Positions 1 to 64,000 of a stretch of 64,000 nt of DNA are shown here, piece after piece. This DNA is from a virus, in IMG/VR virus record IMGVR_UViG_3300009128_000003, positions 1-64,000 of that record, one strand, 5' to 3'. How positions within the stretch are numbered: position 1 is the stretch's first letter; every line of letters begins with the position of its first letter. Made by a program: the position numbers and the translations under genes. The notes beneath the pieces are model-generated. The model had not been told where the DNA came from. It made no database searches and saw nothing but the letters and a program-made list of their open reading frames with translations.

Positions 1-176
1 CCCAGCCTGTGTTCTTTCCAGTTATTGCCTGCGTACATCTTTGACTTCTCGGGAGCATTCGGCATGCCTTCCTCAATAAAGTCAATGATGACCTCGGGCA
101 AGCCGATGTCTCGTAGCCCTTCTGTTAAAACTTCTTCTCGAAGATACTCAAACCAATTTCCTGTAGATATATCCAT
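1..176 (-). CDS. Uncharacterised phage protein, N-terminal fragment (continues past the left edge)
   Basis: An ATG at 176 opens a frame that stays open to the window edge, giving the first 58 or so residues. The start is preceded by a GGAG-type ribosome binding site and by the ACTATTTA element at 196-203. The visible part contains YLREEVLTEGLRDIG followed by an acidic helix and a Lys/Asn-rich stretch; no domain is recognisable. The LxEEVLTEGL segment recalls short amphipathic segments in the head and scaffold proteins of this genome, so a virion role is possible. That is inference from the motif and the promoter type only. Confidence 0.6.
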   Translation of the reverse strand, partial: MDISTGNWFEYLREEVLTEGLRDIGLPEVIIDFIEEGMPNAPEKSKMYAGNNWKEHRL

Positions 177-195
177 TAATTAAACTCCATCATTA

Positions 196-203
196 TAAAT
201 AGT
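196..203 (-). promoter_or_regulatory. Late-type ACTATTTA element
   Basis: Minus-strand ACTATTTA lies 20 nt upstream of the ATG at 176 and directly after the stop codon of the upstream membrane protein. It is one of about a dozen similarly placed copies in the window. Its role as a promoter is inferred from position and recurrence. Confidence 0.4.
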
Positions 204-206
204 TGC

Positions 207-557
207 CTATTTCCAAAACAGTTGAACGCTTACAATCATGAACGAAAGAAACACACACAGCATAGTTTTGGCGGTAAACATGCTCTCGCCGAGAAAGTGC
301 CATGTTAAAAAAGGAAAGGTCAAATAGGACATCGAGAATATCAAAAAGCGCGGTCCCCACACCTCCCCCATTTCAGCATATGCTATCTTAATTCCGTACC
401 AAAAACATAGACCGGTCGGAATGCAATAAAGGACAGTTGCCAATATGGGCTTATCCTTCCACCAGTCCCAGACAAACTGGGAGTTTAGTTGAAACCAACC
501 CATCGTTTGACCGAGGGCGAACAGAAAACATGCAAATACCAGATTAGAAGTTGGCAA
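207..557 (-). CDS. Small four-helix membrane protein, DMT/SMR-like
   Basis: The protein has 116 residues and four hydrophobic helices (about residues 3-20, 36-54, 68-87 and 94-114). The last segment, GES followed by a polar turn and a long helix, resembles the end of a drug/metabolite transporter half-unit, as in EmrE-size or DUF486-like proteins. The frame begins with TTG at 557; GAGGAA lies about 8 nt upstream, and the next ATG (503) would delete most of helix 1, so TTG is preferred. It overlaps the upstream gene by 14 nt, which suggests translational coupling. The transporter relation is a topology and motif judgement; the substrate is unknown. Confidence 0.6.
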   Translation of the reverse strand: MPTSNLVFACFLFALGQTMGWFQLNSQFVWDWWKDKPILATVLYCIPTGLCFWYGIKIAYAEMGEVWGPRFLIFSMSYLTFPFLTWHFLGESMFTAKTMLCVFLSFMIVSVQLFWK

Positions 558-1314
558 TTATTATTTCCTCGCACTCATCTTTTTTCTTGGTGCGCGCGCC
601 ATACTTGTTTACCATGATCTGATTATAGTCCTTGTAAAGCTCGAACAAACGAGAGTGATAATTGTAAACAAGAGCCCATTTTTGCTCGTCAGCCCTCTGC
701 GTCAAAGCAGTATAAAGCTCGTCATGATTTAAAATAGTTTCCTCAAACGCCTTTGGGCTCCCATGCTCAAACAAATTAAATTTATAGGTACCGGGAGCCA
801 CAACAAGATAATCATGAGTGGCTCTTTGTAAACTCTTTTTGATCCCTTCCGCCGGCGTTAATTCTAAATGAAAATTAGAGGGCGTCTTAAATCTCTTTAA
901 ATACGAAAGAGATAGCGGATTAAAGCCCGACATATCGAGTGTTCCATAGCTGGGAAATCCAGTGCTGGAGCAGCGATTCAACAAGAAGAACAGGCTAGAC
1001 CGCACGAATGGATCTGGAAATGTTGGCCAGGTTTCCTGCAGAGCCTCAAACATCCTGTGCTCTTTAAACTTGAGGACCTTCGATGTTAAAATCTGATAAA
1101 GTCGTTCGGGGTCGGCACCCACACATTCCCAAAACTCATACACTAGCTGGTTAGATGTGCGGGCTACCACAAATCGCTCATAGTCTGTGAGCGCGAACTC
1201 AACATCACCGGCAAAAAATAAGAACGAGTCGACCACACTACCTCGCGGGATCAGTTCTCTTAGGGCGGTGTGGCTTTTATGTTTCCTAATTACATCTTTA
1301 ATCGGAGACTTCAT
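544..1314 (-). CDS. D12-class adenine methyltransferase-like protein lacking the catalytic motif
   Basis: The 256-residue protein follows the D12 (Dam-type) N6-adenine methyltransferase layout. A DSFLFFAGDVEFAL segment stands where FxGGGxxxxxL is expected, followed by NQLVYEFW...DPERL, a SLFFLLNRCSSTGF segment resembling the family's FxxNRxxFxG region, and DYLVVAPGTYKF where the DPPY strand should be. Both the glycine-rich SAM loop and DPPY are degraded, so catalysis is unlikely if the alignment is right. A complete D12 enzyme is encoded at 25682-26482. The gene overlaps its upstream neighbour by 17 nt and sits at the end of the groEL operon. The family assignment is by eye; the inactivity is inferred from the missing residues. 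Confidence 0.55.
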   Translation of the reverse strand: MKSPIKDVIRKHKSHTALRELIPRGSVVDSFLFFAGDVEFALTDYERFVVARTSNQLVYEFWECVGADPERLYQILTSKVLKFKEHRMFEALQETWPTFPDPFVRSSLFFLLNRCSSTGFPSYGTLDMSGFNPLSLSYLKRFKTPSNFHLELTPAEGIKKSLQRATHDYLVVAPGTYKFNLFEHGSPKAFEETILNHDELYTALTQRADEQKWALVYNYHSRLFELYKDYNQIMVNKYGARTKKKDECEEIIIANF

Positions 1315-1714
1315 TTTTGGGTGGCTCCGTGCCTAGGCTATTCTTAAACTCTTCAATTTGCTCTTGGAGGGTTTCCAAGTTGTCTGGAGACATGTCAAGC
1401 CCGGGCGGGGCAGGCACATTAGCGAAAGAAGGGGGGACAGGGGGCTCCGCGGAGTCCGCAGTCTTATAGTTTAAAAAAGCATTGACAAGATTGTTAACAT
1501 CCGAAAGCGCAAAATCAATACGAGATAGTTGTGTGCGGATGGCTTCTATTTCAGCCACAGTGTCCAACGACATCAAAGTATCTTCGCTTACTTCTGTCAA
1601 AGCATGCTCTCGCGCTGACTCAAGCTCAGTTAGTGCGCCATGCAGAATCCGCGTTACTTCCACAGGCAGTTCTTCTATGTCCACTGAATATTGTATGTTG
1701 ACTCTTTGTCCCAT
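1298..1714 (-). CDS. Uncharacterised acidic/Pro-rich phage protein
   Basis: This 138-residue protein starts MGQRVNIQYSVDIEELPVEV and continues as predicted helices to about residue 85. A Pro/Ala-rich linker and an acidic helical tail follow. No enzyme motif is visible. It lies 1-2 nt downstream of the FlbD-like gene and overlaps the D12-like gene, so it belongs to the groEL operon. A good ribosome binding site (GAGGATAAA) precedes the ATG. The family is unrecognised. Confidence 0.75.
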   Translation of the reverse strand: MGQRVNIQYSVDIEELPVEVTRILHGALTELESAREHALTEVSEDTLMSLDTVAEIEAIRTQLSRIDFALSDVNNLVNAFLNYKTADSAEPPVPPSFANVPAPPGLDMSPDNLETLQEQIEEFKNSLGTEPPKNEVSD

Positions 1715-1715
1715 T

Positions 1716-2009
1716 TTATCCTCTTAATAATTCTTTTCTGGTGTTTAGTGAGTTTTCCACCACATCTGGCGCGCCAACAACAACGATTTCTGTGCCGGTG
1801 TGCCCACGATTGATGGTTAGTTTGGTGAAGCGGTGTTCTTGTTTGAGACCCGCGGGTAGTAGCCCTTGTTCGTTAAGCTTTCGCATGCGCGCTTCTTCGC
1901 GAATCATTATAACGTGCTCAGGATTTATAAACACCTCTCGCAACGTATAATCTTGTTGCGTGGTGACTGCTCCGCTCTGGCACACCTCTGTTAATTTAAC
2001 GAGTGGCAT
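1716..2009 (-). CDS. Small protein resembling FlbD-type domains
   Basis: The product has 97 residues. A longer frame exists upstream, but GGAGAGA directly precedes the ATG at 2009 and the N-terminus MPLVKLTEV is the natural start of the fold. Residues about 20-40 (LREVFINPEHVIMIREE) and 60-85 (an FTKLTINRG strand then an EIVVVG strand) resemble the FlbD-like pattern of a short beta-rich domain with an isoleucine-rich 'NPxxVxxI' turn. It overlaps the preceding gene by 14 nt. The resemblance is weak; function in the phage is unknown. Confidence 0.6.
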   Translation of the reverse strand: MPLVKLTEVCQSGAVTTQQDYTLREVFINPEHVIMIREEARMRKLNEQGLLPAGLKQEHRFTKLTINRGHTGTEIVVVGAPDVVENSLNTRKELLRG

Positions 2010-2217
2010 ATTCTCTCTCCATGGGGTAAATGTGTCTTTTTTCGACTGTATTCTCTCTCCCCTTAGCATACACTCGATAGGTGTTGGAGGCATCTGCTCG
2101 CAGAAAAACGCCAGTGATTGGTTTCTCGGTCTTTATAATATTCATAGAGCCATTGTCTGCATAGTTCCATAAGCTAACTCCCTGCGGGATATGTACCAAA
2201 TCTCCTTCTTGCATCAT
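1996..2217 (-). CDS. Small SH3-like phage protein, translationally coupled to groEL
   Basis: This 73-residue protein starts at an ATGA overlapping the groEL stop codon, with GGAGG just upstream. It is predicted beta-rich: GDLVHIPQGVSLWN, then KPITGVFLRA, then TYRVYAKG and a KRHIYPM end. This looks like a small SH3-like barrel. Because of its place next to groEL I checked it as a GroES candidate, but it lacks the GroES mobile-loop and roof pattern; a much better candidate is at 18536-18814. Function unknown. Confidence 0.7.
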   Translation of the reverse strand: MMQEGDLVHIPQGVSLWNYADNGSMNIIKTEKPITGVFLRADASNTYRVYAKGRENTVEKRHIYPMEREYATR

Positions 2218-3797
2218 TTGTCCTCCGTTTGTATAATAGCGTAATTGGTAGTAATCAGCGTACCAGCACAGCTAGCAGCGTTTTGAAGCGCTGTACGTGT
2301 CACCTTAACGGGGTCAATAATACCTTTACTAAGTAGTGTTGTGCTTTCTTGCAGTCTAAAGTCCCACCCAATATCAGAATCTTGAGTGGTCTTTTCTATT
2401 TCCGACACTACTAGGTCGGGCGACATGCCGGCATTTAAAGCCATTTGTCTAAGAGGCTCCTCGCAAGCCTTGCGAATTACTGAAGCTCCATAAGCTTGAT
2501 CGGCGTTATGGGTTTTGATGACGAGTTTGAGTGCTGCACGCAGGAGAGAGGTACCACCGCCGGGTACGATCCCTTCTTCTTGTGCAGATCTAACTGCCTC
2601 TAGTGCGTCCTCTACTCTATGTTTCTTCTCAGTCATCTCTACTTCGGTGGCTCCCCCAACGCGGATAACGGCAACACCCGAAGACAGTCGCGTAATCCGC
2701 CCCTGAATCTTCTCACACTCAGGCAATGACTCGGTACTCTCAATGTCAGCCTTAAGGCTTTGGATCTTAGTTTCTACTGCTTCATGATCGCAATTGCCTC
2801 CAACCACAATCGTAGAATACTTATTGCTCTCGATGGACTTAGCGGTCCCCAAGTCTGAGAGTCTTACGTCTTGTAGTTTAGCGCCAGACTCTCGCGTTAT
2901 AAAGGTTGCGCCGGTAGAAAGCGCTAAATCACTTAAGGTCTCGCGGCGCTCTTCACCGTAAAGCGGCGCTTTTACGGCTGCCACTTTTAACGTACCTCGC
3001 ATAGCATTCATGATCAATGCAGCTAGGGCTTGCCCTTCGATCTCTTCAGCTACAAATATAAGTGGGCGCCCCTCGCGAGCTATCATTTCAAGCAACGGCA
3101 ATATTGGCTCTACAGACGAGATTTTATTATCAGTCACCAGTATCAGGGGCTCTTCGTGATACATGACACTTCGGCGTTCATCAGTCACGAATGCACCGGC
3201 ACAATAGCCCGACGCCATTCCAAATCCTTCGGTAATATCCACCGAGGTTTCAATTGAACGAGACTCTTCAATAGTAATAGACCCATCTTGTCCCACCTTA
3301 TCAACTGCCATGGCTACTAGTTTGCCAATGGTACTATCGTTATTTGCTGAGATAGTGGCAACGTGCTGGATGTCTGCTGCGCTCTTGATAGGGCGCGCCA
3401 TCTCCTTAAGGTTGTTAGTTACCTCTGTAACGGCTAGTCCAATGCCGCGCTGTAGTTCAGTGGGGGGAACACCAGAAGCGATAAACTTCTGTGACTCCCT
3501 CAGAATCGCTCGTGATAATACGGTTGCGGTTGTGGTGCCATCGCCGGCACTAGCGTTTGTCTCAACCGCAGCCTGCTTAATAACTTCTACGGCAGCATTT
3601 TCAACAGGATCCTGCAAAGCCACAAAGTGTGCTACTGTGACACCATCTTTTGTGATGAATGGTGTCTTGCCCTTCTCCTGCAAAAGGACGTTCCTTCCGC
3701 GGGGTCCGAGGGTGGAAGCGACATTGTCCGCTAGGATATCGGCGCCCCTCATGATTTTTTGTTGTAGTGTTTGATTGTCGTCGTATTCTCGACTCAT
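2214..3797 (-). CDS. groEL: Group I chaperonin GroEL
   Basis: The 527-residue protein aligns over its whole length with GroEL. It has the N-terminal TLGPRGRNV segment, the KDGVTVA segment, the ATP-binding AGDGTTTATVL segment, the apical domain, and the VPGGG turn in the second equatorial half. The ATPase aspartate in GDGTT is present, so an active chaperonin is expected. The usual Gly-Gly-Met tail of bacterial GroEL is missing; the protein ends soon after TTNYAIIQ. It is the first gene of an operon reading into at least 1996-176 and has a perfect sigma70-type promoter at 3821-3849. Phage GroELs are known in several myophages and usually assist capsid folding. A GroES-like partner is encoded separately at 18536-18814. 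Confidence 0.97.
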   Translation of the reverse strand: MSREYDDNQTLQQKIMRGADILADNVASTLGPRGRNVLLQEKGKTPFITKDGVTVAHFVALQDPVENAAVEVIKQAAVETNASAGDGTTTATVLSRAILRESQKFIASGVPPTELQRGIGLAVTEVTNNLKEMARPIKSAADIQHVATISANNDSTIGKLVAMAVDKVGQDGSITIEESRSIETSVDITEGFGMASGYCAGAFVTDERRSVMYHEEPLILVTDNKISSVEPILPLLEMIAREGRPLIFVAEEIEGQALAALIMNAMRGTLKVAAVKAPLYGEERRETLSDLALSTGATFITRESGAKLQDVRLSDLGTAKSIESNKYSTIVVGGNCDHEAVETKIQSLKADIESTESLPECEKIQGRITRLSSGVAVIRVGGATEVEMTEKKHRVEDALEAVRSAQEEGIVPGGGTSLLRAALKLVIKTHNADQAYGASVIRKACEEPLRQMALNAGMSPDLVVSEIEKTTQDSDIGWDFRLQESTTLLSKGIIDPVKVTRTALQNAASCAGTLITTNYAIIQTEDK

Positions 3798-3820
3798 TGA
3801 TACCTCAAGGTTATGTATAT

Positions 3821-3849
3821 ATTATAATGTGAAATGGGCAACTTGTCAA
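3821..3849 (-). promoter_or_regulatory. sigma70-type promoter for groEL
   Basis: Reading the minus strand, TTGACA (3844-3849) is followed by 17 bp and TATAAT (3821-3826). Both hexamers match consensus exactly. The transcript would start about 15-20 nt upstream of the groEL start codon. Confidence 0.85.
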
Positions 3850-3859
3850 GCAAATAAAA

Positions 3860-5155
3860 TCATTTTTCTGGCTCAGAGCCGGCTTGAAGTTGAGAAGTTA
3901 GTGTTCTTTGAATCTCAACACTGTCCGCGATAGCTTTTTCCCCGGAGTTGATGGCGCGGGCGCGTTTATCGAATGTGAAATATTTATTAATATTTTCAGA
4001 AAGAGATTGGGTGGCAGAAAAAAGTTCCGTCAGTTCACCATTTAATTTATCCATGTGCATAATAGCTACCTGCTCAATACGCGCGGGCGCATAAGGAAGT
4101 TCCCCATAAAACTTATATCCCACAGATTGAAACGATTTTAATTGCGCTGGGCTAATTGCCCATTGGGTGCCTCCCTTGTTTTCAGTCAACATGTTCCACT
4201 CTTCGCGGATAATCTCTTGTAACTGTTGTTCGTGTTCGTCCGCGTCGGCTGGCGCAACTTCTGATTTGCGTTTTTCTCTTACTCTCTCGGAATAGCCGGC
4301 TGTATGCTGAAGTAGCTCATACCGTTCCTCCCACGTCGGAGCAGCCTTGAGCACCTCAATAGATTGCTCGGGGGTCATATCAGGCAATTGTACCAATCCC
4401 AGTCCTGATTTCTTCCCTCCTCCTTTAGCTGTTGTTGTAAGCGCGTCAACAAAGTTTTCTTGATCGAACGTAAACTGTTCGATGGCAATTGCTTCTCCAT
4501 CTTTGCGTGCAACAATATAAACCATTTGACCGAATTCGTCGAGACCGTCCACAAGGTTAGTGTAGCTTCCCTCGATGTTGGTAGTTTTATTAAGTAGTTT
4601 CAGACTAATAGGCACTGGGACGTCTGTCTCCGTAAAAGCAATTAAGTCTTGAATGGGAAGGTTCCCTTTTGCAGAAACGTCCGCCTCCTGCGCGCCCTGT
4701 AAGAGTGCCGCAAGGAAGCCTTCAAAAACGAAGCCTGCGCTGGAGGCGCTAAAGCTTGTGACAACTGCACTCAGCGCCTCTAAGATAATCAAAGACGAGA
4801 TGATGCGGCGCGGGGATGTAATTTTGGTATCCTTCTCGGCGATGCGTTGAAGAAATTTGATCTTCCCTTCGATTGTGCGTCCTCCCCCCATTACCCCGAA
4901 GAGCCTATTGATTTGTTGCCTCTCCATGCTATCGGGTCTACCCCACGCTTCGGTAGGGACAAACTTAGGTAACACCAGTAAAAACTCTTTGGCGCGGGAT
5001 GTCTTGGGCGCCTCTTGCAGAGGCTGCGGGGACTTAACAAACTGTTCGTAGATGAGATCTAATACTTCATCTTGCATGCTGGTATCTTGTGCACGGTGTG
5101 GCGCCTCGGGTGTTCCCACCACATCAATAAACATATCTTTAATATAATCTGACAT
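3860..5155 (-). CDS. Uncharacterised protein with a possible PD-(D/E)XK nuclease core
   Basis: The protein has 431 residues. Residues about 130-200 hold an AGFVFEGFLAALLQG helix, then IQDLIA, then PISLKLL and IEGSYTNLV. The order Glu in a helix, Asp in a strand and Ser-x-Lys in the next strand fits a PD-(D/E)XK nuclease core in which the second acidic residue is serine. The rest is helical with charged coiled segments. It is separated from groEL by the groEL promoter and follows the clpP-like gene by about 10 nt. The nuclease reading is inference; a virion or DNA-processing role are alternatives. Confidence 0.6.
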   Translation of the reverse strand: MSDYIKDMFIDVVGTPEAPHRAQDTSMQDEVLDLIYEQFVKSPQPLQEAPKTSRAKEFLLVLPKFVPTEAWGRPDSMERQQINRLFGVMGGGRTIEGKIKFLQRIAEKDTKITSPRRIISSLIILEALSAVVTSFSASSAGFVFEGFLAALLQGAQEADVSAKGNLPIQDLIAFTETDVPVPISLKLLNKTTNIEGSYTNLVDGLDEFGQMVYIVARKDGEAIAIEQFTFDQENFVDALTTTAKGGGKKSGLGLVQLPDMTPEQSIEVLKAAPTWEERYELLQHTAGYSERVREKRKSEVAPADADEHEQQLQEIIREEWNMLTENKGGTQWAISPAQLKSFQSVGYKFYGELPYAPARIEQVAIMHMDKLNGELTELFSATQSLSENINKYFTFDKRARAINSGEKAIADSVEIQRTLTSQLQAGSEPEK

Positions 5156-5165
5156 TTACTTTCCT

Positions 5166-5804
5166 CTAGATGATGATGTCGGCGATACCCATTTCGACCG
5201 CTTCTTCTGCAGATAAATAGACATTCACTTTGCGTTCAATCATTTTTTTAAGTTTTGATCTCGTCATCTTTGTCTCAGAGATAAGGGCGTCACAATACAT
5301 GTCCTGTAGTTGCTCGATAGCTTCAAGTTCATTCATCATGTTGTGAAGGCTCCCATGGTTGCCTCCCATTACCGAATGAATCATAACACGACAATTCTTC
5401 CCAATCTTGCGCTTTCCCTTTGTGCCCGATGCCAGTAGCAGAACGCCGGCGGACATTACTTTGCCAAGCCCGATGGTATGAAACTCGCTGGTTTCGCGCA
5501 GTTGTCGGATTACGTCGTAGAGTGCGAACATGTCGTCAGCACTCCCTCCATATGTGGATATATAGAACTTAATCGGTTGCTCCTCTTCTGGCTTTGAAAG
5601 GCGATTAATCTCATCTAAATATAAAAAGGCATGCACCAAGTCTGCTACCTTATCTTCCAACACATCCGAAAAAAGCCCCACAATGCGCAGATCTGGCTCG
5701 GGTGGTCCCGACAGCTGTGAAGGATCTAGCATAATAATCTTCTTTTCTTTTTCATCTGCCGACTCTTCAGCAGAGGTTATAAACTGTTTAATTTTTTTAA
5801 TCAT
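5166..5804 (-). CDS. clpP: ClpP-like serine protease (first copy)
   Basis: The 212-residue product has the ClpP/crotonase fold: FYISTYGGSADDMFALYD, the nucleophile loop GKVMSAGVLLLASG with Ser, and the RVMIHSVMGG strand with the catalytic His. A longer frame exists, but the ATG at 5804 follows the upstream stop codon and has a GGGGGTAAG site. Residues 1-25 are a charged Lys/Glu leader not typical of ClpP. The gene ends an operon with the membrane protein at 5806-6207, transcribed from the promoter at 6254-6282. Phage ClpP-like proteins may process virion proteins or co-opt host ClpX; which applies here is not visible. A second, divergent copy is at 11762-12367. Confidence 0.9.
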   Translation of the reverse strand: MIKKIKQFITSAEESADEKEKKIIMLDPSQLSGPPEPDLRIVGLFSDVLEDKVADLVHAFLYLDEINRLSKPEEEQPIKFYISTYGGSADDMFALYDVIRQLRETSEFHTIGLGKVMSAGVLLLASGTKGKRKIGKNCRVMIHSVMGGNHGSLHNMMNELEAIEQLQDMYCDALISETKMTRSKLKKMIERKVNVYLSAEEAVEMGIADIII

Positions 5805-5805
5805 C

Positions 5806-6207
5806 TTACCCCCTAGGTTTAATAATATGATCAGCCAATTCTTTGTTTTCATTCAAATATCTCATCGCAGACTCCCAGTCCTCAAATTCAAGTACCTGTT
5901 TAAAGTAATTAGGGGTTGCCCTCACTAAGTTATCAATTGATTTGCTCTTAAAGAATGCTATGTCATTATCAATGTAAAGTTGATAGCTTTCTACCTCCTT
6001 TTCAGTGGCGCGAGCTTTTTTTAGTTGCTGGGATCCAAACGTGCGAATATAAGCATATTGTTCCAGCGCTCGGATGAGTAAAATGAGGCTCGTCAGTTGG
6101 GATGTCTTTAACATTGCGACCGTTAAACTTCCAGACCGGTAAATGTAAAATGTTTTACAGGTGTAGTACCCAAAGATAAAAACTAAAAAATAGAGCAAAA
6201 ATTCCAT
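5806..6207 (-). CDS. Single-span membrane-anchored phage protein
   Basis: The 133-residue protein starts at the ATG at 6207, which has a strong GGAAGGAGAA site; the longer frame start lacks one. Residues 2-22 form a hydrophobic anchor containing FIFGYYTCKTFY. A long cytoplasmic helical part ends with an EFEDWESAMRYLNENKE segment. Similar small anchored proteins occur in marine T4-like phages without known function. It is the first gene after promoter 6254-6282 and sits directly upstream of clpP, so an anchoring or membrane-linked role with the protease is conceivable but unproven. Confidence 0.75.
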   Translation of the reverse strand: MEFLLYFLVFIFGYYTCKTFYIYRSGSLTVAMLKTSQLTSLILLIRALEQYAYIRTFGSQQLKKARATEKEVESYQLYIDNDIAFFKSKSIDNLVRATPNYFKQVLEFEDWESAMRYLNENKELADHIIKPRG

Positions 6208-6223
6208 GAGGGGTTCTCCTTCC

Positions 6224-6253
6224 AAAAAAATAACCACCGCGTACGGTGGTTAT
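6224..6253 (-). terminator. Rho-independent terminator of 6287-7057
   Basis: A perfect 10-bp inverted repeat (ATAACCACCG / CGGTGGTTAT, 6230-6253, loop of 4) is followed on the minus strand by a run of seven T (6224-6230). It lies directly downstream of the -10 hexamer of the next promoter, so transcripts from that promoter begin inside the hairpin. Confidence 0.85.
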
Positions 6254-6282
6254 ATTATAACAGAACGTAATTACTTTGTCAA
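6254..6282 (-). promoter_or_regulatory. sigma70-type promoter nested with a terminator
   Basis: Minus-strand TTGACA (6277-6282), a 17-bp spacer and TATAAT (6254-6259) match consensus exactly. The start point would fall near 6247, in the loop of the terminator hairpin. It drives 5806-6207 and clpP. Confidence 0.85.
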
Positions 6283-6286
6283 GGTG

Positions 6287-7057
6287 TTACTTAACAAGAC
6301 GCTTCATGATGCGCTCGGCAAGGTTTTCAACCACCTGCTCACGCTGGTTCTCGGCTTGGAGGCGCGCAGCTACTCTGCGTGCAACCTCGGCAACAATTTC
6401 GTCTTCATTGACATAAGCCTCATCGCCTTTCTTTTCGCCGCGACCCTTGCCGCTTGTCTTCTTTTTCTCACCTTTCTTGGTGGTATAATCCTTCTCGCCC
6501 TTATGGGTTTTAGAATCATCGTCCTCGGATGCACCGGTGCGCTTTGCGCCCGTTTCCATCATCGGCTCTTCGACTTCCTCTTCTTCCTCAGCGCCTACTT
6601 CAATCTCTTCTCCGCCCGGTACAGGCTCCATCTCAACTTCAGCAGCATCAACTTCCATATCATCCATGGCTGGTTCATCCAAATCCTCACCTCCTTCGGC
6701 GCCAGCTTCAATAGATACTTGGTCAGCGATGCCAAGAGCATCAGCAACTGCAGCGACAACATCAGCCATTAACTCTTCTCTTTCAGAATCGTCGATGCCG
6801 GACATATCCGCGTCGTCATCAGCTAACTCGTCGTCAGCAATATCTAGTTCGGCGCCCTCTTCGTCAGCGACGTGGTCTTCCGCACCAAGCTCGTCTTCGG
6901 TTGCATGCAATTCATCTTCAACATGCTCCTCATCGTCACGGGCGCCGGGCATTTCATATCCCATTTCTTGGAGCTTCTCGCTCCGAATTGGCGAAAGATT
7001 GGCTAGCTTCATGAACTGCCTAATTTCGCTCTCTGTTAACAAAGTCTTACGAGCCAT
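6287..7057 (-). CDS. Highly acidic, low-complexity phage protein with an LLTESEIRQFMKLANL leader
   Basis: The protein has 256 residues. An N-terminal segment LLTESEIRQFMKLANLSP is followed by about 150 residues dominated by Glu/Asp/Ala, a Lys/Gly-rich stretch (about 165-205) and a helical C-terminus ending AERIMKRLVK. The acidic body and the short amphipathic ends resemble scaffold or internal-head proteins of T4-like phages, and the ends resemble the RMKRLAGIK tail of the scaffold at 53326-54471. It forms a single-gene unit with a late-type element upstream and a strong terminator downstream. An internal-head or scaffold-associated role is inference; no enzyme motif is present. Confidence 0.7.
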   Translation of the reverse strand: MARKTLLTESEIRQFMKLANLSPIRSEKLQEMGYEMPGARDDEEHVEDELHATEDELGAEDHVADEEGAELDIADDELADDDADMSGIDDSEREELMADVVAAVADALGIADQVSIEAGAEGGEDLDEPAMDDMEVDAAEVEMEPVPGGEEIEVGAEEEEEVEEPMMETGAKRTGASEDDDSKTHKGEKDYTTKKGEKKKTSGKGRGEKKGDEAYVNEDEIVAEVARRVAARLQAENQREQVVENLAERIMKRLVK

Positions 7058-7094
7058 TTAAAATTCTCCTATATTTCTTAAAGAAACTCAAAAA

Positions 7095-7102
7095 TAAATA
7101 GT
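7095..7102 (-). promoter_or_regulatory. Late-type ACTATTTA element
   Basis: Minus-strand ACTATTTATTTTT lies 38 nt upstream of the ATG at 7057. A GTGTTT/AAACAC hairpin (about 7105-7120) precedes it, separating it from the gene at 7122. Promoter function is inferred from recurrence at other late genes. Confidence 0.45.
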
Positions 7103-7121
7103 AATGTGTTTGGTTAAACAC

Positions 7122-7382
7122 CTAAAAAAACGGATTGTGCATAAATGCTTTCTTCTTAATCTTTGCGAGGGCTTTGGTTTCTATCTGCTTTATCCGCGCA
7201 AAAGATAAATGAAGCCTCTCGGCAATTTGCCTCAAGGTCATCGGTCCGTGCTCATAAATAGATACCAGTGAGCAATTATACTCATCCTCATATTCTATCC
7301 AGTGCTTACAATCTTTAATGGGGCAACATGTCTTAAGTTCTCTACATTTTTTAGAGCAATCAAGCAAACCATAGCCATTCAT
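7122..7382 (-). CDS. Mini sigma-region-4-like protein with a cysteine cluster
   Basis: The protein has 86 residues. The C-terminal half (about 48-78, MTLRQIAERLHLSFARIKQI plus ETKALAKIKK) matches the helix-turn-helix of sigma70 region 4.2, including the RIxQIExKALxKL recognition helix. The N-terminal half carries a cysteine cluster (CSKKC, CCPIKDC, then NCS) that could bind zinc or an iron-sulfur cluster. No region 2 is present, so it is not a full sigma factor. The start codon overlaps the upstream stop (ATGA). It could be a transcription regulator that contacts the -35 DNA or host RNA polymerase; this is inference from the domain. Confidence 0.8.
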   Translation of the reverse strand: MNGYGLLDCSKKCRELKTCCPIKDCKHWIEYEDEYNCSLVSIYEHGPMTLRQIAERLHLSFARIKQIETKALAKIKKKAFMHNPFF

Positions 7383-7711
7383 AATTCAGGGTGCTCCTCG
7401 GCAATCAGATCGAAAATGTTTTCAACCTCGCCATCATTGAGAGCAAAGTCACGCATCTTTTGCTGACCTTCTTCTCTGAGCTTTTTGGCTCTGTTCTTCT
7501 TCTTTATAGAGAGACCACCCACCTCATCGATGTATTCCTGAATACGGGGATCTTCGTCAATGTAGCCCGTGATGATATTCCGGAAAAACTTAGCCTGCGT
7601 CAGTCCGTCCGCCTTTAGGCGCAACAACAGCTTTGCATGACGATGATCGTTTTCAGTAAATACTACGCGCTTATTAAGCTTGCCATAATCAAGATCGTGA
7701 TCCATTACCAT
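7379..7711 (-). CDS. Conserved small phage protein, possible ribbon-helix-helix type
   Basis: The 110-residue protein has a KRVVFTENDHRHAKLLLRLK strand-helix, then GLTQAKFFRNIITGYI, resembling a ribbon-helix-helix or short DNA-binding arrangement. A Lys-rich helix and a NIFDLIAEEHPEL tail follow. Proteins with this pattern are common in marine T4-like phages and uncharacterised. The frame starts at 7711 or at the in-phase ATG at 7705, which overlaps the guaB stop (TAATG). Its place between guaB and the sigma-region-4 gene suggests a regulatory pair, which is inference. Confidence 0.7.
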   Translation of the reverse strand: MVMDHDLDYGKLNKRVVFTENDHRHAKLLLRLKADGLTQAKFFRNIITGYIDEDPRIQEYIDEVGGLSIKKKNRAKKLREEGQQKMRDFALNDGEVENIFDLIAEEHPEL

Positions 7712-8754
7712 TGCCTGTGAGTGATGTGAGTTCTGCTCTCAGATTGTCCGGCTGGAGTTTGCACCACAAATTGCGCCCTGCACTGTAGTTGTGCTAGTGT
7801 GCGCGCGCCCGAATAGGAGAACCCCGAACGAATCCCTTTCTCTAAGTCTGCGAGTATAGCCCCCACTGGACCGCGGTATGGCACTTGTGCAGAGACTCCT
7901 TCGAACGATGAGTATTTCCCACGCCATCTAATCTGCGCCTCTTTACTAGCCATACCTCGATAAGTTTTCCATTGTTGTCCCTCACGATCTCTTAAAATCT
8001 GTCCGGGTGTTTCGTCAGTGCCCGATAAAAGTGAGCCACACATGACCGCATCTGCGCCTGCAGATAACGCCTTGACGATGTCGCCTGAGTTACGGATCCC
8101 CCCATCAGCAATGATTGCAACGTCCCTATCTGTCTTTGCACAATCCATAATAGTCTGGAGACCGGGTAGTCCGTGTCCCGTCTGGATGCGAGTCGAACAA
8201 ATGGAGCCGCCGCCAATATTACACCGTACGGAGTCAGCGCCCCAGTCAGAGAGAGCGTTAACTCCCTCCAGCGTAGCAACGTTTCCTGCCATGATGTGCG
8301 TTTCGGCGCCCACTACATCGCGTAGTTGTCCTAAAGCCTCCTTCATCATGATGTGGTGACCATGCGCAACATCCACACATAGGAAGGTTGCGCCGGCTTG
8401 CACTGCACATTGGGCGCGCTGTATAAAGTCACCAGTGATCCCAACCGCAGCCCCAGCCGACGTTGCGCCGAGTTGAACTGCCTTGTCAATAATTTCTACC
8501 TGCTCAATAACAGAGTTATAGCGGTGTATGATTGCGGCGCCGCCGGAAGCATTCATGGCGGATGCCATCTCTTCCTCCGATACCGTGTCCATAGGGGACG
8601 CCAAAACGGGGAGAGGCAGCACTAGTTCTCGTCCCAAGTCCGACGATATATCTATTTCTGCTCTACTCTGAATATCGGAGTAGCGAGGAATCAATAGTAC
8701 ATCGTCGTACGACAAACACCGAGATAGCAAGGTTCTGCCTTCAATGGTGATCAT
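7705..8754 (-). CDS. guaB: IMP dehydrogenase / GMP reductase family enzyme without CBS domains
   Basis: The 349-residue TIM-barrel protein starts with SYDDVLLIPRYSD and LPVLASPMDTVSEEEMA, typical of the family. It has GAAVG, DVAHGH, the GNVAT strand, the catalytic-cysteine loop GGGSICSTR, an IIADGGIRNSGDIVKAL phosphate site, and a TYRGMASKEA segment. The length suits a GuaB/GuaC core with the two CBS regulatory domains absent. IMP dehydrogenase makes XMP and so raises GTP pools; GMP reductase does the reverse. The YRGM segment favours the dehydrogenase but does not decide it. The product overlaps the next gene and is followed downstream by regulators. Feedback control by CBS domains would be lost. 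Confidence 0.9.
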   Translation of the reverse strand: MITIEGRTLLSRCLSYDDVLLIPRYSDIQSRAEIDISSDLGRELVLPLPVLASPMDTVSEEEMASAMNASGGAAIIHRYNSVIEQVEIIDKAVQLGATSAGAAVGITGDFIQRAQCAVQAGATFLCVDVAHGHHIMMKEALGQLRDVVGAETHIMAGNVATLEGVNALSDWGADSVRCNIGGGSICSTRIQTGHGLPGLQTIMDCAKTDRDVAIIADGGIRNSGDIVKALSAGADAVMCGSLLSGTDETPGQILRDREGQQWKTYRGMASKEAQIRWRGKYSSFEGVSAQVPYRGPVGAILADLEKGIRSGFSYSGARTLAQLQCRAQFVVQTPAGQSESRTHITHRQW

Positions 8755-8757
8755 TCT

Positions 8758-9159
8758 TTATTCCTCTTGTGCTTCAGGAGGTCGGGCTGAATCACCGCGG
8801 GATTTTCTAAAGGTGGGGGATCGCTCGCGCAATTCCTTTTCGGTTAAAGGTGCTGGAGGATCCTCTGCTTGTCGCTCCTCTTCCGCATCTTCCTCCGCGG
8901 CTTCCTCTACCTCTTCCTCTTCCGGTGGGTGGTTCAAGAGTGCCAAAGCCTCGGCGCCGGCAGTTTTAATCAGAGGCGCATATTGCTGTAAAGTTAGCAT
9001 AGCTCCCTCTAATTGTGCTAGCTGGGCAGCATAATTAGACAACGTGCCTACGTCTGTTTCGTGAGTGGCTCGGCGCGCCATGTCTTTCATTAATCCCAGC
9101 ACGCCCAGTGCTTGAGATTTCAGGTTAAGTATAGTCGCCTGTAGTGTTTCGTCAGTCAT
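8758..9159 (-). CDS. Uncharacterised helical protein with an acidic tail
   Basis: The product has 133 residues. The start at ATG 9159 overlaps the thioredoxin-like stop (TAATG) and follows AAAAGGAG, so it is preferred to the longer frame. Residues 1-75 are predicted helices (TLQATILNLKSQALGVLGLM...). Residues 78-110 are almost wholly Glu/Ala, and a Pro/Arg-rich end follows. No family is recognised. It lies 3 nt before guaB in the same operon. Confidence 0.7.
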   Translation of the reverse strand: MTDETLQATILNLKSQALGVLGLMKDMARRATHETDVGTLSNYAAQLAQLEGAMLTLQQYAPLIKTAGAEALALLNHPPEEEEVEEAAEEDAEEERQAEDPPAPLTEKELRERSPTFRKSRGDSARPPEAQEE

Positions 9160-9518
9160 TATTGTTTCTCCTTTTCGATGAATGATTTGATATGCTTCAC
9201 TGTGTACCATGTTTTTTCGTTAGGGTGTTCAGGATCGTCTAAGATTCTAAGACGTGGTTTAGGGGAACCCGTGTTTATAAGCCCAATGGTAGGTACCCCA
9301 TTAATTCCTAATTTTTCTACAATTTTGGGGCTGTCGTCGATGTTAAAAGCAAAGAAATACAGATCTGTGTAAGTTTCTGCAATATCTTTGTAGTATCCGC
9401 TTAAGGCGTGGCAATAATCGCAACCATTAGAGTAGAATTTTATCACGCATGTGGCAGGATTGGTGGGTCCACCTAAAATCTGGTGAAGTGCCGCTTCTGA
9501 AATTCTTTCAACTGCCAT
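9159..9518 (-). CDS. Thioredoxin-like protein (CDYC)
   Basis: The 119-residue protein has the thioredoxin fold pattern: CVIKFYSNGCDYCHALS with the redox pair CxxC at about residues 33-36, an FFAFNIDDS strand, and the cis-proline segment GINGVPTIGLI. The dipeptide between the cysteines is Asp-Tyr, neither the Gly-Pro of thioredoxin nor the Pro-Tyr of glutaredoxin. A likely role is dithiol supply, for instance to the ribonucleotide reductase at 18843-20810, as in T4 where NrdC serves the phage reductase. That link is inference. The ATG follows GAGGTG. Confidence 0.85.
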   Translation of the reverse strand: MAVERISEAALHQILGGPTNPATCVIKFYSNGCDYCHALSGYYKDIAETYTDLYFFAFNIDDSPKIVEKLGINGVPTIGLINTGSPKPRLRILDDPEHPNEKTWYTVKHIKSFIEKEKQ

Positions 9519-9548
9519 GGGGCACCTCTTCTGTTGGGTTTTTGGTCT

Positions 9549-9809
9549 TCATTCTGTCTCCTTAAAGTATTCTAGTGCCATCTTGCGTGCCATTTTCCAA
9601 CACGTTGGACAGTACAGCCTTACGGTGTCGGTGTCCTTCACGACGACGTTCCATGTTTTTGCCATTTTCTTGCTTTTCTTATCGAATGGTGCGAGGCAGG
9701 CAAGACACTCATCTGGCAAATTTTGAAATTGAGAAATTTTATCGGCGATATTTTCAGCCGCTTCCTTGTTCATCTTTTTTTCTAATGTGCGTCGATTTTT
9801 ACGATTCAT
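9549..9809 (-). CDS. Small zinc-ribbon-like protein
   Basis: The 86-residue product begins at ATG 9809, overlapping the methyltransferase stop. It has a basic start (NRKNRRTLEKK), then CLAC, a Lys-rich spacer, and CPTC 30-odd residues later. The two CxxC pairs suggest a zinc ribbon that could bind nucleic acid. The gene is part of the dut-dam operon. The family is otherwise unrecognised. Confidence 0.75.
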   Translation of the reverse strand: MNRKNRRTLEKKMNKEAAENIADKISQFQNLPDECLACLAPFDKKSKKMAKTWNVVVKDTDTVRLYCPTCWKMARKMALEYFKETE

Positions 9810-10279
9810 CGATTGATTCCCTCCACTCTCCAAAGTTCTTCGTTGCCATCAAACACCACCACTGCGGATGGGAATGGTGCACTATTTGTGCTGTCGCCAA
9901 ACTTAAGGCGCCCTTTCACAAAATGAATCTCCGAAGCTTTCATGACATACTTGTGCCAATACTTTGTGTCGGTTCGGGCTGGAATGAGCATCACAACTCT
10001 GGTGTTCTCTTTCATGGCTTCATTATAACCCTTCTCGATCCATTTGTCAATACCTCTTCCGTACGGAGGGTTAACGAAGCAAGTAAAACCTTCCCAGTCT
10101 CTTTCCAGTCCGTTCTCAGCCTCTGTGAAGAAGTTGGCGCACTTTGTGTTGTGTGTGGTGGCACATGGATCCAAATTAAATGGTCCAAAGCGCCAGTTTA
10201 ATTTATCAAAAAAGTCTTGGGGTGTTGACCACATTCCTGTCTTCGAGCTGAACATTGTTTGTTGTGTCGCCTTATCCAT
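9806..10279 (-). CDS. Phage-type N6-adenine DNA methyltransferase (Dam, PF05869 type)
   Basis: The 157-residue protein has the typical start for phage Dam-type enzymes (WSTPQDFFDKLNWRF), a FNLDPCAT segment, and the catalytic tetrapeptide in CFVNPPYGRG. It continues with VVMLIPARTDTKYWHKY and a RLKFGDSTNSAPFPSAVVVF end, as in the family. It would methylate adenine in a short site, perhaps against host restriction. It is small but complete for this family. The gene overlaps dut upstream and the zinc-ribbon gene downstream. Confidence 0.92.
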   Translation of the reverse strand: MDKATQQTMFSSKTGMWSTPQDFFDKLNWRFGPFNLDPCATTHNTKCANFFTEAENGLERDWEGFTCFVNPPYGRGIDKWIEKGYNEAMKENTRVVMLIPARTDTKYWHKYVMKASEIHFVKGRLKFGDSTNSAPFPSAVVVFDGNEELWRVEGINR

Positions 10280-10733
10280 CAGTGCTCCCCAAGGCGCCGG
10301 CGCCTCTGTCGCTAATGGTGATGGGGTAGCTGTAGATACGAGACTCCTCCACTTCCAGCGGGCGGAAATGTACCACCGGCGTCATAACGATCTGCGCGAT
10401 CTTCATGCCGGCGTAGATGAATTGTGGTTCGGCGCCAACATTGTGTAAATTTACAAACACCTCGCCTTCGTAGCCTGAGTCTATAACACAAGCACCAACC
10501 AGCAGGCTCTTCTTCGCAGCGTTTCCAGAACGGTTCTTCACCTCCAGCATATATCCATGCGGCACACCAAACTTTAAGCCGGTGGAAAACACTTTAGACT
10601 CCGCAGGCTTGAGCCACTGTCCGGCGGCATCCCCCTCTTCGGGACTATAGAAAACGTCAAGCCCTGCGTCTGAGGGGTTGGCGCGCTCAGGTGTGCGAGA
10701 ATTGTGGCGCACTTTTGAATATTCAAGAATCAT
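10272..10733 (-). CDS. dut: dUTP pyrophosphatase
   Basis: The 153-residue protein carries all five dUTPase motifs: DAGLDV, the NRSGNAAK phosphate segment, GACVIDSGYEGEV with the catalytic Asp, the MKIAQIVM strand, and the C-terminal RGAGALGSTDG arm. It hydrolyses dUTP to dUMP and pyrophosphate, keeping uracil out of phage DNA and supplying dUMP. It overlaps the preceding gene by 11 nt and the following methyltransferase by 8 nt, in the operon transcribed from 11004-11032. Confidence 0.97.
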   Translation of the reverse strand: MILEYSKVRHNSRTPERANPSDAGLDVFYSPEEGDAAGQWLKPAESKVFSTGLKFGVPHGYMLEVKNRSGNAAKKSLLVGACVIDSGYEGEVFVNLHNVGAEPQFIYAGMKIAQIVMTPVVHFRPLEVEESRIYSYPITISDRGAGALGSTDG

Positions 10734-10977
10734 CCGTGTCTCCTGCTAACATATTAAAATTTTCCACCACTTCGTCAATGTTTACCTTACCTTTGTACAG
10801 GCGGTACGCCTTGACTGCTGCTCGGATTTCGTCGGTATTGAGCCATCCGTTCTCACGAAACTCGCTGCGCAAGTCTCGCTTTTGGTCCTTGTAAGGCTCC
10901 ATTGCCTCTTCGATTGCGTTTAGTGAACGAATGTATTCCTTTACATATCGTTTACGTTCTTCATTTGTTGTGGCCAT
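10723..10977 (-). CDS. GapR/DUF2312-like coiled-coil protein
   Basis: The 84-residue protein consists mainly of two predicted helices (RYVKEYIRSLNAIEEAME, then KRDLRSEFRENGWLNTDEIR and RAAVKAYRLYKG). The pattern of a long basic helix, a Gly-Trp turn and a second Arg/Lys-rich helix resembles GapR, a small DNA-binding protein that coats overtwisted DNA. The resemblance is partial. It is the first gene after the promoter at 11004-11032 and has a good AAGGAGGG site. Confidence 0.55.
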   Translation of the reverse strand: MATTNEERKRYVKEYIRSLNAIEEAMEPYKDQKRDLRSEFRENGWLNTDEIRAAVKAYRLYKGKVNIDEVVENFNMLAGDTDDS

Positions 10978-11003
10978 TAAGCCCTCCTTTTTAATTCTTT
11001 ATT

Positions 11004-11032
11004 AATATAACATCTATCTTAAGTGCTGTCAA
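11004..11032 (-). promoter_or_regulatory. sigma70-type promoter of the dut-dam-trx-guaB operon
   Basis: Minus-strand TTGACA (11027-11032), 17 bp, TATATT (11004-11009). It overlaps the last codons of the J-domain gene and lies about 30 nt before the ATG at 10977. Confidence 0.8.
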
Positions 11033-11748
11033 CTATTTTCTGATAGCTGGAGCCCAAATAATTGATGTAGGAATTGTTTTATTAGCGTGTCGCGCTCAGC
11101 GTCCGTCTCTGCATCGGCAAACTTATAGTTATAGGTGCTCTTTTGATTGCGCACAAGCTGCTCAAGTCTGCCAACCTCACGTTTCATCCAGCGATTCTGT
11201 TGCTTATAGTTTCGGGGAGTTGTGATGTTAAGCTCGTCGGCAATATCCAATAAAACAAAATACTTTTTTTGTTCCATGGCGCGGTTGGCTTCTTGGAATC
11301 TACTTATCATATCTTTGCGCATTTCAGTGGACAAATTGGGGTCTACTCGGTCTGGGTGAAGTGTGAGGGCAATCTTTTTGAAGAGTTTAGAAAATGCTTC
11401 GTGCATTTCTTTCTCGTCTTGTGTCATTTGGTAAGATTCAGGCGCCGGTGGGGGCGGGGAGGAAGATTCATGAACAATTATGCTCGTCTCGCTAAGGTTG
11501 TCTATGTCGGGTTCATTCTCGTCACTGCTATTGGTGTCTGGCTTTCCGTATAGTTCTTGCACCCGCTCCCGATGTTGGTTGTTGAGTTCGTTAAGATCTA
11601 TATTGTTGGTGGCACAGAAGCTTTCATAATACTTCTGAAAATCTGGCGCAGCTTCTCGCACAATTTCTTTTACAGTGTCCAGTTCGACGCTGTAAAACCT
11701 TAACTGGTTGAGAATTCTCTTCCATTTTAATTTGCTGCTAGCTGCCAT
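11029..11748 (-). CDS. J-domain (DnaJ-like) protein
   Basis: The 239-residue protein has a J-domain core at about residues 120-165: FSKLFKKIALTLHPDRVDPN with the invariant His-Pro-Asp, then a helix holding RFQEANRAMEQKKY. This tripeptide stimulates DnaK ATPase in known J proteins. The N-terminal 100 residues are helical and acidic with no recognised domain; the last 70 residues form a coiled segment. No DnaK or GrpE gene is in the window, so it would have to recruit the host DnaK. The ATG lies about 10 nt downstream of the clpP-like gene upstream region and has a GGTATG-type weak site. Confidence 0.8.
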   Translation of the reverse strand: MAASSKLKWKRILNQLRFYSVELDTVKEIVREAAPDFQKYYESFCATNNIDLNELNNQHRERVQELYGKPDTNSSDENEPDIDNLSETSIIVHESSSPPPPAPESYQMTQDEKEMHEAFSKLFKKIALTLHPDRVDPNLSTEMRKDMISRFQEANRAMEQKKYFVLLDIADELNITTPRNYKQQNRWMKREVGRLEQLVRNQKSTYNYKFADAETDAERDTLIKQFLHQLFGLQLSENS

Positions 11749-11761
11749 ACCTTAAGTAGTT

Positions 11762-12367
11762 TTACTTAAAGTCGAACTTGACCCGGGTTTCAATTTTTAA
11801 CTGAGGTACATGCAAATGATTAGCAAGATTGTGTTTTTTAGCCTCGTCGCTTTCCAAAAACCAATCTGCGTGCCCTTTCTCGTGCACGATGTCAAGGAAG
11901 TAATCCTTGTGATGTCCACAATTCTCCGCCATCATTGTATAAATCTTCTGATTAAGGCGGTCGGTTTCGTCGGCGCTTACTTTAACCTCTTCTACTTTGC
12001 CCCAACTCATTGAGCTAACATCGTGAATCATAACTGTGGCGTCTGGATCCATATAGCGCTTACCTTCGGCTCCAAAGCTAAACAAAATAGCGCCGCACGA
12101 CATTGCTTTTCCTTGCACGATGGTGGCAATCGGAATGCGGCTGTGTTTGATGTCCGAAATCATGGACATGAGGCTATAAACTTGCCCTCCATAACTGTCG
12201 ATAATAATTGGCAGCACCGGCTGTCCTGTGTTCTGTGCTTTTCCTACAAGTTTCGAGAATTCCTTCGCTGCGGTGCCATCAAACTTTTGTACTCTAATGA
12301 CCACTGGTAAGTCATCGATGAGCTTTGCTTCCTTCAATAATGGGCTAAAAGTTTTAAGTACGTTCAT
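11762..12367 (-). CDS. ClpP-like serine protease (second copy)
   Basis: The 201-residue protein has the ClpP fold: VLPIIIDSYGGQVYSLMSMI, the nucleophile loop QGKAMSCGAILFSFG, and the TVMIHDVSS strand with catalytic His. It differs strongly from the copy at 5166-5804: the loop residue after Ser is Cys instead of Ala, and it carries a GHADWFLESDEAKKHNLA end typical of the family's last helix. It lies 2 nt after dnaE, so it is co-transcribed with the polymerase. Two ClpP-like genes could form a mixed complex or act on different substrates; this is not decidable here. Confidence 0.9.
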   Translation of the reverse strand: MNVLKTFSPLLKEAKLIDDLPVVIRVQKFDGTAAKEFSKLVGKAQNTGQPVLPIIIDSYGGQVYSLMSMISDIKHSRIPIATIVQGKAMSCGAILFSFGAEGKRYMDPDATVMIHDVSSMSWGKVEEVKVSADETDRLNQKIYTMMAENCGHHKDYFLDIVHEKGHADWFLESDEAKKHNLANHLHVPQLKIETRVKFDFK

Positions 12368-12369
12368 GG

Positions 12370-15300
12370 TTATCCTAGTAATCTAAATGTTCTGCCAACC
12401 GCATATGTTGAGAATCCCCAGTTTTCATCATAGTTCAATCTCGCCATGTACGGTCGGTTGAGATGCACGCGATCTTTCTCGGGTTTGATACCCCAGCACC
12501 TTATTCTAGTTAGTTCGTTGTTGGAATCAATGACCTCTACAATCCAATAGTCTTTACCTTTCTTGGTTTTTCTCGGCACAATCTTGCGCGGGATAAACCA
12601 GCAAACCTGTAGTTCTTGATCGAACTCAGAGATGGGTGGAATAAATTTGTCTTGTAGTTTCTGGACCGTCTCGGCATTAATCACCAAGTTGATGGGGAAG
12701 ACTCCAGTAAGATCCGACTTGAACTGGATGATTTCTTCTTCGCTAAAGTCGCCTTCGGGTCGGTACAGTTCTATATTCTCAGCTAACTTCTTCAAGTTCT
12801 TGGGGCGATCCACAATGCATGCAGACCAGAAATGCTTTCGACCAGTGAAGCGATCATCGACAATATTATCCAGTGCTCCGCCGCGACATAAAGCATCCAG
12901 AGACTTCTTGTTCAATTTTGAATACGTAATATTCTCGTTAAAGAGGAGATCCTCTGCATTGTTTAACGGACGGTTGGCGAGAATCTGATCGATTGCTGCT
13001 TTCCCTAATCCCTTAATAGACGTGAGTGGCTGAATCAGTGTCTTGCCATCCTCACTAATCTCCCACACTGTGCCTGACTTATTAATATCCAGTGGGGCAA
13101 TGTCGAATCCATATCGCTTGGCGATGTTGATTGCCTTTTCCTTTCTGCTCTCGGGCTCTTTGTCGAGGAATGCTGCCATCCATTCTGCGGGGTAATAGTT
13201 CCACAACCACGCGCACTGATATGAGATAATCGAATAGCTCACCGCGTGTGACTTGTTGAAGCCGTAGCCGGAGAAGTATTCAAACTTGTCCCAAAGTGCT
13301 TGGGCAGCATCGCGGTCAATGTTTTTCGCCACACACCCCTTAATAAACTTATCGTGAAGCCTGCCCTTGACGGAACCCTTTCCGGTTCCTTTCTTGGTCA
13401 AGACCTTGCGAAGCATGTTGCCTTCGTCAAGAGTGAGCCCACCCAGCTTGTGAGCCAGCAAAGCAATTTGTTCTTGGAAGATGAGGAAGCCATAAGTTTC
13501 TTCAGTGATCTCTCGTGAATCAGGAGTAAGATAGCTGATGCGCTGGGGATGCCCCTTGGCTTCTACATAATCTGTGTCTACCCCTGCCGACAATGGACCG
13601 GGACGAAAGATAGAAGTGATAGCTGATACGTCAATGATGTTGTTCGGCTTCGCTCTCACACAAAATTGTTGTGCTCCATGCTCTGTGAACTGGAAGACAC
13701 CTGCCCATTTTCCTGTGTGAAAGATGTTCTCGTAGACAGTGGAGTCGTTCATATCCAGAATGTCTGGGTGCAGTATGCGTTCATAATAATCTCGCACCTG
13801 TGCAAACGTCGGCTCTTCAACGCCGTGATGACGCTGGAGGATGTGCTCGATGCAACCTTCCATCATCTTAAGGGTGGAAAGTCCAAGCAGATCGAACTTA
13901 ATGAAGCCCATGGGCTCAAGATGGCGAACGTTCTGTCCCTCCGCCCATGGTGCCTGACGCACACCGCCAGAATTAATCAACGGCATATTGGAATCAAGGT
14001 TCTCTGCGATGACAACGCCGCCAGCGTGACGCGAGCATGATCTAACTTGTCCGACAAGTCCCTCAACGTGCGTCTTAACCTCCGGGTGTTTGTTTAGATA
14101 TGCTTGGAGAGAAGGGGAAAACTCCATGACCTCTTCCCATGTTGGCGCGTAAACACCTGCCTTTACACCATGCTTACGCTTAGCCTCCGGCGTCGCTTCC
14201 CGGATCATAATAGAGGTAACGGTGTTGACCTCAGTGAAAGGGATATTATATAGCTTTGAGATATCCTTAATTAAACTTTTGAGCTGCAGCGTGTTCCAGT
14301 TAGAGATGGGCGCAACACAATCCTCTCCCCACATCTCAACTAACTTTTCTTTCAGTGCCATGCTGTCGGATACATCGTAGTCAATATCTGGGTAGTCCTT
14401 AGCATCAGAGCGTAAGAAGCGAGAGAACAGCAAGTCATGCTTAATGGGATCCACTTGAGTAATACCAAGCGCATAGGCGACAAGTGAGCCGGCGGCTGAT
14501 CCTCGACCGGGACCGGTCAGCATCATGTCTGTTGCTACATCCACGATAGACTTCATGGTTAAGAAATATTTGGAGAACCCTCGCTCGTCAATAACATTAA
14601 GCTCTTGTCTCAAACGCTCAGTGTACTCTGAGTTTTTATGAAATCCCCTGTCCTTTAGACCTTCAAGTGCATAATTAACAAGCGCTTGAGTTGCGGTATA
14701 GCCAGCCGGTACAACGAATTCGGGGAGGCGGACTGTATTGTCAGGCAAGAAAGACTCGATGCGTTCAAACGCAATGCGATGTGTCTCCTCAATACTTTTC
14801 AAGACTACTGCATCATCGTATTCAAACCCACCGCTTTCTGAATACTGCTTGTAGCTTTCCCAGATTTGATCACCGTTCTTCGGATACAGTTCATATCCGA
14901 TTTCTTCAACCCCAGCGGGAAGTTGTGATTCTTCCTCTGCCCATGATGGTCTACCCTTTCCAAGCCACCCCAATCGCTTGTATAGTTCGCGGTCCTTCCA
15001 AGCATCGGGATTCGGGTAGTGGCTGTCGGCTGTTGTGATCAAACTAACGCCCATTTCTTGTGCCGTCTGGATAACAAATTGGTTCAGCTTATGCTGGTCT
15101 TCAATGTTGTTCCATTGTATTTCTGCATACCAACGGTCACCAAATATTTCTACCATGCGTTCGGTGGTATCACGCATGGCACTTAAAACTGCTTCATCGC
15201 TTTCTTCGCGGTTCTCCCAATAATCACCCGCGTACACACCTCCAAGGCATGCGCTAGCGGCGATAATACCCTCGTTGTACTTCTCCAAAAGTCTATAGTC

Positions 15301-15801
15301 TATACGGGGGTACCTATAAAAATTCTCTGACTGGTAGCTCTCTGAGACCAGCTTAAACAGGTTGTTGAGACCTGTCTGATTTTGTGCCAACAGGACGAGG
15401 TGACGTCGGCGCCGAAGGATATCTTGTGTCTTCTTGCTGGCGCCCTCATCCTCAACAGTTGCGCCTGAAGCTTTAGCTGCTTTGGCGGATCTGGCGCGCT
15501 TCTTATCTTCCATCGCTCTGGTGTATTCTTCTTGCCACTCCTCAACGGACGGGATAAAGTATGCTTCACACCCAAAGATTGGTTTAAACTCTTTGCCGCC
15601 CTCCTGCATTTTCTTTGCGTGCAGTACTTGGTATGCTAAGCCGTTCATGTTTCCATGATCAGTGAGCGCTAGTGCATCTCCGCCATTTTCATAACAAAAA
15701 TCCATGTGTGCCTGTGGATATCCAATGGCATCGAAAATGGACCCCGCTACGCTGTGCGCGTGCAGCCCAACAAATTTAATCTTAGAATCAGTACGACTCA
15801 T
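12370..15801 (-). CDS. dnaE: DNA polymerase III alpha subunit (DnaE type)
   Basis: The 1143-residue protein is a full-size C-family polymerase. It starts with a PHP domain (FVGLHAHSVAGS, then ALALTDHGNMNG). The palm has TGPGRGSAAGSLVAYALGIT and the catalytic aspartates in DYPDIDYDVSD. The fingers region has RSCSRHAGGVVIAE, FKFDLLGL-type and VFQFTEHGA segments, and the region before the helix-hairpin-helix has FNKSHAVSYSIISYQCAWL. A C-terminal OB-like region ends the protein. It polymerises DNA and normally needs a sliding clamp; none is encoded in this window. No epsilon-type exonuclease is fused. The promoter at 15827-15855 lies in the 3' end of the upstream gene. T4-like phages typically use a B-family enzyme, so this is a notable replacement or transfer. 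Confidence 0.97.
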   Translation of the reverse strand: MSRTDSKIKFVGLHAHSVAGSIFDAIGYPQAHMDFCYENGGDALALTDHGNMNGLAYQVLHAKKMQEGGKEFKPIFGCEAYFIPSVEEWQEEYTRAMEDKKRARSAKAAKASGATVEDEGASKKTQDILRRRRHLVLLAQNQTGLNNLFKLVSESYQSENFYRYPRIDYRLLEKYNEGIIAASACLGGVYAGDYWENREESDEAVLSAMRDTTERMVEIFGDRWYAEIQWNNIEDQHKLNQFVIQTAQEMGVSLITTADSHYPNPDAWKDRELYKRLGWLGKGRPSWAEEESQLPAGVEEIGYELYPKNGDQIWESYKQYSESGGFEYDDAVVLKSIEETHRIAFERIESFLPDNTVRLPEFVVPAGYTATQALVNYALEGLKDRGFHKNSEYTERLRQELNVIDERGFSKYFLTMKSIVDVATDMMLTGPGRGSAAGSLVAYALGITQVDPIKHDLLFSRFLRSDAKDYPDIDYDVSDSMALKEKLVEMWGEDCVAPISNWNTLQLKSLIKDISKLYNIPFTEVNTVTSIMIREATPEAKRKHGVKAGVYAPTWEEVMEFSPSLQAYLNKHPEVKTHVEGLVGQVRSCSRHAGGVVIAENLDSNMPLINSGGVRQAPWAEGQNVRHLEPMGFIKFDLLGLSTLKMMEGCIEHILQRHHGVEEPTFAQVRDYYERILHPDILDMNDSTVYENIFHTGKWAGVFQFTEHGAQQFCVRAKPNNIIDVSAITSIFRPGPLSAGVDTDYVEAKGHPQRISYLTPDSREITEETYGFLIFQEQIALLAHKLGGLTLDEGNMLRKVLTKKGTGKGSVKGRLHDKFIKGCVAKNIDRDAAQALWDKFEYFSGYGFNKSHAVSYSIISYQCAWLWNYYPAEWMAAFLDKEPESRKEKAINIAKRYGFDIAPLDINKSGTVWEISEDGKTLIQPLTSIKGLGKAAIDQILANRPLNNAEDLLFNENITYSKLNKKSLDALCRGGALDNIVDDRFTGRKHFWSACIVDRPKNLKKLAENIELYRPEGDFSEEEIIQFKSDLTGVFPINLVINAETVQKLQDKFIPPISEFDQELQVCWFIPRKIVPRKTKKGKDYWIVEVIDSNNELTRIRCWGIKPEKDRVHLNRPYMARLNYDENWGFSTYAVGRTFRLLG

Positions 15802-15810
15802 AATCCCTCC

Positions 15811-16686
15811 TTAAGTCTTATATGGTATAATAGCATGTTTATGAGGCTTCGTCAAGAACTCTGATGGTTTTTTTATTATTTTATCTGACGCAAGATAACT
15901 TCTATAGCCTTCCCATGTCGAGAGATCAAAGAACCACTCCGGTTCATATATATGCGCGTCTGCAGTATTCAGCTTATTAAACACCACGGATAGATCGAAA
16001 TTCTTTGCTGACCAGCGCTCCTCCAGCGGCAAGCGCTTGCTGGGGTATTGCTCTCCCTCTTCGGTATTATAAAACTCCTTGGTAGTCTCTTTGTTAACGT
16101 GGCGCCGGCAATGGATATAGTCTTGCCCCAGCATTGTAAAACAAAGAGGCACGTCATCTACAACAGTGTGCCCGTCGTGCTTCATTAAAAAGTTGTTCGA
16201 GGGATCGGATATCTCGCGACGGTGTTGGCGTAGATCATAAACATTATAAGCAGACATAGGGAAAGCGATAAAGTACTTCTCGGGCACGACCCATTTAGAT
16301 ATATGGTTGGCGGTGCGCCATGCTGCATAGATGCCGGCAAGGATCGACCAGCCATATGAATCGCGGCGCCCAATATCTTTAGGGTGAATGGGAACATAAT
16401 AAATAGGTATCTCGCGCCTGTTCTCAGAGTTTTCTCCGTATTGTCTGCGGTTTAAGTAGACAGGATCATACACCCACTCGCCTATTCTTTTACGCACCAT
16501 CGGAGCTAAGTCTGAGTTAGCAACAATCCAAATAGTTTGGCACCCGGCTATCGAACATTCGAAGACGGCTTTCTGAATCGCAGTAAACCCTGCCTCCACT
16601 GGCATCAGTATCTCTGGTGTGTCGATGTCGAAATCGGTCGTTAAGCCAGCCACCGGAATGATGCCGGCTAAATGTATATGCTTCAC
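15811..16686 (-). CDS. Nucleotidyltransferase-like protein (GT-A / NTP-transferase fold)
   Basis: The 291-residue protein opens with HIHLAGIIPVAGL, followed by PEILMPVEAGFTAIQKAV and GCQTIWIVANSDLAPMVRKR. This is the layout of sugar-nucleotide transferases (a Gly-rich loop, then 'kpll.v.g..pl' and a strand before a helix). A SYGWSILAGIYAAW helix and an FIAFPMSAYNVYDL segment follow. Related proteins occur in marine T4-like phages. The conserved metal-binding Asp pair is not obvious. The gene overlaps the Rossmann-like gene upstream (ATGA), suggesting a joint role. The exact reaction is unknown. Confidence 0.65.
   Translation of the reverse strand: MKHIHLAGIIPVAGLTTDFDIDTPEILMPVEAGFTAIQKAVFECSIAGCQTIWIVANSDLAPMVRKRIGEWVYDPVYLNRRQYGENSENRREIPIYYVPIHPKDIGRRDSYGWSILAGIYAAWRTANHISKWVVPEKYFIAFPMSAYNVYDLRQHRREISDPSNNFLMKHDGHTVVDDVPLCFTMLGQDYIHCRRHVNKETTKEFYNTEEGEQYPSKRLPLEERWSAKNFDLSVVFNKLNTADAHIYEPEWFFDLSTWEGYRSYLASDKIIKKPSEFLTKPHKHAIIPYKT
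15827..15855 (-). promoter_or_regulatory. sigma70-type promoter of dnaE
   Basis: Minus-strand TTGACG (15850-15855), 17 bp, TATTAT (15827-15832). It lies inside the 3' end of the nucleotidyltransferase-like gene, followed by an AAGGGAGGG ribosome binding site before the ATG at 15801. Confidence 0.75.
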
Positions 16687-17576
16687 AAATGCCTCAAAAG
16701 TCTATCGTATCCCAAACAACCCTGCGGTAGAGCTTCAAGCAAATCTTCTTCGCTATCTTGCGGTATTTCAATATTGCTGGCTTGTGGTTGGGGGGTAATG
16801 CGCTGCTCATGCTTTTGGCGAGCAGTGCTAGATGTTCTAAATTTGTAATGCTTTGGTTTTCCGTTCGGTCCGTATCCATTAAATTTTCCTTTCATGCCTA
16901 AACTTTCCATTTGATGAACAAGTTTGAATCGAGCCATGGTTTCTGAGTAGTTAAAATCTCTAAGTTGCTCTTCTGTGAGCGTTGAAACAACACACGCGTC
17001 TTTAACGGCAGTTGCCCCATCAATTCTATCCGAAGGATAAAACCATACCTGTCTTACTAAGTCGTCATCAAATTCAATATAGTCGATGTGGTGTTTGCCT
17101 CCCCGATTGAAGGCTATCCAATCATAACATATATATTGCGGAGGGTCAAGTGCTTTCTCTTTTGCTAACCCAACCGACTGATCGTCGCCAAAGTAATAGC
17201 ATCTTTCAAAATTAACTTCTGCTATTTTTGAATACTCGTTTGAGCACACCAGCGAGTCCGGAGTCCAGCGCAAGGTGTGACACAAGTTAGACAGAGGCAG
17301 TTGCCCCTCCAGTCCCAATAAGAAAAGAAGTCTCTCCCACAACAACTCTTTCGGGATCCCAACTTCCTTTTCTCCCTCAAACGTCGTTAAACTTTTTGGG
17401 GACATGGAAATTTTTAGTCCCGATAAGTCTGCATCAATTGGCAAATAGTCGAACCGAAAAGGTCTGCGCTCTTGGGCAAAAAAAACTGGGTATTTGTTAA
17501 CGAATGCAAACAATAAGGCGCTTAATGAGCTACCCACCACGATGTGTTCGTGTTCATACTTCATCTTCGCAGACAT
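16683..17576 (-). CDS. Putative Rossmann-fold (FAD/NAD-type) protein
   Basis: The protein has 297 residues. The first 35 include HEHIVVGSSLSALLFAFVN, resembling the strand-GxGxxG-helix of an FAD/NAD-binding fold with the glycines partly replaced by serines. The middle is mixed alpha/beta with YYFGDDQSVGL; the last 60 residues are low-complexity (Gln/Pro/Glu). The start at 17576 has AGGAAG 7 nt upstream; the in-frame ATG at 17564 is possible. It overlaps the endolysin gene and the transferase gene. A redox enzyme acting with the transferase is possible but unproven. Confidence 0.6.
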   Translation of the reverse strand: MSAKMKYEHEHIVVGSSLSALLFAFVNKYPVFFAQERRPFRFDYLPIDADLSGLKISMSPKSLTTFEGEKEVGIPKELLWERLLFLLGLEGQLPLSNLCHTLRWTPDSLVCSNEYSKIAEVNFERCYYFGDDQSVGLAKEKALDPPQYICYDWIAFNRGGKHHIDYIEFDDDLVRQVWFYPSDRIDGATAVKDACVVSTLTEEQLRDFNYSETMARFKLVHQMESLGMKGKFNGYGPNGKPKHYKFRTSSTARQKHEQRITPQPQASNIEIPQDSEEDLLEALPQGCLGYDRLLRHL

Positions 17577-18510
17577 CGCTGCTTCCTACGTATCCGGTGT
17601 TTTCCTCTTGGACTGTTTCTTCCAGCAATGTGCGCAAATCAAGTCCGGCGCAATCAATCTTTCCTTTAGAAATGTGATAATGACTCACGAATCCAGAGAA
17701 GTTTCCGTATTTAACATCTTGTTCATATTTTGTAGAGGTGTTTCCAAACTGACCGAGGGGTGCCTCGTATGGAATTTCGGTTGCAACATGAATCGCTTTC
17801 CAGAGCGCTTTGAGTGCTCGGATTTGAACTGGATAAAAACCCAAGAAGGGCTCTAACTTGCGCGTGTGAACCCATGCCTCTTCCACTATCGGGCGCTCAC
17901 CGAAGTCATTCTTCTTGTACCACTCTTGGTATTTGGGGTAGTAGGCGTTAGAAATTTCAACGCCGACAGATGCACGGTTTGCTCTTTCACTTCCTGCGTG
18001 CCAGCACCCGTGTTGCATATCTGTGGTCTGATAGATGGTGCCGTCGTTGTCAATTAGAAAGTGCACGGAGATACCTCGGCGATCTAATACATTTTGACAA
18101 GACTTGGAACTTAAACAGACATCCCAGTGGTTTACAAAATAGCGAATGTTTCGTTTGGGGCGCCCTGTATAGTCATAGTACGATCCCTTTCGCGAGGGTA
18201 GACCACCGCGTTCGGACCATAAGACCATTTTGTCCCAACCAATGGGGTGGAACTCTCCATTATACACAATGTAGTTGGAGTACTGAGGATCTTCTGGCTT
18301 GTGTGCATCGATGTCGGCTTGGCGTTCCGTCCAAAGGCGCCGATAGGTCATCGGTCCACATAGACCATCCCCTGATAAGCCTCTTTCTTTCTGCCATTTC
18401 TTAATGGCGCGGACGAGCTTATCGTCGAAATACTTTTCGCCAAACCATGCTGGTTCCCAGCCCAAGTTAGCTGCAGACGATTCATTATAAAAATTCTTGT
18501 CGATAGGCAT
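17554..18510 (-). CDS. Endolysin: peptidoglycan-binding domain plus N-acetylmuramoyl-L-alanine amidase
   Basis: The 318-residue protein starts with a PG_binding_1-like domain (DDKLVRAIKKWQKERGLSGD, then GPMTYRRL, residues about 25-60). An Amidase_2/PGRP domain follows: NHWDVCLSSKSC, RGISVHFLIDNDGTIYQ, HGCWHAGSERANRASVGVEI and a final SHYHISKGKIDCAG. The zinc-binding His/His/Cys-type residues are in NHWD, SHYH and KIDC, and a conserved Glu is in VGVEIS. It cuts the amide bond between MurNAc and the stem peptide at lysis. No signal peptide is visible, so a holin should export it; none was identified with certainty in the window. Confidence 0.93.
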   Translation of the reverse strand: MPIDKNFYNESSAANLGWEPAWFGEKYFDDKLVRAIKKWQKERGLSGDGLCGPMTYRRLWTERQADIDAHKPEDPQYSNYIVYNGEFHPIGWDKMVLWSERGGLPSRKGSYYDYTGRPKRNIRYFVNHWDVCLSSKSCQNVLDRRGISVHFLIDNDGTIYQTTDMQHGCWHAGSERANRASVGVEISNAYYPKYQEWYKKNDFGERPIVEEAWVHTRKLEPFLGFYPVQIRALKALWKAIHVATEIPYEAPLGQFGNTSTKYEQDVKYGNFSGFVSHYHISKGKIDCAGLDLRTLLEETVQEENTGYVGSSDVCEDEV

Positions 18511-18535
18511 CTCGCAATGCTCCCCCTTTGTGTCC

Positions 18536-18814
18536 TTATTTAATTAGTCCTAAAACATAATTATCTAACACAAGGGAGGTGTCCTCGCCGTTGATCACAA
18601 GCTGTTCTACCATAGACTTATCCACAAGGACCTGAACACCCTGTGATAGCTGTTCTGCAAAGCGAACTTCTGTCGACCACGCCACAACGGAGGCTACGAC
18701 ATGTCGATCTTCTGTCGGTTTAAAATCTTGTGGAAGCAGGACGCCTCCTGCTGTTTCGTGGGGACTTGGTTGTCCCAAATCAATCTGAATGTATCTATTG
18801 AGTGGCTCAAACAT
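18536..18814 (-). CDS. GroES-like co-chaperonin (gp31-type partner)
   Basis: The 92-residue product starts at ATG 18814 with GGAAAG upstream; the longer reading of the frame has no site. It follows the GroES pattern: a PLNRYIQIDL strand, the mobile-loop region SPHETAGGVLLPQ (GroES has a similar x-AGGIVL), a VVASVVAW strand, a VQVLVDKSM strand, an EDTSLVLDNYVLGLI end. The loop hydrophobic triplet GVLL suits GroEL contact. It is not T4 gp31-like in sequence but fills that role by position in a phage with its own GroEL. A late-type element at 18844-18851 overlaps the nrdJ stop. Confidence 0.8.
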   Translation of the reverse strand: MFEPLNRYIQIDLGQPSPHETAGGVLLPQDFKPTEDRHVVASVVAWSTEVRFAEQLSQGVQVLVDKSMVEQLVINGEDTSLVLDNYVLGLIK

Positions 18815-18842
18815 GTTATTACTTTCCGGGTTAGTTGTTAAT

Positions 18843-20810
18843 TTAAATAGTGCAAGAATCGTTAGTACAGAACTTGGTGCCGCTGCCGCCTTCATCTGTC
18901 TCGAATCGCATCAGTGGTTTAATTTGTTTAGTCGCCTCATCATACTGCTCTTTAGTAATAGATTCATAGGGAGCTTGTTCATATCCCGTTTCTTCATATT
19001 TTAAAAAGGAGACTGCCTTCAGACGAGATTCGTACATCTCAAGGGCATCTTTAATTTGGGAAGCCTCTTCGGGCTTAAAGGTGACTGTCACTGATACGGA
19101 GTTGTCAGCCCAGTAGTGCTGGTACTGTGCCGCGATCTCCAACTGTTCCCACATAGATACGCTGCGCTTTCCTTTTTGAAAGTGCGGTTCGTGAACCGGA
19201 AATTCTACGCAGAGTGTGTTGGGAGAGTAACGATCATCTTCCATCTTGTATCCCGCTTCAACAAGTTTATCAATTAATTTTGAATCTTTTGAGAACCTGA
19301 TACGTCTAATGTAGTACTCGTCTTCGGGGAAGTGGATGCCCGGGGTCGATCCGTTGAGCAGCGAGACTGTTCCGGACGGCTTGATCGAGGTCATCCGAAT
19401 AGACTTGGGGATACATAACCAGTTAGAATATTCTTCGTCTAATTCTTGAACGTGTGCGTACGCCTTGTCGCACCAATCATACATCTGTCGGCGTCCGTGC
19501 TTGTTGAATGCCTGCACAACACCCGACTGAGATAGTCCGATGCGCCGGTTCTTAAGCATCTTTGCGTTTGTTTCTGGCCAATGAGTGTTGGAGAGGGTGA
19601 CAGTCTTTCCGTATAAATAAGCAATCTTTAAAGTGCGCAAGTAGTCTTCTATGTCGTCGTGCTTGGCTGGATATGTCTCGACCAAGCAGCATAGCTCCGC
19701 GTCTTCCAGCTGTTGTTCCACGCAAGGATTGAATCCTGCGACATTAATATCGTCTAGACGTTCGCCATCTTTAAATCGTCCGCGGGTGCGTGCGTTGTTG
19801 AGCCAAATATATCCCGGTTCACCATTTTTCTGGGACTGTGTCGCGTGCCATGTGTAGTCCATGCCCACGACCGCATTGAAGGAATTGTTCGAACCCCATC
19901 GATGATGCATGAGCTTTTCAGAATCGTTCTTCATCTCTAGATATCGCTTGTCGTCGTAGCGACCCATTGCTAGAGCAGCAGAGCGGCGCACATTGCCCGC
20001 CACCACACAGCGCCCGATCAGGTTCTCGGTATCCACGATATCAACAGAACTAATTGGCTCACCAATGCGACCGGCATACAGTTCCGTTAGGTTTTTATGC
20101 AACTCGATAAGCGGGCGGGCGCCCGATGAGGTGCCCCCAAAGCCGCGAATGATGGCGCCCTGTGGTCGGATAGAGGAGTAGTCAAACTTGGGCACCTTTC
20201 CACCAAAGAAGAATCCATCGAGCAAAAGATGAACAGAATCAACCCACCCCTCACGGGAGTCATCGATAACATGGATGTCATTAGTATAGTGGGGCTCTTT
20301 GACGTTAACGGTTCCAGCGCCCTCGGTGTCGAACCCTACGCCAATGCCTACCATAAGAGCATCCATCATCCACGCGAACAAATAGCCGCCTTTGGTAGCC
20401 AAGTCGCGAGTTGATCTAAATGCGCAGTTAAACAATCCGGCAGCGGTCTTCTCTTCAATAAACTTGGTCCCCATCATCCACAGTCCGCGACCGGGTGGTG
20501 TCCACTTTAAATTAAACAGCCGATCATAAGCGTCCTTGGCTGTCTTCTGTGCCTTGGCATCATTCCATTCTAAGCCCAATAAGAATACGTGCTGCTTTTG
20601 CATGTTGAACATGCCCTCGACAACTCGGCGACATGTTTGCCACCACTCTTCGCTCCCGGTGGCGTCGGGTTCAAATTCGTTTAGGCGCCGCGAGTAGGTA
20701 CGTTTATATGTTACATACCCTAGGGGTCCCCATGGGACGGTGGCTCCTTTATACGGCTCAATGAATGTATCGGAAAGCCGGAAGCGGCGGATGTTGTCAA
20801 GTGTTCTCAT
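18843..20810 (-). CDS. nrdJ: Class II (adenosylcobalamin-dependent) ribonucleoside-triphosphate reductase
   Basis: The 655-residue protein matches the monomeric B12-dependent reductase. Segments include GLFNCAFRST, GVGFD, RRSAALAMG, the active-site FNPCVEQQLEDAELCCLVE with the thiyl-radical and partner cysteines, SIKPSGTVSLLNGSTPG and a C-terminal redox pair FCTNDSC. It makes dNTPs without oxygen or an NrdB subunit but needs host cobalamin. Class II enzymes are common in marine phages. The gene runs into the GroES-like gene and follows the helicase by 6 nt. The C-terminal cysteines are re-reduced by thioredoxin, which the phage may supply (9159-9518). Confidence 0.95.
   Translation of the reverse strand: MRTLDNIRRFRLSDTFIEPYKGATVPWGPLGYVTYKRTYSRRLNEFEPDATGSEEWWQTCRRVVEGMFNMQKQHVFLLGLEWNDAKAQKTAKDAYDRLFNLKWTPPGRGLWMMGTKFIEEKTAAGLFNCAFRSTRDLATKGGYLFAWMMDALMVGIGVGFDTEGAGTVNVKEPHYTNDIHVIDDSREGWVDSVHLLLDGFFFGGKVPKFDYSSIRPQGAIIRGFGGTSSGARPLIELHKNLTELYAGRIGEPISSVDIVDTENLIGRCVVAGNVRRSAALAMGRYDDKRYLEMKNDSEKLMHHRWGSNNSFNAVVGMDYTWHATQSQKNGEPGYIWLNNARTRGRFKDGERLDDINVAGFNPCVEQQLEDAELCCLVETYPAKHDDIEDYLRTLKIAYLYGKTVTLSNTHWPETNAKMLKNRRIGLSQSGVVQAFNKHGRRQMYDWCDKAYAHVQELDEEYSNWLCIPKSIRMTSIKPSGTVSLLNGSTPGIHFPEDEYYIRRIRFSKDSKLIDKLVEAGYKMEDDRYSPNTLCVEFPVHEPHFQKGKRSVSMWEQLEIAAQYQHYWADNSVSVTVTFKPEEASQIKDALEMYESRLKAVSFLKYEETGYEQAPYESITKEQYDEATKQIKPLMRFETDEGGSGTKFCTNDSCTI
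18844..18851 (-). promoter_or_regulatory. Late-type ACTATTTA element upstream of the GroES-like gene
   Basis: Minus-strand CACTATTTAAATT overlaps the nrdJ stop codon and lies 30 nt upstream of ATG 18814. It would allow the co-chaperonin to be expressed with virion genes separately from the replication operon. Inference from motif recurrence. Confidence 0.4.
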
Positions 20811-20816
20811 TGGTTG

Positions 20817-22202
20817 CTATTTCCTTCTTAGTTTAGTATATTTTGCCTTTAAAAGTTCCTGCTGCGCTCTTGGATCAAGGGAGACTGGCGATGTCGCCAC
20901 TTGCTGAGTATTGTTACCGGCGCCCAATTGGTGAATCTTAGGCAAAATTTTGATATTCACATTGGAGGTGTCCATAAATATATTATACACCATTCCGTCC
21001 GGTCCGTTTCTATTTTTTGCAATAAAAATCTTTCCTTGATTGTTCTGTTTGTCCTCAATCGTTCGCGAGACAGAGAAAATAAAGTCGGCAACAAAGCACT
21101 TATTAAATGCCTCTGAGATTTGTTCCATTGTGATCACCTCTGCGCTCAGACCGGCGCGATTTGTTTGTGATGCGGTCCACACAGGGCACTGGAACTCTGT
21201 GGAGAGGGCGCGCAACTCCTCATAAATAGACCCAAGCTCTTCGCGCTTCTCTTTGCGCATTTGCATGGGCTTGAGAAGATCTGCGTAATCTACAATAACC
21301 ATTCCAGGATTAATACCACGCTTAACAAGCCGAGAAAGATGTGCTCGGATTGTATTTGTGGAGGCAGACTTAGTTGGGTACTCTTTAACAATAAGTGTTC
21401 CATCAATGTTTTTAATTTCTTCATATATCTCTTCCTTAAAATTAATGATGTCCGAAAGGGGATAACCTGTGATACAACTATCGTAGCGAGTTGCAATGAC
21501 CGTATCTTGAAGTTCTAGTGTATAGTGTACTACAGTTTTGCCTTCTTTTAAAGCTTCAGATCCAAGATGCACAAGAACCATCGACTTGCCGGCTCCTGTG
21601 GGGGCAATCACAACCCCCAGTTCGCTCTTGCCTAAGCCGCCACCAATGATACCATCGATGTCGGACCAGCCTGTAGAGACTGGTACTCGGAACTTGGGCA
21701 TGAACCTCTCTTCAAAGTCTGCCATGTAATCATAGCCAAAATTATTTTCAGATCCCAATTTTAAGGCATCATTAATAACTTTAGAAATCTCGTCAAAAGA
21801 ACAATTCTGCAAAAGATTAACGGACGTCAGCATCGCCTCTTTCAGGTTTTGCTTACGACAAAAATCAAGCGAGATTTCCTTGATGTATTCTGCGTCCGTC
21901 ACCTCTTGGGTGTGCATGCGAGCGAAATAATCCTTCACTTGTTGTTGGATCGTCTCGTCTTCATCTTCCAGTTCAGTCTTAATGATGGTTAACATCGCAT
22001 TGACTGATGGGTGCTTGTCGTATTTCTCTCGGAATGTTAGCGTTTTCCTTAGAAAGACACGCAGATACTCTAGCTCAATGAAGTTAGTATCAAGTACTTC
22101 AGTGATCTGATCTGCGAATGGTCTATCCTCAAAAATAAGCTGAACAAGTCCTTCTTGGAAAGTTTTTCCATACTTTCCAAAGTTGATTTTACTTGCTGCC
22201 AT
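20817..22202 (-). CDS. DnaB/gp41-type replicative helicase
   Basis: The 461-residue RecA-fold helicase has a Walker A loop in VVIAPTGAGKSMVLVH, a Walker B-type MVIVDYADLLKP, then QCPVWTASQTNR and an ADFIFSVSR segment, as in T4 gp41 and DnaB. The N-terminal 150 residues are helical. It unwinds DNA 5'-3' as a hexamer at the fork. The promoter is at 22226-22253. No primase gene is recognised in the window, so priming must come from outside it or from the host. Confidence 0.92.
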   Translation of the reverse strand: MAASKINFGKYGKTFQEGLVQLIFEDRPFADQITEVLDTNFIELEYLRVFLRKTLTFREKYDKHPSVNAMLTIIKTELEDEDETIQQQVKDYFARMHTQEVTDAEYIKEISLDFCRKQNLKEAMLTSVNLLQNCSFDEISKVINDALKLGSENNFGYDYMADFEERFMPKFRVPVSTGWSDIDGIIGGGLGKSELGVVIAPTGAGKSMVLVHLGSEALKEGKTVVHYTLELQDTVIATRYDSCITGYPLSDIINFKEEIYEEIKNIDGTLIVKEYPTKSASTNTIRAHLSRLVKRGINPGMVIVDYADLLKPMQMRKEKREELGSIYEELRALSTEFQCPVWTASQTNRAGLSAEVITMEQISEAFNKCFVADFIFSVSRTIEDKQNNQGKIFIAKNRNGPDGMVYNIFMDTSNVNIKILPKIHQLGAGNNTQQVATSPVSLDPRAQQELLKAKYTKLRRK

Positions 22203-22225
22203 TTATACCCCCGCTTGTGTTTATA

Positions 22226-22253
22226 AGTATAACCGACTGAGGCTGAAAGTCAA
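22226..22253 (-). promoter_or_regulatory. sigma70-type promoter of the helicase-nrdJ operon
   Basis: Minus-strand TTGACT (22248-22253), 16 bp, TATACT (22226-22231), about 25 nt upstream of the ATG at 22202. Confidence 0.75.
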
Positions 22254-22267
22254 GGCAAAAATAAGAT

Positions 22268-23248
22268 TTATTCGGTTGCATTGTCAACACACTCTCTCGC
22301 TATTTTGTTTAAGTGTGTCTTAAGATCTTCCCAATTTAGCTCACCAAATCCATCGGCGCGCATCAGTCCCAGAATCTCTGTCTTGTTGAACTCACATTCA
22401 AAATTTTCTATGGACTCCTTCACATGCATCTTAGATTGGAAAGACATCTGGGGCGCATAGAGTTGCATCATCTTGTAGTTGTGTTCGATAACCCCTTTGT
22501 TCTCTGCGATGTTATCGAAAACCTTAAGCTTGCTGTTCTCGCTAGCATTGGCGCAATAGTCTACGACATCATCAATAGTATATGTCTTCTCTTCACCTAA
22601 AAACGATAGGCGCTTACTTATTGTTTTGAATCCAACACCCTTGATGCCAGCTAAGTTATCGGACGCATCTCCAATGATGGAGCGCGCTAGTGCCATATTA
22701 GTAGGGTGGACGCCCGTCTGTTCGACGATGCGCTTGGTGTTGAGCATTTCATTTTGAGTGGGGCGCCACAACACCGTCTCATCGTCGCAAATCTGCATGA
22801 AGTCTTTATCATTAGAGACAATGATCTTCTGCCAGCCCTTATAGTAGTCCATCGAGCAGACATACGAAATCACGTCATCGGCTTCAATCTCTGGAAGAAG
22901 GGTTTGGATGATGGGCATGTTGTTAAGATACTCGATCACTCTCCCTTGCTGCCAAATCTTATTCTGCAACTCTTCGTCGTCTGTAAGGTTGTGGAATGCT
23001 CTGTTGAGGCGGATCGGCTTGCGACCTTCCTTGTAGTTCTTGTCCATAGTCTTGCGCTTCTTGGATCCGTTCGGACCATCCCACGCAACCACCACCTGAT
23101 CGGGTCGTGTTTCTCTCACCAGTTTCTGTAAAATCTTGATGAAGCCTTTGAGTCCCCCAATCGGCTGCCCATTGGTGGACAGCGATGGGTCTACAATATA
23201 TGCCCTCAGATACGCATTCAGCGCATCAATAATTAATACTCGTTTCAT
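22268..23248 (-). CDS. 5'-3' exonuclease / flap endonuclease (T4 RNase H / PolA N-domain type)
   Basis: The 326-residue protein has the FEN signature: VLIIDALNAYLRAY, VVVAWDGPNGSKKRK, LPEIEADDVISYV, IVSNDKDFMQI and the GDASDNLAGIKGVGFKTISKRL helix-hairpin-helix. The metal-binding aspartates are present in each. It removes RNA primers and 5' flaps. It stands alone, not fused to a polymerase, although a small family-A polymerase is encoded at 29355-30530. It overlaps a 37-residue reading frame and is transcribed from 23385-23413. Confidence 0.94.
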   Translation of the reverse strand: MKRVLIIDALNAYLRAYIVDPSLSTNGQPIGGLKGFIKILQKLVRETRPDQVVVAWDGPNGSKKRKTMDKNYKEGRKPIRLNRAFHNLTDDEELQNKIWQQGRVIEYLNNMPIIQTLLPEIEADDVISYVCSMDYYKGWQKIIVSNDKDFMQICDDETVLWRPTQNEMLNTKRIVEQTGVHPTNMALARSIIGDASDNLAGIKGVGFKTISKRLSFLGEEKTYTIDDVVDYCANASENSKLKVFDNIAENKGVIEHNYKMMQLYAPQMSFQSKMHVKESIENFECEFNKTEILGLMRADGFGELNWEDLKTHLNKIARECVDNATE

Positions 23249-23358
23249 AGCTTATAGCTCCCTGCTATCTTGTTGTTAATCGTGTAAACCACTCTTTTGA
23301 TCCCTACGTGCCTTTTAACGGCTCCGCCGCATTTGTATTCTTTGCAGTCTACAGACAC
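23245..23358 (-). CDS. Small 37-residue protein (short frame, GTG start)
   Basis: A GTG start at 23358 follows an AGGAGGG ribosome binding site and encodes a 37-residue frame that ends with TGA overlapping the nuclease ATG (ATGA). It begins MSVDCKEYKCGGAVK and is basic with two or three cysteines (a CxxxxC pair near the start). The promoter at 23385-23413 lies directly upstream. Site, promoter and overlap make a real gene likely. Function unknown. Confidence 0.5.
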   Translation of the reverse strand: MSVDCKEYKCGGAVKRHVGIKRVVYTINNKIAGSYKL

Positions 23359-23384
23359 AAAGCCCTCCTTTGTGATTATATTCT

Positions 23385-23413
23385 ATTATAACCAATTAGG
23401 AGGACAAAGTCAA
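23385..23413 (-). promoter_or_regulatory. sigma70-type promoter of the nuclease unit
   Basis: Minus-strand TTGACT (23408-23413), 17 bp, TATAAT (23385-23390). It starts just after the recA stop codon. Confidence 0.85.
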
Positions 23414-23420
23414 CAACTTT

Positions 23421-24560
23421 TTATTCTTTTACTGGAACCGTCAGATCTTCAGGATCGGCGTAGAAGGCATCCGCGTTGCCTTCTCGATTCTGGAACTTCT
23501 GAACAATCTCTTCATCCATGATCTTGATCACTTCGGCACGGAACTCGGGATCAGATGTAATCAACCCTGTCCACTTGGAGGGTTGAAATTTCTTTTCGTA
23601 GCCTCCGGGTGTCTTAAGAGTATACCAAGCTCCGGCGGACGAGAGAGACTCGGAGCTTTTAATAGCGTCAAACCAACTCTCTTCGTCGCGAATGCCAATC
23701 TCTTCAGCGCCCCATAAGATGCGGAATGCACAAGAGCGCCCTTGCGTGCCAAAGCGAGACTTCTCTAGCTTAATTTTAACCTCTGATCCAATTCGGAAAC
23801 CCTTTTCATCTTCGATGAATGATGCCTTTGCCTTGCGACCAGTCAGCCAGATGCGCAGCGAATAAGAATAGTGCATCGCCTTGCCGCCGGGGGTTGTGTA
23901 GGGCGTGGTCATCGCCACAATGCGGGCATTCGGACCCTGTGGGATATTGGTCTTAAGCTGATTCAGGACAAGCAGAGTCGCCTGCTTATCAGCAATAGGG
24001 ATCGTCAGCTTGGACATTCCCTTTGCAAGAATGCGCGCCTTCACCGCCATCGATGATTGCGGATTGAAGTCGCCCTCCACGTCTGAGACAGAAGGGGTAA
24101 ATGCTAGCGAATCCCAGATAAAAACAATCTGTTCGTCGGTTGCTGCTAGAAGCTCTTCGATAGTCTCCAGCACAAACTCGACAGAGGATGCTTGAACGTA
24201 CATTAAGCGCTCTAGGTCGCACCCTGTTCTCTCCAAAAAACTTGGGTCGATGGCAGACTCAGAATCAAAATATACGACGAGCTTCCCCGTCTTCTGCGCA
24301 TTGGCTGCGATCTGTGCTGCCATGTATGACTTGCCCGTGGACTCCAGTCCGGCGATCTCTGTGACCTTACCGACTGGGACGCCTGCTACTCGTCCCTTGC
24401 AGATGATCGAGTCAAGCCAGCGAGAGCCTGTTGGAATCCATTCTTTAACGGAGGTGGGGTTGTCGCCGGTTAGATCATGGGCAACGCTCCGACCGGCTTT
24501 CTTGTTTACTAGTTTCATTAGGTCTTGCATTGCCACGCGACCTGCTTTGGCTTTTGCCAT
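23421..24560 (-). CDS. recA: RecA/UvsX-type recombinase
   Basis: The 379-residue protein has the RecA core: WIPTGSRWLDSIICKG, Walker A GLESTGKSYMAAQ, a FIWDSLAF Walker B strand, then LVLNQLKTNIPQGP and an ARIVAMTTPYTTPGGKAM segment as in RecA/UvsX loops. It forms filaments on single-stranded DNA for strand exchange. The lysine in the P-loop and the Gln/Asn of loop 2 are present. The promoter is at 24592-24620. It precedes the FEN unit and belongs to the replication-recombination part. Confidence 0.95.
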   Translation of the reverse strand: MAKAKAGRVAMQDLMKLVNKKAGRSVAHDLTGDNPTSVKEWIPTGSRWLDSIICKGRVAGVPVGKVTEIAGLESTGKSYMAAQIAANAQKTGKLVVYFDSESAIDPSFLERTGCDLERLMYVQASSVEFVLETIEELLAATDEQIVFIWDSLAFTPSVSDVEGDFNPQSSMAVKARILAKGMSKLTIPIADKQATLLVLNQLKTNIPQGPNARIVAMTTPYTTPGGKAMHYSYSLRIWLTGRKAKASFIEDEKGFRIGSEVKIKLEKSRFGTQGRSCAFRILWGAEEIGIRDEESWFDAIKSSESLSSAGAWYTLKTPGGYEKKFQPSKWTGLITSDPEFRAEVIKIMDEEIVQKFQNREGNADAFYADPEDLTVPVKE

Positions 24561-24575
24561 GTGCTCTCCTACAGT

Positions 24576-25685
24576 TTAAAGCATTGATATTATTTTATCT
24601 AAGTCTTGCGGGTTTGTCAAGCTTAAATTTGATTTTTTATAGCGCCCTTTGATTTTTACAGCAACTGTGAAGCTGGTGGAGCTATTGGCTCCCATGGAGG
24701 GCTTTAGTCTTAATCGCAAATCACAGTTTAGTCCCAAGTCTCCGAACATGGGCACATCAATAATTGTTTGTGCAGGCGTCTTTAGGGCGTAAAGTCCTGC
24801 TTGCCCAATCTGAATGAACGAATCGCCCTTATCTGCATAGTAACCCGCAATCCGTGAGAATTCAAACGGCACCTTCTTGTCCGTCTTCCCATCAAACCAT
24901 TTGGTTTGTAAATCTTTCTTGAGTTCTCCGGTCTTTTGCGTTGGCAGCAGACCAACGACGCTATTGCCGCGCAGGTTTAAGCGCCGATCATACAAGTCCG
25001 GAAACTTGGCGTAGTGGTTGAGCCAGTCTCGCAAGTAGTCATTGAATAGAGAACCGAAAACCTTTTCGTTCTTAACAAAACCAGCAGTGCGGCGAGGCTC
25101 CCAGCTTTTAGACTGAATGTTGTACTCAATCCGAAACTGTCCGAAGTCTGCCGAGAGCGCGGTCTTAAGTTCGATGGACATCATCTTGCGTCCGTTCTTT
25201 AAGATAGTTAAATCAGAGCCGTGACCGAACCCGGCAGTCGTGGCGGTGATGCCAGCATGCCGGTATCGACTAGTGATCTCAGTCGCCAATTTTTCTTCGA
25301 AGTCCATGCCGGCTGATGCTGCAGTGCGGCGCTTTTGTTTAACGACAACGTAGGCGGATCCGCCGGAGGCAGCTTTAAGCTCTAAGCGACCCAGCGAACT
25401 GCGAGTTGAATTGGGGTTGTAAACGAAGCCGAGAGGGCTGAGCATCTGCTCTAATTTCTGCATCGTCTCTTGGCGGTTGTCGTCTAAGACACGGATCTCA
25501 TTCTTGACGATCTTATACTCGTAGCCTTCTGCCTCGATTGCACGGATGGCGCGCTGTAGATTGTTCTCAGGTCCATCTTCCGGTGATGGCAGCGGCGTGG
25601 TAGCGTCATCCTCCATTTCGGATGGGATGTCGACCTCCTCTTCCATCGCCCTCTTAAAACTAATATGTAACTCGTTCATGTTCAT
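24576..25685 (-). CDS. PD-(D/E)XK nuclease-like protein
   Basis: The 369-residue protein has a GMDFEEKLATEI helix at about residue 125, then HGSDLTILKNG and KMMSIELKTALS. Glu, Asp and Glu-x-Lys in that order fit a PD-(D/E)XK catalytic core. The C-terminal half is beta-rich (DVPMFGDLGL, LRLRLKPSMG). The N-terminal 110 residues form a separate helical part. It overlaps the D12 methyltransferase stop codon (ATGA) and precedes recA, so it could work with either: restriction-like with the methyltransferase, or DNA-end processing with recA. Both are inferences. Confidence 0.7.
   Translation of the reverse strand: MNMNELHISFKRAMEEEVDIPSEMEDDATTPLPSPEDGPENNLQRAIRAIEAEGYEYKIVKNEIRVLDDNRQETMQKLEQMLSPLGFVYNPNSTRSSLGRLELKAASGGSAYVVVKQKRRTAASAGMDFEEKLATEITSRYRHAGITATTAGFGHGSDLTILKNGRKMMSIELKTALSADFGQFRIEYNIQSKSWEPRRTAGFVKNEKVFGSLFNDYLRDWLNHYAKFPDLYDRRLNLRGNSVVGLLPTQKTGELKKDLQTKWFDGKTDKKVPFEFSRIAGYYADKGDSFIQIGQAGLYALKTPAQTIIDVPMFGDLGLNCDLRLRLKPSMGANSSTSFTVAVKIKGRYKKSNLSLTNPQDLDKIISML
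24592..24620 (-). promoter_or_regulatory. sigma70-type promoter of recA
   Basis: Minus-strand TTGACA (24615-24620), 17 bp, TAAAAT (24592-24597), inside the 3' end of the upstream PD-(D/E)XK gene. Confidence 0.75.
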
Positions 25686-26482
25686 CTCGCAATAATTAGT
25701 ATCTCAGATGACTCTTTACTCTTATTCATCCCGTAAGACCATTCTGTTTCAATAATCTCATAATCTTTATACATCTTTTTAATTTCTTTGCAATTGTTAT
25801 ATGACATAACCCATCCAGCTCTCTTTGTCAACAAGCTGTGTAATCTTTCGTGATCAAACGAGTTGTGTAGATTCCCACTAATCCCATAGAGAGAATTCTG
25901 AGACCCTTTCAGCATATATGGTGGATCAAGATATAAGAAAGCTTTTGGGTGATAGCCCATCGCGTCTTCAAAATCGGCATAATCTACTCTAAAGTTTTTG
26001 GCTTCGAAATCCCTTAATCTTTGAACCGACGAATCTGTAAATCTTGCATATGAAGCCCTCTCGGACCATCCACCACTAAATGTAGCGCCAGAAAAACTAG
26101 CGCGATTAATAGCATAATACCTTGCTGCTCTCTCGTAAGAAAACATAAACGATTCAGTCTTAAGATCCTCTCGGTACTGGTGAAATGACTCTTTTGAACA
26201 GCCTGTCACGGTATCGCCGTTTCGAATCTCATATTGTTCTCGCAGGCTTTGCACCTCGTCAGCTAGATGATCGTTGTCTGCGCATAGCGCCATCCAGAAC
26301 CATACTAGCTGCTTCATCTTGTCGTAGCCGCGCACCTCAGTGCCCCTGTCGGCAACTGCTAGCTCAACAGAGCCTCCGCCAAAGAAAGGCGAGCAAAGTC
26401 GGTCAATGTCTTCCGGGATGTGAGGCAAGATGTGCTTAACAGCACGTGATTTGCCGCCTGGGTAGCGTAACGGTGTCTTCAT
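25682..26482 (-). CDS. D12-class N6-adenine DNA methyltransferase (Dam)
   Basis: The 266-residue protein has all D12 motifs: LRYPGGKSRAVKHILPHIP, the FFGGGSVELA loop that binds S-adenosylmethionine, NRASFSGATFSGG, and catalytic DPPY in FLYLDPPYMLKG. It methylates adenine in a short site. The phage also has a Dam-type enzyme at 9806-10279 and a degenerate D12 relative at 544-1314. It overlaps the PD-(D/E)XK gene downstream. The upstream gap (26483-26551) shows no convincing promoter. Confidence 0.92.
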   Translation of the reverse strand: MKTPLRYPGGKSRAVKHILPHIPEDIDRLCSPFFGGGSVELAVADRGTEVRGYDKMKQLVWFWMALCADNDHLADEVQSLREQYEIRNGDTVTGCSKESFHQYREDLKTESFMFSYERAARYYAINRASFSGATFSGGWSERASYARFTDSSVQRLRDFEAKNFRVDYADFEDAMGYHPKAFLYLDPPYMLKGSQNSLYGISGNLHNSFDHERLHSLLTKRAGWVMSYNNCKEIKKMYKDYEIIETEWSYGMNKSKESSEILIIAR

Positions 26483-26551
26483 TATAAAACCAAAAATCTC
26501 AAAAATATACCGGCGAAAAAATTTGGGAGATCGACATTTTAAGATTTTTTG

Positions 26552-27277
26552 TCAAGCTGACAACCACGCCTCGATACAAGCATTGGCCAATAATTCGCGC
26601 CGTTCACAGTCCTCGTCATACAAGAAATAAGGCTCATCGGGATATAGGCGACCACTATCAATGATATACTTGTCTTGTTTGTGAGCACATGTCCTGCAAA
26701 CAAAATCATAATCATTCTTTTCCATGCGGATGTGTCTCTTAATTTCATCAATGTGATGTAACAACAGCTCATTGTCTGTAAAATACCCCAATGCGTAATT
26801 TGACTTTGTCTTGGCGTACGCGTACTCATATACTTCTTTTTCCGTGTAGCGAGGGTTTTGTTTTTTTATATACCAAATCGTTTTTTTGTATTCTTTTAAC
26901 GTAAAGGCTCCCTTCTCATTAGTTTGATGAACAATGTATTCCGGGATCATCGAGCAAAACTTATCATCATCCACAGCACGAGTTGCCAAAACTCTATAGG
27001 GTGTAGGGTGCCAATTATGTTGCAGCACGGGTTCTGTACTTTCCTTCTCGCAGCATGGGCACGTAAATGTTCCACCTTTTGTGATAGACAATAGCTCTAA
27101 ATCTCTCATATCTTTAAGCCATTTGTAAGTATATGGCTTCTTGAACTGTGTTTTAGAAAGCATTTTCAAAACATGCTTTTTGGTTCGATATGGATTTTTC
27201 AGATTCTTATTGTTTATCTTTCTGATAGCTATATCTAACTCGCTTAAAAGCGACTGTTGATTTACTGCCTGTGTCAC
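26552..27277 (-). CDS. Uncharacterised cysteine-rich (zinc-binding) protein, GTG start
   Basis: The 241-residue product starts at GTG 27277 behind AAGGAGGGG; the longer reading has no site and crosses a terminator hairpin. It holds FTCPCCEKES and VCRTCAHKQD pairs about 140 residues apart and a basic N-terminal helix (KKHVLKMLSK). Several His and Trp residues follow the first pair (LQHNWHPTPYRV). This could be a split zinc finger or nuclease-like metal site; no family is recognised. It sits alone between terminators. Confidence 0.7.
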   Translation of the reverse strand: MTQAVNQQSLLSELDIAIRKINNKNLKNPYRTKKHVLKMLSKTQFKKPYTYKWLKDMRDLELLSITKGGTFTCPCCEKESTEPVLQHNWHPTPYRVLATRAVDDDKFCSMIPEYIVHQTNEKGAFTLKEYKKTIWYIKKQNPRYTEKEVYEYAYAKTKSNYALGYFTDNELLLHHIDEIKRHIRMEKNDYDFVCRTCAHKQDKYIIDSGRLYPDEPYFLYDEDCERRELLANACIEAWLSA

Positions 27278-27288
27278 GAGCCCCTCCT

Positions 27289-27318
27289 TAAAAACGGCAG
27301 ACTTTTTACCGGTCTGCC
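27289..27318 (-). terminator. Rho-independent terminator of 27333-27581
   Basis: Minus-strand GGCAGAC, a nine-base loop and GTCTGCC (27296-27318) are followed by GTTTTT. It lies between the stop of the small membrane gene and the GTG start at 27277. Confidence 0.75.
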
Positions 27319-27332
27319 AGCGGCTTTTGTAA

Positions 27333-27581
27333 CTACTCAGTTGTAGTTGTGGTAGTTGGGGCGGTCGTGGTGCTATCACCAGTCGTCTCGGGGGTGGTGG
27401 TTGCCGACGCCTCAACTGCTGTGTTGGTCGTGGTAGACTCTGCTGGAGCCACCTCTGCTTCTGACACAGTGGGGGGCTCATATGAACAAGTTCCGTAAAT
27501 GCTGCTAATGACTAAGATGCCACCTACAACGCTCACATGAACCTTCCATTTGGACCATAGGTCCTTGAGTTTATCTAACAT
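27333..27581 (-). CDS. Small single-span protein with a Thr/Ala-rich tail
   Basis: The 82-residue protein has a charged start (LDKLKDLWSKWKV), one hydrophobic helix (about residues 14-32, HVSVVGGILVISSIYG) and a Thr/Ala/Glu-rich tail of 50 residues. A cysteine follows the helix (YGTC) but the residues before it do not fit a lipobox well. It could be a spanin- or holin-accessory-like membrane protein; this is weak inference. It is flanked by terminators on both sides. Confidence 0.65.
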   Translation of the reverse strand: MLDKLKDLWSKWKVHVSVVGGILVISSIYGTCSYEPPTVSEAEVAPAESTTTNTAVEASATTTPETTGDSTTTAPTTTTTTE

Positions 27582-27598
27582 ATTATTGTCTCCTATTT

Positions 27599-27637
27599 AA
27601 AAAAATATGGCAGAGTATTTTAATCCCGCTCTGCCAT
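27599..27637 (-). terminator. Rho-independent terminator of the SSB gene
   Basis: A perfect 9-bp stem (ATGGCAGAG / CTCTGCCAT, 27607-27637) with a 13-base loop is followed by ATTTTTTT on the minus strand. It lies about 25 nt after the SSB stop. Confidence 0.85.
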
Positions 27638-27661
27638 CGGTATCAGACATGCCTATTTACT

Positions 27662-28432
27662 TTAGCCAGACATTAGTTCATCAAATGCACGGTCAACACT
27701 GCTCTTACCGTTGGCAGGACCGTACTTGGCTGTCGTAGATGAGCGGCTTTCTGCGGAGGAATCTCCCGAAAGTTGCTCATCCAAGATAGCGTCTACTTGT
27801 TGAGTACTAAGACGATCAAAGAGACCATCGAAGTCAGGAATGCCATCGAGGAGGGCGGGGATAGCTTCCGTATCTTCAAGCAATGTGGATGTGTTGCGAC
27901 GCATCTTGAGGCTTGTCTGTGGGTATGCACCGGGCTTATTAGGCTTGGTGTAGGTGAGGGTGATATCGGTGCCCTCTTGGCTATCAGTGATATCACCATA
28001 TTCTGGATCGAGGATGTATCCAAGAAGAAGCTCATAAGCCTGCTTGCCGTAGCCGTAGACCTTGATCCCCTCCTCTTCGCGACCTCGCACAACGACGGGT
28101 GAAAAGTAGCGCGTTCGCACAAAGAGACTCTTTGCGAGCTTCTTGCTCTCATCGTCATTGTTATCAACTCCCTCGCGCCAAAGCTTGGAAGCGAATTCGC
28201 AAATTGGACATTCATCGCCGAAGTTTCGCTTCGGACACATGATGCCTCCCTTATGATCGCCCACGTTATAGTGGAAGAACATTTCCTTTAGTGGATCTCC
28301 GTCATTAGTCGGTACGATCCGAATGTCAGTATCTCCCTCGTCTGGCTTAAACCATGGCGAGTTTGCATCCTTGTTTCCTTCTCCGCGAAGGGTTGCGAGC
28401 TTACGTCGCATTAGTTCCATATCAATTCCCAT
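27662..28432 (-). CDS. gp32-like single-stranded DNA-binding protein
   Basis: The 256-residue protein has a basic N-terminal segment (ELMRRKLATLRGEG) like the T4 gp32 cooperativity region, a core with ANSPWFKPDEGDTDIRI, and a zinc motif HKGGIMCPKRNFGDECPIC. It ends in an acidic/Ser-rich part and a DRAFDELMSG tail that may bind replication proteins. It coats single-stranded DNA at the fork. The gene is its own unit with a strong promoter (28486-28514), a hairpin in the leader and a strong terminator. Confidence 0.9.
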   Translation of the reverse strand: MGIDMELMRRKLATLRGEGNKDANSPWFKPDEGDTDIRIVPTNDGDPLKEMFFHYNVGDHKGGIMCPKRNFGDECPICEFASKLWREGVDNNDDESKKLAKSLFVRTRYFSPVVVRGREEEGIKVYGYGKQAYELLLGYILDPEYGDITDSQEGTDITLTYTKPNKPGAYPQTSLKMRRNTSTLLEDTEAIPALLDGIPDFDGLFDRLSTQQVDAILDEQLSGDSSAESRSSTTAKYGPANGKSSVDRAFDELMSG

Positions 28433-28463
28433 TTTTTTCTCCTTTTTAATGGTTAATAAAGTA

Positions 28464-28482
28464 TATCAAGCGTTCCTTGATA
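28464..28482 (-). promoter_or_regulatory. Leader inverted repeat upstream of the SSB gene
   Basis: TATCAAG, five bases, CTTGATA (28464-28482) lies between the promoter and the start codon at 28432. T4 gp32 represses its own translation by binding its leader; a hairpin here could act similarly. Alternatively it is an operator. Confidence 0.45.
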
Positions 28483-28485
28483 CCT

Positions 28486-28514
28486 AATATATCACTCTTG
28501 AACAAGCTTGTCAA
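28486..28514 (-). promoter_or_regulatory. sigma70-type promoter of the SSB gene
   Basis: Minus-strand TTGACA (28509-28514), 17 bp, TATATT (28486-28491). The -35 lies in a near-perfect palindrome (28494-28516) at the 3' end of the upstream gene. Confidence 0.8.
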
Positions 28515-29358
28515 GAGTTTTTTGGTTGTTTTGTACTACGTTAGTGTGGGCAACGCAGAACCCAAAATCGTTATAAGGTGTTTCATAGATTGCATATGAC
28601 AGCTTGCGAAATGCATTTCGGGGTTTATCCTTCAACATGTCTACGAGTCGCTTGTGCAATCCTCCTTCGTTCTCTAATCTCTCAGTCTTTATAGCTAAAT
28701 AATAACATAATTCTCGGGGAGTGTCAAGCTCAAAAAGCCATTTTTCTTCAAGATTTGTTAAATCTAAACCTGCTACGCTCCGAATTCTATTTATGTCTGC
28801 TGGTTTTGATACCTGTCCAATCTCCGGCTCTGTGTGCGTAAAGTAATTTACATGGTGCACGGTTGAAAAAATGAACTGATTCAAAGAGTCATAGTAAGTC
28901 TTAATGGGCAAGTCCCCCATGCAATTCTCTAAATTAAGATTGGACACGATGGTCATTGAGTTAAAAAGCCCTGAGCGAGCATACTCCTGTAGCACGCCAA
29001 AGACTGCATTCTCTATAAGGACTGGATATCCCGTGAGAAGCTCTGTGTCGGGCTTCACATAGATGACATCAATTTTCTTATCCTTTATTTGTTCCAAGAT
29101 CCCCAGCGAGTAGTTGGAGCTATACGAGCCTCCCACGATGAAAAATTGAATGTGTTCTTCTGTGGTTTCAAAAAACTTTGTTACGTTAGGGATGTGCTTC
29201 TCATAAAGCTCGGGATGATCATAAGCTTTTAGTTTGAACTTATATTTAGAATTGCGCTTCACCTTGTCATTCATGACATACACGCTATATTGAGGAATGT
29301 CTTTGAATTTCTCAACAATAGCAGTGGCGGCGTTGCCCAAGCCAACAATGGAAATCAT
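28492..29358 (-). CDS. Putative tubulin/FtsZ-like protein
   Basis: The 288-residue protein starts with a nucleotide-loop pattern MISIVGLGNAATAIVEKF. It continues with VYVMND, IVGGSYSSNYSLG (76-86, at the place of the tubulin signature GGGTGTG), and VIYVKPD as in the 'vvtkPF' strand of FtsZ. LIENAVFGVL and RSGLFNSMTIVSN follow, like the FtsZ helix and T5-like loop that precede IxN. The C-terminal 100 residues resemble no family by eye. The signature is altered (Ser in place of Thr/Gly), so GTP binding is plausible but not certain. It overlaps the small polymerase stop. Related proteins may exist in other T4-like marine phages; jumbo-phage PhuZ is a distant comparison. Confidence 0.5.
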   Translation of the reverse strand: MISIVGLGNAATAIVEKFKDIPQYSVYVMNDKVKRNSKYKFKLKAYDHPELYEKHIPNVTKFFETTEEHIQFFIVGGSYSSNYSLGILEQIKDKKIDVIYVKPDTELLTGYPVLIENAVFGVLQEYARSGLFNSMTIVSNLNLENCMGDLPIKTYYDSLNQFIFSTVHHVNYFTHTEPEIGQVSKPADINRIRSVAGLDLTNLEEKWLFELDTPRELCYYLAIKTERLENEGGLHKRLVDMLKDKPRNAFRKLSYAIYETPYNDFGFCVAHTNVVQNNQKTLDKLVQE

Positions 29359-30530
29359 AGCGTCATCTCTTTTAGATTATAATAATCTTTTCCAGCCTTC
29401 AAATTAGCCAGATAACCGTCCTCAAACGTCTCTTTGATTTTTAAAATTAAATCGCGATCTTCGTCCGAGTAATCAATAACTATTTCATCATGAACAATAT
29501 GTGAGATAAAACTTTTCCTATCTTCCAAAAGTTTATCGATCTCGACTGCTTTTGCCATGACGCGATCTGCAGTTGTGCTTTGAATGAGGTAATTCAATGC
29601 CTTCCTCTCTTCCACCAGAATCTCTCTGTTATATGGTGTCTTAATATAACCGTCTTCATACCACTTGTCAAGTACTTTTTTACGATCATACGCTTCTGCT
29701 TGAATTTCGTTGGAGTCAGGGTTATATAGCCATGCGAAGAATAGCGTTTTAGCCTCGTCACGCGTCACGTCGTGGTCCTTAAAAATGTTTTCGATGTTCC
29801 ATTGGTGGATATCTTTTTGCGGCTGTTCAAGACCGCTCAGTTCGATAAAGGTCCGCAGTTCAGCACCGTTATAATCCAAACTGAGAAGTAAGTCATTATG
29901 TGGCTTCACAATGGCTCGGAACTCCTTCTTTATCGTTAGCATCGGAAAAGAGTCTGGTCGAGTTGTGAGGCGACCGGTCACGGTCCCAAAAAGATTATAG
30001 TCTATATATTGATAGTTTTTTATTAGCTCGGTGAGTTTGTACCGATCCCGAGAAGAGTAGAGCAGATGGTGTGCCTGTGTTACATTCAGGTTAAGACGTT
30101 GGTATTGGATCTTGTGCAGGAGCTTTTGCACACTTGCAAGATGTTCGTAATTGGGGGGTGCCGGAAATGCTTCGAAAACGTGCTCGGTTACCTTGTTTTT
30201 GATCTCGCAAAATTCTAACAGAAAGTCATGAGGAATCAAGTCAAATACGCAATGGTCATTAAGGTTAACCTTGGCGATCTTAAAAGATTTAACATATGCG
30301 CGCATCTTCTTTTGCACAGACACCAGTTGTTCTGTTAAATAGTCCGGACAACAATCCTCAAGGGTGCGACCGGCACTCCGGATCCATGCGTATTCCACCG
30401 ACGGGTCTGTGATTGACCCCGTATACTTCCATGTCTTTGTGAGGTTCTCGGGAAACTTGTCAAAGTGAAGCTTTCCGTCTGTGTAGATCCCGATGCATTC
30501 AGACTTATCGTCAATAGCTTGAAAAATCAT
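29355..30530 (-). CDS. Small family-A DNA polymerase-like protein without exonuclease domains
   Basis: The 391-residue protein carries the family-A palm and finger motifs: GTVTGRLTTRPDSFP, motif A in LSLDYNGAELRTF, motif B RDEAKTLFFAWLYN with the O-helix lysine, a LNYLIQSTTADRVMAKA segment and motif C in HIVHDEIVI. The two catalytic aspartates are thus present. Only about 180 residues precede motif A, so 3'-5' and 5'-3' exonuclease domains are absent. A separate 5' nuclease is at 22268-23248. The start at 30530 overlaps the upstream gene; the ORF's longer start lacks a site. Roles could include gap filling or repair beside DnaE; the role is inferred. Confidence 0.85.
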   Translation of the reverse strand: MIFQAIDDKSECIGIYTDGKLHFDKFPENLTKTWKYTGSITDPSVEYAWIRSAGRTLEDCCPDYLTEQLVSVQKKMRAYVKSFKIAKVNLNDHCVFDLIPHDFLLEFCEIKNKVTEHVFEAFPAPPNYEHLASVQKLLHKIQYQRLNLNVTQAHHLLYSSRDRYKLTELIKNYQYIDYNLFGTVTGRLTTRPDSFPMLTIKKEFRAIVKPHNDLLLSLDYNGAELRTFIELSGLEQPQKDIHQWNIENIFKDHDVTRDEAKTLFFAWLYNPDSNEIQAEAYDRKKVLDKWYEDGYIKTPYNREILVEERKALNYLIQSTTADRVMAKAVEIDKLLEDRKSFISHIVHDEIVIDYSDEDRDLILKIKETFEDGYLANLKAGKDYYNLKEMTL

Positions 30531-31773
30531 TAGTTGACATACCCATATCGTCAATTGTTATATTATCGATGGCGCCAGAAGCAAAATCTGCTTTTACCTG
30601 AGCAATCCTCTTCTTTATAAGATAACCTATCGAGCCGCTCTTGTCAAATGGTTTGTTCATTATTTGTTCGAATCCAAAACTAATAGCCCACAAAGAATTG
30701 GTATGTTTGGTAAAATTGATAAATTCCTTGATGATCTTTTTCATGTGAGATGCCGGCATATCTGGCTTCTCCTCATAAAGGCGCATCTGTAAATATATTT
30801 TTATGAAGTAGTAGGCGTCGAATTTTCTTACCAACTCGTCGGCAGTATAGTTCTCTGAATACACAACGCGTGTCTGAATGCTGCCATCTGCACAGGTTTC
30901 TACTTCTTCATACGCCTCAAGGCGCGCTGCGTTGTACATCTCTAGTAGGTGCGGGACAAGCTCATTAAAATATTGGGAGAACGCGGTGGCGTAAGCATCA
31001 TCCATTACAGACTTATATCCGAATTGCCGGGCTTGCTGCATCATTAGATCTGACCTCACATCCGCAACAATTCGCCACGGCACATGACAATCTACCATAA
31101 ATCCGTAAGAATTGCAAGTTCGCACAAAAAAGTCCCAGTTTCTACTATTAACGAGGCGAGTCATTTTCTCTTCATCGTTAATATAATCCATATCGGCTAT
31201 TTCAATAGCCAACCCAGATGACATTATCGAACACTCGGCGCTCTTAATAAAGCCCGGATACGTCACAGGCTTCGTTGCTAAAATGCTTCGCATGTTGATG
31301 AAAAAGTAATCGATAAACTGTTCGAAATTAGTGATGCGGACGCCGCTAGCTTTGATCGAGTCCCCTACTAATGCGGAATACAGTTTTCTATATTGGAGAT
31401 ATAGAGTAGAGGGTGACGTGTAGGCTTTATAAGCTTTAAGCTGGCTTAAATAAGGATCATTAACATCAATCTGCCCATTGGATGCACACTTCTGAAACTG
31501 GAGTGCCATGGCGTTGAATACGTCTGCCACAAAGTTTAAGGCGTGGGGTGCTTGAGCCACTTCTGCCGCCGACGCAAGAGGACTCAGGAGCGTTTCTCCT
31601 ACCACCACCGGCAGGAATCGAGATGTAACTCTTCCATATAATATTTTCTCTCCTCGGTAAAAATCCACAATATTGCTGTCACCACGCGAAAGCAATTGGG
31701 CGCGATATAGTTGGCGCTTATTGAATAGCTTAAAAGAAGTCTCAGTATTTTTTTCGGCATAGAAGTCTGACAT
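30511..31773 (-). CDS. Uncharacterised virion-type protein
   Basis: The 420-residue protein starts MSDFYAEKNTETSFKLFNKR and is predicted alpha/beta without enzyme motifs. It follows the 1549-residue baseplate-like gene by 18 nt and overlaps the small polymerase. Similar proteins occur beside baseplate genes in marine T4-like phages. A baseplate or tail role is inferred from context only. Confidence 0.65.
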   Translation of the reverse strand: MSDFYAEKNTETSFKLFNKRQLYRAQLLSRGDSNIVDFYRGEKILYGRVTSRFLPVVVGETLLSPLASAAEVAQAPHALNFVADVFNAMALQFQKCASNGQIDVNDPYLSQLKAYKAYTSPSTLYLQYRKLYSALVGDSIKASGVRITNFEQFIDYFFINMRSILATKPVTYPGFIKSAECSIMSSGLAIEIADMDYINDEEKMTRLVNSRNWDFFVRTCNSYGFMVDCHVPWRIVADVRSDLMMQQARQFGYKSVMDDAYATAFSQYFNELVPHLLEMYNAARLEAYEEVETCADGSIQTRVVYSENYTADELVRKFDAYYFIKIYLQMRLYEEKPDMPASHMKKIIKEFINFTKHTNSLWAISFGFEQIMNKPFDKSGSIGYLIKKRIAQVKADFASGAIDNITIDDMGMSTNDFSSY

Positions 31774-31791
31774 ATCTTAGTTTCTCACTTG

Positions 31792-34700
31792 TTAATCGTT
31801 TTGTGTTCGGGTAGCGATGCCATGCCGTTGAGCATAAATGCCACATTTTCCTGTGGCGACGCGGGTATCCCGCGAAGCAGCATTGGCTTTCTCGGCGAGA
31901 TCAGAATCAATCTGTGCTACCCATTTAGCATGAATCTTAGTGTTCGCATATCCTTCCCCAAACTCATGCTCAGAGCGTATAATCATATAATAGCCTCCGA
32001 TTCCTAAGTCTGTGAGATCAAATCCTTTAGGTGAAATTTTCTGGGGAACTGATGGATCAAACCCGCGTGGGGGGATAAAGATATAAGTCCCGGGATAGGT
32101 TTGCACGTTGGCGAAAGAGTCGATTTCAACATCGTATACAACGCGCAGTTGTCTTAGTCCATCATAGCCGTCTTGTTCAAAGCGGACCTCTGCCAGTCCT
32201 TTTGTGGACGTCTTCGACAGTTTAATCGTTTTAACGAGCCCCTTATCCCTCCCGAGAAAATAGTGTTGAATTCCTCGATCTTCATCTTGGCACCGCACAC
32301 CATTCATTTTCTCCGTTGGCATTGTCCGACCAGCAAAAAATACAAAATAGTTCATTTCGTTGGCGAGTGGTGCATAGGTGGTTGCGGTGCCAGTGTTGCC
32401 ATTCACGTTAAGGACCGGTAAGGTATTGTTGCCCGGCGTAAAGGAATCCCCAAGTATGCCAGTGCACTGGACCCTGCCGCCGCTCTTTACTTCGTGAGTT
32501 ACACGACCCTTAAAGTCTGAAAGATTTATGCGGGAGGCGGCAGGACCCATTATAGCTTGGATCTTATAAGTTAGATCGTCGATCAGTTTATTCTTTTCCC
32601 TATATTTTTCGGGCACAAAGCTCGTAAGAACTGCTTGATTAACGCGGACTTTCTGTCCGACGTTATAAATAAAGCAAGTATCGTTGTTTAAAAAGTCACG
32701 AATGAGGGTGTTGAAAAAGTCATTTAAAAATTTAGTCAATGGATAAACCGTCTCTTCCCTCTGCAATACTTTAGCTGTCAACCACTCCACAAAATACTTA
32801 ACAGAAATAGGGATATCTCCAAAATTAACGAATGCGCTGGGGGCACCCTCTGCAACTTTGTGGTGCACAAACTCGACCGGACCAAACAAAAGTCTGAGGC
32901 GTTTAAAATTTTGACGGTAAAGCTTTAACTGGCGTATCTTCTCGTTTATGGCGCACTTAGTAAATGTCCCCTTCTTGAGTTCGGCTTCAAGCAGACCTTC
33001 TAGACTGTGCCATTCTGCCTCAATATTATAGAGCACCTGATCGATAAGGTCGCTAACATAAAAGAACGGCAAATTGTTATCGTTGGGGTTGACCGCCAAC
33101 AATGACGCAGCAACTTGCTTTTTGGTGCCGGAGTCTAGGCTCGTACCCCCTCCGGCTTTGGTGTATCCGGCTTCTCCACTCTTTGTGTTATTAAGGGTGT
33201 ATTCAATTGCGGATGCCACGCGGCTCCCATAGTCATCATCATTCATAATAAAATTGCCGGCGCGGTGAGCATCATGATATTCTTTATAATCTGCAAATGG
33301 ACCTGTTTGTACGAATCTTTTAAGCTTGTCTGTCGGTATGTTAATATAGAATATTTTGTCGCTACAGGACAAGCTCCACAACAGCTTGCTTACTGATTTG
33401 ATCGCGTCATCTTGGACTTCGGCAGCAAATGTAGCTTTGGCATTTGCCAAAATATCGGCGGGGGTTGCAGTCTTTTTCTTATCGTCACCCTCGTCGCCCG
33501 TGGGTGCAGCCGCTGGCTCGGCGGCACTTCCTCCGCAGTGACGCTGCAGTTCGTCGAGCTTAAGCCCCCTCTTGATGCGATTCATGGCGATGACGCCGGT
33601 AGGGTCCGCGAAAGCGTTATAGCCGGACTGATCGAAAAAGTCTTCCACGTACGCCAAATAATTAATGTTGAACGTCACGCGCCCTTGCTCATCAAACTCA
33701 AAGTTATGGATGGTGGGCGTCAAGTTTAATGTAACAAATGAATCATCCAGCGCTTTTTGTAGCTGGTCCGATCGGTTCGCCCTGAGTCCACTGAGTCCCG
33801 TGGGTGCGCTCCAACCAACGACTGCCTTCAGTCTAAAGTTTAATTTGGCGAGATTCTCGTTCTCCTCCATCGCTGCGATGTAATCAGCAGGAGTCTCGCA
33901 GCTTTGTTCGCCGGCGCCTTTTGGCTTTCCGGTTTTAAGAGCCAAATCAACGTAGTTATAAATATGCCTGTTTCCGTTATTTGTTTCTCCGCGTCTATCA
34001 AGTAGCAGTTCATTAAAGCTATTAGCAAAAATCTTCAGATTTGCTTTAATACTCTTTTTGGCGGCGAAAGGATTGCTGCCATCGTATGTAAAGTTAAAAC
34101 TCTTTAACCCAACCCCGCCGCCACGAGATTCGCGCTTCATAAAGCTTATTAACTCTTCATTATTAAAATGCGAACTAAATTTAATCTCAACCTCTTGCTC
34201 CTCTCCGTTCGGTCCATAAATAACTTTAAAAAGCCGTATGCGTGGCTGTAAATTAGACACTTCCCAATTTTCAATATTATAAAGAGCGGGAGCATAGGGG
34301 CTGGCAGTGAGCTTGTTGATGAATCCATACGGATCGCCGTCGACTAGCAAGCAAGCATTTGCCATGTGATCATTTTTTCGACCCCGGGCGCCTGTAGCTT
34401 TGGGGAATTCAGGGGAGCGTTTAACTTTTGTATATGGGAGTGATTTGTGGCTCCCTAAGCTAGTCCCTTTGCCGCCGGTCGGCTTTAGCGTCCCGGTGCC
34501 TATTTTCCATACTTTATAATCATCCTCGGTGTATGTTCCTAAATCTAAAGTTCTCTTTTTATAATTGGAGATTATGCCTACAAAACTGAGCAAGAAGCAT
34601 TGTTCTTTGTATAATACTTTCTCGGGGGAAAGCCCGAAAGCTCCGACTTGCTTGTCGGCGTCACCGCGCAATTTCGCGACTAACGCATTTAACTGGTCAT

Positions 34701-36441
34701 TCCACTTGCCGCCGCCGAAAAAATCCCTGATCGGTCCGTGTCCTTCCTCTTCTAAGAGCGCTTGGATCTCCTCATTGAGTTTGTCGTCAGCCGCCTTATC
34801 CGCATCCCAGACACATTGGACAGCTTCAAGGAGCTTTTTATGATACTGCGCCATCTGATTGGCAACCAACTTAAAATTATTGGACATAGCTGTGACATGC
34901 TCTTTGTTCCAGCCCTTGTTGTTTGCAGAGCCCGCCGCGTTCCCCGTAGTTTCCGGAGGGAGGTCTGCCGGCAGGTTTCCGATCTGATCAGCAATCTTGA
35001 TCATTATCTCAGCCCACCAGCTTAAGTGTTGCTGTTGCAGCCCGGCGCTGTCGTTGGCTTCTTGCCCGGGGGTAGCAGCCGCGTCAGCTGTAGCCTCTGT
35101 CGGGGCGACTGCGGCGCCGGCAGCTTCTAACTGGGCGCCAAGCTCATCAACCTCCGTGGTGCCATACTGGTAGTCTGTATTTGCGACGGCATCCTTCGAG
35201 ACATCTTGCAGGTGGCTCATCCAAATTTGATTGACTGAGTTAGCTGGCCAATACGCCGGGGCGCCATATTTCAACACCCCCATGGGGGACGACCAAAAGG
35301 CTTGCGAATATATATTGCGGCGCTTTGACGTCCCACTGCCGATTAGAGAGATTGTCAAGGCTTGCAAGGCGCCGGGCACGCCGCTTTTGGCGGCATCAAT
35401 CTGTTCTTGAGATGGTCCGAAAGAGTCCGCATGCGTGTTAGTTTTATTAGCTTGACTGACGGCCAGGCTGGCTTGGTTCGACTCTATCATCTCTCCACAT
35501 ATCGCCCATGATTGGCGCAGAAGTGCCATTAGCCACGAATACCAATACCATGGGTAGCGTCCAGCAAAGTCAGTGCCCCCCATTGCGGTGAATATAGAAT
35601 GTGCTTTGTCGGCTTGGGGGTTGCTAAAATATTCGCCGGCGTAGCCCGTGTGCGGGTATGATCGCTGTGGTACATATAGATTAGGATGCGACCTCTTGTC
35701 CACCAAGTTGCTATTGCTCTCCAGATTAAAATATTGAGAGCCTCGTTCGCCGATCTGTACGGCTTCGGCGATGGAGCCCGCTGCAGCGGCGGTGTTGGGC
35801 TTGCCTGTCCACATTAATGGACTTGTTGCGCCGGGTTTTATTTGGGCGTCCATTCGCGTTGTTTGATCAGATGTTTGGATGAATCCGGTGGGAGCGCCGT
35901 ACAGCAGTTGAGTGTGGACGTCTCCGACAAGGTAAGGGACACCCAGAACAGGTTGTTGTTGTCGCTGCATCCCGGGGTTCGCGCTGTCCATGGAGCCGGC
36001 GCCTGCAGATGCAATATCCCTAGCGAAGGTTTTCCGGGTGGTGATGGCGCCTTCCATTTCCGGTATCCCATAAATGGATTCAAAGAGAACTCCGCTCACT
36101 CCTTCCAGCGCTTCTAACATTTTCGTACGGATTTCTATAAATTGTTCGGCGCACTCGATGATTTGCTGTGCAGACGCGTCCATCTGTGGGGAAACTGCGG
36201 CTACAACGCCTTCTGCTAATTCGTATAGTTCTATATCTTCAGAGGTGCCGTACTCAATATCACATTTGGCGGCGCATGCCTCCCATACAGCTTTCTCTTC
36301 AGCGGTCCAGTGGCGGTCGCCGGATTCAGCCGCTCCCCGGGCATCGGTGGTGCCAGCCTCCCCACAGGCTGCGCGGCATTTGGCGCGACCCTCTCTGATG
36401 GCTGAGGTGGGTTGCCCCATCTGAGATTCTGCAATTGCCAT
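31792..36441 (-). CDS. Very large baseplate-type structural protein
   Basis: The 1549-residue protein is the largest in the window. It starts with a Cys/Glu-rich segment (CRAACGEAG, WEACAAKCDIEY), has Ala/Thr-rich linkers near residue 440 and 1010, and a middle part (about 760-900) with RIRLFKVIYGPNG and FNFTYDGSNPF that looks like a baseplate hub-type beta domain. The last 250 residues are beta-rich and include TGILGDSFTPG, TYIFIPPRGFD and GGYYMIIRSEHEF, consistent with a hub protein related to gp27/gp5-like spike assemblies. Neighbours are the LysM/gp53-like and tandem baseplate genes. I do not see a lysozyme motif. Hub identity is inference. Confidence 0.65.
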   Translation of the reverse strand: MAIAESQMGQPTSAIREGRAKCRAACGEAGTTDARGAAESGDRHWTAEEKAVWEACAAKCDIEYGTSEDIELYELAEGVVAAVSPQMDASAQQIIECAEQFIEIRTKMLEALEGVSGVLFESIYGIPEMEGAITTRKTFARDIASAGAGSMDSANPGMQRQQQPVLGVPYLVGDVHTQLLYGAPTGFIQTSDQTTRMDAQIKPGATSPLMWTGKPNTAAAAGSIAEAVQIGERGSQYFNLESNSNLVDKRSHPNLYVPQRSYPHTGYAGEYFSNPQADKAHSIFTAMGGTDFAGRYPWYWYSWLMALLRQSWAICGEMIESNQASLAVSQANKTNTHADSFGPSQEQIDAAKSGVPGALQALTISLIGSGTSKRRNIYSQAFWSSPMGVLKYGAPAYWPANSVNQIWMSHLQDVSKDAVANTDYQYGTTEVDELGAQLEAAGAAVAPTEATADAAATPGQEANDSAGLQQQHLSWWAEIMIKIADQIGNLPADLPPETTGNAAGSANNKGWNKEHVTAMSNNFKLVANQMAQYHKKLLEAVQCVWDADKAADDKLNEEIQALLEEEGHGPIRDFFGGGKWNDQLNALVAKLRGDADKQVGAFGLSPEKVLYKEQCFLLSFVGIISNYKKRTLDLGTYTEDDYKVWKIGTGTLKPTGGKGTSLGSHKSLPYTKVKRSPEFPKATGARGRKNDHMANACLLVDGDPYGFINKLTASPYAPALYNIENWEVSNLQPRIRLFKVIYGPNGEEQEVEIKFSSHFNNEELISFMKRESRGGGVGLKSFNFTYDGSNPFAAKKSIKANLKIFANSFNELLLDRRGETNNGNRHIYNYVDLALKTGKPKGAGEQSCETPADYIAAMEENENLAKLNFRLKAVVGWSAPTGLSGLRANRSDQLQKALDDSFVTLNLTPTIHNFEFDEQGRVTFNINYLAYVEDFFDQSGYNAFADPTGVIAMNRIKRGLKLDELQRHCGGSAAEPAAAPTGDEGDDKKKTATPADILANAKATFAAEVQDDAIKSVSKLLWSLSCSDKIFYINIPTDKLKRFVQTGPFADYKEYHDAHRAGNFIMNDDDYGSRVASAIEYTLNNTKSGEAGYTKAGGGTSLDSGTKKQVAASLLAVNPNDNNLPFFYVSDLIDQVLYNIEAEWHSLEGLLEAELKKGTFTKCAINEKIRQLKLYRQNFKRLRLLFGPVEFVHHKVAEGAPSAFVNFGDIPISVKYFVEWLTAKVLQREETVYPLTKFLNDFFNTLIRDFLNNDTCFIYNVGQKVRVNQAVLTSFVPEKYREKNKLIDDLTYKIQAIMGPAASRINLSDFKGRVTHEVKSGGRVQCTGILGDSFTPGNNTLPVLNVNGNTGTATTYAPLANEMNYFVFFAGRTMPTEKMNGVRCQDEDRGIQHYFLGRDKGLVKTIKLSKTSTKGLAEVRFEQDGYDGLRQLRVVYDVEIDSFANVQTYPGTYIFIPPRGFDPSVPQKISPKGFDLTDLGIGGYYMIIRSEHEFGEGYANTKIHAKWVAQIDSDLAEKANAASRDTRVATGKCGIYAQRHGIATRTQND

Positions 36442-36442
36442 A

Positions 36443-36784
36443 TTACGATGCCCCCACTGTTCTTAAGACTCGTTCGAGATCTAATGGAATGTAGATGAGA
36501 TCACCGGTTTTGATGTCTGCTTCTGTTGGGTATCCGTTGAACCAAGCAATCACCCACCAGTAGTTAATGTTGTTATAATACTGATCTGCTAGCTTGTAAT
36601 AGCGATCCCCATACGCCCAGATATGAGCGGATGTCTTTAAGGAGATTCGATCTGCTAAATCAGGCATTCTAAGTGTTGGTGTTGCATATTGCACAATATT
36701 CTTGATGCCTCCGCGCTCTTTGCGCAAAAACTCATAAAACTCAATAAAGTTATTTAGGATTGTATCGTTGGTATATCTTGACAT
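36443..36784 (-). CDS. gp53/LysM-like baseplate wedge protein
   Basis: The 113-residue protein has YGDRYYKLADQYYNNINYWW followed by VIAWFNGYPTEADIKTGDLIYIPL. This is the LysM-like core seen in phage baseplate proteins such as T4 gp53. The start has the site GGATAAAC. It lies between the giant structural gene and the tandem baseplate pair, matching the order tube-initiator/LysM seen in contractile systems. Confidence 0.75.
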   Translation of the reverse strand: MSRYTNDTILNNFIEFYEFLRKERGGIKNIVQYATPTLRMPDLADRISLKTSAHIWAYGDRYYKLADQYYNNINYWWVIAWFNGYPTEADIKTGDLIYIPLDLERVLRTVGAS

Positions 36785-36787
36785 AGT

Positions 36788-37804
36788 TTATCCTTCCTCT
36801 CCCTCTGGTAAGTCCATGTCCTCCGGAGTAAGAACTCCGGTTGCATTCGCGCGCGCAATGGCGTCTGCGTTCGCTTGGTTGTTGGCTTTGGTGCCGGCGG
36901 CGGTGAGTTCCCCGATCCTCTTGAGGGCAGCATCCCTATTGGCTATGATGCTGAGCGCATTGTCTATAGTAGCTTGGTTTCGGCGCTTGGAGTTTTCTCT
37001 TTGTTTTATTAATTCGCTCGCTGCGGGGGCTTTCGCCGCATTTTGGAAGCTAGTTTCAACATCAACTTGATAGGGATAATTAGGGCTTTGTGATGTGCTG
37101 GTGATGTCGACGTCGGCGGTCCAGCCAATATGGTGTTCGTGAATCACACTAAAATCAAATTGAAGCTCTATCGCCTTGGGAACAATTGTGCCGGCAGCTA
37201 CCTCGAAAGAGCCCAGATCGGGGTTGGCAACATTATGATTAACTGTCAATCCGCCCATTGCTCCGAGTAGCCCATGAGTTGCGTCATTGGTATTAAAGAG
37301 ACTAGTGATTGAGTGCTTGCCGGTGGCAACGTTTGTGCCTCCGCCGTCGATATCTATTTCGGCTGTGTTTGCTGTTAACAGGTTCATGACTTTCAATCGT
37401 ATAAGGGGTGATTGTGTGATAATTCGTGCGGGCGGTGTGCCAACGGCGGCGTAAGTTGGATAGAGAAACTGAATTAGTTTTTGGATTTTTGCTAGATTGG
37501 TGTATCCTTCCATCACGGTCGAAGCGGGAACCATCAAGCCGATGCTTACTTTTCTTTGTGTGCCCTTAAAAATGCCTGTCGGGTCTGCACGACCGTAGAT
37601 CGATTCATTATTCCAATCGGAAGAATATGTTTCGTTAAATGATAGCAAAAAAGCTTTGAAGAAAACACTATTTCCGCTGGGAAGGTGTAAAAAGGATACC
37701 GTAAAGCCCGAGTTGGCTTTTGCATCGGAACCATCCACCATTGGAGATGAGGGTCCCCATGCAATGGCGTTAAATTTCTTGTTCTGTGGTTTTTCGTTTG
37801 GCAT
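36788..37804 (-). CDS. Baseplate protein (tube-initiator-like), copy B
   Basis: The 338-residue protein is a paralogue of the upstream gene 37832-39145. Both share SDAKANSGFTVSFLHLPSG-type starts, AFLLSFNETYSSDW, the IGLMVPASTV.EGYTNL pattern, IQFLYPTY and ITQSPLIRLKVMNLL, and the ILPKAIEIQFDF/LHEHxLGW end. This pattern occurs in baseplate proteins that precede LysM proteins in contractile injection systems (for example Pvc7-like) and points to the inner baseplate. The C-terminal 90 residues here are shorter and helical. Confidence 0.7.
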   Translation of the reverse strand: MPNEKPQNKKFNAIAWGPSSPMVDGSDAKANSGFTVSFLHLPSGNSVFFKAFLLSFNETYSSDWNNESIYGRADPTGIFKGTQRKVSIGLMVPASTVMEGYTNLAKIQKLIQFLYPTYAAVGTPPARIITQSPLIRLKVMNLLTANTAEIDIDGGGTNVATGKHSITSLFNTNDATHGLLGAMGGLTVNHNVANPDLGSFEVAAGTIVPKAIELQFDFSVIHEHHIGWTADVDITSTSQSPNYPYQVDVETSFQNAAKAPAASELIKQRENSKRRNQATIDNALSIIANRDAALKRIGELTAAGTKANNQANADAIARANATGVLTPEDMDLPEGEEG

Positions 37805-37831
37805 ATCTTATGTTGTGTTCCTTGGCTTGTT

Positions 37832-39145
37832 TTACTGGATGTTAATCAGCGCATCGTCGATGCCGCCTTGCCGAAGGGCTTCCATCTCGGCATTCCAACT
37901 TGCCTTGGTCTCCGCTATGGCAGCATTGACGGTTGCTTGATCGGCATAGTACTCTGCTGCTTGATCGGCGGTGTAGGTTTTGGTTACGTCATTAAACGTG
38001 ATGGTGCCCCCCCTAAAAACCTCAGTTGCAGCAACAGCCACCGTTGCCTTCGCTGAGTCTTTCTGTTGCTGGTTTACTTTCGGCGGCGGCGAGGCTTCTT
38101 CTGCGACTTCTGCTGCTGCTGCAGCGGGAGCGGTGGGGGGCGGTGTGGCGGCGACCTCTGCTGCTGCGATTGCGGCGGCGGCTTTGGCTTTGGCGGCGGC
38201 GGCATATTTTTTCTTGGCGTTTGCTGCAGCATCGGCAGTCAAAAAAGTGTCGAGATTTAAACTATACGGGAAGTGAGGCATTGCGAATTCTAAGTCTTCG
38301 CTGCCGTCTACCACATCCCATCCCAGCGGGTGCTCGTGCAGCGCTGTGAAATCGAATTGAATTTCGATGGCTTTGGGTAAAATTGTGCCTTTGTTAATTT
38401 CAAAGGATCCTATGGAGGGATCGTGCACACCGTGATCGATTGTTAAATTACTAACTTGCCCCAACACGCCATCGGCGGCATTATTGCTGTTTTTAAGTGT
38501 GTTCATATCGGCAGAATCAGCAAAGGATGTGGCGGCTGCTGCTGGCTCTATCATATTGATGGGAGCCTTAGATAATAGATTCATAATCTTGAGGCGGATA
38601 AGAGGAGATTGAGTGATACTGAGGGCATTTGCTTCGTCTTCGTATGTGGGGTATAGAAACTGGATTAGTTTTTGGAGTCTCGACAAATTCTCGAAACCTT
38701 CACCGACCGTTGCTGCCGGTATCTTTAAGCCCACGCTCACTGTGCGCGTCGTATTTTTAAACATAACAATGGGATCTGGGCGCCCAAAGACGGTTTCTGT
38801 TGCCCACTCGCTTTTATAAGTTTCATTAAACGCTGTTAAAAAGGCTTTAAGGTAAATGCTTTCTTCGCTAGGCACGTGCTGGAACGAGACTGTAAACCCT
38901 GCGTTACCCTTTGCATCGGAACCATCAGGTCCGTAGATGTGCTTATAGGTCTGGGTTTGTAGTTGTCCATCGGATAAGTTGCCTTGGGCTTTTGCCGCGG
39001 CAGCAGCCACCGTCGCTTTACTAAATTTGGCGGCAGTCCCAATAGCTGCGGCATCTTGCGCCAATTGGGCGCCAGTCTTACCGGTCTTAACAAATTGTCC
39101 TAATTTGCCGGCATTAAAGTTTTTGCTGTCATCATTTGTTCCCAT
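37832..39145 (-). CDS. Baseplate protein (tube-initiator-like), copy A with Ala-rich tail
   Basis: The 437-residue protein shares its middle (about residues 70-330) with copy B. It differs by an Ala/Lys-rich N-terminal stretch and a long Ala/Glu/Pro-rich segment (AAAKAKAAAAIAAAEVAATP) near residue 340-385, followed by a small helical end. The extra parts look like flexible linkers. The two genes form a tandem duplication. The 11-nt gap to the tape-measure gene suggests one transcript. Confidence 0.7.
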   Translation of the reverse strand: MGTNDDSKNFNAGKLGQFVKTGKTGAQLAQDAAAIGTAAKFSKATVAAAAAKAQGNLSDGQLQTQTYKHIYGPDGSDAKGNAGFTVSFQHVPSEESIYLKAFLTAFNETYKSEWATETVFGRPDPIVMFKNTTRTVSVGLKIPAATVGEGFENLSRLQKLIQFLYPTYEDEANALSITQSPLIRLKIMNLLSKAPINMIEPAAAATSFADSADMNTLKNSNNAADGVLGQVSNLTIDHGVHDPSIGSFEINKGTILPKAIEIQFDFTALHEHPLGWDVVDGSEDLEFAMPHFPYSLNLDTFLTADAAANAKKKYAAAAKAKAAAAIAAAEVAATPPPTAPAAAAAEVAEEASPPPKVNQQQKDSAKATVAVAATEVFRGGTITFNDVTKTYTADQAAEYYADQATVNAAIAETKASWNAEMEALRQGGIDDALINIQ

Positions 39146-39156
39146 TAAATTTCTCC

Positions 39157-41796
39157 TTACGATTCGTTAAAAATCGCCTCGCGGGCTTCGATTCCCGATT
39201 GTGTCTTGTGTATGCTAATTACCTTCTTCTCCAAAACATTGCTGTCCAATTTAAGATTTACAGTAACTTGCGCGATCTCGGAACTTCGGGCGGGAGCGGC
39301 AGCAGCTGTCGCAGTAGCTGGTGCGTGTGTGCGGTTCATAGCTGCGATGGCAGTTGCTGCCAAATCTGTAGCTTCCATAACCGCCTGAAAGCGGAAAAGG
39401 GCGTACCTTGGCATGTCGTCCATGGCGTCTGCAACGCGCTCGATGACTTCGGCTACTTCGCGGAATTGTCCCAGCTTAAGCTCGGCTAAAGCCTGCGCAA
39501 AATCAGCGACTGACCTGAGTTTTGATTTGCTGATCAGCATCAGTCCGAATGCCATCGCAAAAAAGCCGCCTCCCATGGCAGCGAGCCCTAACGCCCCTAA
39601 AAATAAGAATGGCGCGCCTAACGCAATTGCTGCCATAAATGTACCAACGCCCAGCAGTTTGGGCAAGTCAATGGCTTCAAATAATTTGGCAAAACCACTA
39701 GCCATGAGCCCCACGCCTGCTGCAGCAATGCCGATGGCGCCACCGATCATAAGTATTGTGGTGCCAAAGATCAGCAGTCCCCCAGCAACAGCCGGATTGG
39801 CCACTGCCATGCCAAGCGCCGACAGCGCAGGAGCAAGGAAATACGCACCAACACCAATCGCAACCAAAATCGCGCCCATTCCAGCCATTTGAGCCACATC
39901 GAGCAGCGAAAATGCTGCTGCCATAGCTGCTAGGCTGAGTGCCGCCATTGCTATGCCGGCGCCTACTTGCATAATCGGAAGTGCCAATCTTTGAATAGAA
40001 GCAGCGCCCTGATCACTAACCCTCGAAACAGCAAAGATGGCTGCGGCGAAGCTGAACATCGCCAAAACAAGCTTGGAGGGCGATGCTATCATGAATGCCG
40101 CGACTAGTCCGGCAAGGATGAGCCCTAATGCCCAGAGTCCTATGCTAGTTCGCTTGGAGGCTTTTTTGGCGGCGAGATCGGCAGCCTCGGTGCCGGCGGC
40201 TAGCCCCCACATGGACATTGTTGTAAGCGCATTTGCTGTAGCAACTCCCGCCATCATAACCTTCCATGAAACAAAAGCAGCTATGACCCCCTTTACGAAC
40301 GTTGGGCTCTTTTGAAGCCATGTCATTATCTTACTTAGGCTCTCAACATACGGAAGAATAGACTCGCCCAACTCAAGAAACACTGATTTGAGCTTTTCTT
40401 GAATTTTCATGTTCTCTTGTGCTTTTTCTTTTTGGGCGATTAGCTCGGCGGCTGATTGGTTGGTGGCGGCGCCTAAAGTATCCATGTTGCCAGACAGCAT
40501 AAGTGCCAAATCGCCGACGTCTGAGAGCCCCAAGGACTCCGTATAAAATTGTTTCTGATAGTACGACATGCTGTCGAATGAGAGCCCTGCGTCAAGGATG
40601 GAGTCGCGAATCATGCTAAAGCGTTCGGCTGGATCGGTCGCCATCATGAGATCCATGGCGTTTACGAAGTTTCCGCCGAGAGCGGCGTTAAGTTTTCCGG
40701 CTTGGTCTGCGGCGCCTTCGAACGTATCAAACTTATTGGTGATATTGAGGACCTTTTGCATCTCCATGCCGGTAATCTTTTGAATTCTCGCTAAGTCCTT
40801 GAATGCTCGAACGCCCTGCTCTCCAAATTTCGCCAATGCCGGTCCCATCTTGGCGTATTCTGCCGCCATTTGACCGGGAACGACGCCCAAAGCTTCGGCA
40901 GTTGATTTAAGTTCCAGTGCGGTGCTGCGGGCGCCCATGGCGCTCTGACTAAAATACTTGATGGAGTTCTGGACACCCTGCGCATAGTCTTGCGTGGCAA
41001 TGCCCAGATCGCCCAATACGGTGCCCACTTCAAGGAGTGCGTCTCGTTGACCTTTTTGCATCAGCGTATAGTCGGAGACCTGATTAATTAAGTCAGTCTG
41101 AGCTTTCGAGACCTCTTCTAACGTGGCGCCGTAGATGTTTAACTCGGTATATGTCTCTTCGATGCTCTTGGTATACGACTTGTTTAACTGAGTTGCTTTC
41201 TCGAAGTCTTTGGTGACAGCATCAAAAGAGAAGAGGAGGTCTTTGGTGACATCAATCAACATCCCAATGCCCTTGGAGGCTGCTTTGTCGATACCTTGCG
41301 ATGCTTTAGCCCAAGCTAGCGCGGCTTTTTTGCCTTCTTTGTGGGCTGCTGCCCACTTCAGTGTGTTCTTGTAAACTTTTTTCTGGAGGTCCGTGTAACC
41401 TCCGATTTCTTCGTTGATCTCTTCTTGTATGCCTTTGACTTCTTTTTGTGCCTCGACGATGTTTTTGAGTTCCTCATACGCCTTGAGGTGCTCTTCTTTG
41501 ATCTTTACGCCTTCTTTGAACTCCATCTCCATGAGTTTAAGCTTGGTTTGGTTAATCTCAAGCATCTGGCGTCCCAGCAGCAAATCATTGTCCTGAATAT
41601 CCTTGATTTGCTTTAGTTTGTTATAATATTCTTCGTATTTTATAACGCGGTCATTTAGGGTCTTTAGAGAGTCCTTCTCAACGAGCAGGCGCTCTTTATG
41701 TATCTGACTAATCGCCTCTTCTTTATCGATGCCCTCATCGAGGAGTTTGTTTAATCGTTCTCTCTCGGCAATATTAAATGTGGAATCATCAGCCAT
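39157..41796 (-). CDS. Tail tape-measure protein
   Basis: The 879-residue protein has an N-terminal coiled-coil region (residues 5-130, Leu/Lys/Glu heptads), a helical middle, and a long hydrophobic Ala/Gly/Met-rich region (about 540-760), as in tape-measure proteins. The C-terminal part returns to helices and a short beta end. At about 1.5 Å per residue, the length suggests a tail near 130 nm, an estimate. It is located after the tube and gp26-like genes, the usual place. The terminator at 41831-41860 and element at 41814-41821 precede it. Confidence 0.85.
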   Translation of the reverse strand: MADDSTFNIAERERLNKLLDEGIDKEEAISQIHKERLLVEKDSLKTLNDRVIKYEEYYNKLKQIKDIQDNDLLLGRQMLEINQTKLKLMEMEFKEGVKIKEEHLKAYEELKNIVEAQKEVKGIQEEINEEIGGYTDLQKKVYKNTLKWAAAHKEGKKAALAWAKASQGIDKAASKGIGMLIDVTKDLLFSFDAVTKDFEKATQLNKSYTKSIEETYTELNIYGATLEEVSKAQTDLINQVSDYTLMQKGQRDALLEVGTVLGDLGIATQDYAQGVQNSIKYFSQSAMGARSTALELKSTAEALGVVPGQMAAEYAKMGPALAKFGEQGVRAFKDLARIQKITGMEMQKVLNITNKFDTFEGAADQAGKLNAALGGNFVNAMDLMMATDPAERFSMIRDSILDAGLSFDSMSYYQKQFYTESLGLSDVGDLALMLSGNMDTLGAATNQSAAELIAQKEKAQENMKIQEKLKSVFLELGESILPYVESLSKIMTWLQKSPTFVKGVIAAFVSWKVMMAGVATANALTTMSMWGLAAGTEAADLAAKKASKRTSIGLWALGLILAGLVAAFMIASPSKLVLAMFSFAAAIFAVSRVSDQGAASIQRLALPIMQVGAGIAMAALSLAAMAAAFSLLDVAQMAGMGAILVAIGVGAYFLAPALSALGMAVANPAVAGGLLIFGTTILMIGGAIGIAAAGVGLMASGFAKLFEAIDLPKLLGVGTFMAAIALGAPFLFLGALGLAAMGGGFFAMAFGLMLISKSKLRSVADFAQALAELKLGQFREVAEVIERVADAMDDMPRYALFRFQAVMEATDLAATAIAAMNRTHAPATATAAAAPARSSEIAQVTVNLKLDSNVLEKKVISIHKTQSGIEAREAIFNES

Positions 41797-41813
41797 ACAT
41801 TAGGTCTCCAAAA

Positions 41814-41821
41814 TAATTAGT
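41814..41821 (-). promoter_or_regulatory. Late-type ACTAATTA element
   Basis: Minus-strand ACTAATTA lies 18 nt upstream of the tape-measure ATG (41796) and directly after the terminator at 41831-41860. It differs from the common ACTATTTA at one base. Confidence 0.4.
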
Positions 41822-41830
41822 TATATACAA

Positions 41831-41860
41831 GAAAAGTCGAAGATATCGCTATCCTCGACT
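41831..41860 (-). terminator. Rho-independent terminator before the tape-measure gene
   Basis: An 11-bp stem (one G-T pair) with loop GCGA, a GNRA tetraloop, is followed by TTTTC on the minus strand. It ends the 41866-42955 genes. Confidence 0.85.
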
Positions 41861-41865
41861 CAATT

Positions 41866-42159
41866 TCATTTATATTTAGATGGTGTTGCTGGCTGATTAT
41901 GGGCTGTCAGCGTCTGGGACCCTCTTTTGCTTCCTTTGGAAGCTTTTTCCATCGCCTCTGCTTCCATCTCCAACTGCTTCACAAGGCGTTTGACAAACCA
42001 TGTCCGCAATCCAAGGGGCAAGTTGTAGGCTTCGGAAAATGACCAACCGCCTGAATATTTTAAGAAGAAAAACTGTTCGTAGACGTTCTCAATGTACTCA
42101 TCGGTCAGGCCAAAAAAAGTCCGCGGTGAGCGGCACCTCCATTTCCTGATCATGACCAC
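41866..42159 (-). CDS. gp26-associated small protein, probably made by +1 frameshift from the upstream gene
   Basis: The open frame has 97 codons, with GTG (42159) and ATG (42153) at its start but only a weak ribosome binding site. Its first 13 codons overlap the conserved end of the upstream gene. The conserved-looking part starts at GLTDEYIENVYEQFFFLKYS and includes GGWSFSEAYNLPLGLRTWFV, resembling a small helical protein that follows gp26-like genes. A seven-base T run at 42112-42118 in the overlap allows a +1 slip, which would fuse it to the upstream protein. Frameshift or separate start cannot be decided from sequence. Confidence 0.6.
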   Translation of the reverse strand: MVMIRKWRCRSPRTFFGLTDEYIENVYEQFFFLKYSGGWSFSEAYNLPLGLRTWFVKRLVKQLEMEAEAMEKASKGSKRGSQTLTAHNQPATPSKYK

Positions 42160-42955
42160 ACTCAGCGCACTCGAAATGCTGTGTTAAGTCAACATTGGGT
42201 GCAGCCAAGTTATAAGCTAAGCGCAAATGGCGCGAATCCATCGAAGGGATATTATCAATCAAATATTTAAGCGCATCGGGCGAATCATCGCCGGCAACAC
42301 TCACAAGCATGCAGTGCAACTGCAAGGTGATCGCCTGTTCCGGCTTCTTGCGCTTGCGTGCGTTTTCAAGATGAGCCACCATCTGTTTCTCATCACGACC
42401 GGTCAAAAGGCGAAATGTGACATCCACATCCGCACGCGGCAATCTGGTTGTGAATGTGCCGTTACCGTTATCAGTTAAACCTAATTTCTGAGCGTTTTCG
42501 CCAGTGTAAATGTTAGCCTCGTTTAAATCAAACGTATAGTCTTGCGTAGCGGCGCAGCTAGGACAACCCACTTGAGTTGTATACTCGCTTCCATAACCTG
42601 AGACCCGGGTGGAAATAATAATTGCATTCTTATCTCCGACAAGCAGGTCGTCAGCACTGATCTGCGCATTCATAAGCAAACTTTCGATCACTCGATCTAG
42701 CGCTACTCCCTTCTTAAGGAGAGTGCGAGAAGTAAGCATATCTTCCTCTTTGGCGGTCATTTGCTTGATTTCTATGCTGTCCTCGCCACACAAAGGATGA
42801 CCTTCCGGGTAATACCTTCCCCCTGATGGCAATTCTACAAACTCTGTTGGAACCACGAAGGAGAACCCCGGGTTCGTGTTTTGTTGGAGCGCTTGTGGGG
42901 GGAGTGAGTCAGCCTCCGGCTTTGAATTCCCTAAGCGGTCTTTATTTCTCGACAA
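42098..42955 (-). CDS. gp26/T4_baseplate-family protein (TTG start)
   Basis: The 285-residue protein follows the T4 baseplate gp26 pattern: VPTEFVELPSGGRYYPEGHP, IEIKQMTAKEEDML, LLVGDKNAIIIS, a CPSC pair, a CAEC pair and the FFWP end. The first codon is TTG at 42955 behind GAGGTGTAC; no ATG fits. Two CxxC pairs suggest zinc binding. It is the last step before the tape measure in this layout. The T run at 42112-42118 lies 5 codons before its stop. Confidence 0.82.
   Translation of the reverse strand: MSRNKDRLGNSKPEADSLPPQALQQNTNPGFSFVVPTEFVELPSGGRYYPEGHPLCGEDSIEIKQMTAKEEDMLTSRTLLKKGVALDRVIESLLMNAQISADDLLVGDKNAIIISTRVSGYGSEYTTQVGCPSCAATQDYTFDLNEANIYTGENAQKLGLTDNGNGTFTTRLPRADVDVTFRLLTGRDEKQMVAHLENARKRKKPEQAITLQLHCMLVSVAGDDSPDALKYLIDNIPSMDSRHLRLAYNLAAPNVDLTQHFECAECGHDQEMEVPLTADFFWPDR
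42112..42118 (-). promoter_or_regulatory. Candidate +1 ribosomal frameshift site (TTTTTTT)
   Basis: In the minus strand, two phenylalanine codons TTT TTT are followed by T and GGC. A +1 slip of the P-site tRNA from TTT to TTT keeps base pairing and moves the ribosome into the frame of 41866-42159. This would produce a fusion similar in principle to gpG/gpGT tail chaperone fusions. Confidence 0.45.
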
Positions 42956-42986
42956 TGTACACCTCGTTGTTTAATTTGTCTATTTG

Positions 42987-43574
42987 TTATACGTTGAAGA
43001 ACTCGGTTCCACCGCCGCCTGCAACAGATGGGTTCTTGGTCACGACACGTGCCCAATCATAGCGCATGGTGACTGAAAGTTCGGTCAAATCGTCGTTGCC
43101 GTACTCTAGGTTGTCGCCGAATTTAACGTCTGTGACGAAGGAGTTCCAAAGCGTCCATGTTTCTAAATCGTTACCTTCGGCGTCCAGTTGACGCACGATA
43201 ACGGTGCCCAAGCCGCTTGCAGCTTTAGCCTTAGAGATACTAGTGAGATCGTCCGGAGAAGCAGGAGGGCTATATCCGGAAAGTTGAATAATGTCTGCCA
43301 ATGTCGCGGTCATATCCGGGTTGGCAGGATCAACCAAAGTCACCGTGACTTCGTTCCAGCTAACATTTCCGGGGTAATAGAATGTATGGTTTAAATATTT
43401 GTGTTCCGCGGCATTAATCGCGAAAGAAGGCTTTGTGACGGTTTTGGCATACCACAACTGGGCGCCTCCCGCGTTGGGATCGTTAATTCCTTGGAATTCT
43501 ACCACAAACCTAAAGTTTCTTTTGGGATCCTTCATGTCCGCGCTTTGACCAAAATTTTCTGACCAGAATGGCAT
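42987..43574 (-). CDS. Tail tube protein (gp19 type)
   Basis: The 195-residue protein starts with FWSENFG and includes RNFRFVVEFQGI, LWYAKTVTKPSFAI and FYYPGNVSWNEVTVTLVDPA, the pattern of gp19-like tube proteins. A C-terminal TELSVTMRYDWARV strand follows. It polymerises inside the sheath. It lies after the sheath gene and before gp26-like, with element 43600-43607 upstream. Confidence 0.88.
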   Translation of the reverse strand: MPFWSENFGQSADMKDPKRNFRFVVEFQGINDPNAGGAQLWYAKTVTKPSFAINAAEHKYLNHTFYYPGNVSWNEVTVTLVDPANPDMTATLADIIQLSGYSPPASPDDLTSISKAKAASGLGTVIVRQLDAEGNDLETWTLWNSFVTDVKFGDNLEYGNDDLTELSVTMRYDWARVVTKNPSVAGGGGTEFFNV

Positions 43575-43599
43575 AATTTAATAACTCCTGTTTATATTT

Positions 43600-43607
43600 T
43601 AATTAGT
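43600..43607 (-). promoter_or_regulatory. Late-type ACTAATTA element of the tube gene
   Basis: Minus-strand CACACTAATTAAAATA lies 26 nt upstream of the ATG at 43574. A CGGAG/CTCCG hairpin (43611-43626) precedes it. Confidence 0.45.
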
Positions 43608-43635
43608 GTGACGGAGGGAAAACTCCGCTCTTTTA

Positions 43636-46600
43636 TCAATCATCAAATGATGCGCCGGTTGAAGCAACCACAAAGTCAATTGCGATATATTCGATGGCGC
43701 GGGCTGGCTTAATCATGATCTTCGCATACAGGATGTTCTGATCGATTAAGTCGGGGGTGGTGGTGGAAGAATCAAGAATCAGTTTATAATCGGTGATACC
43801 GAACTGAACCTTGACGTTCGCTAAAAACGGCTCGATAAGAGACGTAAATCGGTTCCAAGTAGCTTGGACATTCTGCTCAAAGAGAACTTGGGTAGAGAGA
43901 ATGGAAATCTGCTTCTTAAGGTAGATAACAAGTCGTCTCACATTAATTCTATCGAGTGCTGATGCGCGCTCCTGCAGTGTCTTCTGACCAAAGACCACAA
44001 TACCTGTGTTCGGGAAAGAAGCAATTGGGTTAATACGTGCCTCATACAGAGTGTCTCGTTCCTTAGATACAAGACGCTCAGTGACCGCTGTAACCGGAAT
44101 TCCAGCGGCGCCGTCGGTAAGTCCGCCGCGGTTAAAGCCAGCGGGAGCGAACCAGACATCAGACTTAGCCTGAGAACTCGCCAAAACGCCCATCATTGCC
44201 ACACTTGGTGGAATCCACAGAAGGCGTCCTGTGTTCTCATCGCGGGTCTGGACCCATGGATAGAAGGTTGCACCATAGCTGGTATCGATTCTTCTGTCTC
44301 TCAGGCTTTTTGCTGCGTTCGTTGGCGTTGTGCCAATTCGGGCGCTCTTCGTGGACTTGTATGCTTCGTGAGACGGAATGTACACGTTCGCCAAGTCAAT
44401 AAGACTCATTGCATCGCCGCGTTCTTCGCACACGGTCATCATGTGGCTTGTCAGAGTGTTGTTGGTCAAGCCCGGAGCCGCCAACAGATTCATGTTAATA
44501 TATTCCGGATCGCGCACTGTGTCAACAGCCCTCTTCCACGTGTGGTAGGTATAGCTGTTTGCCTCAGACGAGCCAATGCCTCCGTTATAAAGAGGATCGG
44601 GCTTCGTGATGTCGAACCCATCATAACCACCGTGGAACGGAGCCGTAAATTGGTTATATCCAAGGTTCAGCAGATCTTCCAAAGATCTTCCTGCCGTTGC
44701 GCGAACATAAGAGTAAGCCGCCCCAGCACCACTATCTGGTCCCGAGTATGAACCCGAGGAATAGTAGAATGCTCCAGCAGGTGACGATGAAGTACAGATG
44801 TTAAGCAAGCTAAAGATTTCAGAGAATGCCTGCACTCCCGGATAACCGGAAGGATAACGCACTCCTGAAGATGCCAGATCGTCTACGCTAGAGGTAATCC
44901 AGTAGCGAAGTGTGTCTGCGCAGCTTGGGTCATACTGTGTAGAGTTGGCTGTTCGGGTGTTCTGCCAACCCCAATATGCGGTTGTTGCTGAAGCTAGTCC
45001 ACCATCCGATGCGCTGTTGCGAAGTCGTACTGTGGGGAATGTCAAGGAGCCGGAGAAGTTTCCGAACGCCGTAGCGCCGGTACCGCCGGTGAAAGTGGCG
45101 CCGCCGACCGTAACGTCTGCATCCGACGTTGCAAGGGAGATGCTGTTACCTGCAGTACCCAAGTAGTCCGTACCTGCCGTCAAATTAACATTAGGGCTAG
45201 CATCCACTGCTGTGGCGGTGGCAGCAAAGTGGTTGGCGCTATCATTGATAGCAGCCACAATGGACGCAACAATCAAGGCAATTGAACCTGCGGATCCGTT
45301 ATAATTATTGTCGCCAGATCCGCGCGATCCAGCCGCGGTGAGAAGTTTTCCGCCAATTGTAATATCTGCAACACTTGGAGAAGAAACCACTGTAATGGTT
45401 TGTGTTGCTTGCGCAACTGCGGCTGACGATGCGGCGCCTGAAAGGAAGGTTCGACGGTCGTTGTTAGATGTACTTGTAGAACCCACAGAATTTCCCGGGG
45501 TGGGTCCAGCAGTCACCGAAGTTGCAGTATGTGATGAGCCAACAACGCGTGTCGACCAGCCCATATAACGGCTCGTGGCTGCCTGACCACCGTTCACGGT
45601 ACTATAAGATGCAGCGGGAAGATCTCGCAGCTTCGGCGGTCCATAATAACCGACAGGAAGCAGCTTGGCGTTAGTTGCGCCGTCATCAACATCTGCATTC
45701 ATTTCGATATATACATAGCGAGATTGATTCTCGTAAGTGCCGTATCGTACAAGGCGTTTATTTGTGGTGTCCCAGCTTTCGTATTGATCGCCGATCTTTC
45801 GTGCGACATAGTTAGGAGAAGCCGGATCCAAGCTAAGATTATCGTATCTTTCGACCACCTGTACCGCACCATCGCTATCAGAGATTGCGCGGAGAATAAC
45901 CGAGAACGTTCCGTAATCAGTAAGACTTGAGTTCGAGACCTTAACATTGCTGATAGACACCTTGAGATTCTTTTGGAGCCACTCGCCATGTCCGCGACCC
46001 TTGAGTCGGAACAGTTTGGTTGACAGTTCCTCTTTCCACGCACTATTATCAGCATCTACGTCTTGTCCGACGAACCAGCCTGCAACCGCTTCACGTGATG
46101 CGAATTTCAGATTGCCCGGGTGAGCGTTAACCGCGCCGGATAGGTTGATTGGAAGCAGAACGGCGGCGGCGGGGGCGCTCACTGCGCTGGCGTCGCGAAG
46201 CTCCTGCTCAAAACTCTCTCCAAGCCAGTAAGCTTCGTAAGAAGAAGAGCCCTGAATAACTCCGGGGGTACTGACCAGTTGAGGGTTAGTGTTAAAGCGT
46301 TTGCGCATGAAAGATTGCTTGGTATCATCAAATCCAAACTTGATAAGCTTTTGGTTATAGGGACTTGTGGTGAGAGAAGATGATATAATCATCGTGAATT
46401 CGTTGTTGGTGTCCGCAGCATAAACGAGACCCACGCCTGCCATATCGGTGTCTGTGGAAGTACCCGCGACTGGCACGCACAACGTTCCCGAGAGCATGAG
46501 AGATCCGGACGTATTAACATACCAGACACCAGCTAGAGAGCCGGTTCCCAAGTCAGCACTCTCGGCTGTGTAGTTCGGGAACACCCAGAGACCATATGTG

Positions 46601-47022
46601 CCACCGGAGCCAGTCTGATCAATGTCGCTGACCGTTGCAGTAGAGCGCTGGGCTTGTTCGGTTTGCCAACCCGCTTTGCCGGCTGTGGTAGCGTCCGAGG
46701 CTTGTTGTCCAAGAAGGCGGATATAGGTCAAAGGAGCAACATTTGCGTTCAGGAACGCTTTTGCTGCGAATGTTCCATACATGGGTGACTGGTTGTTGCC
46801 GTCGCGATATACATCGCCGCCGCCCTTACCGGGTACAGTATCTCCGAACATTTCCACGAAATCAGAATATGATTCGACTTTGATTGGCTGCATCGCCAAT
46901 CCCTTGGTTGAGCGACCGATAACTACCGGTCCGATTGTATCCGCGGATTTGGGAATGAAGGAATTATCAATCTCGTTGATAAACACTCCCGGAGATACAA
47001 ATTTGAAACTTTTGACTGACAT
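43636..47022 (-). CDS. Tail sheath protein (gp18 type) with large insertion
   Basis: The 1128-residue protein begins with SFKFVSPGVFINEIDNSF and IGPVVIGRSTKGLAMQPIKV, and ends with NVRRLVIYLKKQIS, VLFEQN and NDxxWNRFTS-like segments typical of gp18-type sheaths. T4 gp18 has about 660 residues, so about 470 extra residues are inserted. One insertion (about 535-655) is an Ala/Gly/Thr-rich beta domain (SVADITIGGKLLTAAGSRG and GTAGNSISLATSDADVTVGG). It contracts around the tube on infection. A late-type element lies at 47077-47084. Confidence 0.93.
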   Translation of the reverse strand: MSVKSFKFVSPGVFINEIDNSFIPKSADTIGPVVIGRSTKGLAMQPIKVESYSDFVEMFGDTVPGKGGGDVYRDGNNQSPMYGTFAAKAFLNANVAPLTYIRLLGQQASDATTAGKAGWQTEQAQRSTATVSDIDQTGSGGTYGLWVFPNYTAESADLGTGSLAGVWYVNTSGSLMLSGTLCVPVAGTSTDTDMAGVGLVYAADTNNEFTMIISSSLTTSPYNQKLIKFGFDDTKQSFMRKRFNTNPQLVSTPGVIQGSSSYEAYWLGESFEQELRDASAVSAPAAAVLLPINLSGAVNAHPGNLKFASREAVAGWFVGQDVDADNSAWKEELSTKLFRLKGRGHGEWLQKNLKVSISNVKVSNSSLTDYGTFSVILRAISDSDGAVQVVERYDNLSLDPASPNYVARKIGDQYESWDTTNKRLVRYGTYENQSRYVYIEMNADVDDGATNAKLLPVGYYGPPKLRDLPAASYSTVNGGQAATSRYMGWSTRVVGSSHTATSVTAGPTPGNSVGSTSTSNNDRRTFLSGAASSAAVAQATQTITVVSSPSVADITIGGKLLTAAGSRGSGDNNYNGSAGSIALIVASIVAAINDSANHFAATATAVDASPNVNLTAGTDYLGTAGNSISLATSDADVTVGGATFTGGTGATAFGNFSGSLTFPTVRLRNSASDGGLASATTAYWGWQNTRTANSTQYDPSCADTLRYWITSSVDDLASSGVRYPSGYPGVQAFSEIFSLLNICTSSSPAGAFYYSSGSYSGPDSGAGAAYSYVRATAGRSLEDLLNLGYNQFTAPFHGGYDGFDITKPDPLYNGGIGSSEANSYTYHTWKRAVDTVRDPEYINMNLLAAPGLTNNTLTSHMMTVCEERGDAMSLIDLANVYIPSHEAYKSTKSARIGTTPTNAAKSLRDRRIDTSYGATFYPWVQTRDENTGRLLWIPPSVAMMGVLASSQAKSDVWFAPAGFNRGGLTDGAAGIPVTAVTERLVSKERDTLYEARINPIASFPNTGIVVFGQKTLQERASALDRINVRRLVIYLKKQISILSTQVLFEQNVQATWNRFTSLIEPFLANVKVQFGITDYKLILDSSTTTPDLIDQNILYAKIMIKPARAIEYIAIDFVVASTGASFDD

Positions 47023-47076
47023 ATTGGGTCCTTCCTCTCTTAAATAATACGTTTAATTGATGTCTCAATCATACTT

Positions 47077-47084
47077 TAAATAGT
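47077..47084 (-). promoter_or_regulatory. Late-type ACTATTTA element of the sheath gene
   Basis: Minus-strand TACTATTTAAAGTA lies 55 nt upstream of the sheath ATG. A TCAGTT/AACTGA hairpin (47131-47146) with a downstream CTATTTTTC precedes it and may end the gp15-like transcript. Confidence 0.4.
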
Positions 47085-47151
47085 ATTCCCCAATCCAAAA
47101 GGCTGCGGAACTCCAAAGAAAAATAGCCATTCAGTTCAGGAACTGATTTTG

Positions 47152-48030
47152 TCAGTCTCCAAAGAGTGGAATCGTACCATTAGGCATCACAGTTTCGTTG
47201 GGAAACTGGTATTCAACTGTATTTTCGTCTATCCTTACGATGGGTCGATCATCACTCTCACCTTCCCCAATCAAATACCCCAAAACTCTGATGCTAATCT
47301 CAGAAGTAAACATGCGCATATCTTCCGCAAGGTTGTTCACGTTATTAGAATGCGTGAAGTCTTGCTCGATAAACGCTTCATAGAGGTGCCCATTGCGGCG
47401 CATCACAAAAGAGTTAATCTGTCCTGTGCGCGCAATAAAGGGAGCCAGCATGTCGTTCATTTGTTGTTGGTATTCAGATTTCAGCGTAATCTTATAAGTG
47501 ATGTTGACATAGATCGGGATTGGGATCGACAATGTTTGAATAACTATCTTTCTGTTGACTCTCGGATAATATCTTTGATCTGCCGGGGCGCTTTTTCCAG
47601 TTCTAGTGCCAGCAGCCACCGCAAAGTTGCGTGTCTTATCGGGAACTATTCTTTTCGCCAGAATCATGCGCCCAGAGCGCCCATTCTTGTTCTTGGAGTA
47701 AATGTTGGCTTGAAAACTACCTTTGCGCTGTGGATCTTTAGTGATTGCGGTTCTTTCAACGCTGATAAGGGGCAATTTGAGAGCGCCACCATCGTCTCGC
47801 AATGATTTTTCGTTCTTGATCTGATAGGAGCGCTCCGGTACCTGCCACAGCACCGGGACTTGTGTAAACCCTTCGTTAGTAGAGGTATAAATATCTACGT
47901 CTTTTTTAACCCACGATGTCAGTGCATAATCAATATCCTCAATCCGGGACGCAAGCATACCTATAGACTTGAGTGTCTGATCGCTGGATCCCGTCGGCAT
48001 CATCGCAAAATCAAAGTTATCAGGTAGCAT
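47152..48030 (-). CDS. gp15-like tail terminator/sheath-stabiliser protein
   Basis: The 292-residue product starts at ATG 48030 behind AAGGGG, within the end of the gp14-like gene. Residues include LPDNFDFAMMPTG, PIPIYVNITYKITLKSEYQQ, MNDMLAPFIARTGQINSFVM and an EISIRVLGYLIGEG end, as in T4 gp15. It caps the tail tube and sheath. The start in the longer reading has no site. Confidence 0.72.
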   Translation of the reverse strand: MLPDNFDFAMMPTGSSDQTLKSIGMLASRIEDIDYALTSWVKKDVDIYTSTNEGFTQVPVLWQVPERSYQIKNEKSLRDDGGALKLPLISVERTAITKDPQRKGSFQANIYSKNKNGRSGRMILAKRIVPDKTRNFAVAAGTRTGKSAPADQRYYPRVNRKIVIQTLSIPIPIYVNITYKITLKSEYQQQMNDMLAPFIARTGQINSFVMRRNGHLYEAFIEQDFTHSNNVNNLAEDMRMFTSEISIRVLGYLIGEGESDDRPIVRIDENTVEYQFPNETVMPNGTIPLFGD

Positions 48031-48508
48031 CGAACAACCCCTTTCTGGACCGCTTGCAGGTCGCTGTGACTTCAAAACTATGTCCCACTTGTCCGAACAA
48101 TTTTCTTGGCTCCGATAGTTTAACTATCTCGTAGTAAAAATCTCCGTACAAAACAAAGTCTCCTTCTCGAACTTCCATGTTTTGGTCTTCGCTAAGTCGG
48201 CGCTTGTGAAAGTGGACAGAAATCTCCCAAGTCTTGTCAATTCCGGCATTTTCTAGATATGAGGTAGAATAGTCGGTAAACTCAACTAACGCATAAATCC
48301 GCACCGGGGGCAAATACGTCTTTTTAATGGCTTCTCCATAAAGCTCATGGAAATTGGTACGCTCCATATCAATAGAGTAGTATAAAATCTCCTGTCCGAT
48401 GACCTTTTCAATAAGTTCATCATTAACTTGTTTAACAAGGTCACGTTCTTTCTTGCCAAGGAATAAGGGAGGCGGAGGGGCAGCGGGTCTTTTCCAGTCA
48501 TCAGCCAT
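48020..48508 (-). CDS. gp14-like neck protein
   Basis: The 162-residue protein has FLGKKERDLVKQVNDELIEK and FHELYGEAIKKTYLPPVRI, a layout like T4 gp14 in the neck (Tyr-Gly-Glu motif before a Pro-Pro segment). It joins head to tail with gp13. It overlaps the gp15-like gene and lies 8 nt downstream of gp13-like. Confidence 0.68.
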   Translation of the reverse strand: MADDWKRPAAPPPPLFLGKKERDLVKQVNDELIEKVIGQEILYYSIDMERTNFHELYGEAIKKTYLPPVRIYALVEFTDYSTSYLENAGIDKTWEISVHFHKRRLSEDQNMEVREGDFVLYGDFYYEIVKLSEPRKLFGQVGHSFEVTATCKRSRKGLFDAT

Positions 48509-48516
48509 ATGTTATA

Positions 48517-49788
48517 TTATCCCACAAATATCCCCAATGGGGACACCTTAAGCACGTTAGTCGCTGCGTCAGTAACCTCTTGATCAGATTTCGCCAGAGC
48601 CGGGTATTCCATCTCTTTAAGGAGTTCTCGCAACTTATCTTTAAGCTGTGCTTGCTCTTCTTTTGCTTGCGATAGAAGCTCGGAGTGGTTCAAAGTCACA
48701 CTTTCGCCGGGAATAGGGATGGTTGTAAACTTTCCTCGAATCTGACCCAACATCTCTTTGCACACTGCTAGCGCATACTTGCGAATCCACTGTTTTCCGA
48801 TGGAATTGATGTTTTTATAAGGCAGGTTGTCAAACGGCAGTGTATTCATGTTATTAATGCCGCCAACGGAACCCGTATAGGTGGTGGCTTCATATGTGGA
48901 CTCATTATTAACGTAAAACTTCACCCAAACGCGTGTTTGATCCTCTCCGCCCCAATTAGAAGGCGTCGGAGACAATCTCAATTTATTGTCGATGATCTCG
49001 TATGAATAGTTTGAGGTTCTGGTTTGAATAGAGTCTTCGTACATCATGGCTTGCAATTTGTTCTGCCATGTGGGAACAATCTCGAAAGTGGAGTCATCAG
49101 CAAACTGTCCATAAGTAGAGGAGTTACCTACTACCCCAATACCGCCATAATAGCCGTAAAAGCGCCACATAGCGCGTGGAGATCTAAAGAAGACCTGAGT
49201 GACGGTAATGCGTTTTCCTGCAACCATGTTGGCGTACGGAACTGCCGTCCCTCCATCATCTACTCCCGAAGTGGACGCACTTTGGATAATAGCTTGAAGA
49301 TCGTAGTCCTGCTTGTTAGTGCGTGTTTTAAAGGAAGCTGAATACTGCGGAATGGTGCCGCCAAAGCCTGCGGCTGCGGCGCCTCCGTCCCCAACGCGCA
49401 TTGAATAGCCAATCGTGAAGCGCGGATATTTTAAGTTGCGATTAGCTGGACCGGTTTTAAGATCGCCTTTGTGATCAAACGTGCCGGTGGTCTCTCCCAA
49501 GAAGGTTGAGAGTGAGTTCTTACTCTGGTGCAAATTAATGATATATGAGTATTCTAAGACTGCCTCTTCATAGGCAGCGTAGACGTTTTCTGCTGTCAAC
49601 TCAATGTCAACAACATCTCCGCCAAGTTTCTTATAGACATACGGAACTTGCAGCATTGCGCCGCTTAGAAAGTCCGAGGAGCCCGTATAAATTCCGAACG
49701 GGACTGCCGCTGCCACACTAGAATAAGTGCCGGTGGCGGGCAGAATAATAGCACTCGTTTCTGATTTAGGATTAAGATTAATTGGCAT
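48517..49788 (-). CDS. gp13-like neck/head-completion protein
   Basis: The 423-residue protein has PINLNPKSET, NVYAAYEEAVLEYSYIINLH and WIRKYALAVCKEMLGQIRGK, then PIPGESVTLNHSELLSQAKE with a coiled-coil end. These match the neck gp13 pattern of T4-like phages. The ATG at 49788 follows a GAGGGAG site; the longer frame reading lacks one. Element 49809-49816 precedes it. It plugs the portal side after packaging. Confidence 0.72.
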   Translation of the reverse strand: MPINLNPKSETSAIILPATGTYSSVAAAVPFGIYTGSSDFLSGAMLQVPYVYKKLGGDVVDIELTAENVYAAYEEAVLEYSYIINLHQSKNSLSTFLGETTGTFDHKGDLKTGPANRNLKYPRFTIGYSMRVGDGGAAAAGFGGTIPQYSASFKTRTNKQDYDLQAIIQSASTSGVDDGGTAVPYANMVAGKRITVTQVFFRSPRAMWRFYGYYGGIGVVGNSSTYGQFADDSTFEIVPTWQNKLQAMMYEDSIQTRTSNYSYEIIDNKLRLSPTPSNWGGEDQTRVWVKFYVNNESTYEATTYTGSVGGINNMNTLPFDNLPYKNINSIGKQWIRKYALAVCKEMLGQIRGKFTTIPIPGESVTLNHSELLSQAKEEQAQLKDKLRELLKEMEYPALAKSDQEVTDAATNVLKVSPLGIFVG

Positions 49789-49808
49789 GTATGCGCACTC
49801 CCTCACAT

Positions 49809-49816
49809 TAAATAGT
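49809..49816 (-). promoter_or_regulatory. Late-type ACTATTTA element of gp13-like
   Basis: Minus-strand TTTACTATTTAATG lies 21 nt upstream of the ATG at 49788. Confidence 0.4.
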
Positions 49817-49855
49817 AAAGACGGCTACAAAACTCAACGCACAGAAACGTTTATT

Positions 49856-50218
49856 TTATGTCGTTGCTGTGATTGTTTTCTTTTTGGTAGAACGTCGCGT
49901 GGTTTTGCGGGCAGGCGCCTTTTTCTTGGTGGCAGGTTTTGCCTTTGTCTTGGTCTTTTTAAAAACAGGTTCTGGTGCAGCTACAGTCTCAACTGGAGCC
50001 GGCTCTTCTACGACTGGGGTGATCGCCGGTGCAACTGTTTCGACTGGCTCAACCACTTCGGTCGTTACTTCTTCAGTAACGGTTTTAAGGGTCGGCTTTG
50101 CTGCAACAGTTTCCACAGCAGTAGTTGTGGTATTGGCAAACATCTTCACTCGGGGGTGGCTGCTATGTTTTACACCAAACTTATTCTTTGACGATAATAG
50201 TCTTCTTTTCTTTCCCAT
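49856..50218 (-). CDS. Basic Ala/Lys/Pro-rich histone-H1-tail-like protein
   Basis: The 120-residue protein starts MGKKRRLLSSKNKFGVKHS, then has a Thr/Val/Glu-rich middle with many Pro (VVEPVETVAPAI), and ends with KKTKTKAKPATKKKAPARKT and RRSTKKK. The end resembles the DNA-binding tail of histone H1 or bacterial H1-like proteins. The basic end suggests DNA or capsid-interior contact; a packaged internal protein is possible. No enzyme motif. Confidence 0.7.
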   Translation of the reverse strand: MGKKRRLLSSKNKFGVKHSSHPRVKMFANTTTTAVETVAAKPTLKTVTEEVTTEVVEPVETVAPAITPVVEEPAPVETVAAPEPVFKKTKTKAKPATKKKAPARKTTRRSTKKKTITATT

Positions 50219-50246
50219 TTGGAACTCCTATGTTTTAGTCCAGTAG

Positions 50247-50254
50247 TAAATAGT
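50247..50254 (-). promoter_or_regulatory. Late-type ACTATTTA element of the basic protein gene
   Basis: Minus-strand GTACTATTTACTAC lies 29 nt upstream of the ATG at 50218. The 180-nt gap to 50398 also contains the terminator at 50342-50372 and otherwise no gene. Confidence 0.45.
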
Positions 50255-50341
50255 ACAAATATCTGAAAAAATGAAATCTCAAAAAATTGCCGGCGGTATT
50301 TTTGGAGGGATCGCCCTTTTTGCTTTTTTTGCTCGAAATGG

Positions 50342-50372
50342 AAAACCCCCCAACCCAAAAGGGAAGGGGGGG
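50342..50372 (-). terminator. Rho-independent terminator of 50399-50899
   Basis: Minus-strand CCCCCCC, TT, CCC, loop TTTT, GGG, TT, GGGGGG then TTTT. The two-base internal mismatch is flanked by G-C pairs, giving a very stable hairpin. Confidence 0.85.
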
Positions 50373-50398
50373 AGAAATATTGAAATATATTTTAATTA

Positions 50399-50899
50399 TT
50401 AGCCAGTAACAGTAGGCACCTCATCTGCAGAGGCAGATGCCATCCACTGAGAGTCGGTTCCATCATCTTGTACACATGTCATATGTACTCTAGCACCGAT
50501 TCCGGTCTCGGCGATTAGCGTTATAGTCTTGCCGGCAAGATCAACTGTCGGATATGGATTGTTACCATAGTGCACTATCTCGCATTGAAAGTCGTTGGTT
50601 CCGCTGCCATTCAAGTTAAATGTCACCGTCTTGCCCGAACCGACTGGGGCAGTCACAAGAAATGAATAGTGCAGTCCCACATTTCCCGTGCTCGGGGTCG
50701 GTAGATTAACTACAATGTCGTCCGTGCCATCAATGTTAAAATGTGTTCCTCCTTGTGCCGCGGTCAACGTAACTGTTGCCCCTGACGCAGTATTTAATGT
50801 GCTATTATCCACTTTTTTGCGTGGTGAAGAAAGCTGATTTGCTGTGTTTTCGTTAATCAGGCTACGAATTCGTGCCCAACCTACTCTTTTTGTTCCCAT
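50399..50899 (-). CDS. Small virion protein with KRVGWARIRSLI start
   Basis: The 166-residue protein starts GTKRVGWARIRSLINENT, a leader also seen in head-associated proteins of marine T4-like phages. The rest is beta-rich (TLTAAQGGTHFNIDGTDDIV, HYSFLVTAPVG, KTITLIAETG) like decoration or fibre beta domains. It ends with a QDDGTDSQWMAS strand similar to fibre ends in 57-60 kb. A head decoration role is inferred. Confidence 0.7.
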   Translation of the reverse strand: MGTKRVGWARIRSLINENTANQLSSPRKKVDNSTLNTASGATVTLTAAQGGTHFNIDGTDDIVVNLPTPSTGNVGLHYSFLVTAPVGSGKTVTFNLNGSGTNDFQCEIVHYGNNPYPTVDLAGKTITLIAETGIGARVHMTCVQDDGTDSQWMASASADEVPTVTG

Positions 50900-50964
50900 A
50901 ATATATGTTCTCCTTATAAAATATTAATTAGGTCAATTAACGAAGGGATTTCTCCCCTCGCACA

Positions 50965-50972
50965 TAAGTAGT
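50965..50972 (-). promoter_or_regulatory. Late-type ACTACTTA element
   Basis: Minus-strand GGGTACTACTTATGTG lies 66 nt upstream of the ATG at 50899. An ACCCGG/CCGGGT hairpin (50973-50997) abuts it upstream. A second hairpin (about 50941-50960) lies between the element and the start. Confidence 0.4.
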
Positions 50973-51021
50973 ACCCGGCGGTAAACAAAGTCCGGGTTAA
51001 AAACTAATACTTTTGAGATAT

Positions 51022-51390
51022 CTAGGTTGTGATGTATCGCACGGCTACATTAGCATCGGGATCGGTTGTGCTGGATTCGGCGGCAGTCTTGGTGCACCAG
51101 TGGCTAAAGCCGTTCGAAAACGTGATCCCAGTCGGAAACGCAAAACTCATTTTTGTTGAAGCTGGAACCATCAACACCAATCCGGCTGCTGTAGTGCCTG
51201 CTGTCGCATCAGTCACGTCCGCCATCTTAAAATACACGACAAAAGCATTTCCTGTGTTATCGACCTCGACCATATAAAGTATGCCGGAGTCACCGGTGGT
51301 GTTGTCTGCAGCGGTACCGTCTGCATCGCTATCGTAAACGAGCTTAGTTCCGATGGGATTTACTTGAGTGCTAACTGTGACAGTAGACAT
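51022..51390 (-). CDS. Small beta-rich virion protein
   Basis: The 122-residue protein is beta-rich (TVTVSTQVNPIGTKLVYDSD, AFVVYFKMADV, NVAVRYITT) with no Cys pairs and no charge clusters. It lies directly downstream of the capsid gene and is preceded by its terminator and an ACTATATA element. A head decoration role is inferred from the location. Confidence 0.68.
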   Translation of the reverse strand: MSTVTVSTQVNPIGTKLVYDSDADGTAADNTTGDSGILYMVEVDNTGNAFVVYFKMADVTDATAGTTAAGLVLMVPASTKMSFAFPTGITFSNGFSHWCTKTAAESSTTDPDANVAVRYITT

Positions 51391-51417
51391 AATGAATGCT
51401 CCTTTGAGTTGTTATAA

Positions 51418-51425
51418 TATATAGT
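51418..51425 (-). promoter_or_regulatory. Late-type ACTATATA element
   Basis: Minus-strand GAGACTATATATTATAAC lies 28 nt upstream of the ATG at 51390, directly after the capsid gene terminator. Confidence 0.4.
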
Positions 51426-51436
51426 CTCTTGAAAGC

Positions 51437-51467
51437 AAAAAACCCGCCCTCCGAAGAGAGCGGGTTT
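51437..51467 (-). terminator. Rho-independent terminator of the major capsid gene
   Basis: Minus-strand AACCCGC stem with CTC/GAG inner pairs and loop TTCG, closing with GCGGGTT and then TTTT. It lies about 20 nt after the capsid stop. Confidence 0.9.
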
Positions 51468-51488
51468 CTTTTAAGCAATTACCAGTGT

Positions 51489-53294
51489 TTAGCTAGTAGC
51501 GCCTGCCTCACCGAGGAGTCCGCGGACGATAACAAGACCGTACATATCAGGACGCACCATCTTCTTAGCGTAGCGCGTCATGACTCCCTTGCGGGGCACG
51601 AAGTCTTCGGGTCCGAAGATTGTGGGTGTAGTTTGCAGCGGCACGTACGGAGCGTACACATATCCACTTTCAAGGAAAGAGGATCCGCGACGTCCAACGA
51701 GGACCACGTTGCGAAGGAAGTACGGGTCAACAATGACATCGAACTTCTTGCTCAGTGAACCAACGTTTACAGCACCGACGCTACCCTTCTCATCATCATG
51801 AGTGACGTTAGCACGGAAGCCAGCGGTGAACTCAAGAATGTTGGCAACTTCAGGTCCGCAGACGAGGAAGTTAGCGCCACCACGCAGAGTCTTGCGATGG
51901 ATTTGTGCAGACACATCATTGATGGTCTCGATAAGGGTCTCATACCACTCGGAAACAGTACCGGTGAAGTCGGGAGCCGCAGAAGCAGCACCGATCTCAG
52001 TACCAGTTACCTTGTTGAGGAACAAGCCGGGGGAACGCGACCAGTAGTAGGTAGCACCCTTAGCACCGTTCACAAGGTCACCGAGGATCTCACGGTCGAT
52101 CTCAAGAGCAACTTGCTCAGAGAGAATCGAGGTAAGCTCGACCTCAGCATCAAGGTTGTGATAGGCGTTAAGGTCTTGACCTAACTCCGGAGTCCACTTA
52201 GCCTTGAGCTTCTTGGTTTGCGCTGTGACAGCCACAGAGTCGACCTTGATGTCGATTTCTGGGATGGCAGCGTTACCTTCGAGCCCCCATGCAGTAGCAC
52301 CCTCGATTGCACCGAGAGGACCAGCCGCTTGGAATCTATCAACGATAGGACCAGAAGCGGACATATACGGACCAGAAAGACTCGTTGCCTTCTGTGCGGC
52401 AGTCGTCAGGAAGATCTGGTTAACATAAGTTGCGCTATCTTCTGCAGACTTGCTCAAGGTTGTCAAACGACGAGCCTGTTGGCAATTATCTGCCGTGATG
52501 GTTGTGGATGTTGCAAAGACGTTATCCAACTGCTCGATGGAAGACGAGAGAGCCGCGAGGTTGTCAAAGTCAAATGTACCAACCGTCGGAGACGATGCAG
52601 TAAGATGATCCTTGTTAACCGTAACACGAACAACCCATGTTGCCGTAGCAGTACTTGAGGATAGAGTCAGAACATCCGGATCAAATCCGATCTTCTTCTT
52701 TTGAAGCTCGGAAGAGCCAGTGACACCCCAAACTTCGACCCACTGGGTCGCGAGACCAAAGGCTCCTGTCGGAGATGCATATGCATAACCGCGAGCACCA
52801 ACCGTCCGTGCACCACCGAGGTCACCCTCGATAGAGCCAAGCAGATCGATACCACCAGTCACTTGCATACCAACTTCGTCAGAACCGTAAATTGACTTGT
52901 TGCCAATATTACCCATTCTCTTCGCGTCCTCGTCTGAAGCACCGGCAATATCCGGTGAGAACACGAAGTCGAGGAAGAAGATGAGACCGCTTGGCAGACT
53001 CATCGGCTGAACACTAACGAGATCGTTTGCGATCAGCCCTGCGAAAACACGCCGAACGATGGGGAATGCGACGGCAGCAAAGCCCTCAACATCTCCAGCA
53101 CTCATGCTACTACTCTCGCGTAGAAGCTCTTTCGCTTGATTTTCAAGCAAACGAGCCATTGAATTTTTTTGTCGGTCATTTCCAAGTCCTTCGAGAAGAC
53201 CTGTGCGCTCCCACTTTGACATCAAAGCGTGACCTTCAGCGCGCATATCACGGTTAACAACTCCTTCGGTTAACCGTTCAACAATACCAGCCAT
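51489..53294 (-). CDS. Major capsid protein (gp23 type)
   Basis: The 601-residue protein has the T4 gp23 pattern: KWERTGLLEGLGNDRQKNSM, LLENQAKELLRESS, GDVEGFAAVAFPIVRRVFAG, LVSVQPMSLPSGLIFFLDFV, and a C-terminal KTLRGGANFLVCGPEV and YVYAPYVPLQTTPTIFGP. T4 gp23 has 521 residues, so an insertion is expected in the middle. It forms the hexamers of the head. Phage GroEL/GroES-type chaperones often fold gp23. The site GGAGG lies 5 nt from TATAAATA. Confidence 0.97.
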   Translation of the reverse strand: MAGIVERLTEGVVNRDMRAEGHALMSKWERTGLLEGLGNDRQKNSMARLLENQAKELLRESSSMSAGDVEGFAAVAFPIVRRVFAGLIANDLVSVQPMSLPSGLIFFLDFVFSPDIAGASDEDAKRMGNIGNKSIYGSDEVGMQVTGGIDLLGSIEGDLGGARTVGARGYAYASPTGAFGLATQWVEVWGVTGSSELQKKKIGFDPDVLTLSSSTATATWVVRVTVNKDHLTASSPTVGTFDFDNLAALSSSIEQLDNVFATSTTITADNCQQARRLTTLSKSAEDSATYVNQIFLTTAAQKATSLSGPYMSASGPIVDRFQAAGPLGAIEGATAWGLEGNAAIPEIDIKVDSVAVTAQTKKLKAKWTPELGQDLNAYHNLDAEVELTSILSEQVALEIDREILGDLVNGAKGATYYWSRSPGLFLNKVTGTEIGAASAAPDFTGTVSEWYETLIETINDVSAQIHRKTLRGGANFLVCGPEVANILEFTAGFRANVTHDDEKGSVGAVNVGSLSKKFDVIVDPYFLRNVVLVGRRGSSFLESGYVYAPYVPLQTTPTIFGPEDFVPRKGVMTRYAKKMVRPDMYGLVIVRGLLGEAGATS

Positions 53295-53307
53295 TTTTAA
53301 TACCTCC

Positions 53308-53315
53308 TATTTATA
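53308..53315 (-). promoter_or_regulatory. Canonical TATAAATA near the capsid start
   Basis: Minus-strand TATAAATA, the T4 late-promoter sequence, lies only 14 nt before the capsid ATG with AGGAGG immediately after it. A start about 6 nt downstream would leave out the ribosome binding site, so it may be coincidental. The stop of the scaffold gene overlaps a GCATCA/TGATGC hairpin just upstream. Confidence 0.25.
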
Positions 53316-53325
53316 TGTATTTGCA

Positions 53326-54471
53326 TCATTTGATGCCAGCTAGCCTCTTCATCCTTTCATTGAAAGGATCCGAGGGCGTGCTCTCTTGACGAGTTGCACG
53401 CAAAACAGAAGTCCGACGACCGATTGCTTCGCTCAGTGATTGTGGGCTTCGCTTAGGCTTAGCCTCCACTGTGCTTTCAAGCGTGTGGTATATTGTCTTC
53501 GCTTCTGCTACTGAACCAGCGTTTGAAATCGCTTCGGCAATCTTAGTTTTCTGCCGCTCATTTAGGGAGGTATTTCTTAGCACACGGTTCGTATATAACA
53601 AGCGAGCGTTAGAAAGATTCACATCTTGTAAATTTTCCTTAAGCTCGTTAAATGCTTGCTTATATTGTGAGTTTTGCTCGTTGAGTTGGTTATTTTCGAA
53701 AACCAACTCTTCTTGAGCCTTCTTCAAATCTTTTAATTCTTCTTCCATATCAGTGGAACGTCGATGGGCTAATGCTTTTTCCATTTCCCACTTCACACTG
53801 TCAGAGGAGCGACCAGCCCAGCCGGCAAGTTCTGCTCCCATATCTACTGTAAGCTTTTCCACGATGGCATCGATGAGTTCGTCGTTTCCAACACCCTCTT
53901 CAAATGCGCCTTTCTGGGCAGCATCGGTGGCGTTGACGGCTGCGGCACTGCCTGCGAGGGCGGCGGCACTATCATCATCGTCATCTTCTTCTTCATCGGC
54001 TTCTTCGCCGGCGAAAGAACCAGAGTCTTCAACTTCTTGAAGCTCCTCTTCTTCCTCTTCAAACAAGGCAGCGAGTTCTTCTTCATTGATCTCCACCTCT
54101 TCTTGCTCTTCTAATTCGTTTTCTAATGCCTTGACAGCTTCTTGTAGTGCATCAAGATCGATGTTTACTGGAACTTCCTCTCCTTCTGTCGGAAGACCGG
54201 GAGGAATTTCCCCTTCCTCCTCATTAAGGTTGTCTGTTGCGGCAAGCGGGATGTTGGCGGCTACTTCTTCTGTGGAACCTGCTGGTTCTCCCCCAAGCGC
54301 TGGCTCTTCTGCTCCTAGATCGGCAGCCAGCTCATCTTGTTCTAAAAGTTGTTCGAGAGTTTCTCGGACTTCGCTCGAATACTTCTCAATGATAGCAGTC
54401 TCGGCGTTTTTCAAGGCGGAATCACGTAGCGCTTTGGCGTCGACGATAGCTTCCTTAAGTAAATTTGACAT
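53326..54471 (-). CDS. Prohead scaffold protein (gp22 type)
   Basis: The 381-residue protein starts NLLKEAIVDAKALRDSALKN, is Glu/Asp/Ala-rich with coiled-coil middle (KKAQEELVFENNQLNEQN) and has a C-terminal NTSLNERQKTKIAEAIS then NERMKRLAGIK end. This resembles gp22 scaffold proteins. It assembles with gp23 and is removed by a protease after prohead formation. It lies directly upstream of the capsid gene, the T4 order. Confidence 0.85.
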   Translation of the reverse strand: MSNLLKEAIVDAKALRDSALKNAETAIIEKYSSEVRETLEQLLEQDELAADLGAEEPALGGEPAGSTEEVAANIPLAATDNLNEEEGEIPPGLPTEGEEVPVNIDLDALQEAVKALENELEEQEEVEINEEELAALFEEEEEELQEVEDSGSFAGEEADEEEDDDDDSAAALAGSAAAVNATDAAQKGAFEEGVGNDELIDAIVEKLTVDMGAELAGWAGRSSDSVKWEMEKALAHRRSTDMEEELKDLKKAQEELVFENNQLNEQNSQYKQAFNELKENLQDVNLSNARLLYTNRVLRNTSLNERQKTKIAEAISNAGSVAEAKTIYHTLESTVEAKPKRSPQSLSEAIGRRTSVLRATRQESTPSDPFNERMKRLAGIK

Positions 54472-54503
54472 TCAGTATGCTCCTAAAAGGCAATTGTTCA
54501 AAA

Positions 54504-54511
54504 TAAATAGT
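54504..54511 (-). promoter_or_regulatory. Late-type ACTATTTA element of the scaffold gene
   Basis: Minus-strand CTGACTATTTATTTTG lies 33 nt upstream of the ATG at 54471. A GGGT/ACCC hairpin precedes it. Confidence 0.45.
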
Positions 54512-54587
54512 CAGTAGGGTACTAAAAACCCATTTTTAATGATATGCGCGCGGCGTACTAATTGCCACAGTAGTTTATTCGTCTATA

Positions 54588-55595
54588 TTAAAAAGGCTTC
54601 ACCTTATTGTAGTCTATCACAAGAACTTCTTCCGCGGAGGTGTGTCGCAGTGTCCACGACTCGCCGTTGTCGGTTGATGTGTGGACTTTGTTGTCTTTAC
54701 CTCCGCATACAATTGTTGTTCCATCTGACGCTAATGCCATAATTTGACCAGCGCTCGGGGTGGCCACATCGGTGGTGGTCCACGATGCGCAGTTGTCTGT
54801 TGACAGGTATGGCTGATTGCCGAAGTTGGCAGTCATCCACGTATCTCCGGAGATATGGCAGATTGCCCACATTTGTTCAGAGATGCCCGTTACGGCGCTC
54901 CAAGTATCTGTTGTATCGCTATTCGCAATCGAAGTTATACGGTAGGAGGTGGTACCATGACCGGTCATAAACCATACTCCGTTGTTATACTCGATGCCGT
55001 TCGCTCGCGTGGCGGTAGATTCGTACCAATTTAAGCCGTCATCCCATGATTTAAGAACCTTTACTGTGCCCCCAAGCAGCCAAGTTCCTGCACCGTCAGT
55101 TGCCAAGCAGAGCATCAGACCGGCGCCAGAAGCCACTGCGGTAATCTTGGTCCAGCTGTCGCCGCCATCAGTTGATCTAAACACATCATTACCTGTTCCG
55201 GCAATCCAAGTCCCGGTGGCGCCATATTCGACTGTTCGAGCCAAATCGCTGGTGCCGGAGAAATCGATTGATGACCAAGAACCGGAGTTTGTAGGGTCTG
55301 CTGAGTACCTGAGTTCCGGGTTTGTATTGGTAGCAATAATCCAACGCGGACCATCGGAGTCGTCCTTTCCAAAAGATATGTCCCAGTAATCCGACGTTTC
55401 TCCGGCTGGGCTTTCATACTCAGTCCAACTTTCAGCATCTGATGAATACATTACACGACCGTCTCTTCCAACTCCGGTCCACAATGGGACGTGGGCGCTG
55501 GCGCCATTGATACTTTGAATGGAATTCGCGGCAACATCGTTCACCGATGCAATATTGTCATCATCAGTCCCGTTTACTGATGTGTAATTAGCCAT
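54588..55595 (-). CDS. Asp-box/BNR-type beta-propeller protein
   Basis: The 335-residue protein has repeated S-x-D-x-G-x-x-W segments: STDGGDSWTKI, SWDDGLNWYES, STDNGESWTLR, plus less regular SSDAESWTEY and STDNCASWTTT. These Asp-box motifs suggest a propeller of about five to seven blades, as in sialidase-type and photosystem assembly proteins. No sialidase arginine triad is seen. It lies among fibre genes and starts at a TAATG overlap, so a receptor-binding or adhesin role is likely; inference. Confidence 0.75.
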   Translation of the reverse strand: MANYTSVNGTDDDNIASVNDVAANSIQSINGASAHVPLWTGVGRDGRVMYSSDAESWTEYESPAGETSDYWDISFGKDDSDGPRWIIATNTNPELRYSADPTNSGSWSSIDFSGTSDLARTVEYGATGTWIAGTGNDVFRSTDGGDSWTKITAVASGAGLMLCLATDGAGTWLLGGTVKVLKSWDDGLNWYESTATRANGIEYNNGVWFMTGHGTTSYRITSIANSDTTDTWSAVTGISEQMWAICHISGDTWMTANFGNQPYLSTDNCASWTTTDVATPSAGQIMALASDGTTIVCGGKDNKVHTSTDNGESWTLRHTSAEEVLVIDYNKVKPF

Positions 55596-57346
55596 TAAAC
55601 AATTACCAGATAATCCGGGCTCGGATTAAAATATATCACATTTGCTGTGGTTGTGCAGGTGCCAATGACCCTTAGCGATTCTCCCGACCCTGACGGGCGG
55701 TCGGTGGTAATCCCTCCGCTAGCAGTCAAGTATAACGTTGTTCCAATTGCAAACCCTCCCGATAAATATGTGTGGGCATCAAAAAATCCACGAATTAACA
55801 TTCCATCGGATGCGGGAGATGTTCCCAGAGCCACTCCTATCATTCCAAGACCGCCAGATGCGGCGATCATAATGCTTGTTTCTTCCCAGTCGCCACTAGA
55901 GTGGAGATAATAGGTCTTACCTTTAACTGTCGTTCCTCCACCAAAGAGGACTATTTCGCCGGTGCCCGCATCGTTAGCCAAAGAAGTTGGATTGTGTCGG
56001 ATGGTTAACCCAGCCCCATCGAACGTCAAACCCGACTCACCATTAATGGATCCGGAACCGGCAGATGTTAACACATAGTTATCGGTGGCGTTCGTATAAG
56101 TTGATATGAGTCCACCGCCGCCGGCTACATTAGTAAGGTGTCTCCCGTCGCCATAGAAATATGACGCGCTGACTGAAAGTGAGCAACTGAGGGGGACTGA
56201 TGCCGTGAGCGCAGTTCTACCCCCATCTAAAGCGAAGTAGGTGGTTGAAACTCCGCCGGGCTTTGCTTTAAGTTCAAGGTCTCCACCGGTGGCGTCTTGT
56301 GCCATAATAAAATTTCCACCGGAGCCGAGCTTAACATATGATTTGGCGACGCCGGCGGTTCCAAATCTCACAAACGCGTCCGAACTACCGCCGCCATCCA
56401 CAAACACCGTGGTGCCTCCGGCGCCGTTAACGTGTAAATCATAACTTGGGTCGTTGGTGTTGATGCCTACGTTGCCTGTGATATATGCGCCGGCGCTGGC
56501 GGTTAGTTTATTCGTTTTAATCTCGCCAGAGCCCGTATAGTCCATTGCTATAATGCGATAACCAGAACCACTGAGGTCTGAGCCATCGAAGGTGAGTGCA
56601 GAACCATTCACTGTATTGGATGTGGCGGCGCCCACTACTATTTTGTATTGTCCAGCGCTACTGTATGTTGTAATGGGACTAAATGTAAGGTTGCTTTGTA
56701 GGTACGTCGCCAACGTTCCCACGGTCATGCTTCGGAGTGCGGGCGCTGATGGGTTTGCGCCGGCGACGTCTTGTACAAAGAGCTTATCGCCAGTTGCCAA
56801 TGATTGACCGTTATTAGAGATATCATATGTAGTCGTGGCATCAAGCATCAATGTGGTGGCGTTAAAGTTTAAACCACCGTATGTGTCTAGACTTGGTTTA
56901 ATTCCTCCGGCATTTACCACAATGCCGGCGCCGCCTGATACAGCGAGGACGCCACTATCAGACCGCAGCCCATCTCCAAACTTAATGCTCGATGCGCTGA
57001 TGGTTGTCGTAAAGCGATCTCCGCGCAGGGCGGTTAGCCCGGCGCCTGAGCCTGTGAATGCGCCCGTGAGGGTTGTGCCGTTAAAGGTAAGGTTGGCGCT
57101 ACCCTCTAACCCCGAAGCTCCATTAAAAAACGAAACACGAGTGGCTGATGCGTTCGTAACACTATTGACCACGGGCGCTGTTATTTGGTTGCCCGCCCCG
57201 TCATATAAAGCCACACTCGATGTAATTGCACTAGTAAAAGTTTTAACTCCGCCTATGCTTTGTGCTGTGGTTTGATCCACTGTGTTTTCTAGGGAGCCGT
57301 TGTCTCCCGTAAATTCAACGTTGCCTTTTAAAATATTGTAAGCCAT
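55595..57346 (-). CDS. Tail-fibre-like protein
   Basis: The 583-residue protein has fibre-type repeats: GVKTFTSAITSSVALYDGAG, NGTTLTGAFTGSGAGL, ITGNVGINTNDPSYDLHVNG (a beta-helix fibre signature), ASYFYGDGRHLTNVAGGG and GESGLTFDG. The C-terminus ends YFNPSPDYLVIV. It is the largest fibre gene here. A trimeric fibre is expected; the receptor is unknown. Confidence 0.72.
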   Translation of the reverse strand: MAYNILKGNVEFTGDNGSLENTVDQTTAQSIGGVKTFTSAITSSVALYDGAGNQITAPVVNSVTNASATRVSFFNGASGLEGSANLTFNGTTLTGAFTGSGAGLTALRGDRFTTTISASSIKFGDGLRSDSGVLAVSGGAGIVVNAGGIKPSLDTYGGLNFNATTLMLDATTTYDISNNGQSLATGDKLFVQDVAGANPSAPALRSMTVGTLATYLQSNLTFSPITTYSSAGQYKIVVGAATSNTVNGSALTFDGSDLSGSGYRIIAMDYTGSGEIKTNKLTASAGAYITGNVGINTNDPSYDLHVNGAGGTTVFVDGGGSSDAFVRFGTAGVAKSYVKLGSGGNFIMAQDATGGDLELKAKPGGVSTTYFALDGGRTALTASVPLSCSLSVSASYFYGDGRHLTNVAGGGGLISTYTNATDNYVLTSAGSGSINGESGLTFDGAGLTIRHNPTSLANDAGTGEIVLFGGGTTVKGKTYYLHSSGDWEETSIMIAASGGLGMIGVALGTSPASDGMLIRGFFDAHTYLSGGFAIGTTLYLTASGGITTDRPSGSGESLRVIGTCTTTANVIYFNPSPDYLVIV

Positions 57347-57370
57347 TCAGATATTGTTCCTTGGTGTCTA

Positions 57371-57378
57371 TAAATAGA
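57371..57378 (-). promoter_or_regulatory. Late-type TCTATTTA element
   Basis: Minus-strand ATCTATTTATAGAC lies 25 nt upstream of the ATG at 57346. Confidence 0.35.
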
Positions 57379-57419
57379 TAGTCCGTTTCTTTGCGAGACC
57401 TCCATTTAAAACTCATCTA

Positions 57420-57427
57420 TAAGTAGT
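57420..57427 (-). promoter_or_regulatory. Late-type ACTACTTA element
   Basis: Minus-strand GAGACTACTTATAG lies directly after the terminator at 57432-57464. It is the second such site before the fibre gene. Confidence 0.35.
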
Positions 57428-57431
57428 CTCC

Positions 57432-57464
57432 AAAAAAGAGGACGCCCCCACAAGGAGGGCGCCC
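57432..57464 (-). terminator. Rho-independent terminator after 57504-58913
   Basis: Minus-strand GGGCGCC pairs with GGCGTCC (one G-U), with further inner pairs, then TCTTTTTT. It ends the repeat-containing fibre gene. Confidence 0.85.
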
Positions 57465-57503
57465 AATATAGAAGATAAATCTTCCGGATTGCAAAAGCAA
57501 ATC

Positions 57504-58913
57504 CTAGTAGACTGACCAGCGGTTAGTAGCAACGTACACAAGCGAAACAGAACCACTAGGTGATTCAAGAAGAAGCGATGCTTGTCCATCAATCATCTGG
57601 CTACCTGCGCCAGCAATAGTGAGAGCATACGCGCTATCATCTTTCTTGACACGAACAACATCCGAGATGTCCGGAGAAGCTGGAAGCGTCCAAGTGCGAG
57701 CTTGGCTAAGAGAAGCAGTAGCAACATTGAAACCTTCTTGCAAAGTAACAGCAGCATTACCCCATCGGATAACCCCGGTAGCAGCGTCAGTTGTTAACTT
57801 ACCGGAATCGACCTTCAGACCAGCGCCGGCGATATCGCCAAGATATACACTGTTGAGCATGCGCTTCATCGACTTCGAGCCAGCGTCATAATAGAAAAGA
57901 CTATCAGAAGCTTCCGCGAAATCAGCGTCATCAGCCAAACCGTAGAATCTAACTGTAGATCCACTGAATGTGGTGGCACCATTGTTACGCCCGAGAGTCG
58001 TAGCTCCGACGACAGTCAAGGTGCTAGAAGCAGACAAGCTTGTAGCCTTGACACCAGCGTTAGCAGTCAGAATACCGTGAGCGATAACAGTACCATTGAC
58101 TGTAGCGTTATCAGCGATATTCAAATCGCCAGAAGCCGAAAGTGAGGTGAACTGACCAGAAGACTGCGAAGCAACACCGATAGTCATCCCATCGATAGAG
58201 CCGCCGTTAAGATCGGCAGTCGTGACCGAACCGAGGTCCGCACAAGTGCGAGTAGTAGCCGTCCAGTTAGAACCGAACGAGAAGCTAGCACCATCAGCAG
58301 AAATGCTATCGAGAGCAATGTCACCAACGTTTGTGATGTTTGCATCACCCATTGAGGCACCACCGTGAGCAGTGAGCAACCCATACACACCAGCAGTACC
58401 ATTCACAGTTGCGTTATCCGCAATGTTCAAGTCGCCAGAAGCCGAAAGTGAGGTGAACTGACCAGAAGACTGCACAGCAGCACCAATGGTTGCGGCATCG
58501 ACAGAACCGCCATTGATGTCGACAGTCGTGACCTCACCAAGGTTCGCACAAACGCGACCAGCAGCCGTCCAGTTAGAACCGAACGAGAAGCTAGCACCGT
58601 CGGCGGAGATAGTATCAAGTGCGATATCGCCAACGTTTGTGATGTTTTTGTCGTTGAACGACGTAGCACCGAGGCTGGAACCATCAGTAGTAGCTGCGAT
58701 AGTGCTGCCGAAAACTGCGGCGCCGCTTACGTTAAGCGTGCTCTTGAGGTGGGCTGAACCCACAAGGCGCAAGTTACCAGAACCAGAGACGAGACCGTTG
58801 TCGCGGTTAACGCTAAAGCGTAAAGAACCTTCGTCGTCAGAAACCTCCAGTGTGCCTTCTTGCACAAGGGCGCCGCTCATAATTGCGTCGCCTAATTGAA
58901 ATTTATAAGCCAT
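57504..58913 (-). CDS. Fibre-like protein with two long internal repeats
   Basis: The 469-residue protein starts AYKFQLGDAIMSGALVQEGT and contains two 84-residue near-copies (residues about 90-173 and 192-275; each has NITNVGDIALD, ISADGASFSFGSNWT and SGQFTSLSASGDLNIADN). The C-terminus ASLLLESPSGSVSLVYVATN resembles the ends of 59035-59760 and 59784-60500. Fibre or head-fibre role is inferred from repeats, beta-rich content and location. Confidence 0.72.
   Translation of the reverse strand: MAYKFQLGDAIMSGALVQEGTLEVSDDEGSLRFSVNRDNGLVSGSGNLRLVGSAHLKSTLNVSGAAVFGSTIAATTDGSSLGATSFNDKNITNVGDIALDTISADGASFSFGSNWTAAGRVCANLGEVTTVDINGGSVDAATIGAAVQSSGQFTSLSASGDLNIADNATVNGTAGVYGLLTAHGGASMGDANITNVGDIALDSISADGASFSFGSNWTATTRTCADLGSVTTADLNGGSIDGMTIGVASQSSGQFTSLSASGDLNIADNATVNGTVIAHGILTANAGVKATSLSASSTLTVVGATTLGRNNGATTFSGSTVRFYGLADDADFAEASDSLFYYDAGSKSMKRMLNSVYLGDIAGAGLKVDSGKLTTDAATGVIRWGNAAVTLQEGFNVATASLSQARTWTLPASPDISDVVRVKKDDSAYALTIAGAGSQMIDGQASLLLESPSGSVSLVYVATNRWSVY
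58089..58340 (-). repeat. Internal repeat unit 2 of the fibre gene
   Basis: This 84-codon unit matches 58395-58646 at most positions. It encodes NITNVGDIALDSISADGASF and ends NIADNATVNGT. Confidence 0.85.
58395..58646 (-). repeat. Internal repeat unit 1 of the fibre gene
   Basis: This 84-codon unit matches 58089-58340; the two are offset by 102 codons. The DNA copies are also similar, so the duplication is recent or homogenised. Confidence 0.85.
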
Positions 58914-59034
58914 GTTTAAAAACCCTCCAAATTATAGTTTTATAATAGCATTGAATAAGATACACTTATCCAATTTTGATCGCCGGATTCCTCCGACGGT
59001 CGCTTATAATTAGAGTGACGGGCACGATAAATTC

Positions 59035-59760
59035 TCAGCAAATAAAGTATTTGTTCGAGCCGTTACAATAAAGCTGAACAGATGCATAGGGTGACTCCAA
59101 AACTATCGAATTTTTACCATCGATTGTTTCGGCGCCAGACGCTAAAATGGTGATGTTGTTGCTATTGGCAGCACCGCCTTCATCTTTTACAACGTACGTT
59201 TGACCATCCAACAGGAGCGATGCGCTTGGTAGTCTAATATCGACGACATTGTTTGTTGTGTCTACGCCGATATAATAAGTCTTAGTGGAAGCAGTAAGGG
59301 TGGCAGCTGTGGATACGCGGGCGAATTGAAGTCCTCCTGCTACTGCCAGCCTGTCGCTCTCAAACCGCAATCCGAAAGAGCCTGTTAAATTTCCGCTAGC
59401 ATTTTTAAACTGAACCGAATAATTGGGACCAACAGGGTTAGCATTGCTGATTCCGGTTAGCTGGCTTCCATCTCCGTAAAAGTACGAACCGGAGACTGGT
59501 GCACTAGCGCTCAACCCTCCAACGATCCCCATGAGTGAGCCGTTAAATGTGAGATTCGTCTCACAATTTAAAGCATTGGCGTCTCCACCTACATTTGTAA
59601 TGATGCCATTGTCAGTGGCGTTCTGCACGCGGGGGACATTAATGATCGATTGACCATCAGAGGTACTAAGGTTACCCGATAGAATATTCGTGCCGGCATT
59701 GAGACCCGGACCAAAATAGCTTGGGGCGATTACGGTGCCCGTCAGTGAATTATGAGCCAT
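59035..59760 (-). CDS. Fibre/decoration protein
   Basis: The 241-residue protein starts AHNSLTGTVIAPSYFGPG, contains GSYFYGDGSQLTGISN (as in the other fibre genes) and ends GKNSIVLESPYASVQLYCNG before KYFIC. This C-terminal module is shared with 57504-58913. The 120-nt gap before 58914 holds a CGGA/TCCG hairpin and an ACTATAAT-like site at 58931-58938. Confidence 0.7.
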   Translation of the reverse strand: MAHNSLTGTVIAPSYFGPGLNAGTNILSGNLSTSDGQSIINVPRVQNATDNGIITNVGGDANALNCETNLTFNGSLMGIVGGLSASAPVSGSYFYGDGSQLTGISNANPVGPNYSVQFKNASGNLTGSFGLRFESDRLAVAGGLQFARVSTAATLTASTKTYYIGVDTTNNVVDIRLPSASLLLDGQTYVVKDEGGAANSNNITILASGAETIDGKNSIVLESPYASVQLYCNGSNKYFIC

Positions 59761-59783
59761 TTACAGGTGCCTCCTAAAACTAA

Positions 59784-60500
59784 TTAGAAGACAAACCAGT
59801 TGGTACCATCTGAATACAAGTTAATTGCTGGCATTGTGCCGGTTAATTGATAGTAAGAACCGCCCTCAACAAGATCGCCGTAGCCGCTCTTAGAGAGGAT
59901 CAGCGAACTTGTTCGTGCTGTGACTTGATCTTTTACTACCATAACATGACCTTGTTTTGCTCCTTGGGCGCGCGCATCATCTAAAGTAATTGTTGTGTTA
60001 GCAGTGGCTGTGACGCCGTATAGATAAGCTCTTTTGGTTAGGTTGGCGCCACCATTTAACGTAACGGTGCCGGTTACTTCAAAATAGTTACCCCGAATCG
60101 ACTTCAAGTAAGTCATGTGATTGGTAGCAGATGAACTTAGAACAGGAGTAACCGAACTCCAAACTGCCCCAACGGCGCCCGACACAACATTCAAACTACC
60201 GGTTCGAAGATGGATATCGTCGGCACTATTACCAAAGATAGTAGAACCAGAGATGACCTCTGTGTCGATGATCTTATAGGCGCTGGCGGTGATAGCGCCG
60301 CTAACAATAAGGGCGCCGGTCAATACCAGTGTACTTGTAGTGCCGCCCGGTGTGCCACCGCGAGACGCAGTGAAATACATAAGATTACGCGAACCTGTCA
60401 TATTCGATCCGCTTGTATGAAACTGAATCGACCCTGTGGGTCCGGTAGCTGTTCCACCGGCGCTAGCTGTACAGCTTATATATGCCCATCCGGTAGCCAT
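59784..60500 (-). CDS. Fibre/decoration protein
   Basis: The 238-residue protein starts ATGWAYISCTASAGGTATGP and is beta-rich with SGSNMTGSRNLMYFTA and ITASAYKIIDTEVISGSTIF. It ends AINLYSDGTNWFVF, the same type of end module. It starts by TAATG overlap with the upstream stop. Role inferred as for its neighbours. Confidence 0.7.
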   Translation of the reverse strand: MATGWAYISCTASAGGTATGPTGSIQFHTSGSNMTGSRNLMYFTASRGGTPGGTTSTLVLTGALIVSGAITASAYKIIDTEVISGSTIFGNSADDIHLRTGSLNVVSGAVGAVWSSVTPVLSSSATNHMTYLKSIRGNYFEVTGTVTLNGGANLTKRAYLYGVTATANTTITLDDARAQGAKQGHVMVVKDQVTARTSSLILSKSGYGDLVEGGSYYQLTGTMPAINLYSDGTNWFVF

Positions 60501-60946
60501 TATCCGACTCCGGCAGAACCTGACCAGTTCGGACCAAGGCGCCCTGCTGTCTTCTTGCGATCAATACATGTGAGACCGGCTACGACGTCGACTCGTGAAG
60601 AGCCCGAGGGACTGGAAATCCAAATGCCCGACACCTTTACGCGAAGCTCGCCAGTAGTGGCAGCGTTACCCCCGAACGTCTCACTGGCGCCTGAAAGCTC
60701 TATAAAGTTAGTGCCGCCAACACCGACCGATGAAAAGCCAACCCTAACAGTGTGAGCACCATGGTTGGTCACTTTGATCCACGACGAGACCATGGGAAGC
60801 GCTACCTCGGCTGCGCTGCCGGCTATCTGTGTGCTGACGAATGGTCGACCGCTTACTTGATATGAGCCGACATTGTTGAGTCCTACTTCGGGTACCCTGA
60901 TTGAACCCGATGGATAATATGCTGATCCTCCGTAACCACGTGCCAT
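60500..60946 (-). CDS. Small virion protein
   Basis: The 148-residue protein has ARGYGGSAYYPSGSIRVPEV, then SSWIKVTNHGAHTVRVGFSS and TNFIELSGASETF, a beta-sandwich-like pattern. A GELRVKVSGIWI strand and VDVVAGLTCID follow. Similar proteins occur beside fibre genes in marine T4-like phages; function unknown. Element 60978-60985 precedes it. Confidence 0.68.
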   Translation of the reverse strand: MARGYGGSAYYPSGSIRVPEVGLNNVGSYQVSGRPFVSTQIAGSAAEVALPMVSSWIKVTNHGAHTVRVGFSSVGVGGTNFIELSGASETFGGNAATTGELRVKVSGIWISSPSGSSRVDVVAGLTCIDRKKTAGRLGPNWSGSAGVG

Positions 60947-60977
60947 TAAAATTCTCCTAATTTAAACATGTTCATTA

Positions 60978-60985
60978 TAAATAGT
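60978..60985 (-). promoter_or_regulatory. Late-type ACTATTTA element
   Basis: Minus-strand GTGACTATTTATAATG lies 32 nt upstream of the ATG at 60946 and overlaps the stop codon of the bS21-like gene. Confidence 0.45.
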
Positions 60986-61230
60986 CACTTATTTCTTCTA
61001 TTACGCCTTTCTTTTGCTCGCTGGCGTTTTTGTTCATCGCGAGCTTTCTGCCTTCGGGCTCTCTCACTCTTCTCTCGCTTCGCTACCGAAGGCTTTGTAT
61101 ATTCTTTGCGATTGCGAATCTCTTCGATAATTCGTGACCGCTTTGTTTTCTTGATAAACTTTCTTATCATTTTCTCATGGTTGCCGCGGCACTCTTTTGA
61201 TGTTACTTTAAAGTTAGATTTTTTGCGCAT
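60985..61230 (-). CDS. Ribosomal protein bS21-like
   Basis: The 81-residue, very basic protein has MIRKFIKKTKRSRIIEEIRN then RKEYTKPSVAKREKSERARR and an Arg/Lys-rich tail. The pattern (FIKKxKxxxIxxEIRxRxxYxKPSxxKR) is that of bS21, which in bacteria sits near the 3' end of 16S rRNA and helps start-site recognition. Phage-encoded bS21 is known in some marine phages, for example pelagiphage HTVC008M. It is slightly longer than host bS21 at the N-terminus. The start has GTAGGAGC. It could replace host bS21 in ribosomes during infection; inference. Confidence 0.75.
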   Translation of the reverse strand: MRKKSNFKVTSKECRGNHEKMIRKFIKKTKRSRIIEEIRNRKEYTKPSVAKREKSERARRQKARDEQKRQRAKERRNRRNK

Positions 61231-61237
61231 GATGCTC

Positions 61238-61663
61238 CTACTTCATCGCTTTCCAGACAGCAGAGGCGCCGCCCACTAAAGAACTAATATCAACGCCAGA
61301 ATCGGCTGGGGCCCCCAAATCAACGTTGCCGCCGCCCGGACTACTAGCTTCATACTGGGACATCGGCGCAGTTCCTTCAAACAGATTAACGCCGTTATAT
61401 GCGTCTTGTCCAATAGCTTCCATCATTTTCTTTCGCTGGGCTGCAAGCTGCTTGTTCGTTTCGCGAGTCTTTCGGGCGCGAATCTCTGCCTCTGGCTCCT
61501 GCGGTGTCTGGGGTCTTTGGACACCTTCAACCACAAGACCTCCTTGCATGCCTTTCGCTACCTCTGCTACTACATTGGACAAAAGTCCTTCTTCTATTAA
61601 AAGCTCGTGAATGCACTCTTTGACCATAGGCTTCATTAGCTCTTTAAGATCTTTCTTTTTCAT
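61238..61663 (-). CDS. Uncharacterised helical protein
   Basis: The 141-residue product starts at ATG 61663, overlapping the upstream stop (ATGA). It begins KKKDLKELMKPMVKECIHEL then LIEEGLLSNVVAEVAKG, a conserved-looking helix pair, followed by Pro/Glu-rich and Gly-rich parts. No domain recognised. Overlap and position imply it works with the large acidic protein. Confidence 0.7.
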   Translation of the reverse strand: MKKKDLKELMKPMVKECIHELLIEEGLLSNVVAEVAKGMQGGLVVEGVQRPQTPQEPEAEIRARKTRETNKQLAAQRKKMMEAIGQDAYNGVNLFEGTAPMSQYEASSPGGGNVDLGAPADSGVDISSLVGGASAVWKAMK

Positions 61664-64000
61664 TTTATTCCTGCTAGCGTCTTCCAACGCTCAATTGTTT
61701 TGGATTCTTTAAGGGTTTTGCCTTCTTCGTAACCTACAGCCTGTTTCATAAACGGCTGGGACGATTTTAAACCACCACTTCGTATGCGTTCTTTAGATCT
61801 CGCGATGTGGGCAGTACGGCGCTTAGCGGCATTGGCGGCGGACTTGTCGCGGTCGGCTTGGGTTCGGCGCTGACCCAAATCGACAACTTCGCCTCCCTTT
61901 GTCTCGGGAGCCTCTTCTTCCGCTGCCTTCACTCGAACTTTTTGTAACAGATCGTTTAACAAGCCTCGGGACTGCTTCTTCTGAAAGACTCTCGCCATTC
62001 TTTCCACTTTCCCTGCTTCTACCTTGTCTCGGGTAGCTAAGCGCTCCCAAGCCTTAAGAATTTGAGTCTTCTTGGCGGTAAGGTAGTTGCTGTCAGCAAT
62101 CTTCCCCACGGCCGATTGGCGATCTCTTTCTCTAAGAAGCCTTTCGGGAAGGAATGGTCCAAAGAAATTTAGGAAGGAATTCAAATCGTCTTCAAACTTC
62201 ATTTTGGAGCCGCGAACTTGCTTGCCCCTGTTGACGTTCTTCCAGCTTCCTTTTAGCTTGTTGGTATTAAAGTCGTCTGAAAGGTAGTATACTTTGCCTT
62301 CTCCGGGGTCCGCCTCTTCTTCGGCTTCGCCTTCTGCGTCTTCTGCGCCTTCCTCGCCGGGTTCGCCTTCTGCGCCGGCGGGGGCTATATCTTCCGCCCC
62401 TTCAGGGGGAGCTTCGCCCGGCGCGGTACCGAGCATTGCGCTGAGATCTCTGAGGGGTTCAATGTACTTATCGCCTAGTTTTTTCAACTCTTCCATTCCG
62501 GGCTTGTCGGCAACCTTGTCATACAGTTCGAGCGCCTTGTTAACACCCTCTTGTACATCTTCGACCGATGCCTCGATGCCTGCTGCCTCTAGAGCATTTA
62601 TGATAGCATCCTTGGCACCTTGGGCGCCGCGGACTTTGTCCATAGCTTTAACTAGAGGTATTAACTTAAGGACCAATGGTCCAAACTTGCCAGCTTTCGC
62701 GGCGATCTTTCCAAAGGGAATGAGGGAAAACAGTGCCAATGCCGCCGATTTCAAATCCCCTTGTGCTATATTAATGAGAGATTCTGCGATAGACGCCGGT
62801 ATATTGGCGCCGGGCACCAGTGACAATACGCTAGCCAAACCTTCGACCGCTTTAACAGCGGGCGTGTTTGCTAAATCTTGAACTTTATCTATAACACTTT
62901 CGTCTTCTCCATCCGTATCGGTGGTGCCCTCTGGGTCGATTGCTGGCTCTTCAACACCGGTACCGATGTCCCAACCGCCTTCGCGCAATTGAGTCTTGCA
63001 ACAATCATAAATGGCTTGTGCAACTTCTTGGTCGGCAAAGATCTTAAAGATGCCAGAAAAGTCAACTGCATGCGACTTAGCCGGCTTTGAGTCACTTCCC
63101 TTAACTTTGCGCCCTTTGCGTGGAGATTTTTCAGGGGTAGTTACGCCGGCGATGTATTCTCGGATAGTGCTGTCTGCATCCATTTGTTTAATGATGCCGG
63201 CACTGACGCTTTGCTTGACCATATAGTCACGCAGTTCTTTATACTTCTCCGGTGCTATTTGATACTCATTCTTTATCGCCGATAAAAAGTATGCTAGTGT
63301 GTAGCCGGGATTGCTGGGCTTTGGCTTGAATTTGATTTTGCTACAGTCGCCGACCACTGCGTCCGGATATTCTTCCACGTCGACGGGGGTCGGCGCCTGA
63401 GTCCCATCTTCTGGCTCTTCCTCTTGACCGGGTGTGCCACCCTGCGGTTGTGGCTGTTGTGGCTCTTGGGGCGCTTGTGGTTCTTGGGGCTTTTGGGGTT
63501 CTTGCTGCTTGGGCTTTGATTTTTTAAACCAGTTGGGAAGGTCGTTCCCTTCTTTGCCGAAGAAGCCGGCACGTGCAAGAATCTTATAGAGATGGTCTTT
63601 GGTCTTTTGTGTAGTGAGCGCAGCGTTGAATACTTTAGCAAGATTTGGGTATTTATTTACGTCCAACTCGCCGTTGGGACCCAACTTGGGCATCCGGCTA
63701 AGAATTACAGATGCCTTGTGAATTGATTGTTCCTCGATTGTATAATTATTTCCTTGAGGGTTTGTAATAAGGTCTTCAAGTTCGTTATATAATACATCGC
63801 GCTTAACTTCTACGTTTAAAATTCGACGGATGTCGTCAATTGCCTTATAAAGAGCAGCTACGTCGTCGGCGTTATAAGTTTCAGGCTCGTTGCCTGCGCC
63901 CTCTTCCTCTCCATCGCCGCCGGCACATTTGTCGCCCGGCTTGCATACCAGATCGCCTGTATATTGATGCTTGTCATAGCTAAGTCCGTGTTTTCCTCCG
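61660..64000 (-). CDS. Large Pro/acidic-rich virion-type protein (5' end outside the window)
   Basis: The frame is open from 61660 to the right edge without a stop, so it extends past the ATG at 63693. At least 779 residues are present. Features are KSKPKQQEPQKPQEPQAPQE-type Pro/Gln repeats near 63.45 kb, a predicted hydrophobic helical part (about 62.6-62.9 kb), a Glu/Ala/Gly-rich region near 62.35 kb and a basic C-terminus ending ERWKTLAGIK. The C-terminal motif is shared with the scaffold protein at 53326-54471. Head/scaffold-associated role inferred; no enzyme motif. Confidence 0.7.
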   Translation of the reverse strand, partial: GGKHGLSYDKHQYTGDLVCKPGDKCAGGDGEEEGAGNEPETYNADDVAALYKAIDDIRRILNVEVKRDVLYNELEDLITNPQGNNYTIEEQSIHKASVILSRMPKLGPNGELDVNKYPNLAKVFNAALTTQKTKDHLYKILARAGFFGKEGNDLPNWFKKSKPKQQEPQKPQEPQAPQEPQQPQPQGGTPGQEEEPEDGTQAPTPVDVEEYPDAVVGDCSKIKFKPKPSNPGYTLAYFLSAIKNEYQIAPEKYKELRDYMVKQSVSAGIIKQMDADSTIREYIAGVTTPEKSPRKGRKVKGSDSKPAKSHAVDFSGIFKIFADQEVAQAIYDCCKTQLREGGWDIGTGVEEPAIDPEGTTDTDGEDESVIDKVQDLANTPAVKAVEGLASVLSLVPGANIPASIAESLINIAQGDLKSAALALFSLIPFGKIAAKAGKFGPLVLKLIPLVKAMDKVRGAQGAKDAIINALEAAGIEASVEDVQEGVNKALELYDKVADKPGMEELKKLGDKYIEPLRDLSAMLGTAPGEAPPEGAEDIAPAGAEGEPGEEGAEDAEGEAEEEADPGEGKVYYLSDDFNTNKLKGSWKNVNRGKQVRGSKMKFEDDLNSFLNFFGPFLPERLLRERDRQSAVGKIADSNYLTAKKTQILKAWERLATRDKVEAGKVERMARVFQKKQSRGLLNDLLQKVRVKAAEEEAPETKGGEVVDLGQRRTQADRDKSAANAAKRRTAHIARSKERIRSGGLKSSQPFMKQAVGYEEGKTLKESKTIERWKTLAGIK

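What the first reader, a model, noticed from the sequence alone, without database searches (positions are those of the whole stretch)
12370..30530. DnaE-type polymerase together with a 391-residue family-A polymerase
T4-like phages normally use a B-family polymerase. This one has a full DnaE at 12370-15801 and a minimal family-A enzyme at 29355-30530 with motifs A, B and C intact but no exonuclease domains. The 5' nuclease is separate at 22268-23248. No proofreading domain, clamp or clamp loader is visible here. This is close to a bacterial Pol III plus Pol I system split into parts.
Basis: partly seen in the sequence, partly recalled or inferred. Interest (0 to 1): 0.62.

Follow-up and report, generated by a model that had tools for sequence, protein, structure and literature searches.

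The report
Far-T4 phage DnaE plus exonuclease-less PolA
This uncultured marine relative of phage T4 copies its DNA with a bacterial-type polymerase that appears to carry its own proofreading domain, and keeps a second, stripped-down polymerase that its relatives also retain even though they use quite different main polymerases.

Summary
The window (- strand) encodes a full DnaE (12370-15801), a 391-aa family-A polymerase (29355-30530) and a separate 5' nuclease (22268-23248). All catalytic residues are present. No B-family polymerase was found in this record or in two complete ~195-kb relatives. First, a proofreading domain is present: the DnaE PHP domain keeps all nine zinc ligands of the Mycobacterium DnaE1 exonuclease, in every one of 80 sequences that covers them. 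Second, the pairing belongs to a large marine clade: all 17 DnaE contigs long enough to reach the PolA site carry it. The genome is a Far-T4 phage, near Flavobacterium phage immuto, Microcystis phage Mel-JY01 and RM378. These relatives use three other main replicases (T5-like PolA; PolB with clamp loader; split PolB). Immuto and Mel-JY01 keep a homologous small PolA in the same SSB/UvsX/5'-nuclease/helicase block. Best reading: DnaE is the exchangeable main replicase; the small PolA is an older accessory enzyme, probably filling gaps with the 5' nuclease like a Pol I split in two. Phage DnaE and two-polymerase phages are already published, so this is a new variant. An unexpected addition: the gene coupled to polA has an FtsZ/tubulin fold.

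The parts
12370..15801 (-). DnaE-type (C-family) DNA polymerase, 1143 aa; probable main replicase
   Evidence: Pfam/NCBIfam matches; PDB matches to Taq, Mtb and E. coli Pol III alpha, E 1e-102 to 1e-88; palm DDD in 80 of 80
15019..15774 (-). PHP domain of DnaE (about residues 10-261) with a complete nine-ligand metal site: H14, H16, D24, H49, E79, H134, C185, D259, H261
   Evidence: each residue conserved in 76-80 of 80 sequences, the exceptions being gaps; aligned to Taq and Mtb DnaE; exonuclease role of this site in Mtb from PMC5636811
12763..12780 (-). DnaE residues 1008-1013 (ENIELY), at the usual place of a clamp-binding motif; at best degenerate
   Evidence: recurring [E/D]N[I/L/M/V][E/D]x[Y/F]-type pattern in the family; inference, not tested
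29355..30530 (-). small family-A polymerase, 391 aa, thumb-palm-fingers core plus about 110-aa N-terminal part, no DEDD exonuclease or 5'-nuclease domain
28492..29358 (-). 288-aa protein with an FtsZ/tubulin fold; its start overlaps the polA stop by 4 bases
   Evidence: homologue beside polA in every polA locus examined; AF2 pLDDT 90.6; Foldseek TubZ/FtsZ E about 1e-13 to 1e-12
27662..28432 (-). gp32-like single-stranded DNA-binding protein
   Evidence: phrog_1192 1e-23
23421..24560 (-). UvsX/RecA-like recombinase
   Evidence: phrog_97 8e-61
22268..23248 (-). stand-alone 5'-3' nuclease (Pol I N-terminal domain family)
   Evidence: PF02739 5.5e-28; NCBIfam Pol I model residues 2-244, 3e-39
20817..22202 (-). 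DnaB/gp41-like replicative helicase
   Evidence: PF03796 1e-22
18843..20810 (-). B12-type ribonucleotide reductase
   Evidence: PF17975 and PF21995
10272..10733 (-). dUTPase-like protein; homologue lies just upstream of PolB in Mel-JY01
   Evidence: TIGR00576 2.8e-27, just under its cut-off; Mel 72232-72687 1.5e-12

Best explanation
DnaE is the phage's main replicase. It proofreads with its own PHP exonuclease and most likely borrows the host's sliding clamp and loader; primase, helicase and SSB are phage-made. The small PolA has no proofreading or 5'-nuclease domain. It is an accessory gap-filling polymerase that works with the separate 5' nuclease to replace primers and to complete repair or recombination tracts, in effect a Pol I split into two proteins. 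It belongs to the old replication block of Far-T4 phages, in which the main replicase has been exchanged several times (PolB with clamp loader, split PolB, T5-like PolA, DnaE). Shown by sequence: intact active sites, co-occurrence, synteny, different replicases in related phages. Inferred: who copies what, proofreading activity, clamp hijacking, gap filling.
For: Catalytic residues are complete in both enzymes. The PHP site is 9/9, the pattern shown to proofread in Mtb DnaE1 (PMC5636811). DnaE is among the most conserved proteins between relatives (91/90/66% to three genomes) while the small PolA is the least conserved of the core replication enzymes (65/60/44%). All DnaE contigs that reach the polA site have polA: 17 of 27 score, and the other ten end before it. 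Small-PolA homologues lie beside SSB, RecA, 5' nuclease and helicase in immuto (E 3e-18) and Mel-JY01 (3e-12), which have other main replicases. No DEDD exonuclease, PolB or beta clamp in this record or in the relatives tested.
Against: No biochemical data exist. Phage clamps can escape the Pfam models: PF02916 also finds nothing in Mel-JY01, which has an annotated clamp loader. The DnaE clamp motif is poor. No DNA ligase was noticed, though this was not searched exhaustively. RM378 gave no match to the small PolA, so it is not indispensable in the wider clade. Faster evolution does not prove an accessory role.
Confidence: 0.55

Rival explanations
1. The small PolA is mainly a repair, translesion or recombination polymerase (like exonuclease-less Pol theta/nu), working with UvsX and SSB rather than in Okazaki-fragment processing.
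For: No proofreading domain; sits in the SSB-UvsX block; Foldseek also matches Pol theta and Pol nu; a complete relative encodes a UvdE-type UV endonuclease between UvsX and the 5' nuclease.
Against: Foldseek matches all A-family polymerases alike; no theta- or nu-type inserts were identified; the block also contains the 5' nuclease and helicase.
Confidence: 0.27
2. The two polymerases split the fork, one for the leading strand and one for the lagging strand, as proposed for PolC and DnaE in Firmicutes and conceived for the PolB plus split Pol III jumbo phages.
For: Both enzymes are catalytically intact and found together wherever this could be tested; PMC7824862 suggests strand sharing for another two-polymerase phage group.
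Against: An exonuclease-less, minimal PolA evolving quickly is an unlikely strand replicase; relatives keep it beside complete replicases of other types.
Confidence: 0.1
3. The small PolA and the coupled FtsZ-fold protein form one complex in which the FtsZ-fold protein positions the polymerase or makes it processive.
For: Four-base start/stop overlap or close adjacency in every polA locus examined; confident FtsZ/TubZ fold.
Against: The GTP-binding signature is degenerate; immuto and Mel-JY01 have a different small gene after polA; adjacency is not interaction.
Confidence: 0.15

Closest known systems
Flavobacterium phage immuto (NC_055915)
   Same: Far-T4-type terminase (48%), capsid and portal; small PolA followed by SSB, RecA, 5' nuclease, DnaB helicase and RNR in the same order; GroEL
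   Different: Main replicase is a 777-aa T5-like PolA, no DnaE annotated; small PolA only about 25% identical; no FtsZ-fold homologue found between polA and SSB
Microcystis phage Mel-JY01 (PP395634)
   Same: Related structural genes; small-PolA homologue near SSB, RecA, 5' nuclease and helicase (annotated hypothetical); dUTPase-like and IMPDH-family genes near the main polymerase
   Different: Main replicase is PolB with clamp-loader subunits
Rhodothermus phage RM378 (reference Far-T4 phage)
   Same: Related capsid, portal, terminase, helicase and B12-type RNR
   Different: B-family polymerase with a separately encoded exonuclease; no small PolA match, no DnaE
Jumbo-phage group 3.2 (phage G, c-st) and marine cluster PGC_A (PMC7824862, PMC9123017)
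   Same: Phage DnaE with PHP domain; PGC_A includes RM378 and PF07733 is found in 51.9% of its members
   Different: No pairing with an exonuclease-less PolA is described in the passages read; the group 3.2 enzymes were read as close to host enzymes, whereas this DnaE sits on its own long branch
Jumbo-phage group 2.2 (PolB plus split minimal Pol III alpha; PMC7824862)
   Same: T4-like phages with two replicative-type polymerases of different families
   Different: There the main enzyme is PolB and the extra is a split minimal Pol III; here DnaE is full-length and the extra is PolA

Membership tests
Bacterial-type Pol III alpha (DnaE) | PHP, palm, fingers and HhH domains with catalytic Asp triad | tested here: met
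   D472, D474, D637 in 80/80
Bacterial-type Pol III alpha (DnaE) | intact PHP exonuclease site as in Taq and Mtb DnaE1 | tested here: met
   nine of nine ligands, aligned to 2hpi and 5lew
Bacterial-type Pol III alpha (DnaE) | beta-clamp-binding motif and C-terminal tau-binding domain | tested here: inconclusive
   only a degenerate ENIELY-type motif; NCBIfam superfamily match ends at residue 994, so the tail is unassigned
Recent host-derived DnaE | groups with a particular bacterial DnaE | tested here: not met
   Far-T4 DnaEs form their own clade (100/100) on a long stem in a tree of 19; deeper forks unresolved and one long row unreliable
Family-A DNA polymerase | motifs A, B and C and thumb-palm-fingers fold | tested here: met
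Pol I (complete) | DEDD 3'-5' exonuclease domain and N-terminal 5' nuclease in the same chain | tested here: not met
   391 aa; no PF01612 match in the genome; 5' nuclease is a separate gene
T4-type replisome (PolB, gp44/62 loader, gp45 clamp) | B-family polymerase | tested here: not met
   no PF00136 in this record or three relatives, two of them complete
T4-type replisome (PolB, gp44/62 loader, gp45 clamp) | sliding clamp and loader | tested here: inconclusive
   no PF02767 or PF02916 match and only a MoxR-like AAA protein in relatives, but PF02916 also misses Mel-JY01
Far-T4 phages | structural core closest to RM378 and kin rather than to T4 or cyanophages | tested here: met
   capsid and terminase best hits immuto, Mel-JY01, RM378 or an uncultured huge phage; no gp23 tree was built
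FtsZ/tubulin superfamily (288-aa protein) | Rossmann GTPase domain, core helix and C-terminal domain in tubulin order | tested here: met
FtsZ/tubulin superfamily (288-aa protein) | GGGTGTG nucleotide-binding signature and GTPase activity | tested here: inconclusive
   loop reads GGSYSSN here and GGSGNISG in distant members; no Pfam match in the window protein

The most novel reading that the evidence does not exclude
The exonuclease-less PolA works as a complex with the translationally coupled FtsZ-fold protein, giving a DNA polymerase tied to a tubulin-family protein that positions or tethers phage DNA synthesis, in a phage clade that swaps its main replicase while keeping this accessory polymerase.
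Probability: 0.15. Interest if true: 0.78.

Novelty: new variant of a known kind. Interest (0 to 1): 0.5.

Why it matters
It shows phages with a common virion whose main replicase differs among three polymerase families while a second, minimal polymerase stays in place. That makes it possible to test what a phage must keep in its replication block and what it can replace. It also provides small natural enzymes (a phage DnaE that probably proofreads, an exonuclease-less 391-aa PolA) to study, and a hidden FtsZ-fold gene coupled to a polymerase gene.

Tried and rejected
Dead or remnant PolA: rejected, catalytic residues invariant. Chance pairing in one contig: rejected, 17 of 17 informative contigs. 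Recent capture of a host dnaE: not supported, own long branch; the nearest isolate-phage DnaEs are about 30% identical and bacterial DnaEs about 30-35%. Hidden DEDD exonuclease: none found by PF00929 or PF01612. RM378 as a split PolA phage: rejected, its polymerase sequence has B-family motifs. Clean same-site replacement of PolB by DnaE: only suggestive; a dUTPase-like and an IMPDH-family gene are near both, but order differs and these are common phage genes. Host from MAG bins: rejected, DnaE contigs are binned with Marinimicrobia, Dehalococcoidia and Gammaproteobacteria. A first Pfam call failed on a wrong coordinate. Kazlauskas and Venclovas 2011 and Czernecki 2023 were not held.

Full report
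Observation. The window is bases 1-64000 of a 115,050-base virus record, nearly all genes on the - strand. DnaE has PHP, palm, finger and HhH domains and all three palm aspartates. The small PolA has motifs A, B and C; 30 aligned sequences (relatives 38-66% identical) keep D227, R265, K269, F273, Y277, H355 and D356 without exception (numbering of the 399-aa ORF). Its relatives start at the ATG at 30530, so 391 aa is right. The AlphaFold model (pLDDT 90.8) matches KlenTaq, apicoplast polymerase and Klenow, TM-score about 0.6 of the query. There is no recognisable exonuclease domain; the first 110 residues are a conserved part of unknown role.

Proofreading. The DnaE PHP domain, however, has H14, H16, D24, H49, E79, H134, C185, D259 and H261, conserved in every one of 80 sequences that covers them. 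These align with Taq and Mtb DnaE. In Mtb DnaE1 nine such residues hold three zinc ions and form the proofreading exonuclease, while E. coli has five of nine altered (PMC5636811). PMC3919608 reports that alpha-, beta- and gammaproteobacterial DnaE1 have extensive substitutions in the site, while DnaE1 of other bacteria conserve it. Proofreading here is therefore likely, but it has not been measured.

How general. Eighty IMG/VR contigs encode the DnaE at 82-100% identity. Two of these contigs are complete genomes of about 195.5 kb, inferred from 100- and 127-base end overlaps, so the window's record is probably a fragment of such a genome. Among 30 long records, 20 hold the small PolA. Of the 27 found through DnaE, 17 have it; nine of the others end within 2.6-9.6 kb upstream of DnaE, short of the polA position, and the tenth begins inside the gene next to polA. 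So the two occur together wherever the contig allows a test.

Missing parts. No PolB, DEDD exonuclease or beta clamp was found. AAA matches in the complete relatives are a MoxR-like protein beside a VWA-type partner, and weak hits to PhoH. The T4 clamp model found nothing, but it also found nothing in Mel-JY01, which has a clamp loader, so a divergent clamp cannot be excluded. Primase is encoded outside the window.

Relatives. The best isolate matches of terminase and capsid are Flavobacterium phage immuto, Microcystis phage Mel-JY01, RM378 and an uncultured huge phage. RM378 is the reference of the Far-T4 clade (PMC4360716). Immuto encodes a small PolA followed by SSB, RecA, 5' nuclease, helicase and RNR, the same order as here, plus a second 777-aa PolA whose nearest non-self matches include the Proteus phage Stubb polymerase. 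That Stubb is T5-like is from my own knowledge. Mel-JY01 has PolB and clamp-loader genes, and a profile of the small PolA finds its 'hypothetical' 50397-51623, E 3e-12, upstream of SSB, RecA, 5' nuclease and helicase. RM378 has a B-family polymerase and a separate exonuclease gene (families judged from sequence motifs). The main replicase thus differs between relatives while the small PolA is found in three of the four lineages.

Mechanism. Between this genome and three relatives DnaE is 91, 90 and 66% identical; SSB 94, 80 and 48%; UvsX 88, 86 and 70%; helicase 87, 79 and 62%; 5' nuclease 79, 75 and 52%; small PolA 65, 60 and 44%. This suits DnaE as main replicase and PolA as accessory. A 5' nuclease related to the Pol I N-terminus in the same block suggests the two act together as a split Pol I. 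Use of the host clamp is inferred from the absence of a detectable phage clamp; the place of the clamp motif holds only ENIELY-like sequence.

Origin of DnaE. In a tree of 19 sequences the Far-T4 DnaEs are one fully supported clade on a long stem, joined to no bacterial group; deeper forks are open and the Streptomyces row is unreliable. Old acquisition is the safest statement.

What is known. PMC7824862 describes PHP-bearing Pol III alpha as the replicase of jumbo-phage group 3.2, and group 2.2 phages with PolB plus a split Pol III. PMC9123017 reports PF07733 in 51.9% of marine cluster PGC_A, which includes RM378. DnaE in such phages, and two polymerases per phage, are therefore known. The pairing with an exonuclease-less PolA, its persistence beside different main replicases, and its coupling to an FtsZ-fold gene were not found in the papers searched, a limited library.

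Coupled gene. The stop of polA overlaps the start of a 288-aa gene by four bases; homologues lie next to polA in all 66 loci from the viral scan and in the relatives G001, G002 and G006. The model (pLDDT 90.6) matches TubZ and FtsZ, E about 1e-13 to 1e-12, TM up to 0.71, with no significant sequence match. The nucleotide loop is degenerate. Whether it partners PolA is open.

Noticed in passing
28492-29358 (-): 288-aa protein with an FtsZ/tubulin fold not visible by sequence, next to polA in all loci examined.
   Followed up: partly
record position 75182-76330 (L001:12182-13330, -), outside the window: A second, canonical FtsZ/tubulin homologue (Pfam Tubulin 1.4e-8, GGGGGTGS loop), 93-95% identical in two complete relatives; not detected in the 132-kb relative G006, which may be a fragment.
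   Followed up: partly
2214-3797; 5166-5852; 11762-12367 (-): Phage GroEL and two ClpP-like proteases, one directly after dnaE.
   Followed up: no
24576-27481 (-): Dam-type methyltransferase, a neighbouring protein with a possible nuclease role and a zinc-finger-like protein lie between UvsX and SSB; no homologues at E 1e-5 in three relatives, so a local insertion, perhaps restriction-modification.
   Followed up: partly
L167:17825-18817 (complete relative G001): UvdE-type UV endonuclease gene between the 5' nuclease and UvsX in a relative, a variable repair slot in the same block.
   Followed up: no
L073:1346-1801 and L078:1674-2063: Immuto and Mel-JY01 carry a different shared small protein (HRKKESNTxYTINxLN) directly after their small polA.
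   Followed up: no
L188, L190, L191: DnaE contigs of this phage clade sit in MAG bins of Marinimicrobia, Dehalococcoidia and Gammaproteobacteria, so bins do not tell the host.
   Followed up: partly
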